DNA of 64,000 bases from Pegea sp. RAD2-039 (lineage: Eukaryota; Chordata; Thaliacea; Salpida; Salpidae): NCBI GenBank assembly GCA_034620365.1, contig JAQGEQ010000343.1:186001-250000 (forward strand), given 5' to 3'. Of the stretch, positions 1 to 64,000 are shown in pieces; position 1 is the first letter of the stretch; every line of letters begins with the position of its first letter. The position numbers and the translations under genes were made by a program. The notes under the pieces are model-generated. The model worked only from the letters and a program-made list of their open reading frames with translations. It was not told the DNA's origin and did not search any database.

Positions 1-195
1 ATATAGAAATAATTAATTTCTAAAAAGTTGATTTTTTGCATCTTTTTTGACACTTTAAAGTAACTTTTTAGAAATGAGTTGAAATTTGCAACAATTTTAG
101 ATTATTATTATAGCATCGTTTCATAATTTTTTTATTTTTAAGTTAAATTAGAACATTTTGTTGAATAAATTCTCAATAAAAATAGTAAACACAAG
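1..195. repeat. Left flank of tRNA-Glu module, duplicated at 51.85 kb
   Basis: AT-rich sequence matching 51,849-52,039 in the same orientation and 54,724-54,920 in inverse orientation. It always lies directly 5' of a tRNA-Glu-type gene, so the window opens inside one of the array's recurring modules. No coding potential seen. Confidence 0.7.
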
Positions 196-267
196 TCCCA
201 GGTGATCTGGTGGTTAGGATTCTTGGCTCTCACGCACGCGGCCGGGGTTCGATTCCCGGTCTGGGAG
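196..267 (+). tRNA. tRNA-Glu(CTC)-like gene, probably damaged
   Basis: A 72-nt cloverleaf-like sequence with acceptor TCCCAGG pairing to TCTGGGA, an A box in GGTGATCTGGTGG, anticodon loop CTCTCAC (anticodon CTC) and B box GGTTCGATTCC, followed by a T run able to end Pol III transcription. The anticodon stem (CTTGG against GCACG) has two mismatches relative to the intact copy at 54,652, so it may be a pseudogene. Confidence 0.7.
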
Positions 268-574
268 CTTTTTTTTCACAATTTTTTTGTGTTGCTTCTC
301 ACAGTGCCTTTCTTAATAATAGGAATATATCTTGATTTAAAGATTTAAATTTAATTTTATCTTTTTGTTATTTTGATCTTCAAACTCTCTAACCGCTAGT
401 CTCAAACTTGCATCATCTTCCTAATTTCTTATCTCTTATCCATTTATATTAAATCAAATATTTGCTTAAAAAAATAGTACTTAGATAATTTAAATAAAAA
501 CTTTTATGTAAAAAGTAGATAAAAGGAATCAATTCAGAAAATATTTTTATAACGAAATAATTTATCAGCAAATT
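268..574. repeat. Upstream flank of cassette 1 with decayed micro-ORF
   Basis: Conserved upstream region shared by most cassettes. On the minus strand, about 340-460, it contains the remnant of the recurrent 31-codon ORF, broken here by frameshifts and stops. No junction 17-mer is visible at the left edge. Confidence 0.6.
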
Positions 575-595
575 TACACCACAAACACTAAACTA
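575..595 (+). promoter_or_regulatory. PSE-like promoter element of cassette 1 (family representative)
   Basis: Core CACCACAAACACTAAACTA, preserved with few changes in nearly all 34 cassettes. A TATA box (TATATAAA, 605-612) follows after a 9-bp gap. The combination resembles the proximal sequence element plus TATA arrangement of animal snRNA genes (U6-type spacing in flies is about 12 bp). It predicts initiation about 30 nt after the first T of the TATA box, near the start of the variable segment. Confidence 0.65.
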
Positions 596-627
596 ATATA
601 AATCTATATAAAGGAAAATAACAGTGT

Positions 628-684
628 AGAAGTACTCTGCTAATATTTCAAACATTTAATTTCTAGAGTTGAACAAGTTTCAAC
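628..684 (+). ncRNA. U7-like Sm RNA cassette 1
   Basis: Predicted transcribed part: variable segment 628-657 (30 nt), degenerate Sm-like AATTTCTAG 658-666, stem-loop GTTGAACAAGTTTCAAC 668-684. Promoter: PSE 575-595, TATA 605-612. The variable segment is related to those of cassettes 11, 17 and 27. The weakened Sm site suggests a decaying copy. The exact 5' end is an estimate for every cassette. Confidence 0.55.
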
Positions 685-1925
685 AAATTATTTCAATAAT
701 TATTCTAAATTTCTTCTTTAATTCGATAGCAAAGATTATTTGCTGAATCAAACTTTAGTAGTTTTCAATTTGTACCTTTACACAGAACTTTAAAACTTTT
801 AACTGCTTCCAACAACTGACTGAAGTGTTTTAAACATTTTTTCAATCAATGTTTTGTTGATGGTAATCTAGTCAGGGTTTGGTTCATAATATCGGCTCCC
901 TATACAACAACTCCTTTTACTACTAACTGAGGTTTTTTTTGGCGACATTTTAGGTAAACTGATTTAACTCTACTTTACGTCTACTGCTTCGAAACTCAGT
1001 CAGTAAAAAGATGAAGATAAAGACTCACATCCACAAAAGATGCGTTTTTATAATCACTTTCACTTGTATTTGTTGATTTCGGGAGGACAACTCTAGAATG
1101 ATCATCTGAAGATCAAGAAGATCAGATGATGTAGTCTCATCAACAAGTATCTTACATGGAATGATATTTGTCTATCTGTTCTTATCTTTGTTTTGAGGTT
1201 TCTCTCCTTGACTTCGAAGTCCTTTTCCTATTGGTAAACTCTAAACCAATAAATTTAATCTCGAGTCATCTACATCTTTCGGACTCACGCTGAACTCTTC
1301 TCGAAATGGTTTATTGTCATCAGATATTCTTCTAATTTATATTGTAAATAAAACCCAGTTTTTCTTTAAAATGATTTTAAATTTCATCAGTGACTAAAAA
1401 ATTATGAAATTTTTGAGCTAATAATAGAAAGAGATTAAAATGAATATTACGTGGCTTTATTCTTTATTTTTTCAAGAGTTAATTTTATAATTTATTTTAA
1501 ATTGAAGAATTGTTCACGAATCTTTTCATAGTGAATAATCAAGAAATTAATAAACGGAATCTTATTTTCATCTTTTTAATTTAACTTTCAATTTAAATTA
1601 TTTCTATCAAACGCTTTCAACAAAAGCTTTCCGTTTTCTTTCAGGCCTAAAATACACTTCTTTTAATAGCTTCATTCAAAGATTTTAAATAACTTTTATT
1701 TATAGATTCCCTAACATATATAAACGTAAAGCTTCGGTACAGAATTATTTTAAATTAAAGTTCTTCTAACTTAAGTTAAGGTTTTCTTATGATAAAAACT
1801 AATTAATTCGTTTATGTTAAAATAAGTTAAAAATTTAATGATTTTATATAAAATATTTTCCTTTAGAATCAAATAATATGTAATTATCATTAGTAACTTT
1901 CCTGATAACTTTTTTGTTCCAAATT
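685..1925. other. Non-coding stretch upstream of EndoU gene
   Basis: 685-975 is the conserved downstream flank of cassette 1 and includes, inverted, the module carrying the 26-codon MSPTKASVSS-type ORF (about 840-975). 976-1,925 is AT-rich sequence not seen elsewhere in the window. No ORF or RNA gene could be supported. A pyrimidine-rich tract ending in AG at about 1,927-1,928, 24 nt before the EndoU start codon, could be a cis- or trans-splice acceptor. Confidence 0.5.
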
Positions 1926-1951
1926 TAGGTTTTCAAGTTCAGTTGGAAACA

Positions 1952-3881
1952 ATGAAGATATTTCTTGGTGTTTTAATCATTCAGTTTGTGTCCTTTCAAC
2001 AGACTTGGTCAGATTCAGTTCCACTACCAATCACTGGAGAATTGTGGAAAGAATCCCGATTTATAGATAAGTGGGACAGTTGTAAAGATTTTATAAACAA
2101 TCCTAAGTAAGTACTTTTCATTTTTGTGGTTTTCTGGTTTGTTATTTAATTAAGTTGTCTGTCACCGTAGTTTACTGGTCACACGCCCAACTGACCTGCA
2201 GGTCTCGGGCTTAAGCCCAGGACACATATTTGCGACAAGGAAACGTCCATAAAAAACCCGGGTAGAAGGGCCTTGTCAGTCTGGTTAATAAAAACATTTC
2301 TAAGAGACGCAAAACTCCGAATTTAAAACCGGAGTAGGAACCTCGTAGGCAGTTTGTCGCTGTGCTCAGTGTCTTTCCAGAAGCTCCTACGACGCCAGTT
2401 GCATCAGTCCTTCTGTTCCGCTTCACACCTAGATGGCGTAGAGAGTGGAATCCTGCTGCATTGGCAACAACTAGATATTCACTTCTTCTTTTGCTTACAG
2501 CAAAGAAGGCCCATAATATTATTATTATTAAGTTATCTAATATCATTGGTTACATGATTTGAGGACTACTGAAATGTCACGTGTCACATATTTTGCTTTC
2601 TATATTTCTAACTTAATAGATATTATTTGTGAGAATGTGTGTTACCGAGAGGTGCTCTCTTCAGGCACCCTCTTTAACGTTTATTGAAATATATAAATTA
2701 ATTATTAAGTGATATCATCTTAATAATATTTATCTAACTTTGAATGCATAATTATTATTATTGAAACAATAATAAAGTTTAAACAAATAAAATTTGCTGG
2801 TAAAATTTCTAAAATAATTTTTTTCGAACTTCTTTATAGACCATCTAAAGATATTTGGACTGAATTAAAGAAGAGATTATATGATAAAGATTTCCTTGAT
2901 TCTTTTGAAAATCTTTTTAAGGCGTTTGATCAAAACAAACAACCAACAAATTATTTGATTGACGAATTCATGGGTAGATTCCTGAAAACAAAAGTTGGAA
3001 AAAAACTGGAAGTTTACTTGCGGCAAACTTTGGGCAACCAAATAAGTGCTTTACATTCTTACCTTTATGTTTCCTTCTTGACAAATTTATCAAAAAGTTT
3101 GTTTTTAGAAAGTGGGCACGATGCTGTTAGGACTTATATCAAAAAAATTTGGTTTGAACGACATTCAGATAGAACTACAAGTCATAGGTAAATAAATTTG
3201 TATTAATTAAGTTCAAGCGTTAATTTATTATTTCAGTTTTAAGCATGTGTTTTATGGTTCCATTAATACGACCCTGGAAATAGTTAATGGGATGCATAAC
3301 TGGATTCAATTCAATCGATTAAATGGAGAAAAAAATATAACCAACATTAAATTAACTAACAGCAAAGTGAATGGCGCAAAGCATAAAGTAAGTTTTGATA
3401 AACATTTTTGGCTATTAACTATTAATTAGTTTAATTTTTGGTTTATATTGTAATCAAAATAGTTTAATTAATTTAAATGTTTTCAGCCACTTTTGTGCAA
3501 AGTTGATTTCTATTGGAAACAAGCTAAAAAATTATCTGATTCAATTATGGTTGGCCTAGACCCTGCATATGAATTTGCTATTTATACTTATTGTTTTAGC
3601 CATGTGATAAAAAAAGAAGGAACGTAAGTTATTATGTAAAATTATTTATTTGAGAATAATTTTTATACTGTTTTTTAAGTTTATAAATATTTTTTTATAT
3701 TAAAAATGAAGTTTATTACGTTTAATTTTTTGTTATTAACCAAAAGTTAATATCAGTTTTTTTATTTATTAGTTGTGCAGTTACTTTGGAGAAAAAAGTT
3801 GCTATAATCAAAATTATCAAAAAAACATTTAAAAGAAATAAACAAAAAATTAAAAGTGCATTTTTCCTGGAATATGAATGA
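1952..3881 (+). CDS. Secreted EndoU (XendoU/PP11) family endoribonuclease, 5 exons
   Basis: Joined exons 1952-2106, 2840-3187, 3237-3387, 3487-3623 and 3773-3881 give exactly 300 codons (299 residues), all with GT-AG introns. EndoU enzymes are metal-dependent endonucleases cutting at uridines. Residues 1-20 (MKIFLGVLIIQFVSF...) look like a signal peptide, predicting secretion. The C-terminal EndoU core is recognisable: FKHVFYGS with His171, GMHNWIQF with His188, and WKQAKKLSDSIMVG with Lys233, matching the family's two catalytic histidines and lysine and their spacing. PAYEFAIYTYCF (residues 244-255) matches the family segment SPEFEFALYT. The glutamate usual after the first histidine motif (GE) is serine here. 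The ORF closes with IKSAFFLEYE, similar to the family's terminal strand. No Cys-rich somatomedin domain is present. Initiator chosen as the first ATG before the signal peptide. Confidence 0.88.
2157..2527 (+). mobile_element. SINE in EndoU intron 1, (ATT)n tail
   Basis: About 370 bp, far richer in G+C than its surroundings. The head has tRNA-like boxes (GTAGTTTACTGG near 2,168 and GGTCTCGGGCTTAAGCCC near 2,201), a unique body follows, and the tail is repeated ATT. It is flanked by TTAAGTT at 2,150-2,156 and 2,528-2,534, a likely target-site duplication. Short ORFs across it are incidental. Confidence 0.72.
2559..2695 (+). mobile_element. SINE family 2, 3' part, in EndoU intron 1
   Basis: Starts TTGAGGACTACTGAAATG and ends in the family 2 tail (GAGAATGTGTGTTACC ... 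CACCCTC ... TTTATTGAAATA). It lacks the tRNA-like head seen in the full copy at 62.25 kb and has an extra internal stretch shared with the copies at 4.70 and 4.84 kb. Confidence 0.65.
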
Positions 3882-4531
3882 TTATCATTTAAAAATAAAA
3901 TAGCTTGCTAAAGAATTGAGCTTTAATCAAAAGATTAATAAAAAACAATGAAAAATAAATTCTGTTTTTTTTTAGGTTTATTTAGAAATAAGAAGTCAAT
4001 ATTTTGATTTTTCAGAAAGATTAAAAAAATTTCGACGATTAATTAAAATTTAAACATTTTTTTTTGTAGCTTCAATGTCAAAAATAATTAAGAAATATTT
4101 TATTAGAAAGAAATTTTTCATGAAATAATTAAAGTCTTTGAAATAAAAACATTTTTATTAAATAAGTGATATAAAACATCTGAGTGTTTAACGAAGTTTT
4201 CTACTTTATCATAAACTAGATATTTTATTCGTCTTAAAAAATGTTAAAATATCGAAATAACATTTATTGCAACAAATTTATTTATAATTTGATGATGAAT
4301 TAAAACTAAGTTATAATAATTAGATAATAGAACAAGCTTATTAAAGATCTGTTTTGATTACAGATACGAAACAGTCACTGCTTAAACTTTAAACTTCTTA
4401 ATGAATATTTTAAACTTTATTATGTTACAGCCAAAATGCTCGATATAATGTATTTATTTTAACTCTATGGAAAAATACATTAAAAGTTATATCATAAAAT
4501 ACTATATAAACTATTATAGTTTATATATATT
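3882..4531. other. AT-rich intergenic stretch
   Basis: Follows the EndoU stop codon; AATAAA-like signals occur about 3,893-3,897 and 3,940. Nothing else recognisable. Confidence 0.4.
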
Positions 4532-4645
4532 ATGGAGCACCATATAATATCTGGTGTCCAGCATGGCTTTGTGAAACGGAGATCTTCCCTGACTCAACAT
4601 CTCACTTTTCTTAATGAGCTTACTGCCCATTACGAAAGCAATACT
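4532..4645 (+). pseudogene. Non-LTR retrotransposon reverse-transcriptase fragment
   Basis: The reading frame contains ISGVQHGFVKRRSSLTQHL followed by TFLNELT. This matches the IS..QHGF...RS..TQLL.FLN..T segment of LINE reverse transcriptases (CR1/Jockey-like). Only about 38 codons remain before a T-rich run; the rest of the domain is absent. Confidence 0.78.
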
Positions 4646-4698
4646 TGTGACTTTTTTTTTATTATTAAAATTCTATGTAATTGTTCACTGCTATATGT

Positions 4699-4834
4699 TT
4701 TGAGGACTACTGAAATGCCATGTGTTGCATCTTTTATTTTCTATTTTTTTGACTACATAGATGTTAACTATGAGAATGTGTGTTAGCAAGAGGTACTCTG
4801 TTCAGTTACCCTCCTTCGCATTTATTGAGATAGA
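4699..4834 (+). mobile_element. SINE family 2, 3' part
   Basis: TTGAGGACTACTGAAATG start, AGAATGTGTGTTAGC core and CACCCTCCTTCGC-like end (TACCCTCCTTCGCATTTATT). It follows directly after the LINE fragment, so the two may have arrived together. Confidence 0.65.
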
Positions 4835-4839
4835 TATGC

Positions 4840-4975
4840 TTTGAGGACTACTGAAATGCCATATTTTGCATCTTTTATTTTCTATATTTCTAACTAAATA
4901 GATGTTATTTGTGAGAATGTGTGTTGGCGAGAGGTAATCTCTTCAGGCACCCTCCTTCGCGTTTATTGAAATAGT
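4840..4975 (+). mobile_element. SINE family 2, 3' part, tandem to previous
   Basis: Second head-to-tail copy with the same start and end blocks (GAGAATGTGTGTTGGCGAGA, CACCCTCCTTCGCGTTTATT). The pair gives a local tandem of headless elements. Confidence 0.65.
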
Positions 4976-6073
4976 TAAATAAATATTACAAAATACTATA
5001 TAAACTATTATAGTTTATATATATTCCGTTTAATTTTATAATTTAATTTTATGTAAATCCTCTTATCAGATTAACGTTCTATGCTTTAAAGATTTTAATC
5101 AAAATTAAGCTGTAAAGCTAAAATTGTCAGTTATTTAAATTTAATTCAAGTTTATCTAAAATCGTAAAGCTTTTAATTTTTTTCTATAATATGATTTACC
5201 GTCTACTGCAGATTAATTTTATTGGATCATATTTAAATAATAATTACTAGTCTTTTTTTTGCTTGCTTAAGATTAAAAAAATAATACCAAATTTAATTTA
5301 TAAAAACAATTGAATATCCGTTTGACTTTGAATTTATCTCAAAATTAAATTGGTAACACTTTTTAACGTTCGTATAGCCTAGAAACACTACAAGCCATTC
5401 GGTTAAAATTTGAATAAATAATTTTTATTTTAGAAAATAACTTTTTTTAATAAATTTGCAATAACTAAATTTTATTATATTATTGATTAAATAATATATT
5501 TATTTCTAATTAAGTATATTATTTAATTATTATTATTTACAAAGTTGTTTTGAATTTACTAAATAAAGTAGAAAATAATTTTTTATTTATAATTTTTGTA
5601 ATTAAAATATTTATTTTTTACTTTTCAAAATTATACTTTTTTAATTTGTTTTATATTTAATAAATATTTTGTAATAAATTTTTTCATTCAAAATTAAGTA
5701 TTTTATTTTGTTTCTAAATTTTAAGTTTTAGATTAGATTTATAAATTTTATTTTTTTGCATTTAACTAAATCATTTTTGAAAAAATCTTATTTTTATGAT
5801 TAAATATTAATTTAATTCAATCTTCTAGAATTTAGTTTTATGAGTTTAAATTGATTAATTATTAACTTATTACTTTATAAATTGGTTTTTAAATATTTAT
5901 TTATCATCAAATTTGTGTTTTAAACAGTTAAATAAAAATATAATTCTTAAACAAATTATTTTATTTTTTATAATAATAAATTCAAAACTATTTTTTAAGA
6001 AATAATTTTATACAGTTAACTAAATAATTTCTTTTATTTTTTATAATCAAAATCTATTCTTAAATTATTTTTC
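4976..6073. other. Very AT-rich spacer upstream of Fused
   Basis: Almost pure A/T. A 30-nt stretch before the first headless SINE (about 4,493-4,522) recurs at about 4,988-5,020 (ACTATATAAACTATTATAG). No repeats of the cassette family, ORFs or RNA genes seen. A TTTTTCAG acceptor-like signal ends at 6,074-6,075, upstream of the Fused start codon. Confidence 0.4.
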
Positions 6074-6127
6074 AGATTTATACAACTTGCTCATGTAATG
6101 TAAATTATTTTGATCTTCAAAATCACA

Positions 6128-8491
6128 ATGGAAAGTTATCATGTCTTAGATGTTATTGGTGAAGGGTCTTTTGGGAAAGTCTATAAAGGTCGCAAACGTT
6201 ATACAGGTCACGTGGTTGCTCTAAAGTTCATTCCCAAGGCTGGTAAATCCCCTAAAGACTTAAAAAACTTAAAAAAAGAAATTGAAATAATGTCAGATTT
6301 AAAACATCCAAATATCATTGAGATGTTAGATAGTTATGAAACAGATAAAGAAGTTGTTGTTGTAACTGAATTTGCAGAAGGAGAACTCTTCCAAATTCTT
6401 GAAGATGATGGAAAGCTTTCAGAAGATCAAGTCAATGACATCACATGCCAATTACTTTCAGCCCTTTTTTATCTCCATTCTCATAGAATACTTCATAGAG
6501 ATATGAAACCACAAAATGTCTTGATTGGAAAAGGTGGTGTCGTAAAGTTATGTGATTTTGGATTTGCTCGCGCTATGAGTGTCAACACCCTTGTACTCAC
6601 GTCTATTAAAGGTACTCCCTTATATATGTCACCTGAACTCGTAGAGGAAAAACCATATGATCATAACGTAGATTTATGGTCACTTGGTTGTATTTTATAT
6701 GAGTTATATACAGGCAAACCACCTTTCTACACTAATAGTATCTTTCAATTAGTTAGTCTTATCATAAAAGATGATATTAAATGGCCGAAATCAATGAGTG
6801 AAGATTTCAGAAGTTTTCTGAGGGGTCTGCTTACAAAAGATCCTCGTAAAAGACTCACTTGGCCTTATCTTTTAAATCACCCTTTTGTTAGAGGTAAAGT
6901 TGTGGTGGTCGATGAAAATCCAGGAGTTGATCCTTTTACAGAAGAACCGACGCCTGAAGTGACGGAAGCAAAACAAAAAGTCTTCCTTAAAGCAACATCC
7001 AAAGGTAGTGGATCAAAAATCTTAAGAAAAGCTAGACAGAAGATGACTTCAAGTGCCCAGAAAACTAAACCTAAAGAAGTTACTAACACTACACGCCCTT
7101 CAAAAGATAAAAAAAATCTTTCAAAGTCTTTATCAAATGGATCTAGAAATCAGGGAACAAAACACAATCATGGTGATGAAGACAAAACAGGATCAGAAGA
7201 TGACTGGCAAGAAATTATAGAAGCAACAGATCCTAATAGTATGCAGCTAACTACTCCGATGGTTCTTCTATCAGATGAAGATTTTAAAAAACGTCTTCTT
7301 CAACAGATTAACTCCTCGAAAAATCAACATCTTAGCGGTAAACTTAGTGGTGTGTCTCGTATGAGATCTTTGCTAAAAGTAATTGCAAATCTACTTACTA
7401 CTAAATGTGATGTTGTTATGTTATGGGATTTTTGTTGTCACTTACATATTCCTTCTCGTTTTATTGATCTTCTTCATGAGATTATTCAACAAGACTCAAT
7501 CACTAGAAGACCCTGGTTCGCGCAAATCGTCACTGACGTCATCGCTATGCTGACTGCATGGGCAGCTAGTGATTTTAACATCACAAACATCACCAACAAA
7601 CAAAACCAAGACACAATGTCAGTTTTTGCCAAACAAGCAGTTGATCTTCTTCATCTTCTCGCAAAGATTTTGTCTCATAAATCCCTTGATCAGGTTGCAG
7701 TTCACACACAATCTTTACTCTGCATCATCTTCATCTGTGAGAGCTGCGATCATGGTCAAAACCCTGATGTAGCTCACACAGTTTACAAAGAGCTTTCTAA
7801 AAGTCCTTACATCAACTTTGTACTTGAAGAGAGCTGCAAAGACTCACAGGAAGTTGCAGAACAAACCAATAGCCTCCAAGCAGTCTGCATCTCATGTCTT
7901 GCTGCTCTCAGCTACATTCCAGTAGTTGCTCTTCCAATAGAGTCCCACAAACACCAAACCTCCTCTAAGATCATAGACTTCTTCACGACAAATAAATCAT
8001 TTTTTAATCAAATTATTCAATCCACCACAAACCCAAAAACCCAACTAAATGCTCTTAAAGTGATGACGTCATGCTGCCAAGGAAACCCACTGTTAACCAA
8101 TCAACTGATGACGAAGAACAACATCCAGTTGTTGATGAAGACACTAAATCAACTGATAGATGATCCAGATGAAGCTTCATCACAAACAGTTGACATTATC
8201 CTCAACCTTCTCATCACTTCAGTTGATACTTTAAAGTCGAAATCAAAGATACCACTGGATGGCGTCACAACTTTATTATCGCGCGTTTTATGTGACGCTC
8301 ATCAACCGACTCATAGTCTCGCGGCCGCTGCGTTGATCTCTGAGCTCAGTGATCTTAGTTTCAACTTTAAACTAGAACTGGACCGCATCCTTGAGGCCCT
8401 ACGTTTTGCAGTGGCCAATCTCACTGAGGTGGGCACTCTACCACCACCATATTTTCACAAATATAAGGCTTCCAATTTAAAATATTATTAA
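6128..8491 (+). CDS. fu/STK36: Fused / STK36-type serine/threonine kinase
   Basis: 787 residues, intronless. The N-terminal kinase domain (about 1-255) is very close to animal Fused/STK36: glycine loop GEGSFG (11-16), VALK with Lys33, Glu51 in [13 protein letters not shown] (123-130), DFG (143-145), GTPLYMSPE (162-170), and the signature [28 protein letters not shown] basic low-complexity linker (about 290-370) leads to an alpha-helical, ARM/HEAT-like C-terminal half. Fused acts in Hedgehog signalling and, in vertebrates and planarians, in motile-cilium assembly. Length is near Drosophila Fused (about 805) and shorter than human STK36 (about 1,315). The start is the first ATG giving [16 protein letters not shown]; frame upstream of it is open but not family-like. 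Lack of introns contrasts with the neighbouring EndoU gene. The last 13 codons (from 8,452) and the 3' flank recur in at least six places downstream, so the natural C-terminus may have been replaced or copied by the repeat. Confidence 0.95.
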
Positions 8492-9060
8492 GATAAGTAA
8501 ATCATCTAAAAGATAAATTTTTAATTTACATTTTCTTACGCATCCAAAAGTAAAAACTCGAATCAGAAAGTTTATAATTATCTTCTCTTTCAGCAAAACA
8601 ATATATTCAGTTTATTATTTGACTTATTTTAAGGTATAAAAGCCAATATAGTTAATTTAATAAAAAGAAATTCAGAAAAATTAAAATGTTGTTGAATAGC
8701 AATTAATTGCTTTAATTTTCTTTAATTTATATTTAACATTATGTATTAGTATCAAGTTTTATTGTATAGTGTTAGTATTAAATATTTTAATTTATATTTA
8801 ACATCATGTATTAGTCTTCATTTACAGATAGTTTTTTGATGGCATCTTTCTTGATTATGTTAACTATGTTGGCCTTCAGTAAACAATTTACTACTTAACT
8901 GTTTTGCTTTAAACATTTTGAATATTTTTATTCAAAATTTTTATTACATCTATGCTTTGTTTTTGAAAAAGATAATATAATAATTATTCTTTTTTGCAAA
9001 CGCTATATTAAAAGCAGCAGAATTATAAACATTAAATTATTACGTAATATTTTCTTCTTT
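8492..9060 (+). repeat. Fused 3' flank, source or copy of dispersed 'Fused-tail' repeat
   Basis: From 8,452 to about 8,900 the sequence (AAGGCTTCC ... CTTACGCATCCA ... AAGCCAATAT ... TACAGATAGTTTTTTGATGG) recurs at 20.4, 26.7, 35.4, 36.9, 38.8 and 46.9 kb. AATAAA-type signals are frequent. No further coding exon of Fused was seen. Confidence 0.7.
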
Positions 9061-9240
9061 ATTTAAACTTTTAATAAAAATGGTAATTAGTTTGACTAAT
9101 TTAACAACAAATTGAAGTTGTATACAAAAGCTACTAAAAGAAAAATTGGTTGATAATTAAGTAAACTTGTTTATAAAGTATAAAAATTAAGTAATATAAA
9201 AGTTGTTTTTATGAAAAAGTATATAGAAACAAATGAATGA

Positions 9241-9490
9241 AACTCATAACCGTTTGAACCCCTTAACTGTTAATAGTCTGAATCACACCTGTGGTGTAAA
9301 CGAAGAAAAGAGCCAATAAAAAGCTGCTGTGGGCAACACTATAATTGATCTTTGGATAGTAAATTGTTAAGAGTTAAATCACTTTACCTAAAATGTCGCC
9401 AAATAAAGCCTCAGTTAGTAGTAGAAGGAGCTGCTGGATATGGAGCTGATGTTATGAACCAAACCCTGACTTGATTACCATCAACAAAAC
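9241..9490 (+). repeat. Module with CTGCTGTGGGCAACACT and the MSPTKASVSS-type ORF
   Basis: Recurs at 36.40-36.63, 39.53-39.61 (first half only) and 63.77-64.0 kb. The second half starts with ATGTCGCC and carries a 26-codon ORF in other copies; here a TGA interrupts it after TRP-SER. It lies downstream of cassettes, on the opposite strand. Confidence 0.6.
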
Positions 9491-9647
9491 ATTGATAAAA
9501 AAAATAACTTAAATTATTTGCTGGAAGCATTTAAGAGTTTTAAAGTTCGGTGTATAAACACAAATAAAAAAACTACTAAATGTTAACTCTACGAATAATC
9601 CTTAATAAATAAAAAAATATATTTTAGATTTAATATTCAAATAGTCT

Positions 9648-9710
9648 GTTGAAACTTGTTCAACTCCAAAAATTGAAGAATTTACGACATATTAAGTCTG
9701 GATTTCCCAT
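9648..9710 (-). ncRNA. U7-like Sm RNA cassette 2
   Basis: Minus-strand order: PSE 9740-9760, TATA 9723-9730, variable 9710-9675 (36 nt, no close relative in the window), AATTTTTGG 9674-9666, perfect stem-loop 9664-9648. One of the cleanest copies. Confidence 0.65.
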
Positions 9711-10059
9711 GCTGAATTTTTCTTTATATAAATTTCTAGTAGTTTAGTGTTTGTGGTGTAAATTTGCTAATAAATTATTTCTTCACAGAAAATTTTCTGA
9801 ATTAAATTTTGCTAGCTACTGTTTACTTAAACGTTTTTATTTAAATTATCTAAAAATATTTTTATAATAAATTTATGATTTAAAATAATTGAAAAGATGG
9901 GAAGATATCAGAATGATGCAACTTTGAGACAAGTGAATAGAGAGTTTGAAGATAAAATTTATATTATATTATATATTATATTTGAATCTTTAAATTAAGA
10001 GATGTTTATAATCTTAATAAAGGCACTAAACAAATCTAGCAACACATTTACGTAAGCTG

Positions 10060-10983
10060 TAAAATGTTACTAGATTTAGCCTCCTGCTTTACTACTTGTT
10101 CGTCAATCAAACAAACAACTAGTGTAAGAACACCCAACAAAATGTTTTTTTTAAAAGTTGCTTATTAAAATAAAAAATAATTCAAAACATTTCAACATTT
10201 ACTTAGTAAGCAGCTTTCAATTCATATATAATTTAAAAATGGAATTAATGAAAAATTACGCAACGCAAACTTTCTCATAACTATACGGTAAGGTTTTCAC
10301 ATAATTCTTTGACAATACCTGAAATTTTCTTAGTATTGGTCAATATAAAGTGATTACATCTTTTCAATTTCAAAGTTAAAAGCTTTTAAAAATATATTGT
10401 AAGGAACGATTGGAAAAACTTATAGAAGAAATTTTAAATATAATTTTGTAATATTATTCAAAGAAATTTTATTTAGTATTAAACATAATTTCAAAATTAC
10501 AAATAATTATTGAAATTTAAGTCATTTCAAAGTAAACTTTTGACATTTTAAGAAAAAATATAAATAAATTTTTAATGATACTTTATTTAAAAAAACTTTT
10601 TATAAATTTAACTTAAAAAACTGTAAATAATAAATATGAATTATAATATCTAAATATTTCAAATCAAAAACCTATTAAAATAAAAAAGATATTTAAACTA
10701 TAGAATTTAAAAGAACTAAAAAAAGTAAACTATCAAGAAGAACATCAAAGTTAAAAATAAATTTGACTTTAAATAAAAATATATCCTGTTTGTCTGCAAA
10801 AAAAAAGATTTCATTTGAAACAATTATATATAAACTGTTCTTTAAAAGAATTGTTATAAAAACATTTAGAGTTGAGAAAACAATCATTTCGGCCAATTTT
10901 GGTCTTTTTGTAGAAGTGCGCATAATCTTTTTAAAGCTTCCAAATAAAAACCAGAAATTTTCAAAAAGAATTATACAAATCGT
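10060..10983 (-). repeat. Module M, minus orientation
   Basis: A recurring block of about 750-920 bp. Read on the minus strand it ends in CAAGTAGTAAAGCAGGAGG, the DNA for the RAD54 residues SSKAGG, next to CTAAATCTAGTAAAATTTTAC. Other copies: 12.16-12.90, 14.85-15.76, 23.08-23.90, 29.52-30.31, 48.62-49.39, 56.97-57.73 kb. It separates RAD54 exon pieces, so it looks like an insertion inside a RAD54 fragment. No ORF of note. Confidence 0.7.
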
Positions 10984-11230
10984 TCTAGGATTTTAGATCT
11001 TTTTTTAATAGTAATACTTCCATCTAATCTTACATATCCGTATCTGACAACAAAATGTTGATTGAAATTCATCATCATCAAGTTCTCTACCTTCTCATAC
11101 GGCACAATTTTTCACATAAATCGAGCGTTTGCGTGTAATTTGATACAATCACGTATTTATCATCATTTATTGAACGAGTTGCTGCCATCAATAAATCCAC
11201 TAACATCATTTTACCAGATAAATCCGGCTG
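10984..11230 (-). pseudogene. RAD54L: RAD54 exon fragment, copy 1
   Basis: Two exons of the RAD54 helicase C-terminal lobe on the minus strand: exon A encodes [16 protein letters not shown] ... [14 protein letters not shown], exon B encodes [18 protein letters not shown] 47-nt intron lies between. Exon A is preceded by a TTTTTTTTTCAG-type acceptor. A truncated tRNA-Glu 3' end (CCCAGACCGGGAA) sits just upstream at about 11,257-11,270. Non-functional fragment. Confidence 0.85.
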
Positions 11231-11284
11231 AAAAAAAAATTGTGTAAAAAAAAAGTTCCCAGACCGGGAATATCAAAAGTGTAT

Positions 11285-11301
11285 TTTACTGCATACGTAA
11301 A
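11285..11301. repeat. Junction 17-mer
   Basis: TTTACTGCATACGTAAA, one base off TTTACCGCATACGTAAA. It joins the tRNA-Glu/RAD54 module to the micro-ORF/cassette module. Confidence 0.6.
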
Positions 11302-11353
11302 TATCTTGCTAAATTATTTTTATGATCTTCTTATACATATAAATTTCTTGATT

Positions 11354-11456
11354 TAAAGATTCAAGTATAATTTTATCATCTTGTTATTTTATCTTCAAAC
11401 TCTCTAACCACTTGTCTCAAAGTTGCATCATTCTGATATTTTCCCATATCTTCAAT
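11354..11456 (-). pseudogene. 31-codon micro-ORF, frameshifted copy
   Basis: Same sequence as the intact copies (see 14,372), but one base is missing in the GATC part, which breaks the frame. Lies upstream of cassette 3 on the opposite strand. Confidence 0.5.
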
Positions 11457-11635
11457 TATATTAAATCATAAATTTGCTATAAAAATATTTTTAGATAATT
11501 TAGATAAAAACTTTTAAGTAAAAAGTAGCTAGCAGAAATCAATTCAGAAAATGTTTTTTGACGAAATAATTTTTTAGCAAATTTACACCACAAACACTAA
11601 ACTAGTAAAACTTATATAAACAAACAAATCATCGT

Positions 11636-11695
11636 TAGATTGTTTATCAGCCACATTGTGAACTTTAAAATTTTTGGAGTTGAACAAGTTTCAAC
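11636..11695 (+). ncRNA. U7-like Sm RNA cassette 3
   Basis: PSE 11584-11604, TATA 11613-11620, variable 11636-11668 (33 nt), AATTTTTGG 11669-11677, perfect stem-loop 11679-11695. Its variable segment is nearly the same as that of cassette 5, its inverted duplicate. Confidence 0.65.
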
Positions 11696-12029
11696 AAGCT
11701 AATTCAAAATTAAACATTAAAATAATTTCCTTTATTTAAAACGAATTATTATTTGCTGTATCAACATTTAATAGTCTTTATTTTGTACATTTACACAACA
11801 TGTAACAATAAAATAATGTTTCCTTTAAATCTTTAAGGCTTTAGTAAAAGTTAAAATTAGTTTGATTGATTTAACAGCAAAATTAAAGTTGAATAAAAAA
11901 TTTACATCTGTACAAATTTTTTCAAATGTTTTATGTGGAAAGAAAAATATTTAGTATTCTATAAAATTACATCTTAGATATTTCATAAAAACAAAGGAAA
12001 TTAAGTTTAGAATCAAATTAATATTTACT

Positions 12030-12078
12030 AAAACTGGATTCACAAAATTATTGCTGGTTTCTCCGCAATCGGTTTCCT
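12030..12078 (-). pseudogene. Recurrent 48-nt exon-like unit (ETDCGETSNNFVNPVL type)
   Basis: Minus strand: TTTAG acceptor, then GAAACCGATTGCGGAGAAAC and onward, ending in TTTTA before GTAAAT. Other copies near 13,745, 40,058, 47,521, 50,424 (minus), 55,885 and 63,077 (minus). Looks like one small exon of an unidentified gene carried along by the repeats. Confidence 0.45.
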
Positions 12079-12159
12079 AAACAAGTAGTAAAGCTGGAGG
12101 CTAAATCATAGTAAGCTGATTTTACCGCATATGTAAAATTTTCAAATAAAATCTTTTTC

Positions 12160-12895
12160 TATGCAGATAAACAGGATATATTTTTATTTAAGTTCAAATT
12201 TTTTTTAACTTTGATGTTCTTCTTGATATTTTGCTTTTTTAGTTCTTTTCAATTCTATAGTTTAAATATCGTTTTTATTTTTATAGGTTTTTTGATTTGA
12301 AAAATTAGATATTATAATTCATATTTATTATTTACAGTTTTTTAAGTTAAATTTATAAAAAGTTTTTTTAAATAAAGTATCATTAAAAATTTATTTATAT
12401 TTTTTCTCAAAATGTCAAAAGTTTACTTTGAAATGACTTAAATTTCAATAATTATTTGTATTTTTGAAATTATGTTTAATACTAAATAAAATTTCTTTGA
12501 ATAATATTACAAAATTATATTTAAAATTTCTTCTATAAGTTTTTCCAATCGTACTTTACAATATATTTTTAAAAGCTTTTAACTTTGAAATTGAAAGGAT
12601 GTAATCACTTTATACTGACTAATATTAAGAAAATTTAAGGTATTATCAAAGAATTATATGAAAAACTGACCGTATAGTTACGAGAAAGTTTGCGTTGCGT
12701 AATTTTTCATTAATTCCGTTTTTAAATTATGTATGAATTGAAAGTTGCTTACTAAGTAAATGTTGAAATGTTTTGAATTATTATTTATTTTAATAGGTAA
12801 CTTGTAAAAAAAGCCATTTTGTTGGGTGTTGTTACGCTAATTGTTTGTTTGGTTGACGAACAAGTTGTAAAGCAGGAGGCTAAATCTAGTAAAAT
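12160..12895 (+). repeat. Module M, plus orientation
   Basis: Inverted partner of 10,060-10,820, forming a roughly 740-bp inverted repeat around cassette 3. It ends with a diverged RAD54 SKAGG segment (CAAGTTGTAAAGCAGGAGG) and the junction 17-mer. Confidence 0.7.
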
Positions 12896-12912
12896 TTTAC
12901 CGCATACGTAAA
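12896..12912. repeat. Junction 17-mer, perfect
   Basis: TTTACCGCATACGTAAA at the end of module M, where sequence changes to a Fused-flank-like block (ACATCATGTA...). Confidence 0.65.
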
Positions 12913-13225
12913 TATGTTGCCAGATTTTTATAATGCTATTCTTAATACTGTTAATATATATCGATTTAAACATCATGTACTAGTATCAAGTTTTATTGTA
13001 TAGTATTAGTATTAATTATTTTAACTTATAGTTAACATCATGTATTAGTCTTCATTTACAGATAGTTTTTTGATGAAGTTTTGATATAATAGAATATATT
13101 AATTTATTGTTTAAGGTTAAATGCTGTGAAAAAGTACAAATTTAAAAGTACAAAATGTAGATTTATTGAATAATCCGTTCTATCTGATTTAGGAAGATAA
13201 TTTAGGTTTAATCATGAAATGGTTT

Positions 13226-13282
13226 GTTAAAACTTGTTCAACTTCAAAAATTATTTAAACATTTCTTTCATTGATAATCAAA
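13226..13282 (-). ncRNA. U7-like Sm RNA cassette 4
   Basis: PSE 13314-13334, TATA-like TATATATA about 13,300-13,309, variable 13282-13253 (30 nt, distant relative of cassettes 8, 12 and 16), AATTTTTGA 13252-13244, stem-loop 13242-13226 with one stem mismatch (GTTAAA for GTTGAA on the plus strand). Confidence 0.58.
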
Positions 13283-13744
13283 CGCTGATTTTTTCCTTTA
13301 TATATATATCTAGTAGTTTAGTGTTTGTGGTGTAGATTTTTTAATAAATTAATTCGTCAGAAAAAAATTTCTGTTTGAGTATTGTAAGGTAGTTAAATAC
13401 TTAGTAAACGTTTATAACTTTATATTACCTTTATAATATAATCAAAAGTTGTCAAGTTGAAGTCATGACATCATATTAACTAATAAAGTTGAAGATTTAA
13501 AAGCAAATTTAACCTATTAACATTAATCTTGCCTCTAATATTGAACATTTTCAATCTAAAAATAGATAAAACGATGAGATGTTTCAACTATACATCAAAA
13601 GTGTATTTCACCGCATACGTAAATGTGATACTAAATTATTATAATGCACTTCTTAATACTCCAAAAACTCTTGATTTAACGATTCAAATATAATTTTATC
13701 CTCTTAGAAAATATAACTTAAAAGCTTAAAATTATATTTTTTAG

Positions 13745-13792
13745 GAAACTGATTGCAGAGAAACCAGCAATAATTTTGTGAATCCAGTTTTA
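13745..13792 (+). pseudogene. Recurrent 48-nt exon-like unit
   Basis: Acceptor TTTTTTAG then an ETD.GETSNNFVNPVL frame (one change, TGCGGA to TGCAGA) ending before GTAAAT. See 12,030. Confidence 0.45.
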
Positions 13793-14124
13793 GTAAATAT
13801 TAATTTGATTCTAAACTTAATTTCCTTTGTTTTTATGAAATATCTAAATTGTTATTCTATAGAATACTAAATATTTTTCTTTCCACATAAAACATTTGAA
13901 ATAATTTTTACAGATGTAACTTTTTTATTCAACTTTAATTTTGCTGTTAAATCAATCAAATTAATTTTAACTTTTACTAAAGATTTAAAAATTTAAAGCA
14001 AACATTATTTTATTTTTAAATGTTGGGTAAATGTACAAAATAAAGACTATTAAATGTTGATACAGCAAATAATCCTTTCTTTTAAACAAAGGAAATTATT
14101 TTATGCTTAATTTTGAAATAGCTT

Positions 14125-14184
14125 GTTGAAACTTGTTCAACTGCAAAAATTTTGAAGTTGACAATGTGGTTGATAAGCAATTTT
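14125..14184 (-). ncRNA. U7-like Sm RNA cassette 5
   Basis: PSE 14216-14236, TATA degenerate (TTAAATAA near 14,201), variable 14184-14152 (33 nt, shared with cassette 3), AATTTTTGC 14151-14143, perfect stem-loop 14141-14125. Confidence 0.58.
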
Positions 14185-14371
14185 ACGATGATTTGTTTGT
14201 TTAAATAAGTTTTACTAATTTAGTGTTTGTGGTGTAAATTTGCTAAAAAATTATTTCGTAAAAAAAGTTATCTGAATTGATTTCTGCTAGCTACTTTTTA
14301 CTTAAACGTTTTTATCTAAATTATCTAAAAATATTATTATCATAAATTTATGATTTAATATAATTGAAGAG

Positions 14372-14467
14372 ATGGGAAAATATCAGAATGATGCAACTTT
14401 GAGACAAGTGGTTAGAGAGTTTGAAGATCAAAATAACAAGATGATAAAATTATATTTGAATCTTTAA
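14372..14467 (+). CDS. 31-residue micro-ORF, intact representative
   Basis: ATG GGA AAA ... TAA, starting MGKYQNDATLRQVVREF and ending KLYLNL. The start context GAGATGG is favourable. Most cassettes carry this block 150-250 bp upstream, on the opposite strand. Intact forms also occur at 24,262-24,357 (minus), 25,385-25,480, 29,342-29,437, 31,582-31,677 (minus) and 51,292-51,387; others are frameshifted or lose the ATG. Some changes between copies are synonymous (CAG/CAA, GCA/GCG), others not. No family recognised; a lone amphipathic helix is plausible. It could equally be a non-coding conserved element or an old gene fragment. Confidence 0.35.
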   Translation: MGKYQNDATLRQVVREFEDQNNKMIKLYLNL

Positions 14468-14518
14468 ATCAAGAAATTTATATGTATAAGAAGATCATAA
14501 AAATAATTTAGCAACACA

Positions 14519-14535
14519 TTTACGTATGCGGTAAA
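14519..14535. repeat. Junction 17-mer, perfect
   Basis: TTTACGTATGCGGTAAA between the micro-ORF module and the truncated tRNA-Glu/RAD54 module. Confidence 0.65.
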
Positions 14536-14545
14536 ATACACTTTT

Positions 14546-14580
14546 GATATTCCCGGTCAGGGAGCTTTTTTTTTACACAA
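14546..14580 (+). pseudogene. tRNA-Glu 3' remnant
   Basis: Only GATATTCCCGGTCAGGGAGC plus the T run survive from the tRNA-Glu 3' half. The break falls inside the T-arm, right after the junction block. Confidence 0.6.
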
Positions 14581-14590
14581 TTTTTTTTTT

Positions 14591-14850
14591 CAGCCGGATT
14601 TATCTGGTAAAATGATGCTAGTGGATTTATTGATGGCAGCAACTCATTCAATAAATGATGATAAATACGTGATTGTATCAAATTACATGCAAACGCTCGA
14701 TTTATGTGAAAAATTGTGCCGTATGAGGAGGTAGAGAACTTGATGATGATGAATTTCAATCAACATTTTGTTGTGAGCTACGGATATGTAAGATTAGATG
14801 GAAGTATGACTATTAAAAAAAGATCTAAAATCCTAGAACGATTTATATAA
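14591..14850 (+). pseudogene. RAD54L: RAD54 exon fragment, copy 2
   Basis: Acceptor CAG 14591-14593; exon A 14594-14730 ([20 protein letters not shown] ... [15 protein letters not shown]); intron 14731-14777 (GT...AG, 47 nt); exon B from 14778 ([22 protein letters not shown]), interrupted at about 14,850 by module M. RAD54 is the Swi2/Snf2 translocase of homologous recombination; these pieces cover helicase motifs IV-V only. Confidence 0.88.
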
Positions 14851-15776
14851 TTCCTTTTGAAAATTTCTGGTTTTTATTTGGAAGCTTTAAAAAGATTCTG
14901 CGCAGTTCTAGAGAAAGACCAAAATTGACCAAAATATTTATTTTCTCAATTCTAAATGTTTTTTTAACAATTCTTTTAAAGAACAGTTTTTATATAATAG
15001 TTTCAAATGAAATCTTTTTTTATGCAGACAAACAGGATATATTTTTATTTAAAGTCAAATTTATTTTTAACTTTTATGTTCTTCTTGTTATTTTGCTTTT
15101 TCAGTTCTTTTCAATTCGATAGTTTAAATATCTTTTTTATTTTAATAGGTTTTTGATTTGAAAAATTTAGATATTATAATTTATATTTATTATTTACAGT
15201 TTTTGTAAGTTGAATTAATAAAAAGTTTTTTTAAATCAAGTATCATTAAAAATTTGTTGATTTTTTTGTCTCAAAATTTCAAAAGTTTACTTTGAAATGA
15301 CTTAAATTTCAATAATTATTAGTAATTTTGAAATTATGTTTAATACTAAATAAAATATTTTTGAAAGTTATTACAAAATTATATTTCAAATTTCTTCTAT
15401 AAGTTTTTCAAATCGTTCCTTACAATATCTTCTTTTAAAAGCTTTTAACATTGAAATTGAAAGAATGTTATCAGTTTATATTGACTAATATTAAGAAAAA
15501 TTAAGGTATTGTCAAAGAATTATTTGAAAAAATTACTGTATAGTTATGAGAAAGTTTGCGTTGCGTAATTTTTCATTAATTCCATTTTTTAATTATGTAT
15601 GAGTTGAAAGCTGCTTACTAAGTAAATGTTGAAATGTTTTGAATTATTATTTATTTTAATAAGTAACTTTTTAAAAAAGCCATTTTGTTGGGTGTTGCTA
15701 GTTGTTTGTTTGGTTGACGAACAAGTAGTAAAGCAGGAGGCTAAATCTAGTAAATTTTAACCGCATACGTAAATGT
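14851..15776 (+). repeat. Module M, plus orientation, with junction 17-mer
   Basis: Begins exactly where RAD54 reading is lost (after ERF) and ends with CAAGTAGTAAAGCAGGAGG (RAD54 SSKAGG) and the junction 17-mer (about 15,760-15,776, one mismatch). Supports insertion of a module of about 900 bp between ERFND and SSKAGG of the RAD54 exon. Confidence 0.7.
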
Positions 15777-16117
15777 GTTGCTTGATTTTTATATTACTAT
15801 TCTTAATACTCTTAATATCTCTTGGTTTAAAGATTCAAAAATAATTTTATCTTCTTGGTATTTGATCTTTTAACTCTCTAACTGCTTGTCTCAAAGTTGC
15901 ATCATTCTGATATTTTCCCATCTCTTATCCATTTATATTATATAAGATATTTGCTAAAAAAAATGGCATTTAGATAATTTAGATAAAAACTGTTAAGTAA
16001 AAAATAGCTAACACGAGAAAATTTCAGAGAAAATTTTTTTGACGAAATAATTTATTAGCAAACTTATACTACAAACACTAAACTAATCGAAATTTATATA
16101 AAGAAACAAATCAGCTT

Positions 16118-16176
16118 AAAAGTTGAATTATTTTAGGCTGCTTTAAATCACTTTTTAGAGTTGAACAAGTTTCAAC
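16118..16176 (+). ncRNA. U7-like Sm RNA cassette 6
   Basis: PSE 16065-16085 (TATACTACA variant), TATA 16095-16102, variable 16118-16149 (32 nt, related to cassette 15), Sm-like ACTTTTTAG 16150-16158 (first A pair changed), perfect stem-loop 16160-16176. Confidence 0.58.
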
Positions 16177-16379
16177 AGACTATTTCAATAATTATTCTAA
16201 ATTTCTTCTTTAATTAGATAGCGAAGATTATTTGGTGAATCAAACTTTAGTAGTTTTCAATTTGTACGTTTACACAGAACTTTAAAACTGTTAACTGTTT
16301 CCAGTAATTGATTGAAATGTTTTAAACATTTTTTTAATTAATATTTTGTTGATGGTAATCTAGTCATAATTTGGTTCAT

Positions 16380-16870
16380 AATATCGACTCCAAATACAAC
16401 AGCTCAATAATAATAATTCAAAAATATTATCAATATTATTGCTAATATTGATGAAACCATTACAATCTTCATTAAACTAAAATGTTTAAAATTTAACAAG
16501 AATCAGTCAAAGAAAACCAAAATTTTGAACTTAAAACCATTAAATCTGCTTGAAAAGGTTTTGAATAAAAAAATAACAAAAAATCGAAATATTTTTAGTA
16601 TTAAGAAACAGAATAAGATAAGCCTTAAAATTATAAATTGATGAAATAGATTGTCTCAACAATATTAAGATATCTACTTCATATAAAATATATGTAATTA
16701 TTAAACCTATAAATCTTTGTAAATGTCACTTAAAAATATCTTAAATTTAAAAAAATCAAAAACTTCAAGAAAATAATTTCTACTTTTACATCTGATTTTC
16801 TAGAAAGAATAAGTTTCAAATAAAAGTAAAAATATTTGGAATAAATAACAAATTTGAAATGGTCTCTCGT
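16380..16870. repeat. Left flank of tRNA-Ile/tRNA-Asp block
   Basis: Recurs at 33.54-34.02 and 41.26-41.73 kb, and inverted at 61.25-61.72 kb. Non-coding; ends about 12 bp before the tRNA-Ile gene. Confidence 0.65.
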
Positions 16871-16944
16871 GGCCGGTTAGCTAAGTTGGTTAGAGCGTTG
16901 TGCTAATTACGCGAATGTCGCGGGTTCGATCCTCGTACTGGCCA
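16871..16944 (+). tRNA. tRNA-Ile(AAT), copy 1
   Basis: 74 nt, acceptor GGCCGGT with ACTGGCC, anticodon AAT in GTGCTAATTACG. Differs from copy 3 in the D-arm (GCTAAGTTGG), anticodon loop (TTA for TAA) and T-arm (GATCCTCG), so function is uncertain. Confidence 0.85.
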
Positions 16945-16953
16945 TGTCCTGTG

Positions 16954-17025
16954 TCCTCGTTAGTATAGTGGTGAGTATCCCCGCCTGTCACGCGGGAGAC
17001 CGGGGTCCGATTCCCCGACGGGGAG
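16954..17025 (+). tRNA. tRNA-Asp(GTC), copy 1
   Basis: 72 nt starting TCCTCGTTAGTATAGTGG, anticodon loop CTGTCAC. The T-loop reads TCCGATT instead of TTCGATT, losing the conserved T at position 55; 9 bp after tRNA-Ile. Confidence 0.85.
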
Positions 17026-17800
17026 TTTATTTTGTCAACTTAAAATTTCATCATTTATCAAATTAGTTTGAAAATAAAAACATTTTTTGTAGCAATTTTT
17101 GGGGTGGGCACTTACGTGGTGGCCTTCAAAAAATGAGTCTAACTTTCAGCATTTTGTGGTTGGTAAGTCAACAACTTACCAAGTCAATCAGAAAACAATG
17201 TTGCCAACTTTCACTTTATAATATTATCCACAACATATACATTGCATCCCAAGCAAATCTTTATTGCCATGAAATATTTTTCCATCTTTTATCTGTTTTG
17301 ATTTTTAGTAAATGTTGGTGAGATGCTCTTTACTTCTTTCAATTATATTTTAATTAGCTATGGCCTATTTTTCTACAAACTTATTTCAGTAGAAGCAAAA
17401 TATTTATCAATATGAACTAAGCTGTGTTCACTTAATTTCTGTGTTAAGTTTTTTATTAATGGTAAAGATATTTTTTAGAATATTTTATTTTATTTTTAGT
17501 TATTTTATTGATGTATTTGTGGATGATTTTAATTCTTTTCAAAAAATTATTTATATTTTACTTTAAATACTTATTTATTGTATTTCCTTCTTATAATTTG
17601 TTAATAACTCTTGTTCTTTTAGTGGATTTTATTTATGAACATTTTACTTTTATGGGAAACCTATAATTTGCAAAATTTACAGATTTAATTCGTATAACTG
17701 CTTTATAGATATAGAAATTTTGTTGATGATTTGTTAAACCTTTTTATCAATAAGATTTAAGTCAAAGCACGTACCATCTTTGTATGACATGAGCAAATGA
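17026..17800. repeat. Right flank of tRNA block
   Basis: AT-rich; 17,040-17,500 recurs at 34.19-34.60 kb and partly at 41.9 kb. Near 17,630-17,690 an LRR-like snippet (LLWETYNLQNLQI) follows a TTTTAG acceptor, probably an upstream exon of the LRR pseudogene. Confidence 0.5.
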
Positions 17801-17806
17801 CGAATT

Positions 17807-18440
17807 TAATTTTAATTCAGGATTACACACTTCCTTAAGATATTTGTATCTTAATAACAATGTAATTCAAGATATAGGTAGTTCAACAATGTGGTTCCTT
17901 CCAAGTTTCTTCAGTTTAATAAATCTTGAACAAGTTAATATTTCTAATAATAATCTAAAGTATCTCACTAATGAAATCAAATGTTTGAGCACCGAAGATT
18001 AACTACTTATTCTAATTAACTAATATATTTGCCACTCGGAATATTGAATTTATTGATTATGAAATTGTGTAGTTTTTTAAAAATCCCTTATACGAGTTTG
18101 GCAACCAGCCAATCCATGTCCAATTCTATCATGATGACATCTTTGTATGACATGCGCCATAACGTAGCTTACAGGAACAGTTTGTTGTCTGCTAAGATAC
18201 TTTTAGTCTTGAAATTATTTAGTTGTGTTGATGAAAAAGAGATTCGTTCGTGTGGTGACAAGATTTTTACAGAATCACGAAAAGCAATCGTGCAAGTAAC
18301 TAGACGAGGATCATGAAAACAGCCAGAATCAGGTTTTATGCGAGAAACCTTTCCTGTTAAAGCTGTATCCTGCTCTAAGCGATGTTTTCTGAAGCAATTG
18401 CAAGAAATAACAAAAAATAATTATCTTCAAGTCTAATAAT
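17807..18440 (+). pseudogene. Leucine-rich-repeat gene, 3' fragment, copy 1
   Basis: After an ATTCAG acceptor the frame reads GLHTSLRYLYLNNNVIQDIG ... LINLEQVNISNNNLKYLTNEIKCLSTE, typical LRRs. After a stop and frame change, 18,020-18,316 gives LPLGILNLLIMKL ... SLYDMRHNVAYRNSLL ... FSCVDEKEIRSCGDKIFTESRKAIVQVTRRGS, then TGA, then KQPESGFMRETFPVKAVSC and SKRCFLKQLQEI in frame. The Cys-containing tail (EIRSC...IFTES...VSCSKRCF) recalls LRRC58/LRRC28-like proteins. Copy 2 at 42.3 kb shares the TGA, so the fragment was already broken when duplicated. Confidence 0.7.
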
Positions 18441-19330
18441 TCATAACAAGAAAGTTTCTATTTGCAAATTGAGAAAATCGATTGTATTTTTTCTGCGTAT
18501 ATTTTCTTGTCTTACGTTAATTATACTTTTTTTTGAAAGAAATCTCAATTTCTTTGGTGGATTATTTGATTATAAAATCTATTCTCTTCTAGAACAATAA
18601 AAATTTATTTTTTACAAACTGCTGAGTTTCTTTTTTGTGTTGAAAATTAATTATTTTCCAGTGAATTAAGGATAGACAGATTTAGACAACTTAAACAGAT
18701 TTGCTTGAACAAATTATTGACAACATTATCCAATACACTATCATTATTTTCAATTAGTTTATATAAAATACAATTCATTTTCAGACCAATAGCCTCAGTA
18801 TTGTATAGACGAAATTTTTTTATATATTATTTCTAGAATTTTATTACTTTCATTGCTATCTCTTTTTGTATTAGTGATTTCAAAAACCCCATAAACTAAT
18901 TCCTGTGTTTCAAAAAAATCACTTTAACTTTTGTTGAGTTTCATAAAGCTGTCTTTTGAAAGATGAATTATGAGTCATAAGAGGGATGTTAGATAGTTGG
19001 TTATCAATACTTAGTGACAATTTGTCTGTTTACTTTATTTCTTCTGGTTTCATGAAATATCTAAATAGTTATTATATAGAATAGAAAATAGTTTTTTTTC
19101 ACTTAAAATATTCAAAATATTTTTTAATGATCTAACTTTTTTATTTAACTTTAATTTTTGTTAAATCAGTCAAACTAATTTTAATTTTTATTAAAAAATT
19201 TAAAATTTAAAGAAAATATTATTTGATTGTTAAACGTTGTGTAAACGTACCAATTAAACACTACTGAATATTGATTTAGCAAATAATCCTTTCTACCAAA
19301 TAAAGGAAGATAATATAAGTTTAATCTTGA
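18441..19330. repeat. Downstream flank of LRR fragment
   Basis: Shared with 34.72-35.37 and 42.93-43.62 kb, and inverted at 60.80-61.26 kb. Short ORFs in it are AT-rich and unsupported. Confidence 0.55.
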
Positions 19331-19338
19331 ATTAGTTT

Positions 19339-19405
19339 GTTGAAACTTGTTCAACTCCAAAAATTAGAAATCATATTTTCAATAAAGTATTTCTTAAACA
19401 ATTCT
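19339..19405 (-). ncRNA. U7-like Sm RNA cassette 7
   Basis: TATA 19422-19429, variable 19405-19366 (40 nt, related to cassettes 20, 25 and 28), AATTTTTGG 19365-19357, perfect stem-loop 19355-19339. The PSE (19437-19454) is cut short: GTGGCTAATAA shows loss of the TGTAAATTT part, so the promoter may be dead. Confidence 0.52.
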
Positions 19406-19731
19406 ACGCTGATTTTTCACTTTATATAAATTTCGATTAGTTTAGTATTTGTGGCTAATAAATTATTTCGTAAAAAAATTTTCTGAATTGATTGCTGTTA
19501 GCTACTTTTTACTTAAATATTTTTATTTAAATTATCTAAAAATATTTTGTTAGTAAAATAATGATTTAGTATATCTGAAAAGATGAGAAAATATCAAAAT
19601 GATGCGACTTTGAGACAAGTGGTTAGAGATTTTAAAGATTAAAATAACAAGATGATAAAATTATATTTGAATCGTTAAATCAAGAGATTTGTATAGTATT
19701 AAGAAATGCATTATAATAATTTAGTATCACA

Positions 19732-19748
19732 TTTACGTATGCGGTAAA
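19732..19748. repeat. Junction 17-mer, perfect
   Basis: TTTACGTATGCGGTAAA, followed by ATACACTTCTGACATG and the GTTCAAACAACACAGC block that leads to cassette 8. Confidence 0.65.
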
Positions 19749-20075
19749 ATACACTTCTGACATGTAGTTCAAACAACACAGCTTTTCATCTACTCTTAGA
19801 TTGAAAATGTTCAATCTAAAAGACAAGATTAATGTTAATCGGTTAAATTTGCTTTTAAATCTTCATCTTTATTATTTAATATGATGTCATGACTTCGACT
19901 TGACAACTTTTGATCATATTATAAAGGTCATTTAAAGTTATAAAAATTTACTAAGTATTTAACTACCTTACATACTCTCGAACGGAAATTTTTTTCTGAC
20001 GAATTAATTCATTAGGAAATATACACCACAAACGCTAAACTACTAGATATATATATAATGGAAAATAATCAGCGT

Positions 20076-20132
20076 TTGAATATCTATAAAAACATATAAA
20101 TCGTTAATTTTTGGAGTTGAACAAGTTTCAAG
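20076..20132 (+). ncRNA. U7-like Sm RNA cassette 8
   Basis: PSE 20022-20042 (one change, AACGCTAAAC), TATA-like TATATATATAAT ending 20,059, variable 20076-20105 (30 nt, same lineage as 12 and 16), AATTTTTGG 20106-20114, stem-loop 20116-20132 with the last C changed to G. Confidence 0.6.
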
Positions 20133-20416
20133 AAATCATTTCAAAATTAAACTTAAATTATCTTCCTTGATCAAACAGAAAGGTTTATTCGCTAAATCAA
20201 CATTTTGTACTTTTAAATTTGTACTTTTCCACAGCATTTAACCTTAAACAATAAATTGATATATTCTATTATATCAAAACTTCATCAAAAAACTATCTGT
20301 AAATTAATTTCTATTCAACAACATTTTGATTTCTCTTAATTTCTTTTTATTAAATTAACAATATTGGCTTTTATACCTTAAAATAAGTCAAATAATATTC
20401 AGAATATAATTTTTTG

Positions 20417-20560
20417 CTGAAAGAGAAGATAATTATAAACTTTCTGATTCGAGTTTTTACTTTTGGATGCGTAAGAAAATGTAAATTAAAAGTTTATCTT
20501 TTATATGATTTACTTATGTTGAAATTATATTAATTTGGAAGCCTTATATTTGTGAAAATT
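20417..20560 (-). repeat. Fused-tail repeat, copy
   Basis: Minus strand matches Fused from its last 13 codons (TTTTCACAAATATAAGGC) through the 3' flank. The Fused reading frame upstream of that point is absent. Confidence 0.7.
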
Positions 20561-22560
20561 CATAAAATATAAATAATAAAAATTATAAACAGTTATTCAG
20601 TTTTTAACTACCTTACAAATACTCAAACATTAATTAAATGTAATTGGCCTCAATAATATATAAAACATCAACAATTATTTCCATTGAAAAATTATAGTGC
20701 CTAAAAGATATATCATCTGGTTTAAAATTGTTAGAAATTTCAGTAATCGACTTGACTAGTACTATTAAGTCTTCAAATAGAACATGGAACAACGAAAAAA
20801 GATTATTAGTAAATAGTCAAATTTTATTTATGATTACAATATATATAAATTAAATTAAGGTATATATAAAATTATTATTTAGATATAAATTCAAATTACG
20901 TTTAAAAAAAGTGAAAAATGTTTCAGTAATAAATTTAAGTATTTTTTCAAACTAAAGTATTATGAAATAAGATGACAATTTTGAGTTTTAATTTCATCAT
21001 TTTAATAATTTACTTTTTCAACAAAGTTATTATTTTCCTTATTATGTTTTTGTAATTTACTTTTATATCAGTTTTTAGGTCGTAGTTTTCTACCGTATAA
21101 GATAAAAAAGTAGATAAAAAACAACTTATTAAAGCAAAAATAATTGGGTAACTGACTTAATGTAATCAATTGTAATTCACTTTTGGTAAGAAATTATAAC
21201 ATCAAAGCCACTAATAGTTATAGAAAACAAGGTTTATAACTCATTCATCATGAAGCCATGTTTAGTATTCTATCTATTTCTTGTTTGATATTTTAAACAA
21301 AACATAAAAACTACTTTTAAACGAAGTTAGTAATCCAACAGATTTATTTCTCATTTTTTACAAAAAAAAATAAATTTCAAATTTTAAATTTATTATTCAA
21401 TCTGATTAAAAATTTTGACGATTGAACCAACTGCTGATAAAATGCCTTCTGTACACGGACTTCCAGTTTCTTTATTCGTAACTTGGCTGGTACTTTCTTC
21501 CAAATTGTAATCAACAAAACAATTAGAAAATGAGATGAAATAGGTCGGAATTCTGTTTGTAGTTAATATATATTTTCATCCACCAATCATATAAGTTAGT
21601 ATGGAAGCAAACAATAGATCAATTACAACTTAACTTACTTTGTACAGCAGTTCATATGTTTTATTTCTTCAACAAACTCAACAATCGTGGAAGGTTATAA
21701 TGAAGATACAAAACGACATCTAAACCTCTTGTTTAGTTTTACTGAATCAACATGTTTTGGTTTTACAACAAGAACCTTTCTTCTTCTGGCGTACTTTGCA
21801 CTTTTACATAATTTCTAGAATTAATCTTCAACATATTAATAGACTTAACGTAAAAGTTGTAGCTTACTAGTAATCGTTGTTTGAAAAAAACTTTCTTTAC
21901 AACTAGCAGTCAGCCAAATGTCACCATCATTATACTCATTGAAATAAGTTTATTTATAATCTCTTTTTATTTTCTAAAATCATAAATAAATGAGAAAAAA
22001 CGGACAATATCTTTAATGTAGAAACAAACAAATATGCTTTTAGAGCATTCTTTAAGCTGAGTACCATCAACTATAGAAAAACTTGTCTTTACAAACCAAC
22101 TTTGCTGCTAACAGCACGCAACTAATTACCTACTTTGATAGAATGGTGGACGCGTGTTTAAAAAAAGTAATTTTAGATGTTTAATAGCTATAAGCTATCT
22201 TAATTTTACCAAATTGTTGCTGTTTGTATTTACTCACTAGTGTTTATAATTTTGAAAATCTAAAAGTTATTAATCAAATTATCAGCAACTATTTTCAAAC
22301 AAACATTCATTTACTACCCATATAGGTGCTTCACCGTGCGTGACCGGCTTATTCTAATTTATTTATACTAAAAGTATTTCAAGAGAGCCTAGAGACTGAT
22401 TATGAAAAGTTTAACAGCCAGCGACTTTAAAGATTAGAAGTAAGCCCTTTAACTAATTGTTTGTAAACACATTATTAGTTTTGTCTTTACTAAATATTAT
22501 TAGGAAAAATTTATTTAAATTTTTTAGTTTAATATTTAAAAGTTAAATCAATTTACTTAA
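20560..22560 (-). pseudogene. Unidentified gene fragment block X, copy 1
   Basis: About 2 kb shared with 26.86-28.83 kb (same strand) and 44.87-46.83 kb (opposite strand). Minus-strand exon-like pieces: about 22,130-22,000 (frame with TSFSIVDGTQLKECSKS), 21,960-21,880 (NEYNDGDIWLTASCKES), 21,810-21,650 (VVKTKHVDSVK-like, RFRCRF, then a stop), and 21,500-21,390. The last has two open frames, EESTSQVTNKETGSPC or KKVPAKLRIKKLEVRVQKAF. The final acceptor is TTG instead of TAG. Not recognised. Confidence 0.45.
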
Positions 22561-22815
22561 AATGTCGCCAAATAAAATTTCATTTAGTAGTAGAAGGAGC
22601 TGCTGGATATGGAGCCGATATTATGAACCAAACCCTGACTAGATTACCATCAATCAAACATTGATTGAAAGAAAAAACTTCAATCAATTACTGGAAGCAG
22701 TTAAAAGTTTTAAAGTTCTGTGTAACGGCAAAAATAAAAACTACTAAATTTTGATTCTACGAATAATCCTTTCTAACATAAAGAAAGATAATTTAAATTT
22801 AAATACAAATAGTCT

Positions 22816-22872
22816 GTTGAAACTTATTCAACTCCAAAAATTAAATTGTTTGAAAAATTCTAAAACACCGTT
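22816..22872 (-). ncRNA. U7-like Sm RNA cassette 9, degraded
   Basis: PSE 22905-22925 with GTTTTGTA for GTGGTGTA, TATA-like TTTATAAAG near 22,888, variable 22872-22843 (30 nt), AATTTTTGG 22842-22834, stem-loop 22832-22816 with one loop change. Probably inactive. Confidence 0.5.
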
Positions 22873-23079
22873 ACACAGATTTGTTCCTTTATAAAGATTT
22901 CTATTAGTTTAGTGTTTGTTTTGTAAATTTGTTAATAAATTATTTCGTCAAAAAAAATTTTCTGAATTTACAATTGATAGAATTGAATGGATAACCTTAT
23001 ATTTGAATCTTTAAATAATGAGATGTTTATATTATAAAGAAAGGCACTATAAAAACTTAGCAACAAATTTACCTATGCG

Positions 23080-23904
23080 GTAAAATTTTACTAGATTTAG
23101 CCTCCTGCTTTACTACTTGTTCGTCAACCAAACAAACAACTAGTGTAGCAACACCCACCAAAATGGCTTTTTTTAAAAGTTACTTATTAAAATAAATAAT
23201 AATTCAAAACATTTCAACATTTACTTAGTAAACAGCTTTCAATTCATACATAATCTAAAAATGGAATTAATGAAAAATTACGCAATTCAAACTTTCTCAT
23301 AACTATACGGTAAGTTTTTTATATAATTCTTTGACAATACCCTAAATTTTCTTAATAGTTGTCAATATAAAGTGATTACATCTTTTAAAATTCAAAGTTA
23401 AAAGCTTTTAACAGAAGATATTGTAGGGAACGATTGGAAAAACATATAGAAGAAATTTTTAATATAATTTTGTAATAACTTTCAAAGAAATTTTGTTTAG
23501 TATTAAACATAATTTCAAAATTACTAATAATTATTGAAATTTAAGTCATTTCAAAGTAAACTTTTGACATTTTGAGGCAAAAAAAATCAACAAATTTTTA
23601 ATGATACTTGATTTAAAAAACATTTTATAAATTCAACTTACAAAAACTGTAAATAATAAATATAAATTATAACATCTAATATTTTAAATCAAAAACTTAT
23701 TAAAATAAAAAAGATATTTAAACTATAGAATTGAAAAGAACTGAAAAAGTAAAATATCAGGAAGAACTTAAAAGTTAAAAACAATTTGACTTTAAATAAA
23801 AATATATCCTGTATGTCTGCATAAAAAAAGATTTCATTTGAAACTATTATATAATAACTATTCTTTAAAAGAATTGTTAAAAAAACATTTAGAATCTTTA
23901 ATTT
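23080..23904 (-). repeat. Module M, minus orientation
   Basis: Same block as 10,060, preceded by a mutated junction 17-mer (TTTACCTATGCGGTAAA, 23,068-23,084). The minus strand includes the SKAGG-coding end at about 23,100-23,120. Confidence 0.65.
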
Positions 23905-24140
23905 AGATCTTTTTTTAATAGTCATACTTCCATCTAATCTTACATATCCGTAGCTGACAACAAAATGTTGATTGAAATTCATCATCATCAAGTTCTCTAC
24001 CTCCTCATACGGCACAATTTTTCACATAAATCGAGCGTTTGCGTGTAATTTGATACAATCACGTATTTATCATCATTTATTGAACGAGTTGCTGCCATCA
24101 ATAAATCCACTAGCATCATTTTACCAGATAAATCCGGCTG
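23905..24140 (-). pseudogene. RAD54L: RAD54 exon fragment, copy 3
   Basis: Exons A and B as in copy 1, reading [15 protein letters not shown] and [15 protein letters not shown]. The tRNA-Glu piece that follows (CTCCCTGACCGGGAATATC, about 24,165-24,183) is a 3' remnant, as in copies 1, 2 and 5. Confidence 0.85.
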
Positions 24141-24193
24141 AAAAAAAATTGTTTAAAAGAAAAGCTCCCTGACCGGGAATATCAGAGGTGTAT

Positions 24194-24210
24194 TTTACCG
24201 CATACGTAAA
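24194..24210. repeat. Junction 17-mer, perfect
   Basis: TTTACCGCATACGTAAA between tRNA-Glu remnant and micro-ORF block. Confidence 0.65.
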
Positions 24211-24261
24211 TGTAATGCTAAATTATTTTAGTGCCCTTCTTATAAATATAAATCTCTTGAT

Positions 24262-24357
24262 TTAAAGATTCAAATATAATTTTATCATCTTGTTACTTTG
24301 ATCTTCAAACTCTCTTACCGCGTGTCTCAAAGTTGTATCATTCTGATATTTTCCCAT
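24262..24357 (-). CDS. 31-residue micro-ORF, intact copy
   Basis: Frame MGKYQNDTTLRHAVREFEDQ ... KLYLNL, with three to four replacements against the copy at 14,372. Upstream of cassette 10, opposite strand. Confidence 0.33.
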   Translation of the reverse strand: MGKYQNDTTLRHAVREFEDQSNKMIKLYLNL

Positions 24358-24546
24358 CTCTTCAATTATATTAAATCATAAATTTATTACAAAAATATTT
24401 TTAGATAATTTAGATAAAAACGTTTAAGTAAAAAAGTAGCTAGCAGAAATCAATTCAGAAAATTTTTTTTGACGAAATAATTTTTTAGCAAATTTACACC
24501 ACAAACACTAAACTAGTAAAACTTATATAAATAGACAAATCGGCGT

Positions 24547-24606
24547 AAAAATGTTCAAGGAATATAATGTACCATTCATAATTTTTGGAGTTGAACAAGT
24601 TTCAAC
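24547..24606 (+). ncRNA. U7-like Sm RNA cassette 10
   Basis: PSE 24495-24515, TATA 24524-24531, variable 24547-24579 (33 nt; its 3' end TTCAT matches cassette 22 but the rest differs), AATTTTTGG 24580-24588, perfect stem-loop 24590-24606. Confidence 0.66.
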
Positions 24607-24962
24607 GAGCTAATTCAAAATTAAACATAAAATAATTTCAATTGTTTAAAAGAAACGATTATTTGCTGTATCAACATTTAGTAGTCTTTATTTTGTACAT
24701 TTACACAACATTTAACAATAAAATAATGTTTCCTTTAAATTTTTAATCTTTAGTAAAAGTTAAAATTAGTTTGATTGATTTAACAACAAAATTAAAGTTG
24801 AATAAAAAATTTACATCTGTAAAAATTATTTCAAATGTTTTATGTGGGAAGAATAATATCTAGAATTATATAAAATAACATTATTAGATATTTCATAAAA
24901 ACAAACGAAATTAAGTATGTTATTTTTCTATCATTTAACTTTAAATGAAAATAATTTTTTTT

Positions 24963-25080
24963 ATATATATAATTGCAAAGGAAGGTATATCTCGCTAACA
25001 CACATTCTAACGAGTTTCTTATGGTTTTTCTCCGGAGTTTATAAGTATGTCTTCATCCGGGGTCAAACTCGGTACTTCAG
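24963..25080 (-). mobile_element. SINE family 2, minus strand
   Basis: Reverse of the B-box region (CCGAGTTTGACCCCGGATG), AAACTCGTTAGAATGTGTG, CTTCCTTTGCA and an AT tail. The same insertion is present in the inverted duplicate at 38.60-38.72 kb. Confidence 0.7.
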
Positions 25081-25138
25081 CAAATAATCTTTGCTATCGA
25101 ATTAAAGAAGAAATCTAGGATAAATATTGAAATAGTCT

Positions 25139-25196
25139 GTTGAAACTTATTCCACTTCTAAAATTAAATGTTTGAAATTATAGTATGGTACTTTAA
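25139..25196 (-). ncRNA. U7-like Sm RNA cassette 11, degraded
   Basis: PSE 25228-25248 (GTATTTGTGG), TATA-like TTTATAAA 25213-25220, variable about 25196-25166, Sm-like AATTTTAG 25165-25158, stem-loop 25155-25139 with a broken pair (TTCCAC). Same variable segment as cassette 17. Confidence 0.5.
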
Positions 25197-25384
25197 AGCA
25201 GATATTTTCTAATTTATAAACTTCGATTAGTTTAGTATTTGTGGTGTAAATTTGCTAATAAATTATTTCGTCAAAAAAAATTTTCTGAATTGATTGCTGT
25301 TAGCTACTTTTGACTTAAAAGTTTTTATTTAAATTATCTAAAAATAATTTTTTAGTAAATAGATGATTTAATATAATTGAAAAG

Positions 25385-25480
25385 ATGGGAATATATCAAA
25401 ATGATGCGTCTTTGAGACAAGTGGTTAGAGAGTTTGAAGATCAAAATAACAAGATGATAAAATTATTTTTGAATCGTTAA
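25385..25480 (+). CDS. 31-residue micro-ORF, intact copy
   Basis: Frame MGIYQNDASLRQVVREFEDQ ... KLFLNR; the stop position is kept despite a changed penultimate codon. Confidence 0.33.
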   Translation: MGIYQNDASLRQVVREFEDQNNKMIKLFLNR

Positions 25481-25533
25481 ATCAAGAGATATTTTTAGTA
25501 TTAAGAAGTGCATTATAATAATTTAGCAACACA

Positions 25534-25550
25534 TTTACGTATGCGGTAAG
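25534..25550. repeat. Junction 17-mer, one mismatch
   Basis: TTTACGTATGCGGTAAG, followed by the GTTCAAACAACACAGC block leading to cassette 12. Confidence 0.6.
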
Positions 25551-25877
25551 ATACACATTTGATGTGCAGTTCAAACAACACAGCTTTTCATCTATTCTTA
25601 GATTGAAAATGTTCAATCTAAAAGACAAGATTAATATTAATAGGTTAAATTTGCTTTTAAATCTTCATCTTTATTAGTTAATATGATGTCATGACTTCGA
25701 CTTGACAACTTTTGATCATATTATAATGGTCATATAAAGTTATAAACATTTACTAAGTATTTAACTACCTTACATGCTCTCAAACGGAAATTTTTTTTCT
25801 GATAATTTAATTCATTAGAAAATATACACCACAAACACTAAACTACTAGATATATATATAATGGAAAAACTCAGCGT

Positions 25878-25934
25878 TTGAATATCTACATAAACAAATA
25901 ATTTGTTAATTTTTGGAGTTGAACAAGTTTCAAC
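25878..25934 (+). ncRNA. U7-like Sm RNA cassette 12
   Basis: PSE 25825-25845, TATA-like TATATATATA from 25,851, variable 25878-25907 (30 nt, same lineage as 8 and 16), AATTTTTGG 25908-25916, perfect stem-loop 25918-25934. Confidence 0.64.
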
Positions 25935-26687
25935 AGACCATATCAAAATTAAACCTAAATTATCTTCCTTAATCAGATTGAAAGGATTATTCGCTAAATC
26001 AACATTTAGTACTTTTAAATTTGTACTTTTTCACAGAATTATTTAAACTTTAACAATAAATTAATATATTCTATTGTATCAAAACTTCTAATAAAATTGA
26101 AAATTAGTTTGATTAATTTAACAAAAAATTAAAGATAAATAAAAAAGTTTTATCAGCACAATTTATTTCAAATGTTTTAATTGAAAAAAAAAATATTTTT
26201 GTATTTTTGTTATAAGTATTTTGTTTATTTTTTTTATAACAATGTTGATATTTCATAAAAACCAAATAAATCAGGCCTAAATAGGCAGACAGGTAAGTTT
26301 AGTTATTTAATTTTTGTTTATCCGTTACATATAAAGCTGATTGAAATTATTGTTAATAAGTTAATATTTATATTAAAATTTGATGCTTCTCAAATTAAGT
26401 AGTAAATTGTTCAATGCAGGCCAACGTAGTTAAAACAATCAAGAAAGATTCCATCAAAAAACTATCTGTAAATGAAGACAAATACATGATGTTAAATATA
26501 AATTAAAATATTTAATACCACACTATACAATATACCTTGATACTGATACATGATGTTAAATTTAAATTAAAGAAAATTAAAGCAATAAATTTCTATTCAA
26601 CAACATTTTGATTTCTCTGAATTTCTTTTTATTAAATTAACAATATTGGCTTTTATATCTTGAAACAAGTCAAACAATATTCAGAAT

Positions 26688-26840
26688 ATAATTTTTTGCT
26701 GAAAGAGAAGATAATTATAAACTTTCTGATTCGAGTTTTTACTTTTGGATGCGTAAGAAAATGTAAATTAAAAGTTTATCTTTTATATGATTTACTTATG
26801 TTGAAATTATATTAATTTGGAAGCCTTATATTTGTGAAAA
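26688..26840 (-). repeat. Fused-tail repeat, copy
   Basis: Matches the copy at 20.42 kb almost base for base, so this belongs to a larger direct duplication (about 20.3-22.6 and 26.6-28.8 kb). Confidence 0.7.
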
Positions 26841-26859
26841 TTCATAAAATACAAATAAA

Positions 26860-28830
26860 AAAAATTATAAACAGTTACTCAGTTTTTAACTACCTTGCAA
26901 ATACTCAAACATTAATTAAATGTAATTGGCCTCAATAATATATAAAAATCAACAAATATTTCCATTGAAAAATTATAGTGCCTAAAAAGATATATCATCT
27001 GGTTTAAAATTGTTAGAAATTTCAGTAATCGACTTGACTACTACTATTAAGTCTTCAAATAGAACATGGAACCACTAAATAAGCTTATTAGTAAATATTC
27101 AAATTTTATTTATGATTATAATATATATAAATTAAATTAAAGTTTATATAACATAATATTTTATTATAAATCTAATGTTTAAACAAAGTGAGAATTGTTT
27201 CAGTAATTAATATAAGTAATTTTTCAAATAAATGTTTTATGAAGTAAGATGATAGTATTGAGTTTTAATTTCGTCATTTTAATAATTTACTTTTTCAACA
27301 AAGTTATTATTTTCCTTATTATGTATTTGTAATTTATTTCTATATCAGTTTTTAGCTCGTAGTTTTCTACCGTAAACAGATAAAAAACAACTTATTAAAG
27401 CAAAAATAATTGGGTAACTGACTTAATGTAATCATTTCTAATTCACTTTTGGTAAGAAATGATAACATCAAAGCCACTAATAGTTATAGAAAACAAGGTT
27501 TATAACTCTATTCATCATGAAGTCATGTTTAGTATTCTATCTATTTCTTGTTTGATATTTTTAAACAAAACATAAAAATTACTTTTAAACGAAGTTAATA
27601 ATCCAACAGATTTATTTCTCATTTTTTTACAAAAAAAAAAAAATTTAACTTTTAAATTTATTATTCAATCTAATTAAAAATGTTGACGATTGAACCAACT
27701 ACTGATACATTATCTTCTGTACACGGACTTCCAGTTTCTTTATTGATAACTTGGCTGATACTTTCTTCCAAATTGTAATCAACAAAACAATCAGAAAATG
27801 AGATGAAATAAGTCGGAATTCTGTTTGTAATTAATAATATATATTTACAATATTAATCAAATAAGTTAGTATGGAATCAAACAATAGATCAATTACAACT
27901 TATTTTACTTTGTACATCAGCTCATATGGTTTATATTTTCAACAAACTCAACAATCGTGGAAAGTTATAATGAAGATACAAAACGACATCTAAACCTCTT
28001 GTTTTGTTTTACTGAGTTCACATGTTTTGGTTTTACAACAATAACCTTTCTTTTTCTGGCGTACCTTGCACTTTTACATAATTTCTAGAATTAATCATCA
28101 ACATATTAATAGACTTAACGTAAAAGTTGTAGCTTACTAGTAGTTGTTGTTCGAAAAAAACTTTCTTTACAACTAGCAGTCAGCCAAATGTCACCATAAT
28201 TATACTCATTGAAATAAGTTTATTTATAATCTCTTTTTTATTTTCTAAAATCATAAATAAATGAGAGAAAAAAACGGACAATATCTTTAATGTAGAAACA
28301 AACAAATATGCTTTTAGAGTATTCTTTAAGCTGAGTACCACCAACTATAGAAAAACTTGTCTTTACAAACCAACTTTGCTGCTAGCAGCACGCAACTAAT
28401 TACCTACTTTGATAGAATGGTGGACGCTTGTGTAGTAAAAGTAATCTTAGATGTTTAATAGCTATAAGCTATCATAATTTTACCAAATTGTTGCTGTTTG
28501 TAATTACTTACTAGTTATTATAATTTTGAAAATCTAAAAGTTATTAATCAAATTATCAGCAACCGTTTTCAAACAAACTTTCATTTACTACTCTTATAGG
28601 TGCTTCACCGTGCGTGACCGGCTTATTCTAATTTATTTATACTAAAAGTATTTCAAGAGAGCCTAGAGACTGATTATCAAATTTTGAGAACCAGCAACCT
28701 TAAGATTAGAGGTAAGCTCTTTAACTAACTGTTTGTAAACACATTATTAGTTTTGTCTTTACTAAATATTATTAGGAAAAATTTATTTAAATTTTTTAGT
28801 TTAATATTTAAAAGTTAAATCAATTTACTT
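26860..28830 (-). pseudogene. Unidentified gene fragment block X, copy 2
   Basis: Direct duplicate of 20.56-22.56 kb with the same internal stop codon. In the terminal exon-like piece (about 27,780-27,680) the KKV... frame gains a stop while the EES... frame stays open. Not recognised. Confidence 0.45.
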
Positions 28831-29099
28831 AAAATGTCGCCAACTAAAACCTCAGTTAGTAGAAGTAGAAGGAGCTGTTGTGTATTGAAACGATATTAAG
28901 AAGCAAACCCTGACTAGATTAACATCAATAAAACATTGAATGAAAAATTGTTTAAAAATTTCACTATTTTGCTGGAAGCAGATAGAAGTTTTATAGTTCT
29001 ATGTAAAAGCACAAATAAAAAAATAACAAGTGTTGAATTTTTGAAAATCCTTTCTAACAAATAAAGGAGGAATATTTAAGTTTAATCTTGAAATAGTGT

Positions 29100-29155
29100 G
29101 TTGAAACAAATTCACCTTAAAAAATTAACTTTTAGAGAAGTGATAAAGATGTTTT
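29100..29155 (-). ncRNA. U7-like Sm RNA cassette 13, degraded
   Basis: PSE 29188-29208, TATA changed to TTTATGTAAA, variable 29155-29127 (29 nt, related to 21 and 23), Sm-like AATTTTTTAA 29126-29117, stem-loop 29116-29100 weakened (GGTGAATTTGTTTCAAC on the minus strand). Confidence 0.48.
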
Positions 29156-29341
29156 ACGCTGATTTGTTTGTTTATGTAAATTTCGATTAGTTTAGTGTTT
29201 GTGGTGTAGATTTGCTAATAAATTATTTCGTCAAAATATTTTCTGAATTGACTCCTGTTAGCTACTTTTGACTTTAAAATTTTATTTAAATTATCTAAAT
29301 ATATTTTTTTAGCAAATTTATGATTTAATATAATTGAAGAG

Positions 29342-29437
29342 ATGGGAATATATCAGAATGATGCAACTTTGAGACAAGTGGTTAGAGAGATTGAAGATCA
29401 AGATAACAAGATGATAAAATTATATTTGAATCTTTAA
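29342..29437 (+). CDS. 31-residue micro-ORF, intact copy
   Basis: Frame MGIYQNDATLRQVVREIEDQ ... KLYLNL. Followed at about 29,492-29,508 by a junction 17-mer with GTAAG end. Confidence 0.33.
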   Translation: MGIYQNDATLRQVVREIEDQDNKMIKLYLNL

Positions 29438-29514
29438 ATCAAGAGATATTTATAGTATTAAGAATGGCACTATAAAAATCTAGCAACATATTTACGTATG
29501 CGGTAAGATTTTAC

Positions 29515-30310
29515 TAGATTTAGCCTCCTGCTTTACTACTTGTTCGTCAATCAAACAAACAACTAGTGTAGCAACACCCAACAAAATGGCTTTTTTTTAA
29601 TGTTACTTGTTAAAATAAATAGTAATTCGAAACATTTCAACATTTACTTAGTAAGCAGCTTTCAACTCATACATAATTAAAAAATGGAATTAATGAAAAT
29701 TTACGCAACACAAACTTTCTCATAACTATACGGTCAGTTTTTCAAATAATTCTTTGACAATACCTTAAATTTTCTTAGTATTATTCAATATAAAGTGATT
29801 ACATCATTTCAATTTCAAAGTTAAAAGCTTTTAAAAAAATATATTGTAATGAACGATTAGAAAAACTTATAGAAGAAATTTTAAATAGAGTTTTATAATA
29901 ACTTTCAAAGAACTTTTATTTAGTATTAAACATAATTTCAAAATTATTAATAATTATTGAAATTTAAGTCATTTCAAAGTAAACTTTTGACATTTTAAGT
30001 AAAAAAAATAAATAAATTTTTAATGATACTTTATTTAAAAAAACTTTTTATAAATTCAACTTACAAAAACTGTAAATAATAAATATAAATTATAATATCT
30101 AAATATTTCAAATCGAAAACATATTAAATTAAAAAAGATATTGAAACAAAAGAATTGAAAAGTACTAAAAAAAGTAAAATATCAAGAAGAACATCAAAGT
30201 TAAAAATAAATTGGACTTTAAATAAAAATATATCCTGTTTGTCTGCAAAAAAAATGATTTTACTTGAAACTATTATATAAAAAACTTTTCTTTAAAAGAA
30301 TTGTTAAAAA
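29515..30310 (-). repeat. Module M, minus orientation
   Basis: Includes the RAD54 SKAGG-coding end near 29,530. Joined at about 30,310 to RAD54 3' flank (ATCGTAAACTACTATCG), a junction shared with 59.16 kb. Confidence 0.65.
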
Positions 30311-30422
30311 TCGTAAACTACTATCGTAAAAAAATTATCCCAAAACAATGTTTACAACTTTTTTCATTTTTTATTTTAATATCAAAAAATAAAGACAAAA
30401 ATATCGCGAGATGATGACGTCA

Positions 30423-31317
30423 TCAAACTGGTATTCGTTGCGCGATATGCGAGATCTGGTGAAAGGCAAAACTTGCCCCAGAAGGGTCCCAGACGCGACG
30501 GAGAATGTCATCCGGAATGTGTCTCGCTGAATATGAGTGATTCCAATCCGATAAATCTGAATTACAATCAGCAGTAGCCGGTGGAGGGCACACTTGCACA
30601 CAATTGACGCATCTGTAACGCGTTGATGACGTCATTGACGCGATACGAAGAGACGTAATTACCTTTTGCACTTAAGTGTTGAATGAGTGTCGCTTCTACA
30701 TGAAGTCATCGTGTCGTCGAGCGGTGAAAACAACTGACGTAACTGATCACGTGAAAAATGTCTAGCTACATCTTCTTCACGGTCCACTACACACGACGAA
30801 ATGCCGTCTTATGAGCTTGGCGCTGAAATATTTTCTCTTCAATACTTGAAGTTGCGAGTAATCTGCAAAAAGCCATTTTCGGTCACTTTAATTTTCAGTG
30901 TTTCCAATTGATTTTTTTAAATAAATTTTTAACCTGTAAATGTAACAAGGTTTTTTTTTACCGTTTCTCCACACTCTAGCCATGGCTTGTACGTCGTTAG
31001 CAGGATTCCAATCAGAATCAAACATAACTAACCGATTTGCACCAATCAAATTTAAACCGCATATTAAAATTTGATTTTTTTTTAAATTTTTTGTTTGGAA
31101 ACACTGTTTATCGTACCCTCCTGCTTTACAACTTAACATAAACACAATGTTGAAATTCATCATCATCAAGTTCTCTACCTCCTCATACGGCACAATTTTT
31201 CACATAAATCGAGCGTTTGCGTGTAACTTGATACAATCACGTATTTATCATCATTTATTGAACGAGTTGCTGCCATCAGTAATTTCACTAACATAATTTT
31301 ACCAGATAAATCCAGCT
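30423..31317 (-). pseudogene. RAD54L: RAD54 3' exons, copy 4 (reaches the C-terminus)
   Basis: Minus strand: exon A piece (about 31,317-31,187), [20 protein letters not shown] and [20 protein letters not shown] (31,065-30,960), then the [17 protein letters not shown] exon with frame damage (30,880-30,690), and the last exon CVNCVQVCPPPATADCNSDL ... FHQISHIAQRIPV with stop at 30,423. Exon B (YVRLDGS) is deleted. Introns of about 50-65 nt are kept, so this is a genomic rather than processed copy. Confidence 0.87.
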
Positions 31318-31355
31318 AAAAAAAAAATTTGTAAAAAAAAAATTGTAAAAAAAAG

Positions 31356-31427
31356 TTCCTAGAGCGGGAATCGAACCCGGGCCGCGTGGATGAGAGCCAC
31401 GAATCCTAACTACCAGACTACCTGGGA
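31356..31427 (-). tRNA. tRNA-Glu(CTC), 39 nt upstream of RAD54 exon A
   Basis: 72 nt on the minus strand, anticodon loop CTCTCAT (CTC). One acceptor mismatch (TCCCAGG against TCTAGGA). The following T run merges with the pyrimidine tract of the RAD54 exon A acceptor. Confidence 0.8.
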
Positions 31428-31581
31428 CTTGCGGTTACAAATTTTATTGAGAAAATATTTTATATAAAATTAGATAAAAGCGTTAATGTTTGAACTGCAT
31501 ATCAGAATTGTATTTTACCGAATACGTAAATGATTTGCTAAATTATTTTAGTGCTTTTCTTATAAATATAAATCTCTTGAT

Positions 31582-31677
31582 TTAAAGATTCAAATATGAT
31601 TTTATCATCGTGTTATTTTGATCTTCAAACTCTCTAACCACTTGTCTCAAAATTGCATCATTCTGATATCTTCTCAT
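31582..31677 (-). CDS. 31-residue micro-ORF, intact copy
   Basis: Frame MRRYQNDAILRQVVREFEDQ ... SYLNL. A diverged junction 17-mer (TTTACCGAATACGTAAA) lies at 31,515-31,531. Confidence 0.33.
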   Translation of the reverse strand: MRRYQNDAILRQVVREFEDQNNTMIKSYLNL

Positions 31678-31866
31678 TTCTTCAATTATATTAAATCATA
31701 AATTTGCTAAAAAAATCTTATTTAATTAATTTAGATAAAAATTTTATGTAAAAAGTAGCTAACAGGAGTCAACTCAGAAAATATTTTGACGAAATAATTT
31801 ATTAGCAAATCTTCACCACAAACAATAAACTAATCGAAATTTATATAGACTAAAAAAAATCAGCAT

Positions 31867-31928
31867 AAAAGATTTTAATTATTTTATTATTTCACTTTGT
31901 ATATTTTTGCAGTTGAACAAGTCTCAAC
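31867..31928 (+). ncRNA. U7-like Sm RNA cassette 14
   Basis: PSE 31812-31832 (TTCACC...AACAATAAAC, two changes), TATA-like TATATAGA 31842-31849, variable 31867-31902 (36 nt), Sm-like TATTTTTGC about 31,902-31,910, stem-loop 31912-31928 with one changed base (GTCTC). Confidence 0.52.
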
Positions 31929-32099
31929 AACATCTTGAACAAGATTAAACTTAAAATATCTTCATTTATTTAAATAAAAAGATTATTTGCTGAATCAACA
32001 TTTAGTAGTTTTTAGTTTGTACCTTTTCACAACAATTAACAATAAAATAATTTTTTTTTAATTTTAAAAGCTTTTAATAAAAATGTTTTAGTTTTATTG

Positions 32100-32580
32100 A
32101 TTTAACAACAATAAATAAAATAAATTATTTGATTTTTTAAATGATTATCAAATATTTAATTAAATAATTGCAATTTTGAATAAAATTATAACTAAAAAAA
32201 GTATATACAAAACTTATTAAGCAAAATGGCTAATTACTTAAATCAAAAAATACTAATTTATAAAAAAACTTACATTAAACCTTAATTTAAAGTAAACTAA
32301 ACTTATAATATTTGTATTTTCTTAATACATCATAACTAGATGGAAAACTGATTTTTATAAGTTTTTGATACATTTTATTTGAGTTTTTTATTTTGTGTTT
32401 TTGTATAGTTGTTATTATTGTTTAATTTTTACAAAACTGAAATTATTAATATTTCATAAAATAAAGCAAAAGACACTCAAACTATATAAATGCAAGTGAA
32501 GCAGCAAAAGAAGTAATATTTTGTTTCACATCAATTATAAAAATCAATTTAACAAACAAATGATAACTTGGTAATAGTCT
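32100..32580. other. AT-rich stretch with no supported feature
   Basis: Downstream of cassette 14. Apart from a few lines resembling other cassette flanks, nothing recognisable. Confidence 0.4.
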
Positions 32581-32583
32581 TAC

Positions 32584-32640
32584 CATCGAAGATACTGACG
32601 TAAGTGAAGACGTCTCACTTGTATTATCTTCTATATTGCC
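32584..32640 (-). pseudogene. Isolated exon-like segment
   Basis: Minus strand: acceptor TTGTAACAG, then 19 codons GNIEDNTSETSSLTSVSSM, then GTAAGA donor. It is less AT-rich than the flanks and in frame at both ends. Probably a stranded exon of an unidentified gene. Confidence 0.35.
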
Positions 32641-32909
32641 CTGTTACAAATAAATGATTTAAATGAAAGTTTATATTACATTTATTTTATAAATAAATTT
32701 TCACAACAATTTAACAATTTAGTTATGACATCAAACGAACTAAAAATGATGAAGATTTAAAAGCAAATTTAACCTATTAACATAGAATATTTGTGAGGAT
32801 AAAGATGAACTACTAGACCATTATTACTCTTGTATCTTAGATTGAACATTTTCAATCTTAAAATAGATGAAAAGCTGTGTTGTTTGAACTACATATCAGA
32901 AGTGTATAT

Positions 32910-32926
32910 TTTACCGCATACGTAAA
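32910..32926. repeat. Junction 17-mer, perfect
   Basis: TTTACCGCATACGTAAA, here following the GTTGTTTGAACTACATATCAG block and preceding the micro-ORF block of cassette 15. Confidence 0.65.
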
Positions 32927-33267
32927 TGTGTTGCTAAATTACTTTAGTTCTTTTCTTAATACTATAAACATCTCTTGATTTAAAGATTCAAATATAAATT
33001 TATCTTCTTGTTATTTGATCTTCAAACTCTCTAACCTCTTGTCTCAAAGTTGCAACATTCTGATATTTTCCCATCTCTTCAATTATATTAGATCATATAT
33101 ATGCTAACAAAATGTTATTTAGATAATTTAGATAAAACCTTTTAAGTAAAAAATAGCTAACAGGAGAAAATTTCAGAGAAAATTTTTTTTGACGAAATAA
33201 TTTATTAGCAAACTGACACCACAAAAACTAAACTAATCGAAATTTATATAAGGAAACAAATCAGTTT

Positions 33268-33326
33268 AAAAGTTGATCTAATTTAAGCTCCAGTAAACTA
33301 ATTTTTAGAGTTGAACAAGTTTCAAC
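33268..33326 (+). ncRNA. U7-like Sm RNA cassette 15
   Basis: PSE 33215-33235 (GACACC...AAAAACTAAAC), TATA 33245-33252, variable 33268-33299 (32 nt, related to cassette 6), AATTTTTAG 33300-33308, perfect stem-loop 33310-33326. Confidence 0.6.
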
Positions 33327-34021
33327 AGACTATTTCAATAATTATTCTAATTTTCTTTTTTAATTCGATAGCAAAGATTATTTGATTAATCAAACTTTAG
33401 TAGTTTTCAATTTGTACGTTTACACAGAGCTTTAAAATTTTTAACTGTTTCTAGTAATTGATTCAAGTGTTTTAAACATTTTTCTCAATCAATATTTTGT
33501 TAATGGTAATCTAGTCAGAGTTTGGTTCATAATTTTGACTCCAAATACAACAGCTCAATAATAATAATTCAAAAATATTATCAATATTACTGCTAATATT
33601 GATGAAACCATTACAATCTTCATTAAACTAAAATGTTTAAAATTTAACAAGAATCAGTCAAACAAAACGAAAATATTGAACTTAAAACCATTAAATCTGC
33701 TTGAAAAGGTTTTGAATAAAAATATAACAAAAAATTGGAATATTTTTAGTAATAAGAAACAGAATAAGATAAGCCTTAAAATTAGAAATCAATAAAATAG
33801 ATTGTCTCAATAATACAAAGATATCTACTTCATATAAAATATATGTAATTATTAAACCTATAAATCTTTGTAAAAGTCACTTAAAAATATCTTAAATTGA
33901 ATAAAATCAGAGAATTCAAGAAAACAATTTCTACGTTTCCATTTAATTTCCTAGAAAGAAAAAGTTTCAAATAAAAGTAAAAATATTTGGAATAAATAAC
34001 AAATTTGAGATGATCTCTCGT

Positions 34022-34095
34022 GGCCGGTTAGCTCAGTTGGTTAGAACGTCGTGCTAATAACGCGAATGTCGCGGGTTCGATCCCCGTACTGACCA
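34022..34095 (+). tRNA. tRNA-Ile(AAT), copy 2
   Basis: Anticodon AAT in GTGCTAATAACG. One acceptor mismatch (ACTGACC) and TTAGAACG in the D-arm; otherwise like copy 3. Confidence 0.85.
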
Positions 34096-34104
34096 TGTCC
34101 TGTG

Positions 34105-34176
34105 TCCTCGTTAGTATAGTGGTGAGTATCCCCGCCTGTCACGCGGGAGACCGGGGTTTGATTCCCAGACGGGGAG
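34105..34176 (+). tRNA. tRNA-Asp(GTC), copy 2
   Basis: Anticodon loop CTGTCAC. T-arm damaged: GGTTTGATTCCCAGAC loses C56 and one stem pair. Confidence 0.82.
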
Positions 34177-35395
34177 TTTATTTTGTCAACTTAAAATTTC
34201 ATCATTTATAAAATTTTTCTGAAAATAAAAACATTTTTTGTAGCATTTTTTGGGGTGGGCACTTACGTGGTTGCCTTCAAGAAATAAATTTAACTTTCAG
34301 CATTTTGTGGTTGGTAAGTTAACAGCTTACCAAGTCAATCAGAAAACAATGTTGCCAACTTTCACTTTATAATTTTATCCACAACATATACATCCCATCC
34401 TAAGCAAATCTTTATTGCCATGAAATATTTTTCCATCTTTTATCTTTTTTGATTATTAGTAAATGTTGGTGACGTGCTCTTTACTTCTTTCAATTATATT
34501 TTAATTAGCTATGGCCTATTTTTCTACAAACTTATTTCAGTAGAAGCAAAATATTTATCAATATGAACTAAGTTGTGTTTACTTAGTATCTGTATTATCT
34601 TTTTTATTAATAGTAAAGATATTTTTTAGAATATTTTATTGATGTATTTATATATTATTTTAACTCTTTTCAAAAAATCAATTATATTTAACATCAAATA
34701 CTTATTTATTGTATTTCCTTCTTTTATTTTGAGAAAATCGATTGTATTTCTTCTACGTATATTTTCTTGTTTTACGTTAATTATGTTTTTTTTTAAAGAA
34801 ATCTTAATTTTTTTGGATGATTATTTGATTCTAAAATATATTCTCTTCTAGAACAATAAAAATTTATTTTTTACAAACTGCTGAGTTTATTTTTTGTGTT
34901 GAAAATTAAATATTTTCCAGTGAATTAAGGATAGACAGATTTAGACAACTTAAACAGATTTGCTTGAACAAATTATTGACAACATTATCTAATACACTAT
35001 CATTATTTTCAAATAGTTTACATAAACTACAATTCATTTTCAGATCAATAGCCTCAGTATTTTATAAACAAAATTTTTATATATATTATTTATAGAATTT
35101 TATTACTTACATTGCTATCTCTTTTTGTATTAGTGATTTCAAAAACCCCATAAACTAATTCCTGTGTGTATCAAGAAAATCACTTTAACTTTTGTTATGT
35201 TTCATAAAGCTGTCTTTTGAAAGATGAATTATGAGTCATAAGAGGGATGTTAGATAGTTGGTTATCAATACTTAGTGACAATCTGTCTGTTTACTTTATT
35301 TATTCTGGTTTTATGAAATATCTAAACAGTTACTCTATAGAATAGAAAATAGTTTTTTTTTCTTACAATATTTTTTAATGATCTAACTTTTGAAT
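34177..35395. repeat. Flanks of tRNA block 2 without the LRR fragment
   Basis: Matches 17,026-17,590 and then jumps, at about 34,728, to the sequence found after the LRR pseudogene (18,470 onward). The LRR fragment has been deleted here. The ORF across 34,639-34,851 spans the deletion join and is not credible. Confidence 0.6.
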
Positions 35396-35550
35396 ATAAT
35401 TTTTTGCTGAAGGAAAAGATAATTATCAACCTTCTGATTCGAGTTTTTACTTTTGGATGCGTAAGAAAATGTAAATTAAAAGTTTAGCTCTTATATGATT
35501 TACTTATCTTAATAATATTTCAATTTGGAAGCCTTATATTCGTGAAAATT
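35396..35550 (-). repeat. Fused-tail repeat, copy
   Basis: Minus-strand match to the Fused last codons and 3' flank, joined to the LRR-flank sequence at about 35,393. Confidence 0.65.
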
Positions 35551-36167
35551 TATAAAATATAAATATTAAAAATTATAAACAGTTACCAAGTTTTTAACTA
35601 CCTTACAAATACTCAAACATTAATTAAATGTAATTGGCCTCAATAATATAAAAAAAATCAACAATTATTTTCATTGAAAATTTATATTGTCTAAAAGATA
35701 TATCATCTAGTTTAAAATTGTTAGAAATTTCAAGATAATAGGATTTGCTTCAGTATATAGTCGGTGAGCAAAGTTATGTTTAAACCAAACTGAAACATTA
35801 CAAACAGAAAGCAAACCATCAAAGAAAGCAATGAGACAAATCTGATAAGCTTGTATGAGATAGTTTATTTATGATAAAGTTTTTACGTTTTTATTTAAGT
35901 TCTTTTGAAAAACTTTTTGATTTTTACAAATACTTCACTAAAGACAATAAAAACGATTTTTTGGTTTTATCCGTATAGCTAAGTATCGTGAGTAACTCTT
36001 GTAATTAAATTTTTTCTTGTTTTATGTAAGCACACATCAAGAGCTGTTTCTAAATCCAAATTTGTATTGTAGTCATCTGATTGTTGATCATCATCTATTC
36101 ATTTATTAAGACACATCGGTGTTTCATATTTATCTGTTGTATCAGGATGTTAATGAGACTTGATTGA

Positions 36168-36290
36168 GAAATACAACCACTGATGGAGATAGGACAACAA
36201 CTGATCACTGGGAGATTTTTGAAAAAGAAATTCAAATTGATGGGAAAAAAGAAAAATATTGTAAGATGGAGTCTGAAATTAAAAAAATAA
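36168..36290 (+). pseudogene. Unidentified 3' exon (EIQPLMEIGQQLITG...)
   Basis: 40 codons then TAA: EIQPLMEIGQQLITGRFLKK ... RWSLKLKK. A diverged copy near 63,521-63,593 stops early. It is directly upstream of the CTGCTGTGGGCAACACT module in both places, and near the DLEDDWIET exon at 63.4 kb, so they may derive from one gene. Confidence 0.4.
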
Positions 36291-36403
36291 TCATTTGAAG
36301 ATTCAATAGAGGCTACTAAGAGAAATTGGTCGGTAGAATATAAAGTAAACTTGTTTATATAATAAAAAAATTGTTTTTATGAAAAAGTATTTAGAAATAA
36401 ATG

Positions 36404-36630
36404 AATGAACCTCATAACCGTTTGAACCCCTTAACTGTTAATAGTCTGAATCATACCTGTGGTGTAAACGAAGAAAAGAGCCAATAAAAAGCTGCTGTGG
36501 GCAACACTATAATTGATCTTTGGATAGTACATTTTTTGGAGTTTCATTTTACCTAAAATGTTGCCAACTAAAGCCTCAGTTAGTAGTAAAAGGAGCTGCT
36601 GGATATGGAGCCGATATTATGAACCAAACA
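36404..36630 (+). repeat. CTGCTGTGGGCAACACT / 26-codon ORF module, copy
   Basis: Copy of 9,241-9,490. The ORF reads MLPTKASVSSKRSCWIWSRY ... and ends at the TAG of CTGACTAG. Truncated by a SINE family 2 fragment. Confidence 0.55.
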
Positions 36631-36644
36631 CTGACTAGCACCTA

Positions 36645-36775
36645 CCTTCTAGCTAGGAAGTACCGAGTTTCACCCCGGGTGGAGACATATTTATAAACTC
36701 CTGAGAAAAACCATAAAAAACTTGTGAGAATGTGTGTTATCGAGATATACCCTCCTTCGCATTTATTATATAAAA
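36645..36775 (+). mobile_element. SINE family 2, 5'-truncated
   Basis: B-box region (GTACCGAGTTTCACCCCGGG), AAACTCCTGAGAAA, GAGAATGTGTGTTATCGAGA, CCTCCTTCGCATTTATTA. Confidence 0.68.
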
Positions 36776-36877
36776 GAAAAGTTTTATTTTCAATTAAAGT
36801 TAAATGATACCAGCAGAAATTTTATAAAATGATATAATTTGTTTTCATATTGTTAAAATGATATTACACAAAAATAT

Positions 36878-37070
36878 AGCTTCTAAATTAAAATATTATT
36901 AAGAAAAGTAAATCATTAAAAAGATAAACTTTTAATTAACATTTTCTTACGCATCCACAAGTAAAAACTTGAATCAGAAAGTTTATAATTATCTTCTATT
37001 TCAGCAAAAAATTATATTCAGTTATTATTTGACTTAATTGAAGGTATAAAAGCCAATATTGTTAATTTAA
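36878..37070 (+). repeat. Fused-tail repeat, copy
   Basis: Plus-strand match to the Fused 3' flank; continues into 37,070-37,270, which is also in the Fused flank at 8,640-8,880. Confidence 0.7.
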
Positions 37071-37743
37071 TAAAAAGAAATTCAGAGAAATCAAAATGTT
37101 GTTGAATAGAAATTAATTGCTTTAATTTTCTTTAATTTAAATTTGACATCATGTATTAGTAACAAATTTTATTGTATAGTGTGGTATTAAATATTTTAAT
37201 TTATATTTAACATCATGTATTAGTCTTCATCTACAGATAGTTTTTTGATGGAATCTTTCTTGATTGTTTTAACTACGTTGGCCTGCATTGAACAATTTAC
37301 TACTTAATTTGAGAAGCATCAAATTTTAATATAAATATTAATATATTAACATAAATTTCAATCAGTTTTATATGTAACTGATAAACAAAAATTTAATAAC
37401 TAAACTTACCTGTCTGCCTATTTAGGCCTGATTTATTTTGTTTTTATGAAATATCAACATTGTTATAAAAAAATACAAAAATATTTTTTTTTTCAATTAA
37501 AACATTTGAAATAAATTTTACTGATAAAACTTTTTTATTTATTTTTAATTTTTTTGTTAAATTAATCAAACTAATTTTCAATTTTATTAGAAGTTTTGAT
37601 ATAATAGAATATATTGATTTATTGTTAAAGTTTAAATAATTCTGTGAAAAAGTACAAATTTAAAAGTACTAAATGTTGATTTAGCGAATAATCCTTTCAA
37701 TCTGATTAAGGAAGATAATTTAGGTTTAATTTTGATATGCTCT

Positions 37744-37800
37744 GTTGAAACTTGTTCAACTCCAAAAATTAACAAATTATTAGTTTTTGTAGATACTCAA
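37744..37800 (-). ncRNA. U7-like Sm RNA cassette 16
   Basis: PSE 37833-37853, TATA-like TATATATATA about 37,819-37,828, variable 37800-37771 (30 nt, same lineage as 8 and 12), AATTTTTGG 37770-37762, perfect stem-loop 37760-37744. Confidence 0.64.
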
Positions 37801-38484
37801 ACGCTGATTTTTTCCATTATATATATATCTAGTAGTTTAGTGTTTGTGGTGTATATTTGCTAATGAATTAAATTATCAGAAAAAAAATTTCCGTTTGAGA
37901 GCATGTAAGGTAGTTAAATACTTAGTAAATGTTTATAACTTTATATGACCACTATAATATGATCAAAAGTTGTCAAGTCGAAGTCATGACATCATATTAA
38001 CTAATAAAGATGAAGATTTAAAAGCAAATTTAACCTATTAACATTAATCTTGTCTTTTAGATTGAACATTTTCAATCTAAGAATAGATGAAAAGCTGTGT
38101 TGTTTGAACTGCACATCAAATGTGTATCATACCGCATACGTAAATGTGTTGCTAAATTATTATAATGCACTTCTTAATACTAAAAATATCTCTTGATTTA
38201 ACGATTCAAAAATAATTTTATCATCTTGTTATTTTGATCTTCAAACTCTCTAACCACTTGTCTCAAAGACGCATCATTTTGATATATTCGCATCTTTTCA
38301 ATTATATTAAATCATCTATTTACTAAAAAAATATTTTTAGATAATTTTAATAAAAACTTTTAAGTCAAAAGTAGCTAACAGCAATCAATTCAGAAAATTT
38401 TTTTTTACGAAATAATTTATTAGCAAATTTACACCACAAATACTAAACTAATAGAAATTTATAAAATAGAAAATATCTGCTTTA

Positions 38485-38539
38485 AAGTACCATACTATTA
38501 TTTCAAACATTTAATTTTAGAAGTGGAATAAGTTTCAAC
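38485..38539 (+). ncRNA. U7-like Sm RNA cassette 17, degraded
   Basis: PSE 38430-38450 (one change), TATA-like TTTATAAAAT, variable 38485-38512, Sm-like AATTTTAG 38513-38520, stem-loop 38523-38539 damaged (GTGGAATAAGTTTCAAC). Inverted partner of cassette 11 with the same defects. Confidence 0.5.
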
Positions 38540-38599
38540 AGACTATTTCAATATTTATCCTAGATTTCTTCTTTAATTCGATAGCAAAGATTATTTGCT

Positions 38600-38722
38600 G
38601 AAGTACCGAGTTTGACCCCGGATGGAGACATGCTTATAAACTCCTGAGAAAAACCATAAGAAACTCGTTAGAATGTGTGTTAGCGAGATATACCTTCCTT
38701 TGCATTTATATATATAAAAAAA
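38600..38722 (+). mobile_element. SINE family 2, 5'-truncated
   Basis: Orthologous insertion to 24,963-25,080 within the inverted duplication, inserted at the same place (after TTTGCTGAAGTA/GATTATTTGCTGA). Confidence 0.7.
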
Positions 38723-38816
38723 AATTATTTTCAATTAAAGTTAAATGATAACAGCAGAAAATTTATAAAATGTTTTAATTTGCTTTTTTATTGCTAAAAT
38801 GATATTACACAAAAAT

Positions 38817-39200
38817 ATAGCTTCTAAATTAAAATCTTATTAAGAAAAGTAAATCATATAAAAGATAAACTTTTAATTTACATTTTCTTACGCATCCACA
38901 AGTAAAAACTTGAATCAGAAAGTTTTCTAATTATTTTCTCTTTCAGCAAAAAGTTATATTCAGTTTATTATTTCACTTATTTCATGTTAGAAAAGCAAAT
39001 ATTGTTAATTTAATAAAAACAGATTCAGAGAAATCAAAATATTGTTGAAATTTTAATTGCTTTAATTTTGTTTAATTTATATTTAACATCATGTATTAGT
39101 CTTCATTTACAGATAGTTTTTTGATGGCATCTTTCTTGATTGTGTTAACTACGTTGGCCTGCACTGAACAGTTTACTACTTAACTGGTTTGCTTTAAACA
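38817..39200 (+). repeat. Fused-tail repeat, copy
   Basis: Plus-strand match to the Fused 3' flank, extending through TACAGATAGTTTTTTGATGG and GTTGGCCTGCA as at 8,860. Confidence 0.7.
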
Positions 39201-39605
39201 TTTTGAATATTTTTATTCAACATTTTTATTACATCTACGCTTTGTCTTTGAAAAAAATAAAATAATAATTATTCTTTTTTGCAAACGCTAGATTAAAAGC
39301 AGCAGAATTACAAACATTAAATTATTACGTAATATTTTCTTCTCTATTACTTTTAATAAAAATGGTAATTAGTTTGACTAATTTAACAACAAATTGAAGT
39401 TGTATAAAAAAGCTACTAAAAAAAAGATTGGTTGATAATTAAGAAAACTTGTTTATAAAGTATAAAAATTAAGTAATATAAAAGTTGTTTTTATAAAAAA
39501 AATATTCAGAAATAAGTGCATGAAACTCAAAACCGTTTGAACCCCTTAACTGTTAATAGTCTGAATCATACCTGTGGTGTAAATGAAGATAAGAACCAAT
39601 AAAAA

Positions 39606-39867
39606 GCTGAAGACACTTTGATATTTTCAGAATCTGATACAGTAAGTGAAAAATTATATTTCTATTTTTTCTTCTATCTAAAAAACTTTTTCTGATTTTA
39701 ATTGTTTCCAGCTGTATAATTAAAGTTAATTAAGATCTAAATACCAGTTTCTGATGTTATTATTTAATAAAATTTTGCAGGATTTAGAAGATGATTGGAT
39801 TGAAACTAATTTGATTGGTTTAAGACAGAGAGTAAACCATTTTAATTTATTCTTAAGAACTTACTAA
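39606..39867 (+). pseudogene. Unidentified gene 3' end (DLEDDWIETNLIGL...)
   Basis: Exon ending EDTLIFSESDT before a perfect GTAAGT donor (39,642), intron of 139 nt, acceptor TTTTGCAG, then exon 39,781-39,867 DLEDDWIETNLIGLRQRVNH ... and stop. Phases agree. A second copy of the last exon is on the minus strand at 63,413-63,345. Not recognised; it could be the end of a real gene whose start is not here. Confidence 0.5.
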
Positions 39868-40057
39868 ATTGTCATATATATACACAAGAAAATAAAATAT
39901 TATATTCATTTAAAAGATTTGAAATAAGTTTTACAGATTGAGAATTTTTGATTTAACTTTGAATTTTACTTAAATAATTAAACCAAACTTTTATTTGTAT
40001 CAAAAGTTTCAACATAAGAGAAACCATAATCTAAAAACTTAAAATTATCTTTTTAGG

Positions 40058-40106
40058 AAACCGATTGCGGAAAAACCAGCAATAATTTTGTGAATCTAGT
40101 TTTAGT
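40058..40106 (+). pseudogene. Recurrent 48-nt exon-like unit
   Basis: TTTTTAG acceptor and the GAAACCGATTGCGG start; one substitution (GGAGAA to GGAAAA). See 12,030. Confidence 0.45.
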
Positions 40107-40438
40107 AAATAACATGTTGATCCTAAACTTAAATTCTTTTGTTTTTATGAAAAATCTAAATTGTAATTTCATAGAATACAAAATATTTTTCTTTCCACAT
40201 AAACCATTTGAAATAATTTTTACAAATGTAAATTTTTTATTCAACTTTAATTTTGTTGTTAAATCAATCAAACTAATTTTTATTTTTATTAAAAATTTTA
40301 AAATTCAAAGAAAATATTATTTTATTGTTAAATGTTGTGTAAAAACGTACAAATTAAAAACTACCAAATGTTGATTCCGGGAATATTCATTTCTTAAAAA
40401 TAAAAAGAGATAATTTAGGTTCAATCTTGAATTTGTTT

Positions 40439-40493
40439 GTTGAAACTTGTTCAATCTCAAAATTTAATTGAAAAAATCTTGAATAAAACCTTT
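40439..40493 (-). ncRNA. U7-like Sm RNA cassette 18
   Basis: PSE 40526-40546, TATA-like CTATAAAA, variable 40493-40465 (29 nt, related to cassette 34), Sm-like AATTTTGA 40464-40457, stem-loop 40455-40439 with terminal base changed. Confidence 0.56.
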
Positions 40494-40621
40494 ACGCAGA
40501 TTTTTTTATTCTATAAAAATTCTAGTAGTTTAGTGTTTGTGGTGTAGATTTGCTAATAGATTTCATCAAAAAAATAAATAAAAATAAGCTGTGTTGTTTG
40601 AATTGCATATCAGAAGTGCAT

Positions 40622-40638
40622 TTTACCGCATACGTAAA
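40622..40638. repeat. Junction 17-mer, perfect
   Basis: TTTACCGCATACGTAAA. Here it immediately follows a truncated cassette 18 flank (CTAATAGATTTCATC), showing a rearrangement joint. Confidence 0.65.
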
Positions 40639-40981
40639 TGTGTTGCTAAATTATTATAGTGTCCTTCTTAATACTATAAACATCTCTTGATTTAAAGATT
40701 CAAATATAATTTTATCTTCATGTTATTTAGATCTTCAAGCTCTCTAACCGCTTGTCTCAAAGTTGCTTCATCTTGCTATTTTCCAATCTTTTATCCATTT
40801 ATATTATATCAAATATTTTCTGAAAAAATAGTATTTAGATAATTTAAATAAAAACTTTTATGTAAAAAGTAGCTAACAGGAGTCAATTCAGAAAATATTT
40901 TTATAACGAAATGATTTATTAGCAAATTTATACCGCAAACACTAAACTAATAGAAATTTATATAAAGGAACAAATCAGCGT

Positions 40982-41041
40982 AAAATTGTAATTCATATGA
41001 GTAGCTATTACTATAATTTTTAGAGTTGAACAAGTTTCAAC
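40982..41041 (+). ncRNA. U7-like Sm RNA cassette 19
   Basis: PSE 40929-40949 (TATACCGCA), TATA 40959-40966, variable 40982-41014 (33 nt, one difference from cassette 33), AATTTTTAG 41015-41023, perfect stem-loop 41025-41041. Confidence 0.64.
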
Positions 41042-41733
41042 AGACTATTTCAATAATTATTCTAGCTTTCTTCTTTAATTCGATAGCAAAGATTATTTGG
41101 TGAATCAAACTTTAGTAGTATTCAATTTGTACCTTTACACAGAACTTTAAAACTTTTTACTGTTTCCAGTAATTGATTGAAATGTTTTAAACATTTTTTT
41201 CAATCAATATTTTGTTGATGGTAATCTAGTCAGAGTTTGGTTCATAATATCGACTCCAAATACAACAGCTCAATAGCAATAATTCAAAAATATTATCAAT
41301 ATTATTGCTAATTCTTATGAAACCATTACTATCTTCATTAAACTGAAATGTTTAAAATGTAACAAGCATCAGTCAAAGAAAACTAAAATATTGAACTTAA
41401 AACCATTACATCTGCTTGAAAAGGTTTTGAATAAAGTTATAAAAAAAATTGAAATATTTTAGTAGTAAGAAACAGAATAAGATAAGCCTTAAAATTAGAA
41501 ATTGATGAAATAGATTGTCTTACCAATATTAAGTTATCTACTTCATATAAAATATATGCAATTATTAAACCTATAAATCTTTGTAAATGTCACTTAAAAA
41601 TATCTTAAATTGAATAAAATCAGAGAATTCAAGAAGACAATTTCTGTTTTTCCATTTAAATTCCTGGAAAAAAAAGTTTCAAATAAAAATAAAGATATTT
41701 GGAATAAATAACAAATTTGAGATGATCTCTCGT

Positions 41734-41807
41734 GGCCGGTTAGCTCAGTTGGTTAGAGCGTCGTGCTAATAACGCGAATGTCGCGGGTTCGATCTCCGTA
41801 CTGGCCA
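41734..41807 (+). tRNA. tRNA-Ile(AAT), copy 3 (best preserved)
   Basis: Intact acceptor, D-arm (TAGCTCAGTTGGTTAGAGC) and anticodon arm (AAT). One T-arm change (GATCTCCG). Confidence 0.9.
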
Positions 41808-41816
41808 TGTTCTGTG

Positions 41817-41888
41817 TCCTCGTTAGTATAGTGGTGAGTATCCCCGCCTGTCACGCGGGAGACCGGGTTTCGATTCCCCGACGGGGAG
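41817..41888 (+). tRNA. tRNA-Asp(GTC), copy 3
   Basis: Anticodon loop CTGTCAC, B box TTCGATTCC intact, but one T-stem base changed (CCGGGTTTCG), 9 bp after tRNA-Ile. Confidence 0.86.
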
Positions 41889-42286
41889 TTCATTTTGGCA
41901 ACTTAAAATTTTATCATTTATATTGTTAATAGTAAAGATATTTTTTAGAATATTTTATATTATTTTTAGTTATTTGATTGATGTATTTGTGGATTATTTT
42001 AATTCTTTTCAAAAAATCAATTATATTTTACTTCAAATACTTATTTATTGTATTTCCTTCTTATAATTTGTTAACAACTCTTGTTCTTTTAGTGGATTTT
42101 TTTTATTAACATTTTATTTTTCTGGGAAACCTACAATTTGCAAAATCTACAAATTTAATTAGTATAACTGCTTTATAGATGTAGAAATTTTGTTGTTAAT
42201 TTGTCAAATCGTTTTATCAGTAAGATGTAAGTCAAAGCACGTACCATCTTGTATGACATGAGCAAATGACGAATTTAACTTCAATT

Positions 42287-42910
42287 CAGGGTTACACACT
42301 TCCACAAGATATTTGTATATTACTAACAATGTAATTCAAGATATAGGTAGTTCAACAATGTGGTTCCTTCCCAGTTTCTTCAGTTTAATAAATCCTGAAC
42401 ACGTTAATATTTCTAATAATAATCTGAAGTATCTCTCTAATGAAATCAAATGTTTAAGCACCGAAGTTTAACTACCTATTCTAATTAACTAACATATTTG
42501 CCACCCGGCATATTGAATTTATTGATTCTGAAACTGAGTAGTTTTTTAAAAATCTCCTATACGAGTTTGGCAACCAGCCAATCCATATCCAAGTCTATCA
42601 TTGTGACATCTTTGTATGACATGAGCCATAACGTAGCTTACAGGAACAGTTTGTTGTCTGTTAAGATACCTGTACTCTTGAAATTATTTAGTTGTGTTGA
42701 TGAAAAAGAGATTCGTTCGTGTGGTGGCAAGATTTTTACAGAATCACGAATAGCAATTGTGCAAGTAACTAGACGAGGATCATGAAAACAGACAGAATCA
42801 GGTTTTATCCCAGAAACCTTTCCTGTTAAAGCTGTATCCTGCTCTAAGCGATGTTTTCTGAAGCAATTGCAAGAAATAACAAAAAATATTTATCTTCAAG
42901 TCTAATAATT
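42287..42910 (+). pseudogene. Leucine-rich-repeat gene, 3' fragment, copy 2
   Basis: Duplicate of 17.81-18.44 kb: TTCAG acceptor, LRR segment with SLINPEHVNISNNNLKYLSN, then 42,498-42,785 PPGILNLLILKLSSFLKISY ... EIRSCGGKIFTESRIAIVQV, the same TGA, and KQTESGFIPETFPVKAVSC beyond it. Confidence 0.7.
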
Positions 42911-43807
42911 CATAACAAGAAAGTTTCTATTTGCAAATTGAGAAAATCGATTGTATTTTTTCTACGTATATTTTCTTGTCTTACGTTAATTATACTTTTT
43001 TTGAAAGAAATCTCAATTTCTTTGGTGGATTATTTGATTCTAAAATCTATTCTCTTCTAGAACAATAAAAATTTATTTTTTACAAACTGCTGAGTTTCTT
43101 TTTTGTGTTGAAAATTAATTATTTTCCAGTGAATTAAGGATAGACAGATTTAGACAACTTAAACAGATTTGCTTGAACAAAATATTGACAACATTATCTA
43201 ATACACTATCATTATTTTCAAATAGTTTACATAAACTACAATTCATTTTCAGATCAATAACCTCAATACTGTATAGACGAATTTTTTTTTATATTATATC
43301 TAGAATTTTATTACTTTCATTGTTATCTCTTTTTGTATAAGTGATTTCAAAAACCCCATAAACAAATTCCTGTGTGTATTAAGAAAATCACTTTAACTTT
43401 TGTTATGTTTCATAAAGCTGTCTTTTGAAAGATGAATTATGAGTCATAAGAGGGATGTTAGATATTTTGTTATCAAAACTTAGTGACAATTTGTCTGTTT
43501 ACTTTATTTCTTTTGGTGATATGAAATATCTAAATAGTTATTCTATAGAATAGAAAATATTTTTTTTCGCTTAAAATATTTAAAATACTTTTTAATGATC
43601 TAACTTTTTCTGTTTAACTTTAATTTTTGTTAAATCAGTCAAACTAATTTTTATTTTTATTAAAAATTTTGAAATTTAAAGAAAATATTATTTTATTGTT
43701 AAATGTTGTGTAAACGTACAAATTAAAAACTACTGAATGTTGATTCAGCAAATAATCCTTTCTTTTAAATAAGGAGAGATAATTAGAGTTTAATCTTGAT
43801 TTAGTTC

Positions 43808-43869
43808 GTTGAAACTTGTTCAACTCCAAAAATTTGAAAACATATCTGAACATATAAAGTATTTCTTGT
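43808..43869 (-). ncRNA. U7-like Sm RNA cassette 20
   Basis: PSE 43902-43922 (GTTTATGGTGTG, two changes), TATA about 43,886-43,893, variable 43869-43835 (35 nt, related to 7 and 31), AATTTTTGG 43834-43826, perfect stem-loop 43824-43808. Confidence 0.6.
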
Positions 43870-44201
43870 ACGCTGATTTTTCACTTTATATAAATTTCGA
43901 TTAGTTTAGTGTTTATGGTGTGAATTTCCTAATAAATTATTTTGTTATAAAAAAAATTCTGTGTAAACTCCTTTTAGCTGCTTTTTACATAAAAGTTTTT
44001 ATTTAAATTATCTAAATTTAATTTTTCTAGAAAATATTTGATATAATATAAATGGATAAGAGATGGGAAAATAGGAAGATGATGCAGCTTTGAGACAAGT
44101 GGTTAGAGAGTTTGAAGATCAAAATAAAAAGAAGATAAAATTATATTTGAATCTTTAAATCAAGAGATGTTTATAGTATTAATATTATAAGTATTAATAA
44201 A

Positions 44202-44245
44202 CTCCCCGTCGGGGAATCGAACCCTGGTCTCCAGCGTGACAGGCG
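44202..44245 (-). pseudogene. tRNA-Asp 3' fragment
   Basis: Minus strand CGCCTGTCACGCTGG ... CCCCGACGGGGAG: anticodon arm to 3' end only, fused to the micro-ORF block at 44,246. The T-arm B box (GGTTCGATTCC) is intact, unlike in the three full tRNA-Asp copies. Confidence 0.75.
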
Positions 44246-44522
44246 ATTCAAATATAATTTTATCATCTTGTTATCTTGATCTTCAAACTCTCTAACCACT
44301 TGTCTCAAAGTTGCATCATTCTGATATTTTCCCATCTCATCTATTATATTACGTCATAAATTTGCTAAAAAAATATATTTAAATAATTTAGATAAAAACA
44401 TTTAAAAAAAAAGTAGCTAACAGCAATCAATTAAGAAAATATTTTGACGAAATAATATATCAGCAAATCTACACCACAAACACTAAACTAATCGATATTA
44501 ATATAAGGAAACAAATCAGCGT

Positions 44523-44579
44523 GAAATCATCTACTTTATTTCTCTAAGGTTTAATTTTTAGAGTTGAATAAGATTCAAC
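44523..44579 (+). ncRNA. U7-like Sm RNA cassette 21
   Basis: PSE 44470-44490, TATA-like TAATATAA about 44,499-44,506, variable 44523-44552 (30 nt, related to 13), AATTTTTAG 44553-44561, stem-loop 44563-44579 (GTTGAATAAGATTCAAC: one extra loop-edge change, stem kept). Confidence 0.62.
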
Positions 44580-44869
44580 ATACTATTTCAAAATAAAACT
44601 TAAATTATCCTACTTTATTTGTTAGAAAGGATTATCCATCAAATCAACAGTTGTAATTTTTTTATTTGTGCTTTTACACAGAACTATAAAACTTTTAACT
44701 GCTTCCAGCAAAATAGTGAAATTGTTAAACAATTTTTCATTTAATGTTTTGTTGATGTTAATCTAGTCAGCATTTGGTTCATAATATTGATTCCATATAC
44801 AACAGCTCCTTCTACTACTACTAACTGAGGTTTTAGTTGGCGACATTCTAAGTAAAGTGATTTAACTTT

Positions 44870-46830
44870 TAAATATTTAATTAAAAAATTTAAATAAATT
44901 TTTCATAATAATAATTAGTAAAGACAAAACTAATAATGTGTTTACAAACAGTAGGTTAAAGAGCTTACCTCTAATTTTAAGGTTGCTGGTTCTCAAAATT
45001 TGATAATCAGTCTCTAGGCTCTCTTGAAATACTTTTAGTATAAATAAATTAGCATAAACCGGTCACGCACGGTGAAGCACCTATATGAGTAGTAAATGAA
45101 AGTTTGTTCGAAAACGGTTGGTGATAGTTTTATTAATAACTTTTAGATTTTCAAAATAATAAACAGTAGTAAGTAAATACAAACAGCAACAATTTGGTAA
45201 AATTATGATAGCTTATAGCTATTAAACATCTAAGATTACTTTTTCTACACAAGCGTCCACCATTCTATCAAAGTAGGTAATTAGTTTCGTCCTGCTAGCA
45301 GCAAAGTTAGTTTGTAAAGACAAGTTTTTCTATAGTTGATAGTACTCAACTTAAAAAATACTCTAAAAGCATATTTGTTTGTTTCTACATTAAAGATATT
45401 GTCCGTTTTTTCTCATTTATTTATGATTTTAGAATATAAAAAAGAGATTATAAATAAACTTATTTCAATGAGTATAATTATGTTGACATTTGGCTGACTG
45501 CTAGTTGTAAAGAAAGTTTTTTCGAGTGTAACAACGACTACTAGGAAGCTACAATGTTTACGTTAAATCTTTTAATATGTTGAAGATTAATTTTAGAAAT
45601 TATGTAAGTGCAAAGTACGCCAGAAGAAGAAAGGTTCTTGTTGTAAAATCAAAACATGTTGATTCAGTAAAACAAAACAAGAGGTTTAGATGTCGTTTTG
45701 TATCTTCATTATAACCTTCCACGATTGTTGAGTTTGTTGAAGAAATAAAACATATGAACTGCTGTACAAAGTAAGTTAAGTTGTAATTGATCTATTGTTT
45801 GCTTCCATACTAACTTATTTGATTGGTGGATGTAAATATAAATTAAGTACAAACAGAATTCCGACCTATTTCATCTCATTTTCTAATTGTTTTGTTGATT
45901 ACAATTAGGAAGAAAGTACCAGCCAAGTTACCAATAAAGAAACTGGAAGTCCGTGTACAGAAGGCATTTTATCAGCAGTTGGTTAAATCATCAAAGTTTT
46001 TAATCAGATTGAATATTAAATTTAAAAGTTAAAATTAATTTTTATTTTCATTTTGTAAAAAATTAGAAATAAATCTGTTGGATTACTAACTTCGTTTAAA
46101 AGTAGTTTTGATGTTTTGTTTAAAAATATCAAACAAGAAATAGATAGAATACTAAACATGACTTCATGATAAATAAAGTTATAAGCCTTGTTTTCTATAA
46201 CTATTAGTGGCTTTGATGTTATCATTTCTTACCAAAAGTGAATTACAATTGATTACATTCAGTCAGTTACCAAATTATTTTTGCTTTAATAAGTTGTTTT
46301 TTATCTGTATGCGGTAGAAAACTACGATCTAAAAACTGATATAAAAGTAAATTACAAAAACATAATAAGGAAAATAATAACTTTGTTGAAAAAGTAAATT
46401 ATTAAAATGATGAAATTAAAACTCAATATTGTCATCTTATTTCATAATACTTTAGTTTGAAAAAATACTTAAATTTATTACTGAAACATTTTTCACATTT
46501 TTTAAACGTAATTTGAATTTATATCTAAATAATAATTTTATATATACCTTAATTTAATTTATATATATTATAATCATAAATAAAATTTGACTATTTACTA
46601 ATAAGCTTTTTTCGTTGTTCCATGTTCTATTTGAAGACTTAATAGTACTAGTCAAGTTGATTACTGAAAATTCTAACAATTTTAAACTAGGTGATATATC
46701 TTTTTAGACACTTTAATTTTTCAATGAAAATAATTGTTGATTTTTTATATAATATTGAGGCCAATTACATTTAATTAATGTTTGAGTATTTGTAAGGTAG
46801 TTAAAAACTGAATAACTGTTTATAATTTTT
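44870..46830 (+). pseudogene. Unidentified gene fragment block X, copy 3
   Basis: Inverted copy of 20.56-22.56 kb. Exon-like pieces: about 45,468-45,545 (EYNYVDIWLTASCKESFFE), 45,600-45,770 (YVSAKYARRRKVLVV ... RFRCRF, stop, PSTIVEFVEEIKHMNCCT before GTAAGT), and 45,909-46,035 after a CAATTAG acceptor. Joining phases predicts KKVPAKLPIKKLEVRVQKAF. This copy keeps the acceptor lost in copy 1. Confidence 0.48.
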
Positions 46831-46861
46831 ATTATTTATATTTTATAAATTTTCACGAAAG

Positions 46862-47235
46862 TAAGGCTTCCAAATTAAAATATTATTAAAATAAGTAAAT
46901 CGTATAAAAAATAAACTTTAATTTACATTTTCTAACGCATCCAAAAGTAAAAAATCGAATCAGAAAGTTTATAATTATTTTCTCTTTCAGCAAAAAATTT
47001 TATTCTGAATATTGTTTGACTTATTTCAAGGTATAAAAGCCAATATTGTTAATTTAATAAAAAGAAATTCAGAGAAATCAAATGTTGTTGAAATTTTAAT
47101 TGCTTTAATTTTCTTTAATTTATATTTAACATCATGTATTAGTATCAAGTTTTATTGTATAGTGTAGTATTTGATATTTTAATTTATATTTAACATCTTG
47201 TATTAGTCTTCATTTACAGATAGTTTTGATTGTGG
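46862..47235 (+). repeat. Fused-tail repeat joined to a truncated cassette promoter
   Basis: Fused 3' flank match to about 47,222, then a sudden change inside TACAGATAG to TTTTGATTGTGGTGTGAATT, the PSE end of a cassette lacking its TATA and RNA part (about 47,225-47,245). Confidence 0.62.
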
Positions 47236-47339
47236 TGTGAATTTGCTAATAAATTATCTCGTCAAAAAAATTTTCTGAGTTGACTTCTGTTAGCTATTTT
47301 TGAATTTAAGTTTTTACTCTAGAGTATCTTGATATCCGT

Positions 47340-47420
47340 TTATTAGCAATTTGTTTTTTTCTAAAATATTTAAAAATAATATATATATATATATATAATA
47401 TATATTTATATCGAATCATA
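47340..47420. repeat. AT microsatellite
   Basis: (TA)n run at about 47,380-47,410 inside very AT-rich sequence. Confidence 0.6.
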
Positions 47421-47899
47421 TAATTCTCAAACCAGACATTCATTTGTTTTGTATTAATTTGTATCAAAATTTTTAACATAAAAGAAAACATAATTAAAAA
47501 GCTTAAAATTATATTTTTAGAAAACCAATTGCGGAGAAACCAACAATAATTTTGAGAATCTAGTTTTAGTAAATATTAATTTGATCTTAAACTTAACTTC
47601 GTTTGTTTTTATGAAATATCTAAATAGTTATTCTATAGAATACAAAATAGTATTTTTTCACTTGAAACATTTGAAATAATATTAACAGATCTTACAATTT
47701 TATTTAACTTTAATTTTTTTGTTAAATCAATCAAACTAATTCTAACTTTTACTAAAGATTTAAAAATTTAAAGGAAACATTATTTTTTTCTTAAATGTTG
47801 TGTAAATGTACAAAATAAAGACTACTAAATGTTGATACAGCAAATAATCGTTTCTTTTAAATAAAGGAAATTATTTTATGTTTAATTTTGAATTAGCTC

Positions 47900-47959
47900 G
47901 TTGAAACTTGTTCAACTCCAAAAATTATGAACTGTATAATACAAATGTAGAACAATTTT
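47900..47959 (-). ncRNA. U7-like Sm RNA cassette 22
   Basis: PSE 47991-48011 (one change, TAGCGTTTG), TATA-like CTATATATAAAA about 47,974-47,985, variable 47959-47927 (33 nt), AATTTTTGG 47926-47918, perfect stem-loop 47916-47900. Confidence 0.63.
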
Positions 47960-48290
47960 ACGATGATTTGTTGCTATATATAAAATTTACTAGTTTAGCG
48001 TTTGTGGTGTAAATTTGCTAGAAAATTATTTAGTCAAAAAAATTTTCTGAATTGATTTCTGCTAGCTACTTTTACTTAAACGTTTTTATCTAAATTATCT
48101 AAAAATATTTTTATATTAAATTTATGATTTAATATAATTGAAGAGAAGAAAATATCAGAATGATGCAACTTTGAGACAAGTGGTTAGAAAGTTTGAAGAT
48201 CAAAATAACAAGATGATAAAATTATATTTGAATCTTTAAATCAAGAGATTTATATTTATAAGAAGATTATTAAAATAATTTAGCAACACA

Positions 48291-48307
48291 TTTACGTATG
48301 CGGTAAA
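48291..48307. repeat. Junction 17-mer, perfect
   Basis: TTTACGTATGCGGTAAA; followed by a tRNA-Glu 3' remnant (GATATTCCCGGTCTGGAAAC). Confidence 0.65.
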
Positions 48308-48361
48308 ATAAACTTTTGATATTCCCGGTCTGGAAACTTTTTTTTTACACAATTTTTTTTT

Positions 48362-48620
48362 CAGCCGGATTTATCTGGTAAAATGATGCTAGTGAATTTA
48401 TTGATGGCAGCAACTCGTTCAATAAATGATGATAAATACGTGATTGTATCAAATTACACGCAAACGCTCGATTTATGTGAAAAATTGTGCCGTATGAGGA
48501 GATAGAGAACTTGATGATGATGAATTTCAATCAACATTTTGTTGTCAGATACGGATATGTAAGATTAGATGGAAGTATGACTATCAAAAAAAGATATAAC
48601 ATCGTAGAACTAATTGTTTA
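48362..48620 (+). pseudogene. RAD54L: RAD54 exon fragment, copy 5
   Basis: Acceptor CAG 48362-48364, exon A 48365-48501, donor mutated from GT to AT (GAGATAGAG), exon B from 48,549 after GTTGTCAG ([20 protein letters not shown]), cut by module M at about 48,612. Confidence 0.86.
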
Positions 48621-49402
48621 ATTCTTGTTGAAAAATTCTGTTTTTTATTTGAAAGCTTTAAAAAGATTCTGCCCAGTTCTAGAGAAAGACCAAAATTGAC
48701 CAAAATATTTATTTTCTCAATTCTTAATGTTTTTTGAACAATTCTTTTAAAGAACAGTTTTTATATAATAGTTTCAAATGAAATCTTTTTTTATGCAGAC
48801 ATACAGGATATATTTTTATTTAAAGTCAAATTTATTTTTAACTTTGATGTTCTTCTTGATATTTTACTATTTTAGTTCTTTTCAATTCTATAGTTTAAAT
48901 ATCTTTTTTATTTTAATAGGTTTTTGATTTGAAATTTTTAGATATTATAATTCATATTTATTATTTACATATCCCTTAAGTTGAATTTAAAAAATGTTTT
49001 TTTAAATAAAGTATCATTAAAAATTTATTTATTTTGTTTGCTTGAAATGTTAAAAGTTTATGTTGAAATGACTTAAATTTCAATAATTATTTGTAATTTT
49101 GAAATTATGTTTAATACTAAATAAAATTTCTTTGAAAATTATTACAAAATTCTATTTAAAATTTCTTCTATAAGTTTTTCCAATCGTTCCTTACAATATC
49201 TTTTTTTAAAAGCTTTTAACTTTGAAATTGAAAAGATGTAATCACCTTATATTGACTAATATTAAAAAAGTAACAATAAAAGTAAAGTAACTTTTTAAAA
49301 AGGCCATTATGTTGGGTATTGTTACGCTAGTTGTTTGTTTGGTTGACGAACAAGTAGTAAAGCAGGAAGCTAAATCTAGTAAAATTTTACCGCATACGTA
49401 AA
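48621..49402 (+). repeat. Module M (internally deleted) and junction 17-mer
   Basis: As 14,851-15,776 but lacking about 80-100 bp near 49,270 (jump to AGTAACAATAAAAGTAAAG). Ends with AGTAGTAAAGCAGGAAGC and the perfect 17-mer at 49,386-49,402. The same deletion occurs in the inverted partner at 57.06 kb. Confidence 0.68.
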
Positions 49403-49742
49403 TGTGTTGCTAGATTTGTTTAGTGCCTTTATTAAGATTATAAACATCTCTCAATTTAAAGATTCAAATATAATATATAATATAATATAAATTTTATCTT
49501 CAAACTCTCTATTCACTTGTCTCAAAGTTGCACATTCTGATATTTTCCTATCTCTTCTATTCTATTAAGTAAGAAAATTGATTAAAAAATCTTATTTAGA
49601 TTATTCAAATAAAAACTTTAAAGTCAAAAGTAGCTAACAGGAGTCAATTCAGAAAATATTTTTATGACGAAATAATTTATTAGCAATTGTACACCACAAA
49701 CACTAAACTAATAGAATTTTTTATAAAGAAACAAATCAGCGT

Positions 49743-49799
49743 AAAAGCGTCTTCATCACTTGGACGTGTTGTTATTTTTAGAGTTGAATACATTTCAAC
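49743..49799 (+). ncRNA. U7-like Sm RNA cassette 23
   Basis: PSE 49690-49710, TATA-like TTTATAAAG, variable 49743-49772 (30 nt), Sm-like TATTTTTAG 49773-49781, stem-loop 49783-49799 (GTTGAATACATTTCAAC). Partner of cassette 30, but about half of the variable segment differs. Confidence 0.57.
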
Positions 49800-50030
49800 A
49801 GACTATTTCAATTATTAAATCAAAAGTAACTTTTTCTGTTTAAAATAAAACATTTATTAGTTTTTAATTTGTGTCTGTTGATATTTAGATGACTTATATA
49901 GAAACTTTAAAGAGAAACGTATCTAATTGAAAGAAATTCAGAAAATTTTCCTTTGACCAACTAATTTATTAGCAATTTTACACAAGAAGCACTAAACTAC
50001 TAGAAATTTATATAAAGTAAAACGTCAGCG

Positions 50031-50090
50031 ACTTAAGCGATCAAAAAATATATAAATTTTATTAATTTTTGGAGTTGAACAAGTTTCAAC
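50031..50090 (+). ncRNA. U7-like Sm RNA cassette 24
   Basis: PSE 49979-49999 (TACACAAGAAGCACTAAAC, three changes), TATA 50009-50016, variable 50031-50063 (33 nt, like cassette 29), AATTTTTGG 50064-50072, perfect stem-loop 50074-50090. Only about 230 bp after cassette 23. Confidence 0.6.
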
Positions 50091-50810
50091 TCACTAATTT
50101 AAGATTAAACCTAAATTATTTTTGTTTATTTGCTAGAAAGGATTATTTGTTGAATCAACATTTGGATTTTAATTTGTACGTTTTTACACAACATTTAACA
50201 ATAAAATAATATTTCCTTTAAATTTTTAATCTTTAGTAATAGTTAGAATTAGTTTGATTGATTTAACAACAAAGTTAAAGTTAAATAAAAAAGTAAGATC
50301 CTTACAAATTTCATGAAATGTTTCAAGTGAAAAAAAAAACTATTTTGTATTCTATAGAATAACAATTTAGATATTTCATAAAAACAAAAGAAATTAAATT
50401 TAAGATCAAATTAATATTTACCAAAACTGGATTTACAAAATTATTGTTGGTTTCTCCGCAATCGGTTTCCTGAAAAATTAATTTTAAGCTTTTATGTTGT
50501 ATTTTCTTTCATGTCAAAAATTTTGATACAAATGAAATGTATCTAATATATAAAACGAAATACTTTTTTCACTTGAAACATTTGAAATAATATTAACACA
50601 TCTTACAATTTTATTTAATTTTAATTTTGTTGTTAAATCAATCAAACTAAATTTCACTTTTACTAACGATTTTAAAATTTAAAGAAAATATTATTTGATT
50701 GTTAAATGTTGTGTAAACGTAACAATTAAAAACTACTGAATATTGATTTAGCAAATAATCCTTTCGTTTAAACAAAAGAAGATAATTTTTATTCAATCTT
50801 GAATTAGTTC

Positions 50811-50876
50811 GTTGAAACTTGTTCAACTCTAAAATTTAGAAGTATTTAATGGTTTTTTATAGTATTTCTTCATTTT
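50811..50876 (-). ncRNA. U7-like Sm RNA cassette 25
   Basis: PSE 50909-50929, TATA-like TTTATACAA, variable 50876-50837 (40 nt, related to 28), Sm-like AATTTTAG 50836-50829, perfect stem-loop 50827-50811. Confidence 0.57.
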
Positions 50877-51190
50877 ATGCTGATTTTTCACTTTATACAA
50901 ATTTCTAGTAGTTTAGTGTTTGTGGTGTAGATTTGCTAATAAATTATTTCGTCATAAAATAATTTTCTGAATTGACTCTTGTTAGCTACTTTTTACTAGT
51001 TTTTACATAAAAGTTTTTATTTAAGTCATCTAAATATAATTTTTTCAGAAAATATATGATTTTACTTAATTGAAGAGAGGGAAAAAAATCGAAATGATGC
51101 GACTTTGAGACAAGTGGTTAGAGCGTTTGAAGATCAAAATAACAAGAAGATAAAATTATATTTGAATCTTTAAATCAAGAGATTTTTATA

Positions 51191-51640
51191 GAATTAACAA
51201 TGCCACTTAAAAAATCTAGCAACACATTTACGTATATTTATATTTATATTTATATTTATATTAAACATTTACTAATATAAATGGATAAGAGATGGGAAAA
51301 TATCAGAATGATGCAACTTTGGGACAAGCGGTTAGAGAGTTTGAAGATCAAAATAACAAGAAGATGAAATTATATTTGAAACTTTAAATCATGAGATGTT
51401 TATAGAATTAACAATGCCACTTAAAAAATCTAGCAACACATTTACGTATATTTATATTTATATTTATATTTATATTAAACATTTACTAATATAAATGGAT
51501 AAGAGATGGGAAAATATCAGAATGATGCAACTTTGGGACAAGCGGTTAGAGAGTTTGAAGATCAAAATAACAAGAAGATGAAATTATATTTGAAACTTTA
51601 AATCATGAGATGTTTATAGAATTAACAATGCCACTTAAAA
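51191..51640 (+). repeat. 214-bp tandem duplication with (TATATT)n
   Basis: The unit starting GAATTAACAATGCCACTT recurs at 51,191, 51,405 and 51,619 with almost no differences. Each unit holds a TTTATA hexamer microsatellite and a micro-ORF block. The junction 17-mer is truncated to TTTACGTATATTTAT in units 1 and 2 and is nearly complete only after unit 3 (TTTACGTATGCAGTAAA, 51,657-51,673). Confidence 0.85.
51292..51387 (+). CDS. 31-residue micro-ORF, intact copy (duplicated at 51,506)
   Basis: Frame MGKYQNDATLGQAVREFEDQ ... KLYLKL. Here a second overlapping frame from ATG 51,281 (MDKRWENIRMMQLWDKRLES...) is also open because the usual TGA is TGG. Confidence 0.33.
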   Translation: MGKYQNDATLGQAVREFEDQNNKKMKLYLKL

Positions 51641-52039
51641 AATCTAGCAACACATTTACGTATGCAGTAAAATACACTTTTGATATGCAGTTCAAACAAC
51701 ACAGCTGTTTATCTATTTTAAGATTGAAAATGTTCAATCTAAGATACAAGAGTAATAATGGTCTAGTAGTTCAGCTTTATCCTCACAAATATTCAAACAA
51801 GATCTTACAGGTTTTTATCTGAGATTTCTTCGCAATTATATTTCAATATAGAAATAATTGATTTCTAAAAAGTTGATTTTTTGCATCTTTTTTTGAGACA
51901 TTAAAATAACTTTTTAGAAATGAGTTGAATTTTGCAAAAATTTTAAATTATTTTTTTTGCATCGTTTCATAATTTCTTTATTTTAAGTTAAATCGAAACA
52001 TTTTCATTAAAATTTCTCAATAAAAATATCAATCTAAAG

Positions 52040-52111
52040 TCCCAGGTGGTCTAGAGGTTACGATTCGTGGCTGTCACCCACGCAGCACGGGTTCGATTCC
52101 CGGTCTGGGAA
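52040..52111 (+). tRNA. tRNA-Glu body with GTC (Asp) anticodon
   Basis: 72 nt, Glu-type acceptor TCCCAGG/TCTGGGA and arms, but anticodon loop CTGTCAC instead of CTCTCAC. The D-arm reads CTAGAGGTTACGATTC and the T-stem is weakened (GCACGG). A T run and a TTTTTTCAG remnant follow, but RAD54 exon A is missing. Confidence 0.72.
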
Positions 52112-52347
52112 CTTTTTTTTCACAATTTTTTTTCAGCTTTTTATAATACTAGAAAAATGATTTCTTCAATTATATTAAATCATAAATTTGCAACAAAAAT
52201 ATATTTAGATAATTCAAATAAAAACTTTTAAGAAAAAAGTAGCTAAAAGAAGTCATTACAGAAAAATTTTTTGACGACATTTTATTATCAAATTCACACC
52301 ACAAACACTAAACTAATAGAAATTTATATAAAGAAACAAATCAGTGT

Positions 52348-52403
52348 ACAATTGATTTTGAAATTGTACAATTTTAAATTTTTGTAGTTGAACAAGTTTC
52401 AAC
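52348..52403 (+). ncRNA. U7-like Sm RNA cassette 26
   Basis: PSE 52295-52315, TATA 52325-52332, variable 52348-52376 (29 nt, related to 32), AATTTTTGT 52377-52385, perfect stem-loop 52387-52403. The variable part can fold on itself (TTGATTTT...AAATTGTACAATT). Confidence 0.6.
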
Positions 52404-53071
52404 GAACTAATTCAAGATTAAACTTAAATTATCATCATCCTTTATTTAAAAGAAAGGATTTTTTGCTAAATCAACATTTAGTAGTGTTTAATTGGTACAT
52501 TTACACAACATTTAACAATAATATAATATTTTCTTTAAATTTTGAATTTTTTAATAAAAATTAAAATTAGTTTGATGGATTTAACAAAAATTAAAGTTAA
52601 ATAAAAAAGTTAGATAATTAAAAAATATTTTAAATATTTTAAGAAAAAAAATCTTTTCTTTATTCTATATAATAACTATTTAGATATTTCATAAAACCAG
52701 AAGATATAAAGTAAACAGACAAATTGTCACTAAGTATTGATAACCAACTATCTAACATCCCTCTTATGACTTTTATGAGCTTTAACTACCTCTTTTATTT
52801 TATATCTAATTTACAAGTTTAATTTATATGAATATCAAAATAAATCAAAATAAACTACAAGTAAATTATAACTAGTAGCTTAACAAAATTCAACTAATTT
52901 AGTTGACAATCATCTTACAACTACTAAATGCAGCATTTTATTTATAGTTTTAAGTAGTTTATGTTTTAAAATTTAATTTATTAGAATATAAATTTGAAAA
53001 TTCTAGTAATTAAATGAGAATTAAACTTACAAAAGCTTAAAATTTATTTCAATAATAAAAGTTGATGCTAG

Positions 53072-53153
53072 CAACAAGATGGACGAGTAATTAAGATAAT
53101 TGGCTGCTTATCTATTAAACTTTGAGGGCATGGGTAAAAATCCCACCTTGTCA
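53072..53153 (+). pseudogene. tRNA-Ser(GCT)-derived sequence
   Basis: AAGATGGACGAGTAATTAAG matches the tRNA-Ser A-box arm, TTGGCTGCTTATC the anticodon arm (GCT), and TGGGTAAAAATCCCACCTTG a degraded T-arm. B box is ruined, so a tRNA pseudogene or SINE head. 52,730-53,520 otherwise holds nothing recognisable. Confidence 0.5.
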
Positions 53154-53631
53154 TCAAAGATACGGCATTCCTCGCTATATTAAGCCATTTAATAAGTACA
53201 GAAACCATCTTTTCAATTATGAGTGAATAGTGCAACTGCATTGTGGTTGTTTCAGAATAAATAATAATTATATGAGGAATACCAAACAGAATATTTACTA
53301 TTCGTTGGCATCATAGTAAAAGGCTTAGGTCAATGACTTTTACAATATAAAATTTCAAATCTTTCACCCAAGTTAATCTAAGGTTTATCCATAATGTTTC
53401 AAACGTTGAAGGTTTTCTAAGATGACTTTTTTAAAAACAAATTTCAAAAGGTGCTATTGAGAAAATTATTCTTTAAGTTTCTCTTTCTTACAATCATAAA
53501 CTTCTGTGTAAAGGTACAAATTGAAAACTACTAAATCTTGATTCAGCAAATAATCTTTGCTATCGAATTAAAGAAGAAAGCTAGAATAAATATTAAAAGA
53601 GTAAATCAATCAATGAATATTGAAATAGTCT

Positions 53632-53688
53632 GTTGAAACTTGTTCAACTACAAAAATTTAATGTTTGAAAATTTGACAGGGTACTTTT
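53632..53688 (-). ncRNA. U7-like Sm RNA cassette 27
   Basis: PSE 53721-53741 (first base C), TATA-like TTTATATAA about 53,704-53,712, variable 53688-53659 (30 nt, lineage of 1, 11, 17), Sm-like AATTTTTGT, stem-loop 53648-53632 perfect. Confidence 0.6.
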
Positions 53689-53954
53689 ACGCAAATATTT
53701 TCATTTATATAATTTTCTATCAGTTTAGTGTTTGTGGTGTAAATTTGCTAATAAATTATTTTGTTATAAAAATATTTTCTGAATTGACTCCTGTTAGCGA
53801 CAAAGAGATATTTATATTATTTAGAGAGGCACTGTGAGAATTTAGCAACACATTTATGTATCTGGTAAAATACACTTCTGATGCGGTAAAATTTTACTAG
53901 ATTTAGCCTCCAGCTTCACTACATGTTCGTCAAACAAAAAACTGACGTAGCTGA

Positions 53955-54629
53955 TCACGTTAGAACTATCTAGCTAAATCTTTTTCACGGTCCACTACAC
54001 ACGACGAAAATGACTTTTTATGAGCTTGGTGCTGAAATATTTTCTCTTCAATACTTGAAGTTGCGAGTAATCTACAAGAAGCAATTTTCCGTCATTTTAA
54101 TTTTCAGTGTTTCCAATTGATTTTTTAATAAATTTTTAACCAGTAAATGTAACAAGGTTTTTTTTCCATATCTCAATACTCTAGCCATGGTCTGTTCGTC
54201 GTTAGCAGGGTTCCAATCAGGATCAAACATAACTAACCGATTTGCACCAATCAAATTTAAACCACAGCTAAAAATTTGAATTTTTTTTAATTTTTTTGTT
54301 TGGAAATACTGTTTATCGTACCCTCCTGCTTTACTACTTAACATAAACGCATAATCTTGAGATGCTTGATCATTGAATCGTTCTACGATGTTATATCTTT
54401 TTTTAATAGTCATACTTCCATCTAATCTTACATATCCGTATCTGACAACATAATGTTGATTGAAATTCATCATCATCAAGTTCTCTACCTCCTCATACGG
54501 CACAATTTTTCACATAAATCGAGCGTTTGCGTGTAATTTGATACAATCACGTATTTATCATCATTTATTGAACGAGTTGCTGCCATCAATAAATCCACTA
54601 ACATCATTATACCAGATAAATCCGGCTGA
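53955..54629 (-). pseudogene. RAD54L: RAD54 exons, copy 6 (most complete helicase part)
   Basis: Minus strand exon A from 54,628, intron of about 47 nt, exon [21 protein letters not shown] then [20 protein letters not shown] uninterrupted by module M, 53-nt intron, [20 protein letters not shown] then [10 protein letters not shown], a frameshift ([12 protein letters not shown]), and the IEEKIFQ exon, truncated at about 53,940. Shows the ancestral exon order; helicase motifs V (SSKAGG) and VI (QTMARV) are visible. Confidence 0.9.
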
Positions 54630-54651
54630 AAAAAAAATTGTGAAAAAAAAG

Positions 54652-54723
54652 TTCCCAGACCGGGAATCGAACCCGGGCCGCGTGGGTGAGAGCCACGAAT
54701 CCTAACCACTAGACCACCTGGGA
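54652..54723 (-). tRNA. tRNA-Glu(CTC), best preserved copy
   Basis: 72-nt intact cloverleaf: TCCCAGG/TCTGGGA, D-arm TGGTCTAGTGGTTAGG, anticodon CTC in GTGGCTCTCACCCAC, T-arm CCGGGTTCGATTCCCGG. It lies 23 nt upstream of RAD54 exon A on the same strand, so it once sat in a RAD54 intron. Confidence 0.95.
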
Positions 54724-55092
54724 CTTGAAATAACAATTTTTATTGAGAATATATTTAAGAAATTGTTTTGATTTAAATTAAAAATAAAGAAATTATGAAA
54801 TGATGCTGAAAAAATAATTTAAAATTGTTGCAAATTTCAACTCATTTCTAAAAAGTTATTTTAAAGTCTCAAAAAAGATGCAAAAAATCAAATTTTTAGA
54901 AATCAATTATTTTTATATTGAAATATAATTGCGAAGAAATCTCAGATAAATACCTGTAAGATCTTGTTTGAATAGTTGTGAGGGTAAAGATGAACTACTA
55001 GACCATTATTACTCTTGTATCTTAGATTGAACATTTTCAATCTTAAAATAGATGAAAAGCTGTGTTGTTTGAACTACATATCAGAAATGTTT

Positions 55093-55109
55093 TTTACCGC
55101 ATACGTAAA
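55093..55109. repeat. Junction 17-mer, perfect
   Basis: TTTACCGCATACGTAAA at the mirror position of 51,657 in the large inverted repeat. Confidence 0.65.
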
Positions 55110-55475
55110 TGTGTTGCTAAATTATTATAGTGCGTTTATTAATACTATAAACATCTCTTGATTTAAAAGTTCAAATAAAATTTTTTTCTTCATGTTATTT
55201 TGATCTGTAAACTCTCTAACCACTTGTCTCAAAGTCGCATCATTTCGATTTTTTTCCCTCTCTTCAATTATGTAAAATCATATATATTCTGAAAAAATTA
55301 TATTTAAATGACTTAAATAAAAACTTTTATGTAAAAACTAGTAAAAAGTAGCTAAGTAAAAAGTAGCTAACAGGAGTCAATTCAGAAAATTATTTTATGA
55401 CGAAATAATTTATTAGCAAATCTACACCACAAACACTAAACTAATAGAAATTTATATAAAGTGAAAAATCAGCGT

Positions 55476-55543
55476 AAAAATGTATAAATGCTATAGAAAA
55501 ACACTAAACAGGTTCTAATTTTTAGAGTTGAACAAGTTTCAAC
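55476..55543 (+). ncRNA. U7-like Sm RNA cassette 28
   Basis: PSE 55423-55443, TATA 55453-55460, variable 55476-55516 (41 nt), AATTTTTAG 55517-55525, perfect stem-loop 55527-55543. Mirror partner of cassette 25 with a diverged variable segment. Confidence 0.63.
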
Positions 55544-55884
55544 GAACTAATTCAAGATTGAATAAAAATTATCTTCTTTCGTTTAAAAGAAAGGATTATT
55601 TGCTGTATCAACATTTAATAGTCTTTAATTTGTACATTTACACAACATTTAAAAATAAAATAATGTTTCTTTTAAATTTTAAAATCATTAGTAAAAGTTA
55701 AAATTAGTTTGATTGATTTAACAACAAAATTAAAATTAAATAAAATTGTAAGATCTGTTAATATTATTTCAAATGTTTCAAGTGAAAAAAGTATTTCGTT
55801 TTATAAATTAGATACATTTCATTTGTATCAAAATTTTTGACATGAAAGAAAATACAACATAAAAGCTTAAAATTAATTTTTCAG

Positions 55885-55933
55885 GAAACCGATTGCGGAG
55901 AAACCAACAATAATTTTGTAAATCTAGTTTTGG
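55885..55933 (+). pseudogene. Recurrent 48-nt exon-like unit
   Basis: TTTTTCAG acceptor, GAAACCGATTGCGGAGAAAC start. See 12,030. Confidence 0.45.
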
Positions 55934-56262
55934 TAAAAATTAATTTGATCTTAAATTTAATTTCGTTTGTTTTTATGAAATATCTAAATTGTTATTCTAT
56001 AGAATACAAAATACTTTTTTTTCATTTGAAACATTTTATGAAATTTGTACAGATCTTACTTTTTTATTTAACTTTAACTTTGTTGTTAAATCAATCAAAC
56101 TAATTTTAACTTTTACAAAAAATTTAAAAATTTAAAGGAAATATTATTTTATTGTTAAATGTTGTGTAAAAACGTACCAATTAAAATCCAAATGTTGATT
56201 CAACAAATAATCCTTTCTAGCAAATAAACAAAAATAATTTAGGTTTAATCTTAAATTAGTGA

Positions 56263-56322
56263 GTTGAAACTTGTTTAACTCCAAAATTTAAGAAAATTTA
56301 TATATTTATTGATTGCTTAAGT
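56263..56322 (-). ncRNA. U7-like Sm RNA cassette 29
   Basis: PSE 56354-56374 (GTGCTTGTAG, two changes), TATA about 56,339-56,346, variable 56322-56289 (34 nt, like 24), Sm-like AATTTTGG 56288-56281, stem-loop 56279-56263 with one weakened pair. Confidence 0.56.
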
Positions 56323-56554
56323 CGCTGACGTTTTACTTTATATAAATTTCTAGTAGTTTAGTGCTTGTAGTGTAAAATTGCTAATAAATTAGTTGGTCAA
56401 AGGAAAATTTTCTGAATTTCCTTCAATTAGATACGTTTCTCTTTAAAGTTTCTATTTAAGTCATCTAAATATCAAAAGACACAAATTAAAAACTAATAAA
56501 TTTTTTATTTCAAAACAGAAAAAGATACTTTCGATTTAATAATTGAAATAGTCT

Positions 56555-56610
56555 GTTGAATCGTAATTAACTCTAAAAATAACAATTTATGCAATGATGA
56601 AGACACTTTT
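56555..56610 (-). ncRNA. U7-like Sm RNA cassette 30, degraded
   Basis: PSE 56643-56663, TATA-like TTTATACAAAA, variable 56610-56582 (29 nt), TATTTTTAG 56581-56573, stem-loop 56571-56555 damaged (GTTAATTACGATTCAAC). Confidence 0.5.
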
Positions 56611-56947
56611 ACGCTGATTTGTTTCTTTATACAAAATTCTATTAGTTTAGTGTTTGTGGTGTAGAATTGCTAATAAATTATTTTGTCAAAATATTTTCTG
56701 AATTGACTCCTGTTAGCTACTTTTGACTTTAAAGTTTTTATTTAAATAATCTAAATAAGATTTTTTAAGCAATTTTCTTACTTAATAAAATAGAAGAGAT
56801 AGGAAAATATCAGAATGTGCAACTTTGAGACAAGTGAATAGAGAGTTTGAAGATAAAATTTATATTATATTATATATTATATTTGAATCTTTAAATTGAG
56901 AGATGTTTATAATCTTAAAAAAGGCGTTAAACAAATGTAGCAACACA

Positions 56948-56964
56948 TTTACGTATGCGGTAAA
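56948..56964. repeat. Junction 17-mer, perfect
   Basis: TTTACGTATGCGGTAAA, followed by module M in minus orientation. Confidence 0.65.
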
Positions 56965-57734
56965 ATTTTACTAGATTTAGTTTCCTGCTTTACTACTTGT
57001 TCGTCAACCAAACAAACAACTAGCGTAGCAATACCCAACATAATGGCCTTTTTAAAAAGTTACTTTACTTTTATTGTTACTTTTTTAATATTAGTCAATA
57101 TAAGGTGATTACACCCTTTCAATTTCAAAGTTAAAAGCTTTTAAAAAAAGTTATTGTAAGGAACGATTGGAAAAACATATAGAAGAAATTTTAATTAAAA
57201 TTTTGTAATAACTTTCAAAGAAATTTTATTTAGTATTAAACATAATTTCAAAATTACTAATGATTATTGAAATTTAAGTCATTTCAACATAAACTTTTGA
57301 CATTTCAAACAAAATAAATAAATTTTTAATGATACTTTATTTAAAAAAACATTTTTTAAATTCAACTTAAGGGATATGTAAATAATAAATATGAATTATA
57401 ATATCTAATTATTTCAAATCAATAAACCTATCAAAATAAAAAAATTATTTAAACTATAGAATTGAAAAGAACTAAAAAAAAAATATCAAGAAGAACATCA
57501 AAGTTAAAAAAAATTTGACTTTAAATAAAAATATATCCTGTATGTCTGCATAAAAAAAGATTTCATCTGAAACTATTATATAAAAACTGTTCTTTAAAAG
57601 AATTGTTTAAAAAACATTTAGAATTGAGAAAATAATTATTTTGGCCAATTTTGGTCTTTCTCTAGAACTGCGCATAATTTTTTAAAGCTTCCAAATAGAA
57701 AAGAGAAATTTTCAACAAGAATTAAACAATTCGT
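56965..57734 (-). repeat. Module M, minus orientation, internally deleted
   Basis: Mirror of 48.62-49.39 kb with the same internal deletion and the SKAGG-coding end mutated (GTTTCCTGCTTTACTACTTG on the plus strand). Confidence 0.68.
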
Positions 57735-57981
57735 TCTACGATGTTACATCTTTTTTTAATAGTCATACTTCCATCTAATCTTACATATCCGTATATGACA
57801 ACAAAATGTTGATTGAAATTCATCATCATCAAGTTCTCTACCTCCTCCTACGGCACAATTTTTCACATAAATCGAGCGTTTGCGTGTAATTTGATACAAT
57901 CACATATTTATCATCATTTATTGAACAAGTTGCTGCCATCAATTAATCTACTAACATCATTTTACCAGATAAATCCAGCTG
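57735..57981 (-). pseudogene. RAD54L: RAD54 exon fragment, copy 7
   Basis: Exons A and B with several replacements ([18 protein letters not shown] region, AACAAGTTG). Preceded on the minus strand by a decayed tRNA-Glu. Confidence 0.83.
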
Positions 57982-58004
57982 AAAAAAAAATTGTGAAAAA
58001 AAAG

Positions 58005-58075
58005 TTCCCAGACCGGGAATCGAACCCGAGCCGCGTGGGTGAAATCAAGAATCCTAACCACCAGACTATTGTAAC
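58005..58075 (-). pseudogene. tRNA-Glu pseudogene
   Basis: T-arm and 3' acceptor strand intact, anticodon arm shortened by one base and scrambled (GGATTCTTGATTTCACC), 5' acceptor strand lost (GAGTTACAATAGTCTGG). Confidence 0.78.
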
Positions 58076-58154
58076 TCTTTTTCTTCAATTGAATATTTCT
58101 TATTTAAAAATAGGTAAAAAGCTGTGTTGTTTGAACTACATATCAGAAGTGTAT

Positions 58155-58171
58155 TTTACCGCATACGTAAA
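58155..58171. repeat. Junction 17-mer, perfect
   Basis: TTTACCGCATACGTAAA before the micro-ORF block of cassette 31. Confidence 0.65.
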
Positions 58172-58508
58172 TGTGTAGCTGAATTATTTTAGTGCCATTC
58201 TTATAAAAATAAATCTCTTGATTTAAAGTTTCAAATATAATTTTATCTTCTTGTTATTTTGATCTTCAAACTCTCTAACTGCTTGTCTCAAAGTTGCATC
58301 ATCTTCCTAATTTCGCAGTTCTTATCCATTTATATTGTATCAAATATTTTCTAAAAAAATGGTATTTAGATAATTCAGATAAAAACTTTTATGTAAAAAG
58401 TAGCTAACAGGAGTCAACTCAGAAAATTTTTTACGAAATAATTTATAAGCAAATTTACACCACAAACACTAAACTAATCGAAATTTATATAAACTGAAAA
58501 ATCAGCTT

Positions 58509-58578
58509 GAAAATGTTCAAGAAATCCTTCATATGTGCAAATATGTTTGCTAGATTTTGGAGTTGAACAAGTTTCAAC
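58509..58578 (+). ncRNA. U7-like Sm RNA cassette 31
   Basis: PSE 58456-58476, TATA 58486-58493, variable 58509-58552 (44 nt, longest; related to 20), Sm-like GATTTTGG 58553-58560, perfect stem-loop 58562-58578. Confidence 0.58.
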
Positions 58579-58759
58579 AAACTATTTCAAGATTAAACTG
58601 AAATTTTCTTCCTTTATTTGAAAGAAAAGTTTATTTGCTGAATCAATATACAGCATTGTTCAATTGGTACGTTTACACAACGTTTAACAATCAAATAATA
58701 TTTTCTTTAAATTTTTTAATAAAAATTAAAATTAGTTTGATAGATTTCACAAAAATTAA

Positions 58760-59160
58760 AGTTAAAATTAAAGAAATTTTATTTAGTATTAAACATAATT
58801 TCAAAATTACTAATAATTATTGAAATTTAAGTCATTTCAAAGTTAACTTTTGACATTTCAAGTAAAAATATTTTAATGGTACTTTGTTTAAAAAACGTCT
58901 TATAAATTCAACTTTCAAAAACTGTAAATAATAAATATAAATTATAATATCTAAATATTTCAAATCGAAAAACTATTAAAATAAAAAATATATTTAAACT
59001 ATAGAATTGAAAATTACTAAAAAACTAAAATATCAAGAAGAACATCAAAGTTAAAAGTAAATTTGACTTTAAATAAAAATATATCCTGTTTGTCTGTATA
59101 AAGAAATATTTCATTTGAAACTATTATATAAAAACTGTTCTTTAAAAAAATTGTTAAAAA
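58760..59160 (-). repeat. Module M, partial
   Basis: Starts inside the module at about AAATTTTATTTAGTATTAAAC, fused to a cassette 31 downstream flank, and ends at the same RAD54-flank joint as 30,310. Confidence 0.6.
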
Positions 59161-59272
59161 TCGTAAACTACTATCGTAAAAAAATTATTGTAAAACAGTG
59201 TTTACAACTTTTCTCTTTTTTTATTTTAATATCAAAAAATAAAGACAAAAATATCGCGAGATGATGACGTCA

Positions 59273-59950
59273 TCAAACTGGTTTTCGTTGCATGATATGC
59301 GAGACCTGATGAAAGGCGAAACTTGCCCCAGAAGAGTCCCAGACGCAAATGTAATTCGGAATGTGTCTCACTGAATATGAGTGATTCCAATCCGATAAAT
59401 CTGAATTACAATCAGCAGTAGCCGGTGGAGGGCGCACTTGCACACAATTGACGCATCTGTGACGCGTTGATGACGTCATTGACGCGATACCAACAGACGT
59501 AATTACCTTTGTGTTGAATGAGTGTCGCTTCCACATGACTTCATCGTGTCGTCGAGGGGTGAAAACAACTGAAGTAGCTGATCACATGAGAAATGTCTGG
59601 CTACATCTTCTTCACGGTCCACTACACACGACGAAAGTGCCTTTTTATGAGCTTGGCGCTGAAATATTTTCTCTTCAATACTTGAAGTTGCGAGTAATCT
59701 GCAAGAAGCCATTTTCGGTCACTTTAATTTTCAGTGTTTCCAATTGACTTTTTAATAAATTTTTAATCTGTAAATGTAACAAGGTTTTTTTTGCCCATCG
59801 CTAGCCATGGCTTGTTCGTCGTTAGCAGGGTTCCAATCAGGATTAAACATAACTAACCGATTTGCACCAATCAAATTTAAACCATATCTAAAAATTTTAT
59901 AATAAATTAATAAATCCACTAACATCATTTTACCAGATAAATCCGGCTGA
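59273..59950 (-). pseudogene. RAD54L: RAD54 3' exons, copy 8 (reaches the C-terminus)
   Basis: Minus strand: [20 protein letters not shown] and NDEQAMAS with a 9-bp loss of [14 protein letters not shown], short intron, [20 protein letters not shown] ... [20 protein letters not shown] ... DTHSTQ, 50-nt intron (59,518 region), CVNCVQVRPPPATADCNSDL ... FHQVSHIMQRKPV and stop at 59,273. Cys and RPPP spacing match the RAD54 C-terminal zinc-binding region. Sequence is much less AT-rich than its surroundings. Confidence 0.9.
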
Positions 59951-59976
59951 GAAAAAAAATTGTTATAAAAGAAATG

Positions 59977-60010
59977 TTCCCAGACCGGGAATCGAACCCG
60001 GGCAGCGTGA
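59977..60010 (-). pseudogene. tRNA-Glu 3' fragment
   Basis: T-arm and acceptor 3' strand (CCCGGGTTCGATTCCCGG...GGGAA) cut off at the variable loop, joined to GAATATTTGTGAGGATAAAG, the sequence normally far upstream of the junction 17-mer. Confidence 0.75.
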
Positions 60011-60133
60011 ATATTTGTGAGGATAAAGATGAACTACTAGACCATTATTATCCTTGTATCTTAGATTGAACTTTTTCAATCTTAAAATAGATGAAAAGCT
60101 GTGTTGTTTGAACTACATATCAGAAGTGTATAT

Positions 60134-60150
60134 TTTACCGCATACGTAAA
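60134..60150. repeat. Junction 17-mer, perfect
   Basis: TTTACCGCATACGTAAA; next to the micro-ORF block of cassette 32, which reads CGG for CAG at codon 5. Confidence 0.65.
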
Positions 60151-60484
60151 TGTGTTGCTAAATTATTATAGTGGGTTTATTAATACTATAAACATCGCTT
60201 GATTTAAAGATTCAAATTTAATTGTATCTTCTTTTTATTTTGATCTTCAAACTCTGTAACCGCTTGTCTCAAAGTTGCATCATTCCGATATTTTTCCATC
60301 TTTTCAATTATATTAAATCATATATTTGCAAAAAAATGTATTTAAATAATTTAAATAAAAACTTTTATGTAAAAAGTAGCTAAAAGAAGTCATTACAGAA
60401 AAATTCTTTGACGACAATTTATTAGCAAATTCACACCACAAACACTAAACTACAAGAAATTTATATAAAACAACAAATCAGTGT

Positions 60485-60544
60485 ACAATTTATTTTGAAT
60501 TTGGCAAAACGTCTTTTAATTTTTGGAGTTGAACAAGTTTCAAC
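60485..60544 (+). ncRNA. U7-like Sm RNA cassette 32
   Basis: PSE 60432-60452, TATA 60462-60469, variable 60485-60517 (33 nt, related to 26 at the 5' end only), AATTTTTGG 60518-60526, perfect stem-loop 60528-60544. Confidence 0.66.
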
Positions 60545-60799
60545 AAACTAATTCAAGATTAAACTTAAATTATCTTCTTTTATTTAAAAGAAAGGATTAT
60601 TTGCTGAATCAATATTTAGTAGTTTTTAATTCTTACGTTTACACAAAATTTAACAATCAAATAATATTTTCTTTAAATTTTAAATTTTTTAATAAAAATT
60701 AGAATTAGTTTGATTGATTTAACAAAAGTTAAAGTTAAATAAAAAAGTTCGATCAATAAAATTGATTTTAAATATTTTAAGAAAAAAAAAACTTTTTTC

Positions 60800-61720
60800 T
60801 ATTCTATATAATAACTATTTAGATATTTCATAAAACCAGAAGAAATAAATTAAACAGACAAATTGTCACTAAGTATTGATAACCAACTATCTAACATCCC
60901 TCTTATGACTCATAATTCATCTTTCAAAAGACAGCTTTATGAAACATAACAAAAGTTAAAGTGATTTTTTTGATACACAGGAATTAGTTTATGGGGTTTT
61001 TGAAATCACTAATACAAAAAGAGATAATAATGAAAGTAATAAAATTCTATAAATAATATTTAAAAAATTTCGTTTATACAATACTGAGGCTATTGATCTG
61101 AAAATGAATTGTAGTTTATGTAAACTATTTGAAAATAATGATAGTGTATTAGATAATGTTGTCAATAATTTGTTCAAGCAAATCTGTTTAAGTTGTCTAA
61201 ATCTGTCTATCCTTAATTCACTAGAAATTATTTAATTTTCAACACAAAAAAGAAACTCAGCAACAAATATTTTTATTTTTATTTGAAACTTTTTCTTTCT
61301 AGGAAATTAAATGGAAAAATAGAAATTGTTTTCTTGAATTCTCTGATTTTATTCAATTTAAAATATTTTTAAGTGACATAAATAAACAATTATTGGTTTA
61401 ATAATTACTTACTTTATATGAAGTAGATAACTTTATATTATTAAGACAATCTATTTTATAAATTTCTAATTTTATTGCTTATTTTATTCTGTTTCTTATT
61501 ACTAAAAAGTATTCCAATTTTTTTTTATAACTTTATTCAAAACCTTTTCAAGCAGATTTAATGGTTTTAAGTTCAAAATTTTCGTTTTGTTTGACTGATA
61601 CTTGTTAAATTTTAAACATTTCAGTTTACTGAAAATTGTAATGGTTTCAGAAGAATTAGCAATAATATTAATAATATTTTTGAATTATTGCTATTGAGCT
61701 GTTGTATTTGGAGTCGATAT
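60800..61720 (-). repeat. Inverted flanks of the tRNA-Ile/Asp block, tRNAs deleted
   Basis: Minus-strand match to 43.49-43.08 kb and then, from about 61,270, to 41.70-41.26 kb. The tRNA-Ile, tRNA-Asp and LRR sequences between are missing. Confidence 0.62.
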
Positions 61721-61925
61721 TATGAACCAAACTCTGACTAGATTACCATCAACAAAATATTGATTGAAAAAAATGTTTAAAACATTTCAATCAATTACTG
61801 GAAGCAGTTAAAAGTTTTAAAGTTCTGTGTAAAGGTACAAATTGAAAACTTCTAAAGTTTGATTAACCAAATAATCTTTGCTATCGAATTAAAGAAGAAA
61901 GCTAGAATAATTATTGAAATAGTCT

Positions 61926-61985
61926 GTTGAAACTTGTTCAACTCTAAAAATTATAGTAATAGCTACTCATATGAAATACAATTTT
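61926..61985 (-). ncRNA. U7-like Sm RNA cassette 33
   Basis: PSE 62018-62038 (GTTTGCGGTATA), TATA 62001-62009, variable 61985-61953 (33 nt, one difference from cassette 19), AATTTTTAG 61952-61944, perfect stem-loop 61942-61926. Confidence 0.64.
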
Positions 61986-62245
61986 ACGCTGATTTGTTCC
62001 TTTATATAAATTTCTATTAGTTTAGTGTTTGCGGTATAAATTTGCTAATAAATCATTTCGTTATAAAAATATTTTCTGAATTGACTCCTGTTAGCTACTT
62101 TTTACATAAAAGTTTTTATTTAAATTATCTAAATACCATTTTTTTTAGCAAATATTTGATATAATATAAATGGATAAGAGATGGGAAAATATCAGAATGA
62201 TGCAACTTTGAGACAAGCGGTTAGAGAGTTTGAAGATCTAAATAA

Positions 62246-62456
62246 CATGTCCTGCTTGGTGGCGAAGCGGTTACTACACCTAGCTACAAGGTACATCTAG
62301 CTTGGAAGTACCGGGTTCGACCCCAGGTGGAGACATATAAAACTCCTGAGAAATAAAAAAAAACCATAAAAAAACTACTGAGAATGTGTGTTAGTGAGAT
62401 GTGCTCTCTTTAGTCACCCTCCTTCGCATTTATATATATAAAATAAAATAAAAACA
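62246..62456 (+). mobile_element. SINE family 2, full length with tRNA-like head
   Basis: Head with A box (TGGTGGCGAAGCGG) and B box (GGGTTCGACCCC), body AAACTCCTGAGAAA and GAGAATGTGTGTTAGTGAGA, end CACCCTCCTTCGCATTTA with a (TA)n and AAAT tail. AACATG flanks both sides. It interrupts the micro-ORF that starts at about 62,178 after codon 22. Confidence 0.78.
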
Positions 62457-62538
62457 TGAAGATAAAATTTTATTTGAATCTTTAAATCAAGAGATGTTTA
62501 TAGTATTAAGAAGGACGCTATAATAATTTAGCAAAACA

Positions 62539-62555
62539 TTTACGTATGCGGTAAA
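62539..62555. repeat. Junction 17-mer, perfect
   Basis: TTTACGTATGCGGTAAA; mirror of 40,622 in the 40.4-41.9 / 61.0-62.8 kb inverted duplication. Confidence 0.65.
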
Positions 62556-62684
62556 ATACACTTCTGATATGCAGTTCGAACAACACAATTTATTTTTATT
62601 TATTTTTTTGATGAAAATCTATTAGCAAATCTACACCACAAACACTAAACTAGTAGAAATTTTTATAAACTAAAAAATCTGCGT

Positions 62685-62739
62685 AAAGATATTATTGGAG
62701 ATTTTTTCAATTAAATTTTGAGATTGAACAAGTTTCAAC
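62685..62739 (+). ncRNA. U7-like Sm RNA cassette 34
   Basis: PSE 62632-62652, TATA-like TTATAAA, variable 62685-62713 (29 nt, 3' half like cassette 18), Sm-like AATTTTGAG 62714-62722, stem-loop 62723-62739 with first base changed. Confidence 0.56.
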
Positions 62740-63344
62740 AAACAAATTCAAGATTGAACCTAAATTATCTCTTTTTATTTTTAAGAAATGAATATTACCT
62801 GAATAAAAATTTGGTAGTTTTTAATTTGTACGTTTTTACACAGCATTTAACAATAAAATAATATTTTCTTTAAATTTTAGATTTTTAATGAAAATTAAAA
62901 TTATTTTGATTGATTTAACAACAAAATTAAAGTTAAATTAAAAAGTAAGATCTGTACAAATTTCATAAAATGTTTGAAGTGAAAAAAAAAGTATTTTGTA
63001 TTCTATAGAATAACAATTTAGATATTTCATAAAAACAAACGAAATTAAGTTTAGATCAAATTAATATTTACCAAAACTGGATTTAGAAAATTATTGTTGG
63101 TTTCCCCGCAATCGGTTTCCTAAAAATATAATTTTAAGTTTTTAAATTTATATTTATTTATTTTTATATGTTTTCTCTTATGTTAAAACTTTTGTATAAA
63201 TGAAAGTTTGTTTTAATAACTTAAGTAAAAATCAAATTTAAATCAAAAATTCTAAATCTGTAAAACTTAATTCAAATCTTTTAAATGAATAAAATATTTT
63301 ATCTTCTTGTATATAAATCTGACAATTTAGAAAGTTCTTAAAAA

Positions 63345-63600
63345 TTAATTAAAATGGTTTACTCTTTGACTGAAAGCAATCAAACCAGTTTCAATCCAAT
63401 CATCTTCTAAATCCTGCAAAATTTTATTAAATAATTACATCAGTAACTGGTATTTAGATCTTAAATAATCAATTATATATTATAATAAATACTTTAGTCT
63501 AAAACTTACTAAGACTTGATTTAGAAATACAACCACTGATGGAGATAGGACAACAGCTGATCACTGACAGATTTTTGAAAAAGAAATTCAAATTGATGTG
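63345..63600. pseudogene. Unidentified gene fragments (DLEDDWIET exon minus; EIQPLMEIGQQ exon plus)
   Basis: Minus strand 63,413-63,345 has TTTTGCAG then DLEDDWIETGLIAFSQRVNH, as at 39,781. Plus strand about 63,521-63,593 has EIQPLMEIGQQLITDRFLKK then an early TGA, as at 36,168. The opposite orientations show they are shuffled pieces. Confidence 0.45.
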
Positions 63601-63766
63601 AAAAAAAGAAAAATATTGGTAGATGGAGTCTGAAAATAAAAAAAACAATCATTTGAAGATTCAATAGAAGCTACAAGAGAAATTGTTCGGTAGATTATGA
63701 TGTAAACTTGTTTATATAATATAAAAATTGTTTTCATAAGAAAAATATTTAGAAATAAGTGAATGA

Positions 63767-64000
63767 AACTCATAACAGTTTGAACTCCTTAACTGTTAAT
63801 AGTCTGAATCATACCTGTGGTGTAAAGGAAGATAAGAGCCAATAAAAAGCTGCTGTGGGCAACACTATAATTGATCTTTGGATAGTAAATTGCTAAGAGT
63901 TAAATCACTTTACCTAAAATGTCGCCAACTAAAGCCTCAGTTAGTAGTAGAAGGAGCTGCTGGATATGGAGTGGATATTATGAACCAAACCCTGACTAGA
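63767..64000 (+). repeat. CTGCTGTGGGCAACACT / 26-codon ORF module, copy
   Basis: Copy of 9,241-9,490; ORF 63,919-63,999 is intact (MSPTKASVSSRRSCWIWSGY ... stop TAG). Runs off the window. Confidence 0.55.

Follow-up and report, generated by a model that had tools for sequence, protein, structure and literature searches.

The 64,000-nucleotide stretch of Pegea sp. DNA analysed here (the window) harbours a family of 34 short cassettes that, judged from the sequence, most likely encode diversifying Sm-class RNAs unlike any animal family found in our literature search. This agrees with the original prediction that no animal family of this kind had been described, and the relevant passages of a paper on tunicate snRNAs (PMC13326754) describe none either. 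The cassettes lie between positions 577 and 62739, 18 on the plus and 16 on the minus strand, and follow the order PSE, TATA, arm, Sm-type site, 17-nt hairpin. Scanning for the Sm site plus hairpin with up to five mismatches recovered 32 of the 34; two minus-strand cassettes with more altered tails (29206 and 56661) were recovered via their PSE. Together, the two scans bear out the predicted membership and strands:

577..684, plus strand: cassette 1, Sm run broken (AATTTCTAG)
9648..9758, minus strand: cassette 2, Sm-hairpin scan and PSE
11586..11695, plus strand: cassette 3, Sm-hairpin scan and PSE
13226..13332, minus strand: cassette 4, one hairpin change, giving a G-U pair
14125..14234, minus strand: cassette 5, Sm-hairpin scan and PSE
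16067..16176, plus strand: cassette 6, Sm position reads ACTTTTTAG
19339..19456, minus strand: cassette 7, Sm-hairpin scan and PSE
20024..20132, plus strand: cassette 8, change at the last hairpin base
22816..22923, minus strand: cassette 9, loop-side change in the hairpin
24497..24606, plus strand: cassette 10, Sm-hairpin scan and PSE
25139..25246, minus strand: cassette 11, hairpin altered
25827..25934, plus strand: cassette 12, Sm-hairpin scan and PSE
29100..29206, minus strand: cassette 13, hairpin altered, recovered via PSE
31814..31928, plus strand: cassette 14, one hairpin change
33217..33326, plus strand: cassette 15, Sm-hairpin scan and PSE
37744..37851, minus strand: cassette 16, Sm-hairpin scan and PSE
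38432..38539, plus strand: cassette 17, hairpin altered
40439..40544, minus strand: cassette 18, change at the first hairpin base
40931..41041, plus strand: cassette 19, Sm-hairpin scan and PSE
43808..43920, minus strand: cassette 20, Sm-hairpin scan and PSE
44472..44579, plus strand: cassette 21, hairpin with a seventh pair, T-A
47900..48009, minus strand: cassette 22, Sm-hairpin scan and PSE
49692..49799, plus strand: cassette 23, loop variant of the hairpin
49981..50090, plus strand: cassette 24, Sm-hairpin scan and PSE
50811..50927, minus strand: cassette 25, Sm-hairpin scan and PSE
52297..52403, plus strand: cassette 26, Sm-hairpin scan and PSE
53632..53739, minus strand: cassette 27, Sm-hairpin scan and PSE
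55425..55543, plus strand: cassette 28, Sm-hairpin scan and PSE
56263..56372, minus strand: cassette 29, one hairpin change
56555..56661, minus strand: cassette 30, hairpin altered, recovered via PSE
58458..58578, plus strand: cassette 31, arm of 38 nt, the longest in the window
60434..60544, plus strand: cassette 32, Sm-hairpin scan and PSE
61926..62036, minus strand: cassette 33, Sm-hairpin scan and PSE
62634..62739, plus strand: cassette 34, change at the first hairpin base

Within the window, the Sm position reads [AG]T4-6[AG] in 32 of the 34 copies and TATA sits at its modal offset in 24. The hairpin said to be common to all copies is exact (GTTGAACAAGTTTCAAC) in 21 but changed in 13. Likewise, the segment between TATA and Sm site is variable as claimed, but promoter geometry gives window arms of 23–38 nt rather than 29–44 nt. 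An additional PSE-like site (34901, minus strand, 4 mismatches) stands without a cassette. An Rfam scan of the window returned ten tRNAs and nothing else.

The family promoter is of the genome's own snRNA type. Its PSE, CCACAAACACTAAACT, is identical in 4 of the 8 U6 genes examined, at most one base away in 9 of 15 U2 rows, and 2–4 bases away in the U1 and U5 genes (two of each), which bears out the snRNA-type promoter originally proposed. The PSE–TATA spacing places the family with the Pol II-type U1, U2 and U5 genes and not with Pol III-type U6: measured from CCACAAAC, TATA is located between +25 and +29 in 131 of the 134 family copies. The 18 distinct U1/U2/U5 genes measured all fall in this range too (L019 and L023 are one U2 gene and count once; another U2 copy, which lies 10 nt from the end of a contig, is left out), whereas the 8 U6 genes all have TATA at +32 to +34. 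On the strength of the family's spacing, we rejected Pol III transcription in which the T-run would serve as terminator.

Chance does not explain the family, because the exact PSE occurs 130 times in the genome versus 0 for the reversed pattern, and the hairpin at up to one mismatch 302 times versus 4. Hairpins were found on at least nine contigs besides C102 and C247. The copies examined on C92 and C23 carry the same tail behind other PSE variants, and a T-run lies immediately 5' of the hairpin element in all three families examined. The cluster itself is a duplication mosaic, with top duplications 86–98% identical. Within C102:149853-158143, window positions 1–4396 find a match of 98.5% identity and positions 4835–8449 one of 97.9%; the second segment also matches C102:2773-6390 (98.3%), and the remaining 22 among the 25 best window matches show 90.8–96.3% identity.

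From promoter geometry, the RNA would start about 29 nt past TATA, which yields predicted RNAs of 49–75 nt (median 54) consisting of a 5' arm, an Sm-type site and the 17-nt hairpin. The Sm-class plan, RNA size and variable 5' arms of the original prediction are supported by the sequence. In 94 of 134 copies the predicted 5' end falls 23–28 nt upstream of the Sm site. Some copies are probably dead, since 12 of the 134 lack [AG]T4-6[AG] (122 have it) and one of the six stem pairs is broken in 27, with all six possible in 107.

We measured rates of change as differences per site in 57 disjoint paralogue pairs among the 134 copies. The arm changes at 0.186, well above the flank at 0.063 (p=1.5e-7), while the PSE (0.025, p=3.5e-6) and the hairpin (0.029, p=1.9e-4), the slowest transcribed part, lie below it. 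Conservation of the Sm/hairpin block relative to its flanks therefore holds for the hairpin and for both elements combined (0.043), but not for the Sm decamer by itself (0.074 versus flanks of 0.041–0.057). The fastest block comprises the last 25 nt upstream of the Sm site, which change about 3 times faster than the flanks; it ends sharply at the Sm site and has a shoulder on the promoter side (0.07–0.11, −55 to −26). The 5' end predicted from promoter geometry, 23–28 nt from the Sm site in most copies, is an independent line of evidence that coincides with this block. The arm was not faster than the flank in 13 of the 57 pairs. In total, the 134 copies hold 107 different arms in 34 classes.

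We consider it roughly an even call that the cassettes are Pol II snRNA-type genes for Sm RNAs with diversifying guide arms. SNAPc would recognise the PSE, TBP would sit on the TATA box, and a capped RNA of about 49–75 nt would begin about 29 nt past TATA. An Sm ring would load onto the U-rich site, the 17-nt GUUGAACAAGUUUCAAC would form or mark the RNA 3' end, and the roughly 25-nt 5' arm would stay free to contact another nucleic acid. Promoter and 3' tail would remain fairly constant and the arm would diversify by point change, indel and replacement, outpacing the surrounding duplicated DNA. Copies would multiply and rearrange through segmental duplication, and the arms may act as guides, pairing with RNA targets that themselves change fast. 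Searches for the target pairing originally proposed found none: two of the 34 arm classes, searched at up to 3 mismatches, matched only C102/C247 and so gave no sign of a transposon target, and duplex energies for one arm per class revealed no excess pairing to SL, U2 or U6 RNA, nor to two histone 3' regions taken from 68 stem-loop matches.

Alternatively, the cassettes may be functionless, decaying repeats with an snRNA promoter, spread by segmental duplication, whose fast arm reflects either recombination or a mutation hotspot linked to transcription. We regard this as unlikely, although the duplication mosaic and the copies with a broken Sm site or hairpin suit it. The transition/transversion ratio of the arms (0.78) resembles that of the flanks (0.82), some pairs with similar flanks differ over the whole cassette, the arm twin is not the flank twin in 13 of 134 copies, and among pairs similar at one flank only, 64 of 70 have arms below 70% identity. 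However, decay does not sit well with a PSE and hairpin slower than the flanks, with a fast block that stops at the Sm site, or with PSE variants on C92 and C23 that differ yet precede the same tail. Nor is there wide arm shuffling: among pairs with both flanks below 85%, an arm is common at 90% in just 1 of 7510.

Nematode 21U-RNA loci resemble the family in being clustered, in having promoters derived from those of snRNAs and in a short, variable segment at the transcript 5' end; they differ in their precursors of about 28 nt and their more than 15,000 loci, as described in PMC6436959 and PMC7917550. On such a model, snRNA-type promoters would drive precursors from which the arm of about 25 nt is excised and loaded onto Piwi, with the Sm-like run and hairpin as 3' end signal. 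The hypervariable 5' segments, mostly 23–28 nt, agree with this, but a hairpin that is the slowest-changing transcribed part would be odd for a discarded tail, and the two arms tested match nothing beyond C102/C247 at up to 3 mismatches. To our knowledge, 21U-RNA loci have neither an Sm site nor a 3' hairpin. We judge this model quite improbable.

SmY, a small multi-gene family of Sm-bound nematode RNAs outside the spliceosome, has twelve C. elegans genes with a conserved first stem-loop, according to PMC11229312; the family, in contrast, is chordate, runs to hundreds of copies and has a hypervariable arm. An SmY-like accessory to SL trans-splicing, that is, an Sm RNP joining the SL RNP and pre-mRNAs, is conceivable in a genome with an SL array, but has little probability in our view given the copy number and the lack of excess pairing to SL RNA. 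Two stem-loops around the Sm site, the first conserved, were not found in the window family, whose arms are neither more unpaired nor more structured than shuffled arms in folding and accessibility predictions. Some C92 copies come nearer to the two-stem-loop plan.

To a similarly small degree we credit the reading that GTTGAACAAGTTTCAAC works as DNA, as a protein site or 3' box, and that the Sm-like run is incidental. The element is a near-palindrome conserved in loop and stem, the Sm decamer is no slower than the flanks, and the hairpin, when folded on its own, is predicted to be weak, with a mean stem probability of 0.35 and 10 of 34 classes exceeding 0.5. Against this, the T-run directly precedes the element in the three families examined. 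The hairpin consensus is present in 82 of 134 copies, and 25 of the 52 non-consensus copies retain all six stem pairs; a seventh is gained in 18 of the 134.

U7 RNA, which carries a 3' hairpin, has a plan like that of the family. It is about 60 nt long, with a 5' region of about 15 nt that pairs with the target, histone pre-mRNA, followed by the Sm site AAUUUGUCU (PMC7026596). The family, in contrast, has a spliceosomal-type site, and its 134 copies fall into 34 arm classes. The U7-type Sm end (CU) occurs in 0 of 134 tails, so strict U7 identity was rejected. Genome-wide, Rfam RF00066 gave 16 weak matches, the best at 23.1 bits on C284; none exceeded the cut-off or lay on C102 or C247, although tunicate U7 is known to elude such model searches (PMC8704543). 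Ciona SL RNA is, like the family, a short Sm-motif RNA (46 nt, PMC7986045) with many gene copies in tunicates, but its exon and donor are constant. We sought a constant 5' exon with GT donor in the family and did not find it; GTAAG, GTGAG or GTATG occurs in just 3 of 134 arms. The SL genes form a separate array on C4 with units of about 199 bp, and the one unit examined lacks the family tail. SL RNA identity was therefore rejected. Despite the shared shortness and Sm-type site, it is scarcely credible that the family consists of SL RNAs with many leaders or of U7 in multiple copies. The HSUR RNAs of herpesvirus saimiri are Sm-class and work through base-pairing, as reported in PMC6763288, but are viral and act with microRNAs and mRNAs. 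Dictyostelium Class I RNA was rejected as well, since STK36 homologues and a tree point to tunicates.

The Sm-class RNAs known so far are machines with few, conserved forms (U1–U7, SL, SmY). Beyond the original prediction, we add the Pol II-type spacing, an arm divergence about 3 times that of the flanks, and further clusters across the genome. A bolder reading, which we hold to be less likely than not, is that the tunicate lineage runs an expandable, fast-evolving snRNP-based guide repertoire, with hundreds of Sm RNPs sharing one chassis and perhaps directed against transposon or pre-mRNA targets; animals have no known recognition system of this sort. If true, a fixed snRNP chassis with a fast-changing 5' end in a chordate would be a new design of RNA-guided recognition, and would be a chordate parallel to the nematode piRNA loci of snRNA-promoter origin.

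All 34 cassettes of the original prediction, 18 on the plus strand and 16 on the minus strand between 577 and 62739 of the window, proved to be real; one further PSE-like site in the window, at 34901, is not followed by a cassette. From the window and C102:1-200000, part of another contig of the assembly, we gathered 134 cassettes (34 plus 100) out of 139 PSE-like sites. The other five sites, including one from the window, were dropped for want of a tail under the rule used; at least one of the five (C102:75174) is a visibly disrupted cassette. The usual order is a PSE (consensus CACCACAAACACTAAACTA), a TATATAA-like box at a gap of 9 nt (105 of 134 cassettes), an ATCAGCG-like patch, a variable stretch, a T-run Sm-type site reading AATTTTTGG or AATTTTTAG, one base, and the hairpin element GTTGAACAAGTTTCAAC.

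In the whole assembly (105.7 Mb, 387 contigs), the exact PSE occurs 130 times, with 86 of the first 100 matches listed on C102 and 14 on C247, the contig whose positions 186001-250000 make up the window. At up to one mismatch the hairpin was found 302 times (versus 4 for the control), the first 100 matches listed, all exact, falling on C23 (7), C92 (40), C96 (2) and C102 (51). A pattern search for TTTTGAR plus hairpin returned 76 places (C23 3, C92 38, C96 1, C102 6, C134 9, C200 2, C211 1, C225 13, C237 1, C283 2); the copies on C134, C200, C211, C225, C237 and C283 are candidate members recognised by this tail pattern. Fourteen copies off C102 and C247, chosen for their hairpin, were read (C92 10, C23 3, C96 1). 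Those on C92 and C23 carry PSEs of other types (for example CTCACAAACCTTAGATT or CCACAAACAACAG) and unlike arms, yet a T-run and an identical hairpin, the latter being the selection criterion. The tail of the C96 copy is of the C92 type, but no clear PSE accompanies it. In six C92-family loci (L052, L054, L055, L065, L066, L068) the predicted RNA starts in a palindromic hairpin, ACCTGAAATTCAGGT or a variant of it; some of the variants have changes that preserve pairing, and the end of the hairpin, by eye, resembles a CAG/GTG donor. By fold, L053 and L067 are without it, and L056 and L069 form a separate sub-type.

The window also holds the following features:

6104-8491, plus strand: STK36-like kinase, one uninterrupted frame of 795 aa
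196-268, 16870-17025, 31355-31427, 34021-34176, 41733-41888, 52040-52112, 54651-54723: ten tRNA genes (three Ile-Asp pairs, one Asp, three Glu)
54072-54509, minus strand: Helicase_C-matching fragment, RAD54-like by eye
51073-51663: tandem repeat, 214 bp, 2.8 copies
4693-4974: tandem repeat, 141 bp, 2 copies

The STK36-like frame is shorter at its end than its closest relatives by about 500 aa; its best relatives are tunicate (three sequences at 60-62%, Ciona intestinalis at 53%, Styela, Clavelina). In a tree of 19 sequences it groups with the three 60-62% sequences, and the clade that holds them includes Ciona and Clavelina, with Styela standing apart. Similar DNA lies at C102:2773-6390 (98.3%) and C102:154531-158143 (97.9%). 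The tRNA genes sit in the same duplication mosaic as the cassettes.

Two mixed clusters of snRNA genes lie in the same genome, and each of the two contigs also has U1 genes at a distance of about 0.08-0.1 Mb:

C32:1.26-1.28M: mixed U2/U5/U6 gene cluster
C39:0.92-0.94M: mixed U2/U5/U6 gene cluster

U6 and U2 genes have the PSE CCACAAACACTAA(A/G)CT or close forms, and those of U1 and U5 are more distant. Measured from CCACAAAC, TATA lies at +25 to +29 and the RNA start at +55 to +58 in 18 different U1/U2/U5 genes (14 U2, 2 U1, 2 U5), and at +32 to +34 and +63 to +64 in 8 U6 genes; we take these starts to be the 5' ends from their likeness to known snRNA ends. In the family, 131 of 134 copies have TATA within +25 to +29. 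By the U1/U2/U5 spacing rule, transcription would start about 29 nt after TATA, giving a predicted RNA of 49-75 nt to the hairpin end (median 54) and a predicted arm of 23-28 nt in 94 of 134 copies (full range 23-49 nt). Judged by this promoter geometry, the RNA should be a Pol II transcript, and the T-run therefore need not be a Pol III terminator.

Divergence along the cassette was analysed in the 134 copies with 300 bp of flank per side, which gave 905 pairs with at most 10% flank gaps. Ranking by flank divergence and using each copy once left 57 pairs (flank mismatch 0.3-15.6%), for which the last 25 nt of the arm and 120 nt of flank per side were compared, gaps counted for both. Differences per site were 0.186 in the arm, 0.063 in the flanks, 0.025 in the PSE, 0.029 in the hairpin and 0.043 in Sm plus hairpin. 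The arm exceeded the flanks in 44 of 57 pairs (Wilcoxon p = 1.5e-7, with pairs sharing ancestry and recombination between copies outside the model), while PSE (p = 3.5e-6), hairpin (p = 1.9e-4) and Sm plus hairpin (p = 0.004) fell below them, again in pairs that share ancestry. In 5-nt bins the fast block occupies -25 to -1 before ATTTTTGG (0.15-0.17 versus 0.025-0.083 in flanks), with a promoter-side shoulder of 0.07-0.11 from -55 to -26 and a fall to 0.056 in the first Sm bin; 386 non-independent pairs (flank divergence 0.3-10%) gave 0.19-0.22 for the block and 0.06-0.12 for the shoulder.

The arms, 107 different sequences in 134 copies and 34 classes at 70% identity, are best read as diversifying guides, a view we hold about as strongly as we doubt it. 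Two results count against it: the Sm decamer alone (0.074) is not below flank (0.041-0.057), and the arm is unchanged in many close pairs. Arm change is bimodal. Among 180 pairs in which each flank reached 93% identity or more, arm identity was at least 90% in 88, 70-90% in 76 and below 70% in 16, the divergence sometimes being confined to the 3' part of the arm and sometimes a whole-cassette exchange. That the arm is a neutral hotspot is one main rival, which we consider unlikely.

The hairpin is conserved as sequence (consensus in 82 of 134 copies, 22 forms overall) and likely, though not provenly, as structure. All six stem pairs are possible in 107 of 134 copies and in 25 of the 52 non-consensus ones; a seventh, impossible in the consensus, is possible in 18 copies (10 forms). 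Its predicted stability is modest.

The other main rival, a 21U-like precursor, seems to us a little less probable still; 21U loci, according to excerpts of PMC6436959 and PMC7917550, have part of the family's plan in common, as do SmY RNAs in excerpts of PMC11229312. Judged by titles and the opening lines of abstracts, none of the full-text matches listed, with subscription journals mostly outside, describes a comparable family in animals. U7, in excerpts of PMC7026596, has a single histone-directed arm and an Sm site ending in CU, an ending found in 0 of 134 family tails, which speaks against U7 identity in the strict sense. The exact Ciona spliced leader recurs 272 times (0 for the reversed control), which together with the STK36-like relatives marks the genome as that of a tunicate with a Ciona-type SL. 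Among the 100 places listed is an array of its own:

C4:1135044-1142217: Ciona-type spliced-leader tandem array, units of about 199 bp

SL RNA identity is ruled out by this separate array, of which the one unit read (L070) shows SL-GTAAGT and then an inverted repeat unlike the family hairpin, without a family-type tail; no PSE was evident within the 74 nt read upstream. Many SL copies are also scattered elsewhere, some in close pairs.

One arm per class (34) paired with SL RNA, U2, U6 and two histone 3' regions no better than shuffles did. Two arms searched genome-wide at up to three mismatches gave no match outside C102 and C247 (6 and 10 hits, against 1 and 0 for the controls), so the search revealed no long near-perfect target for either of them. 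Pairing by U7 spans about 15 nt in excerpts of PMC7026596. If the arms are guides, their pairing would be short or imperfect, or their targets would lie outside the assembly.
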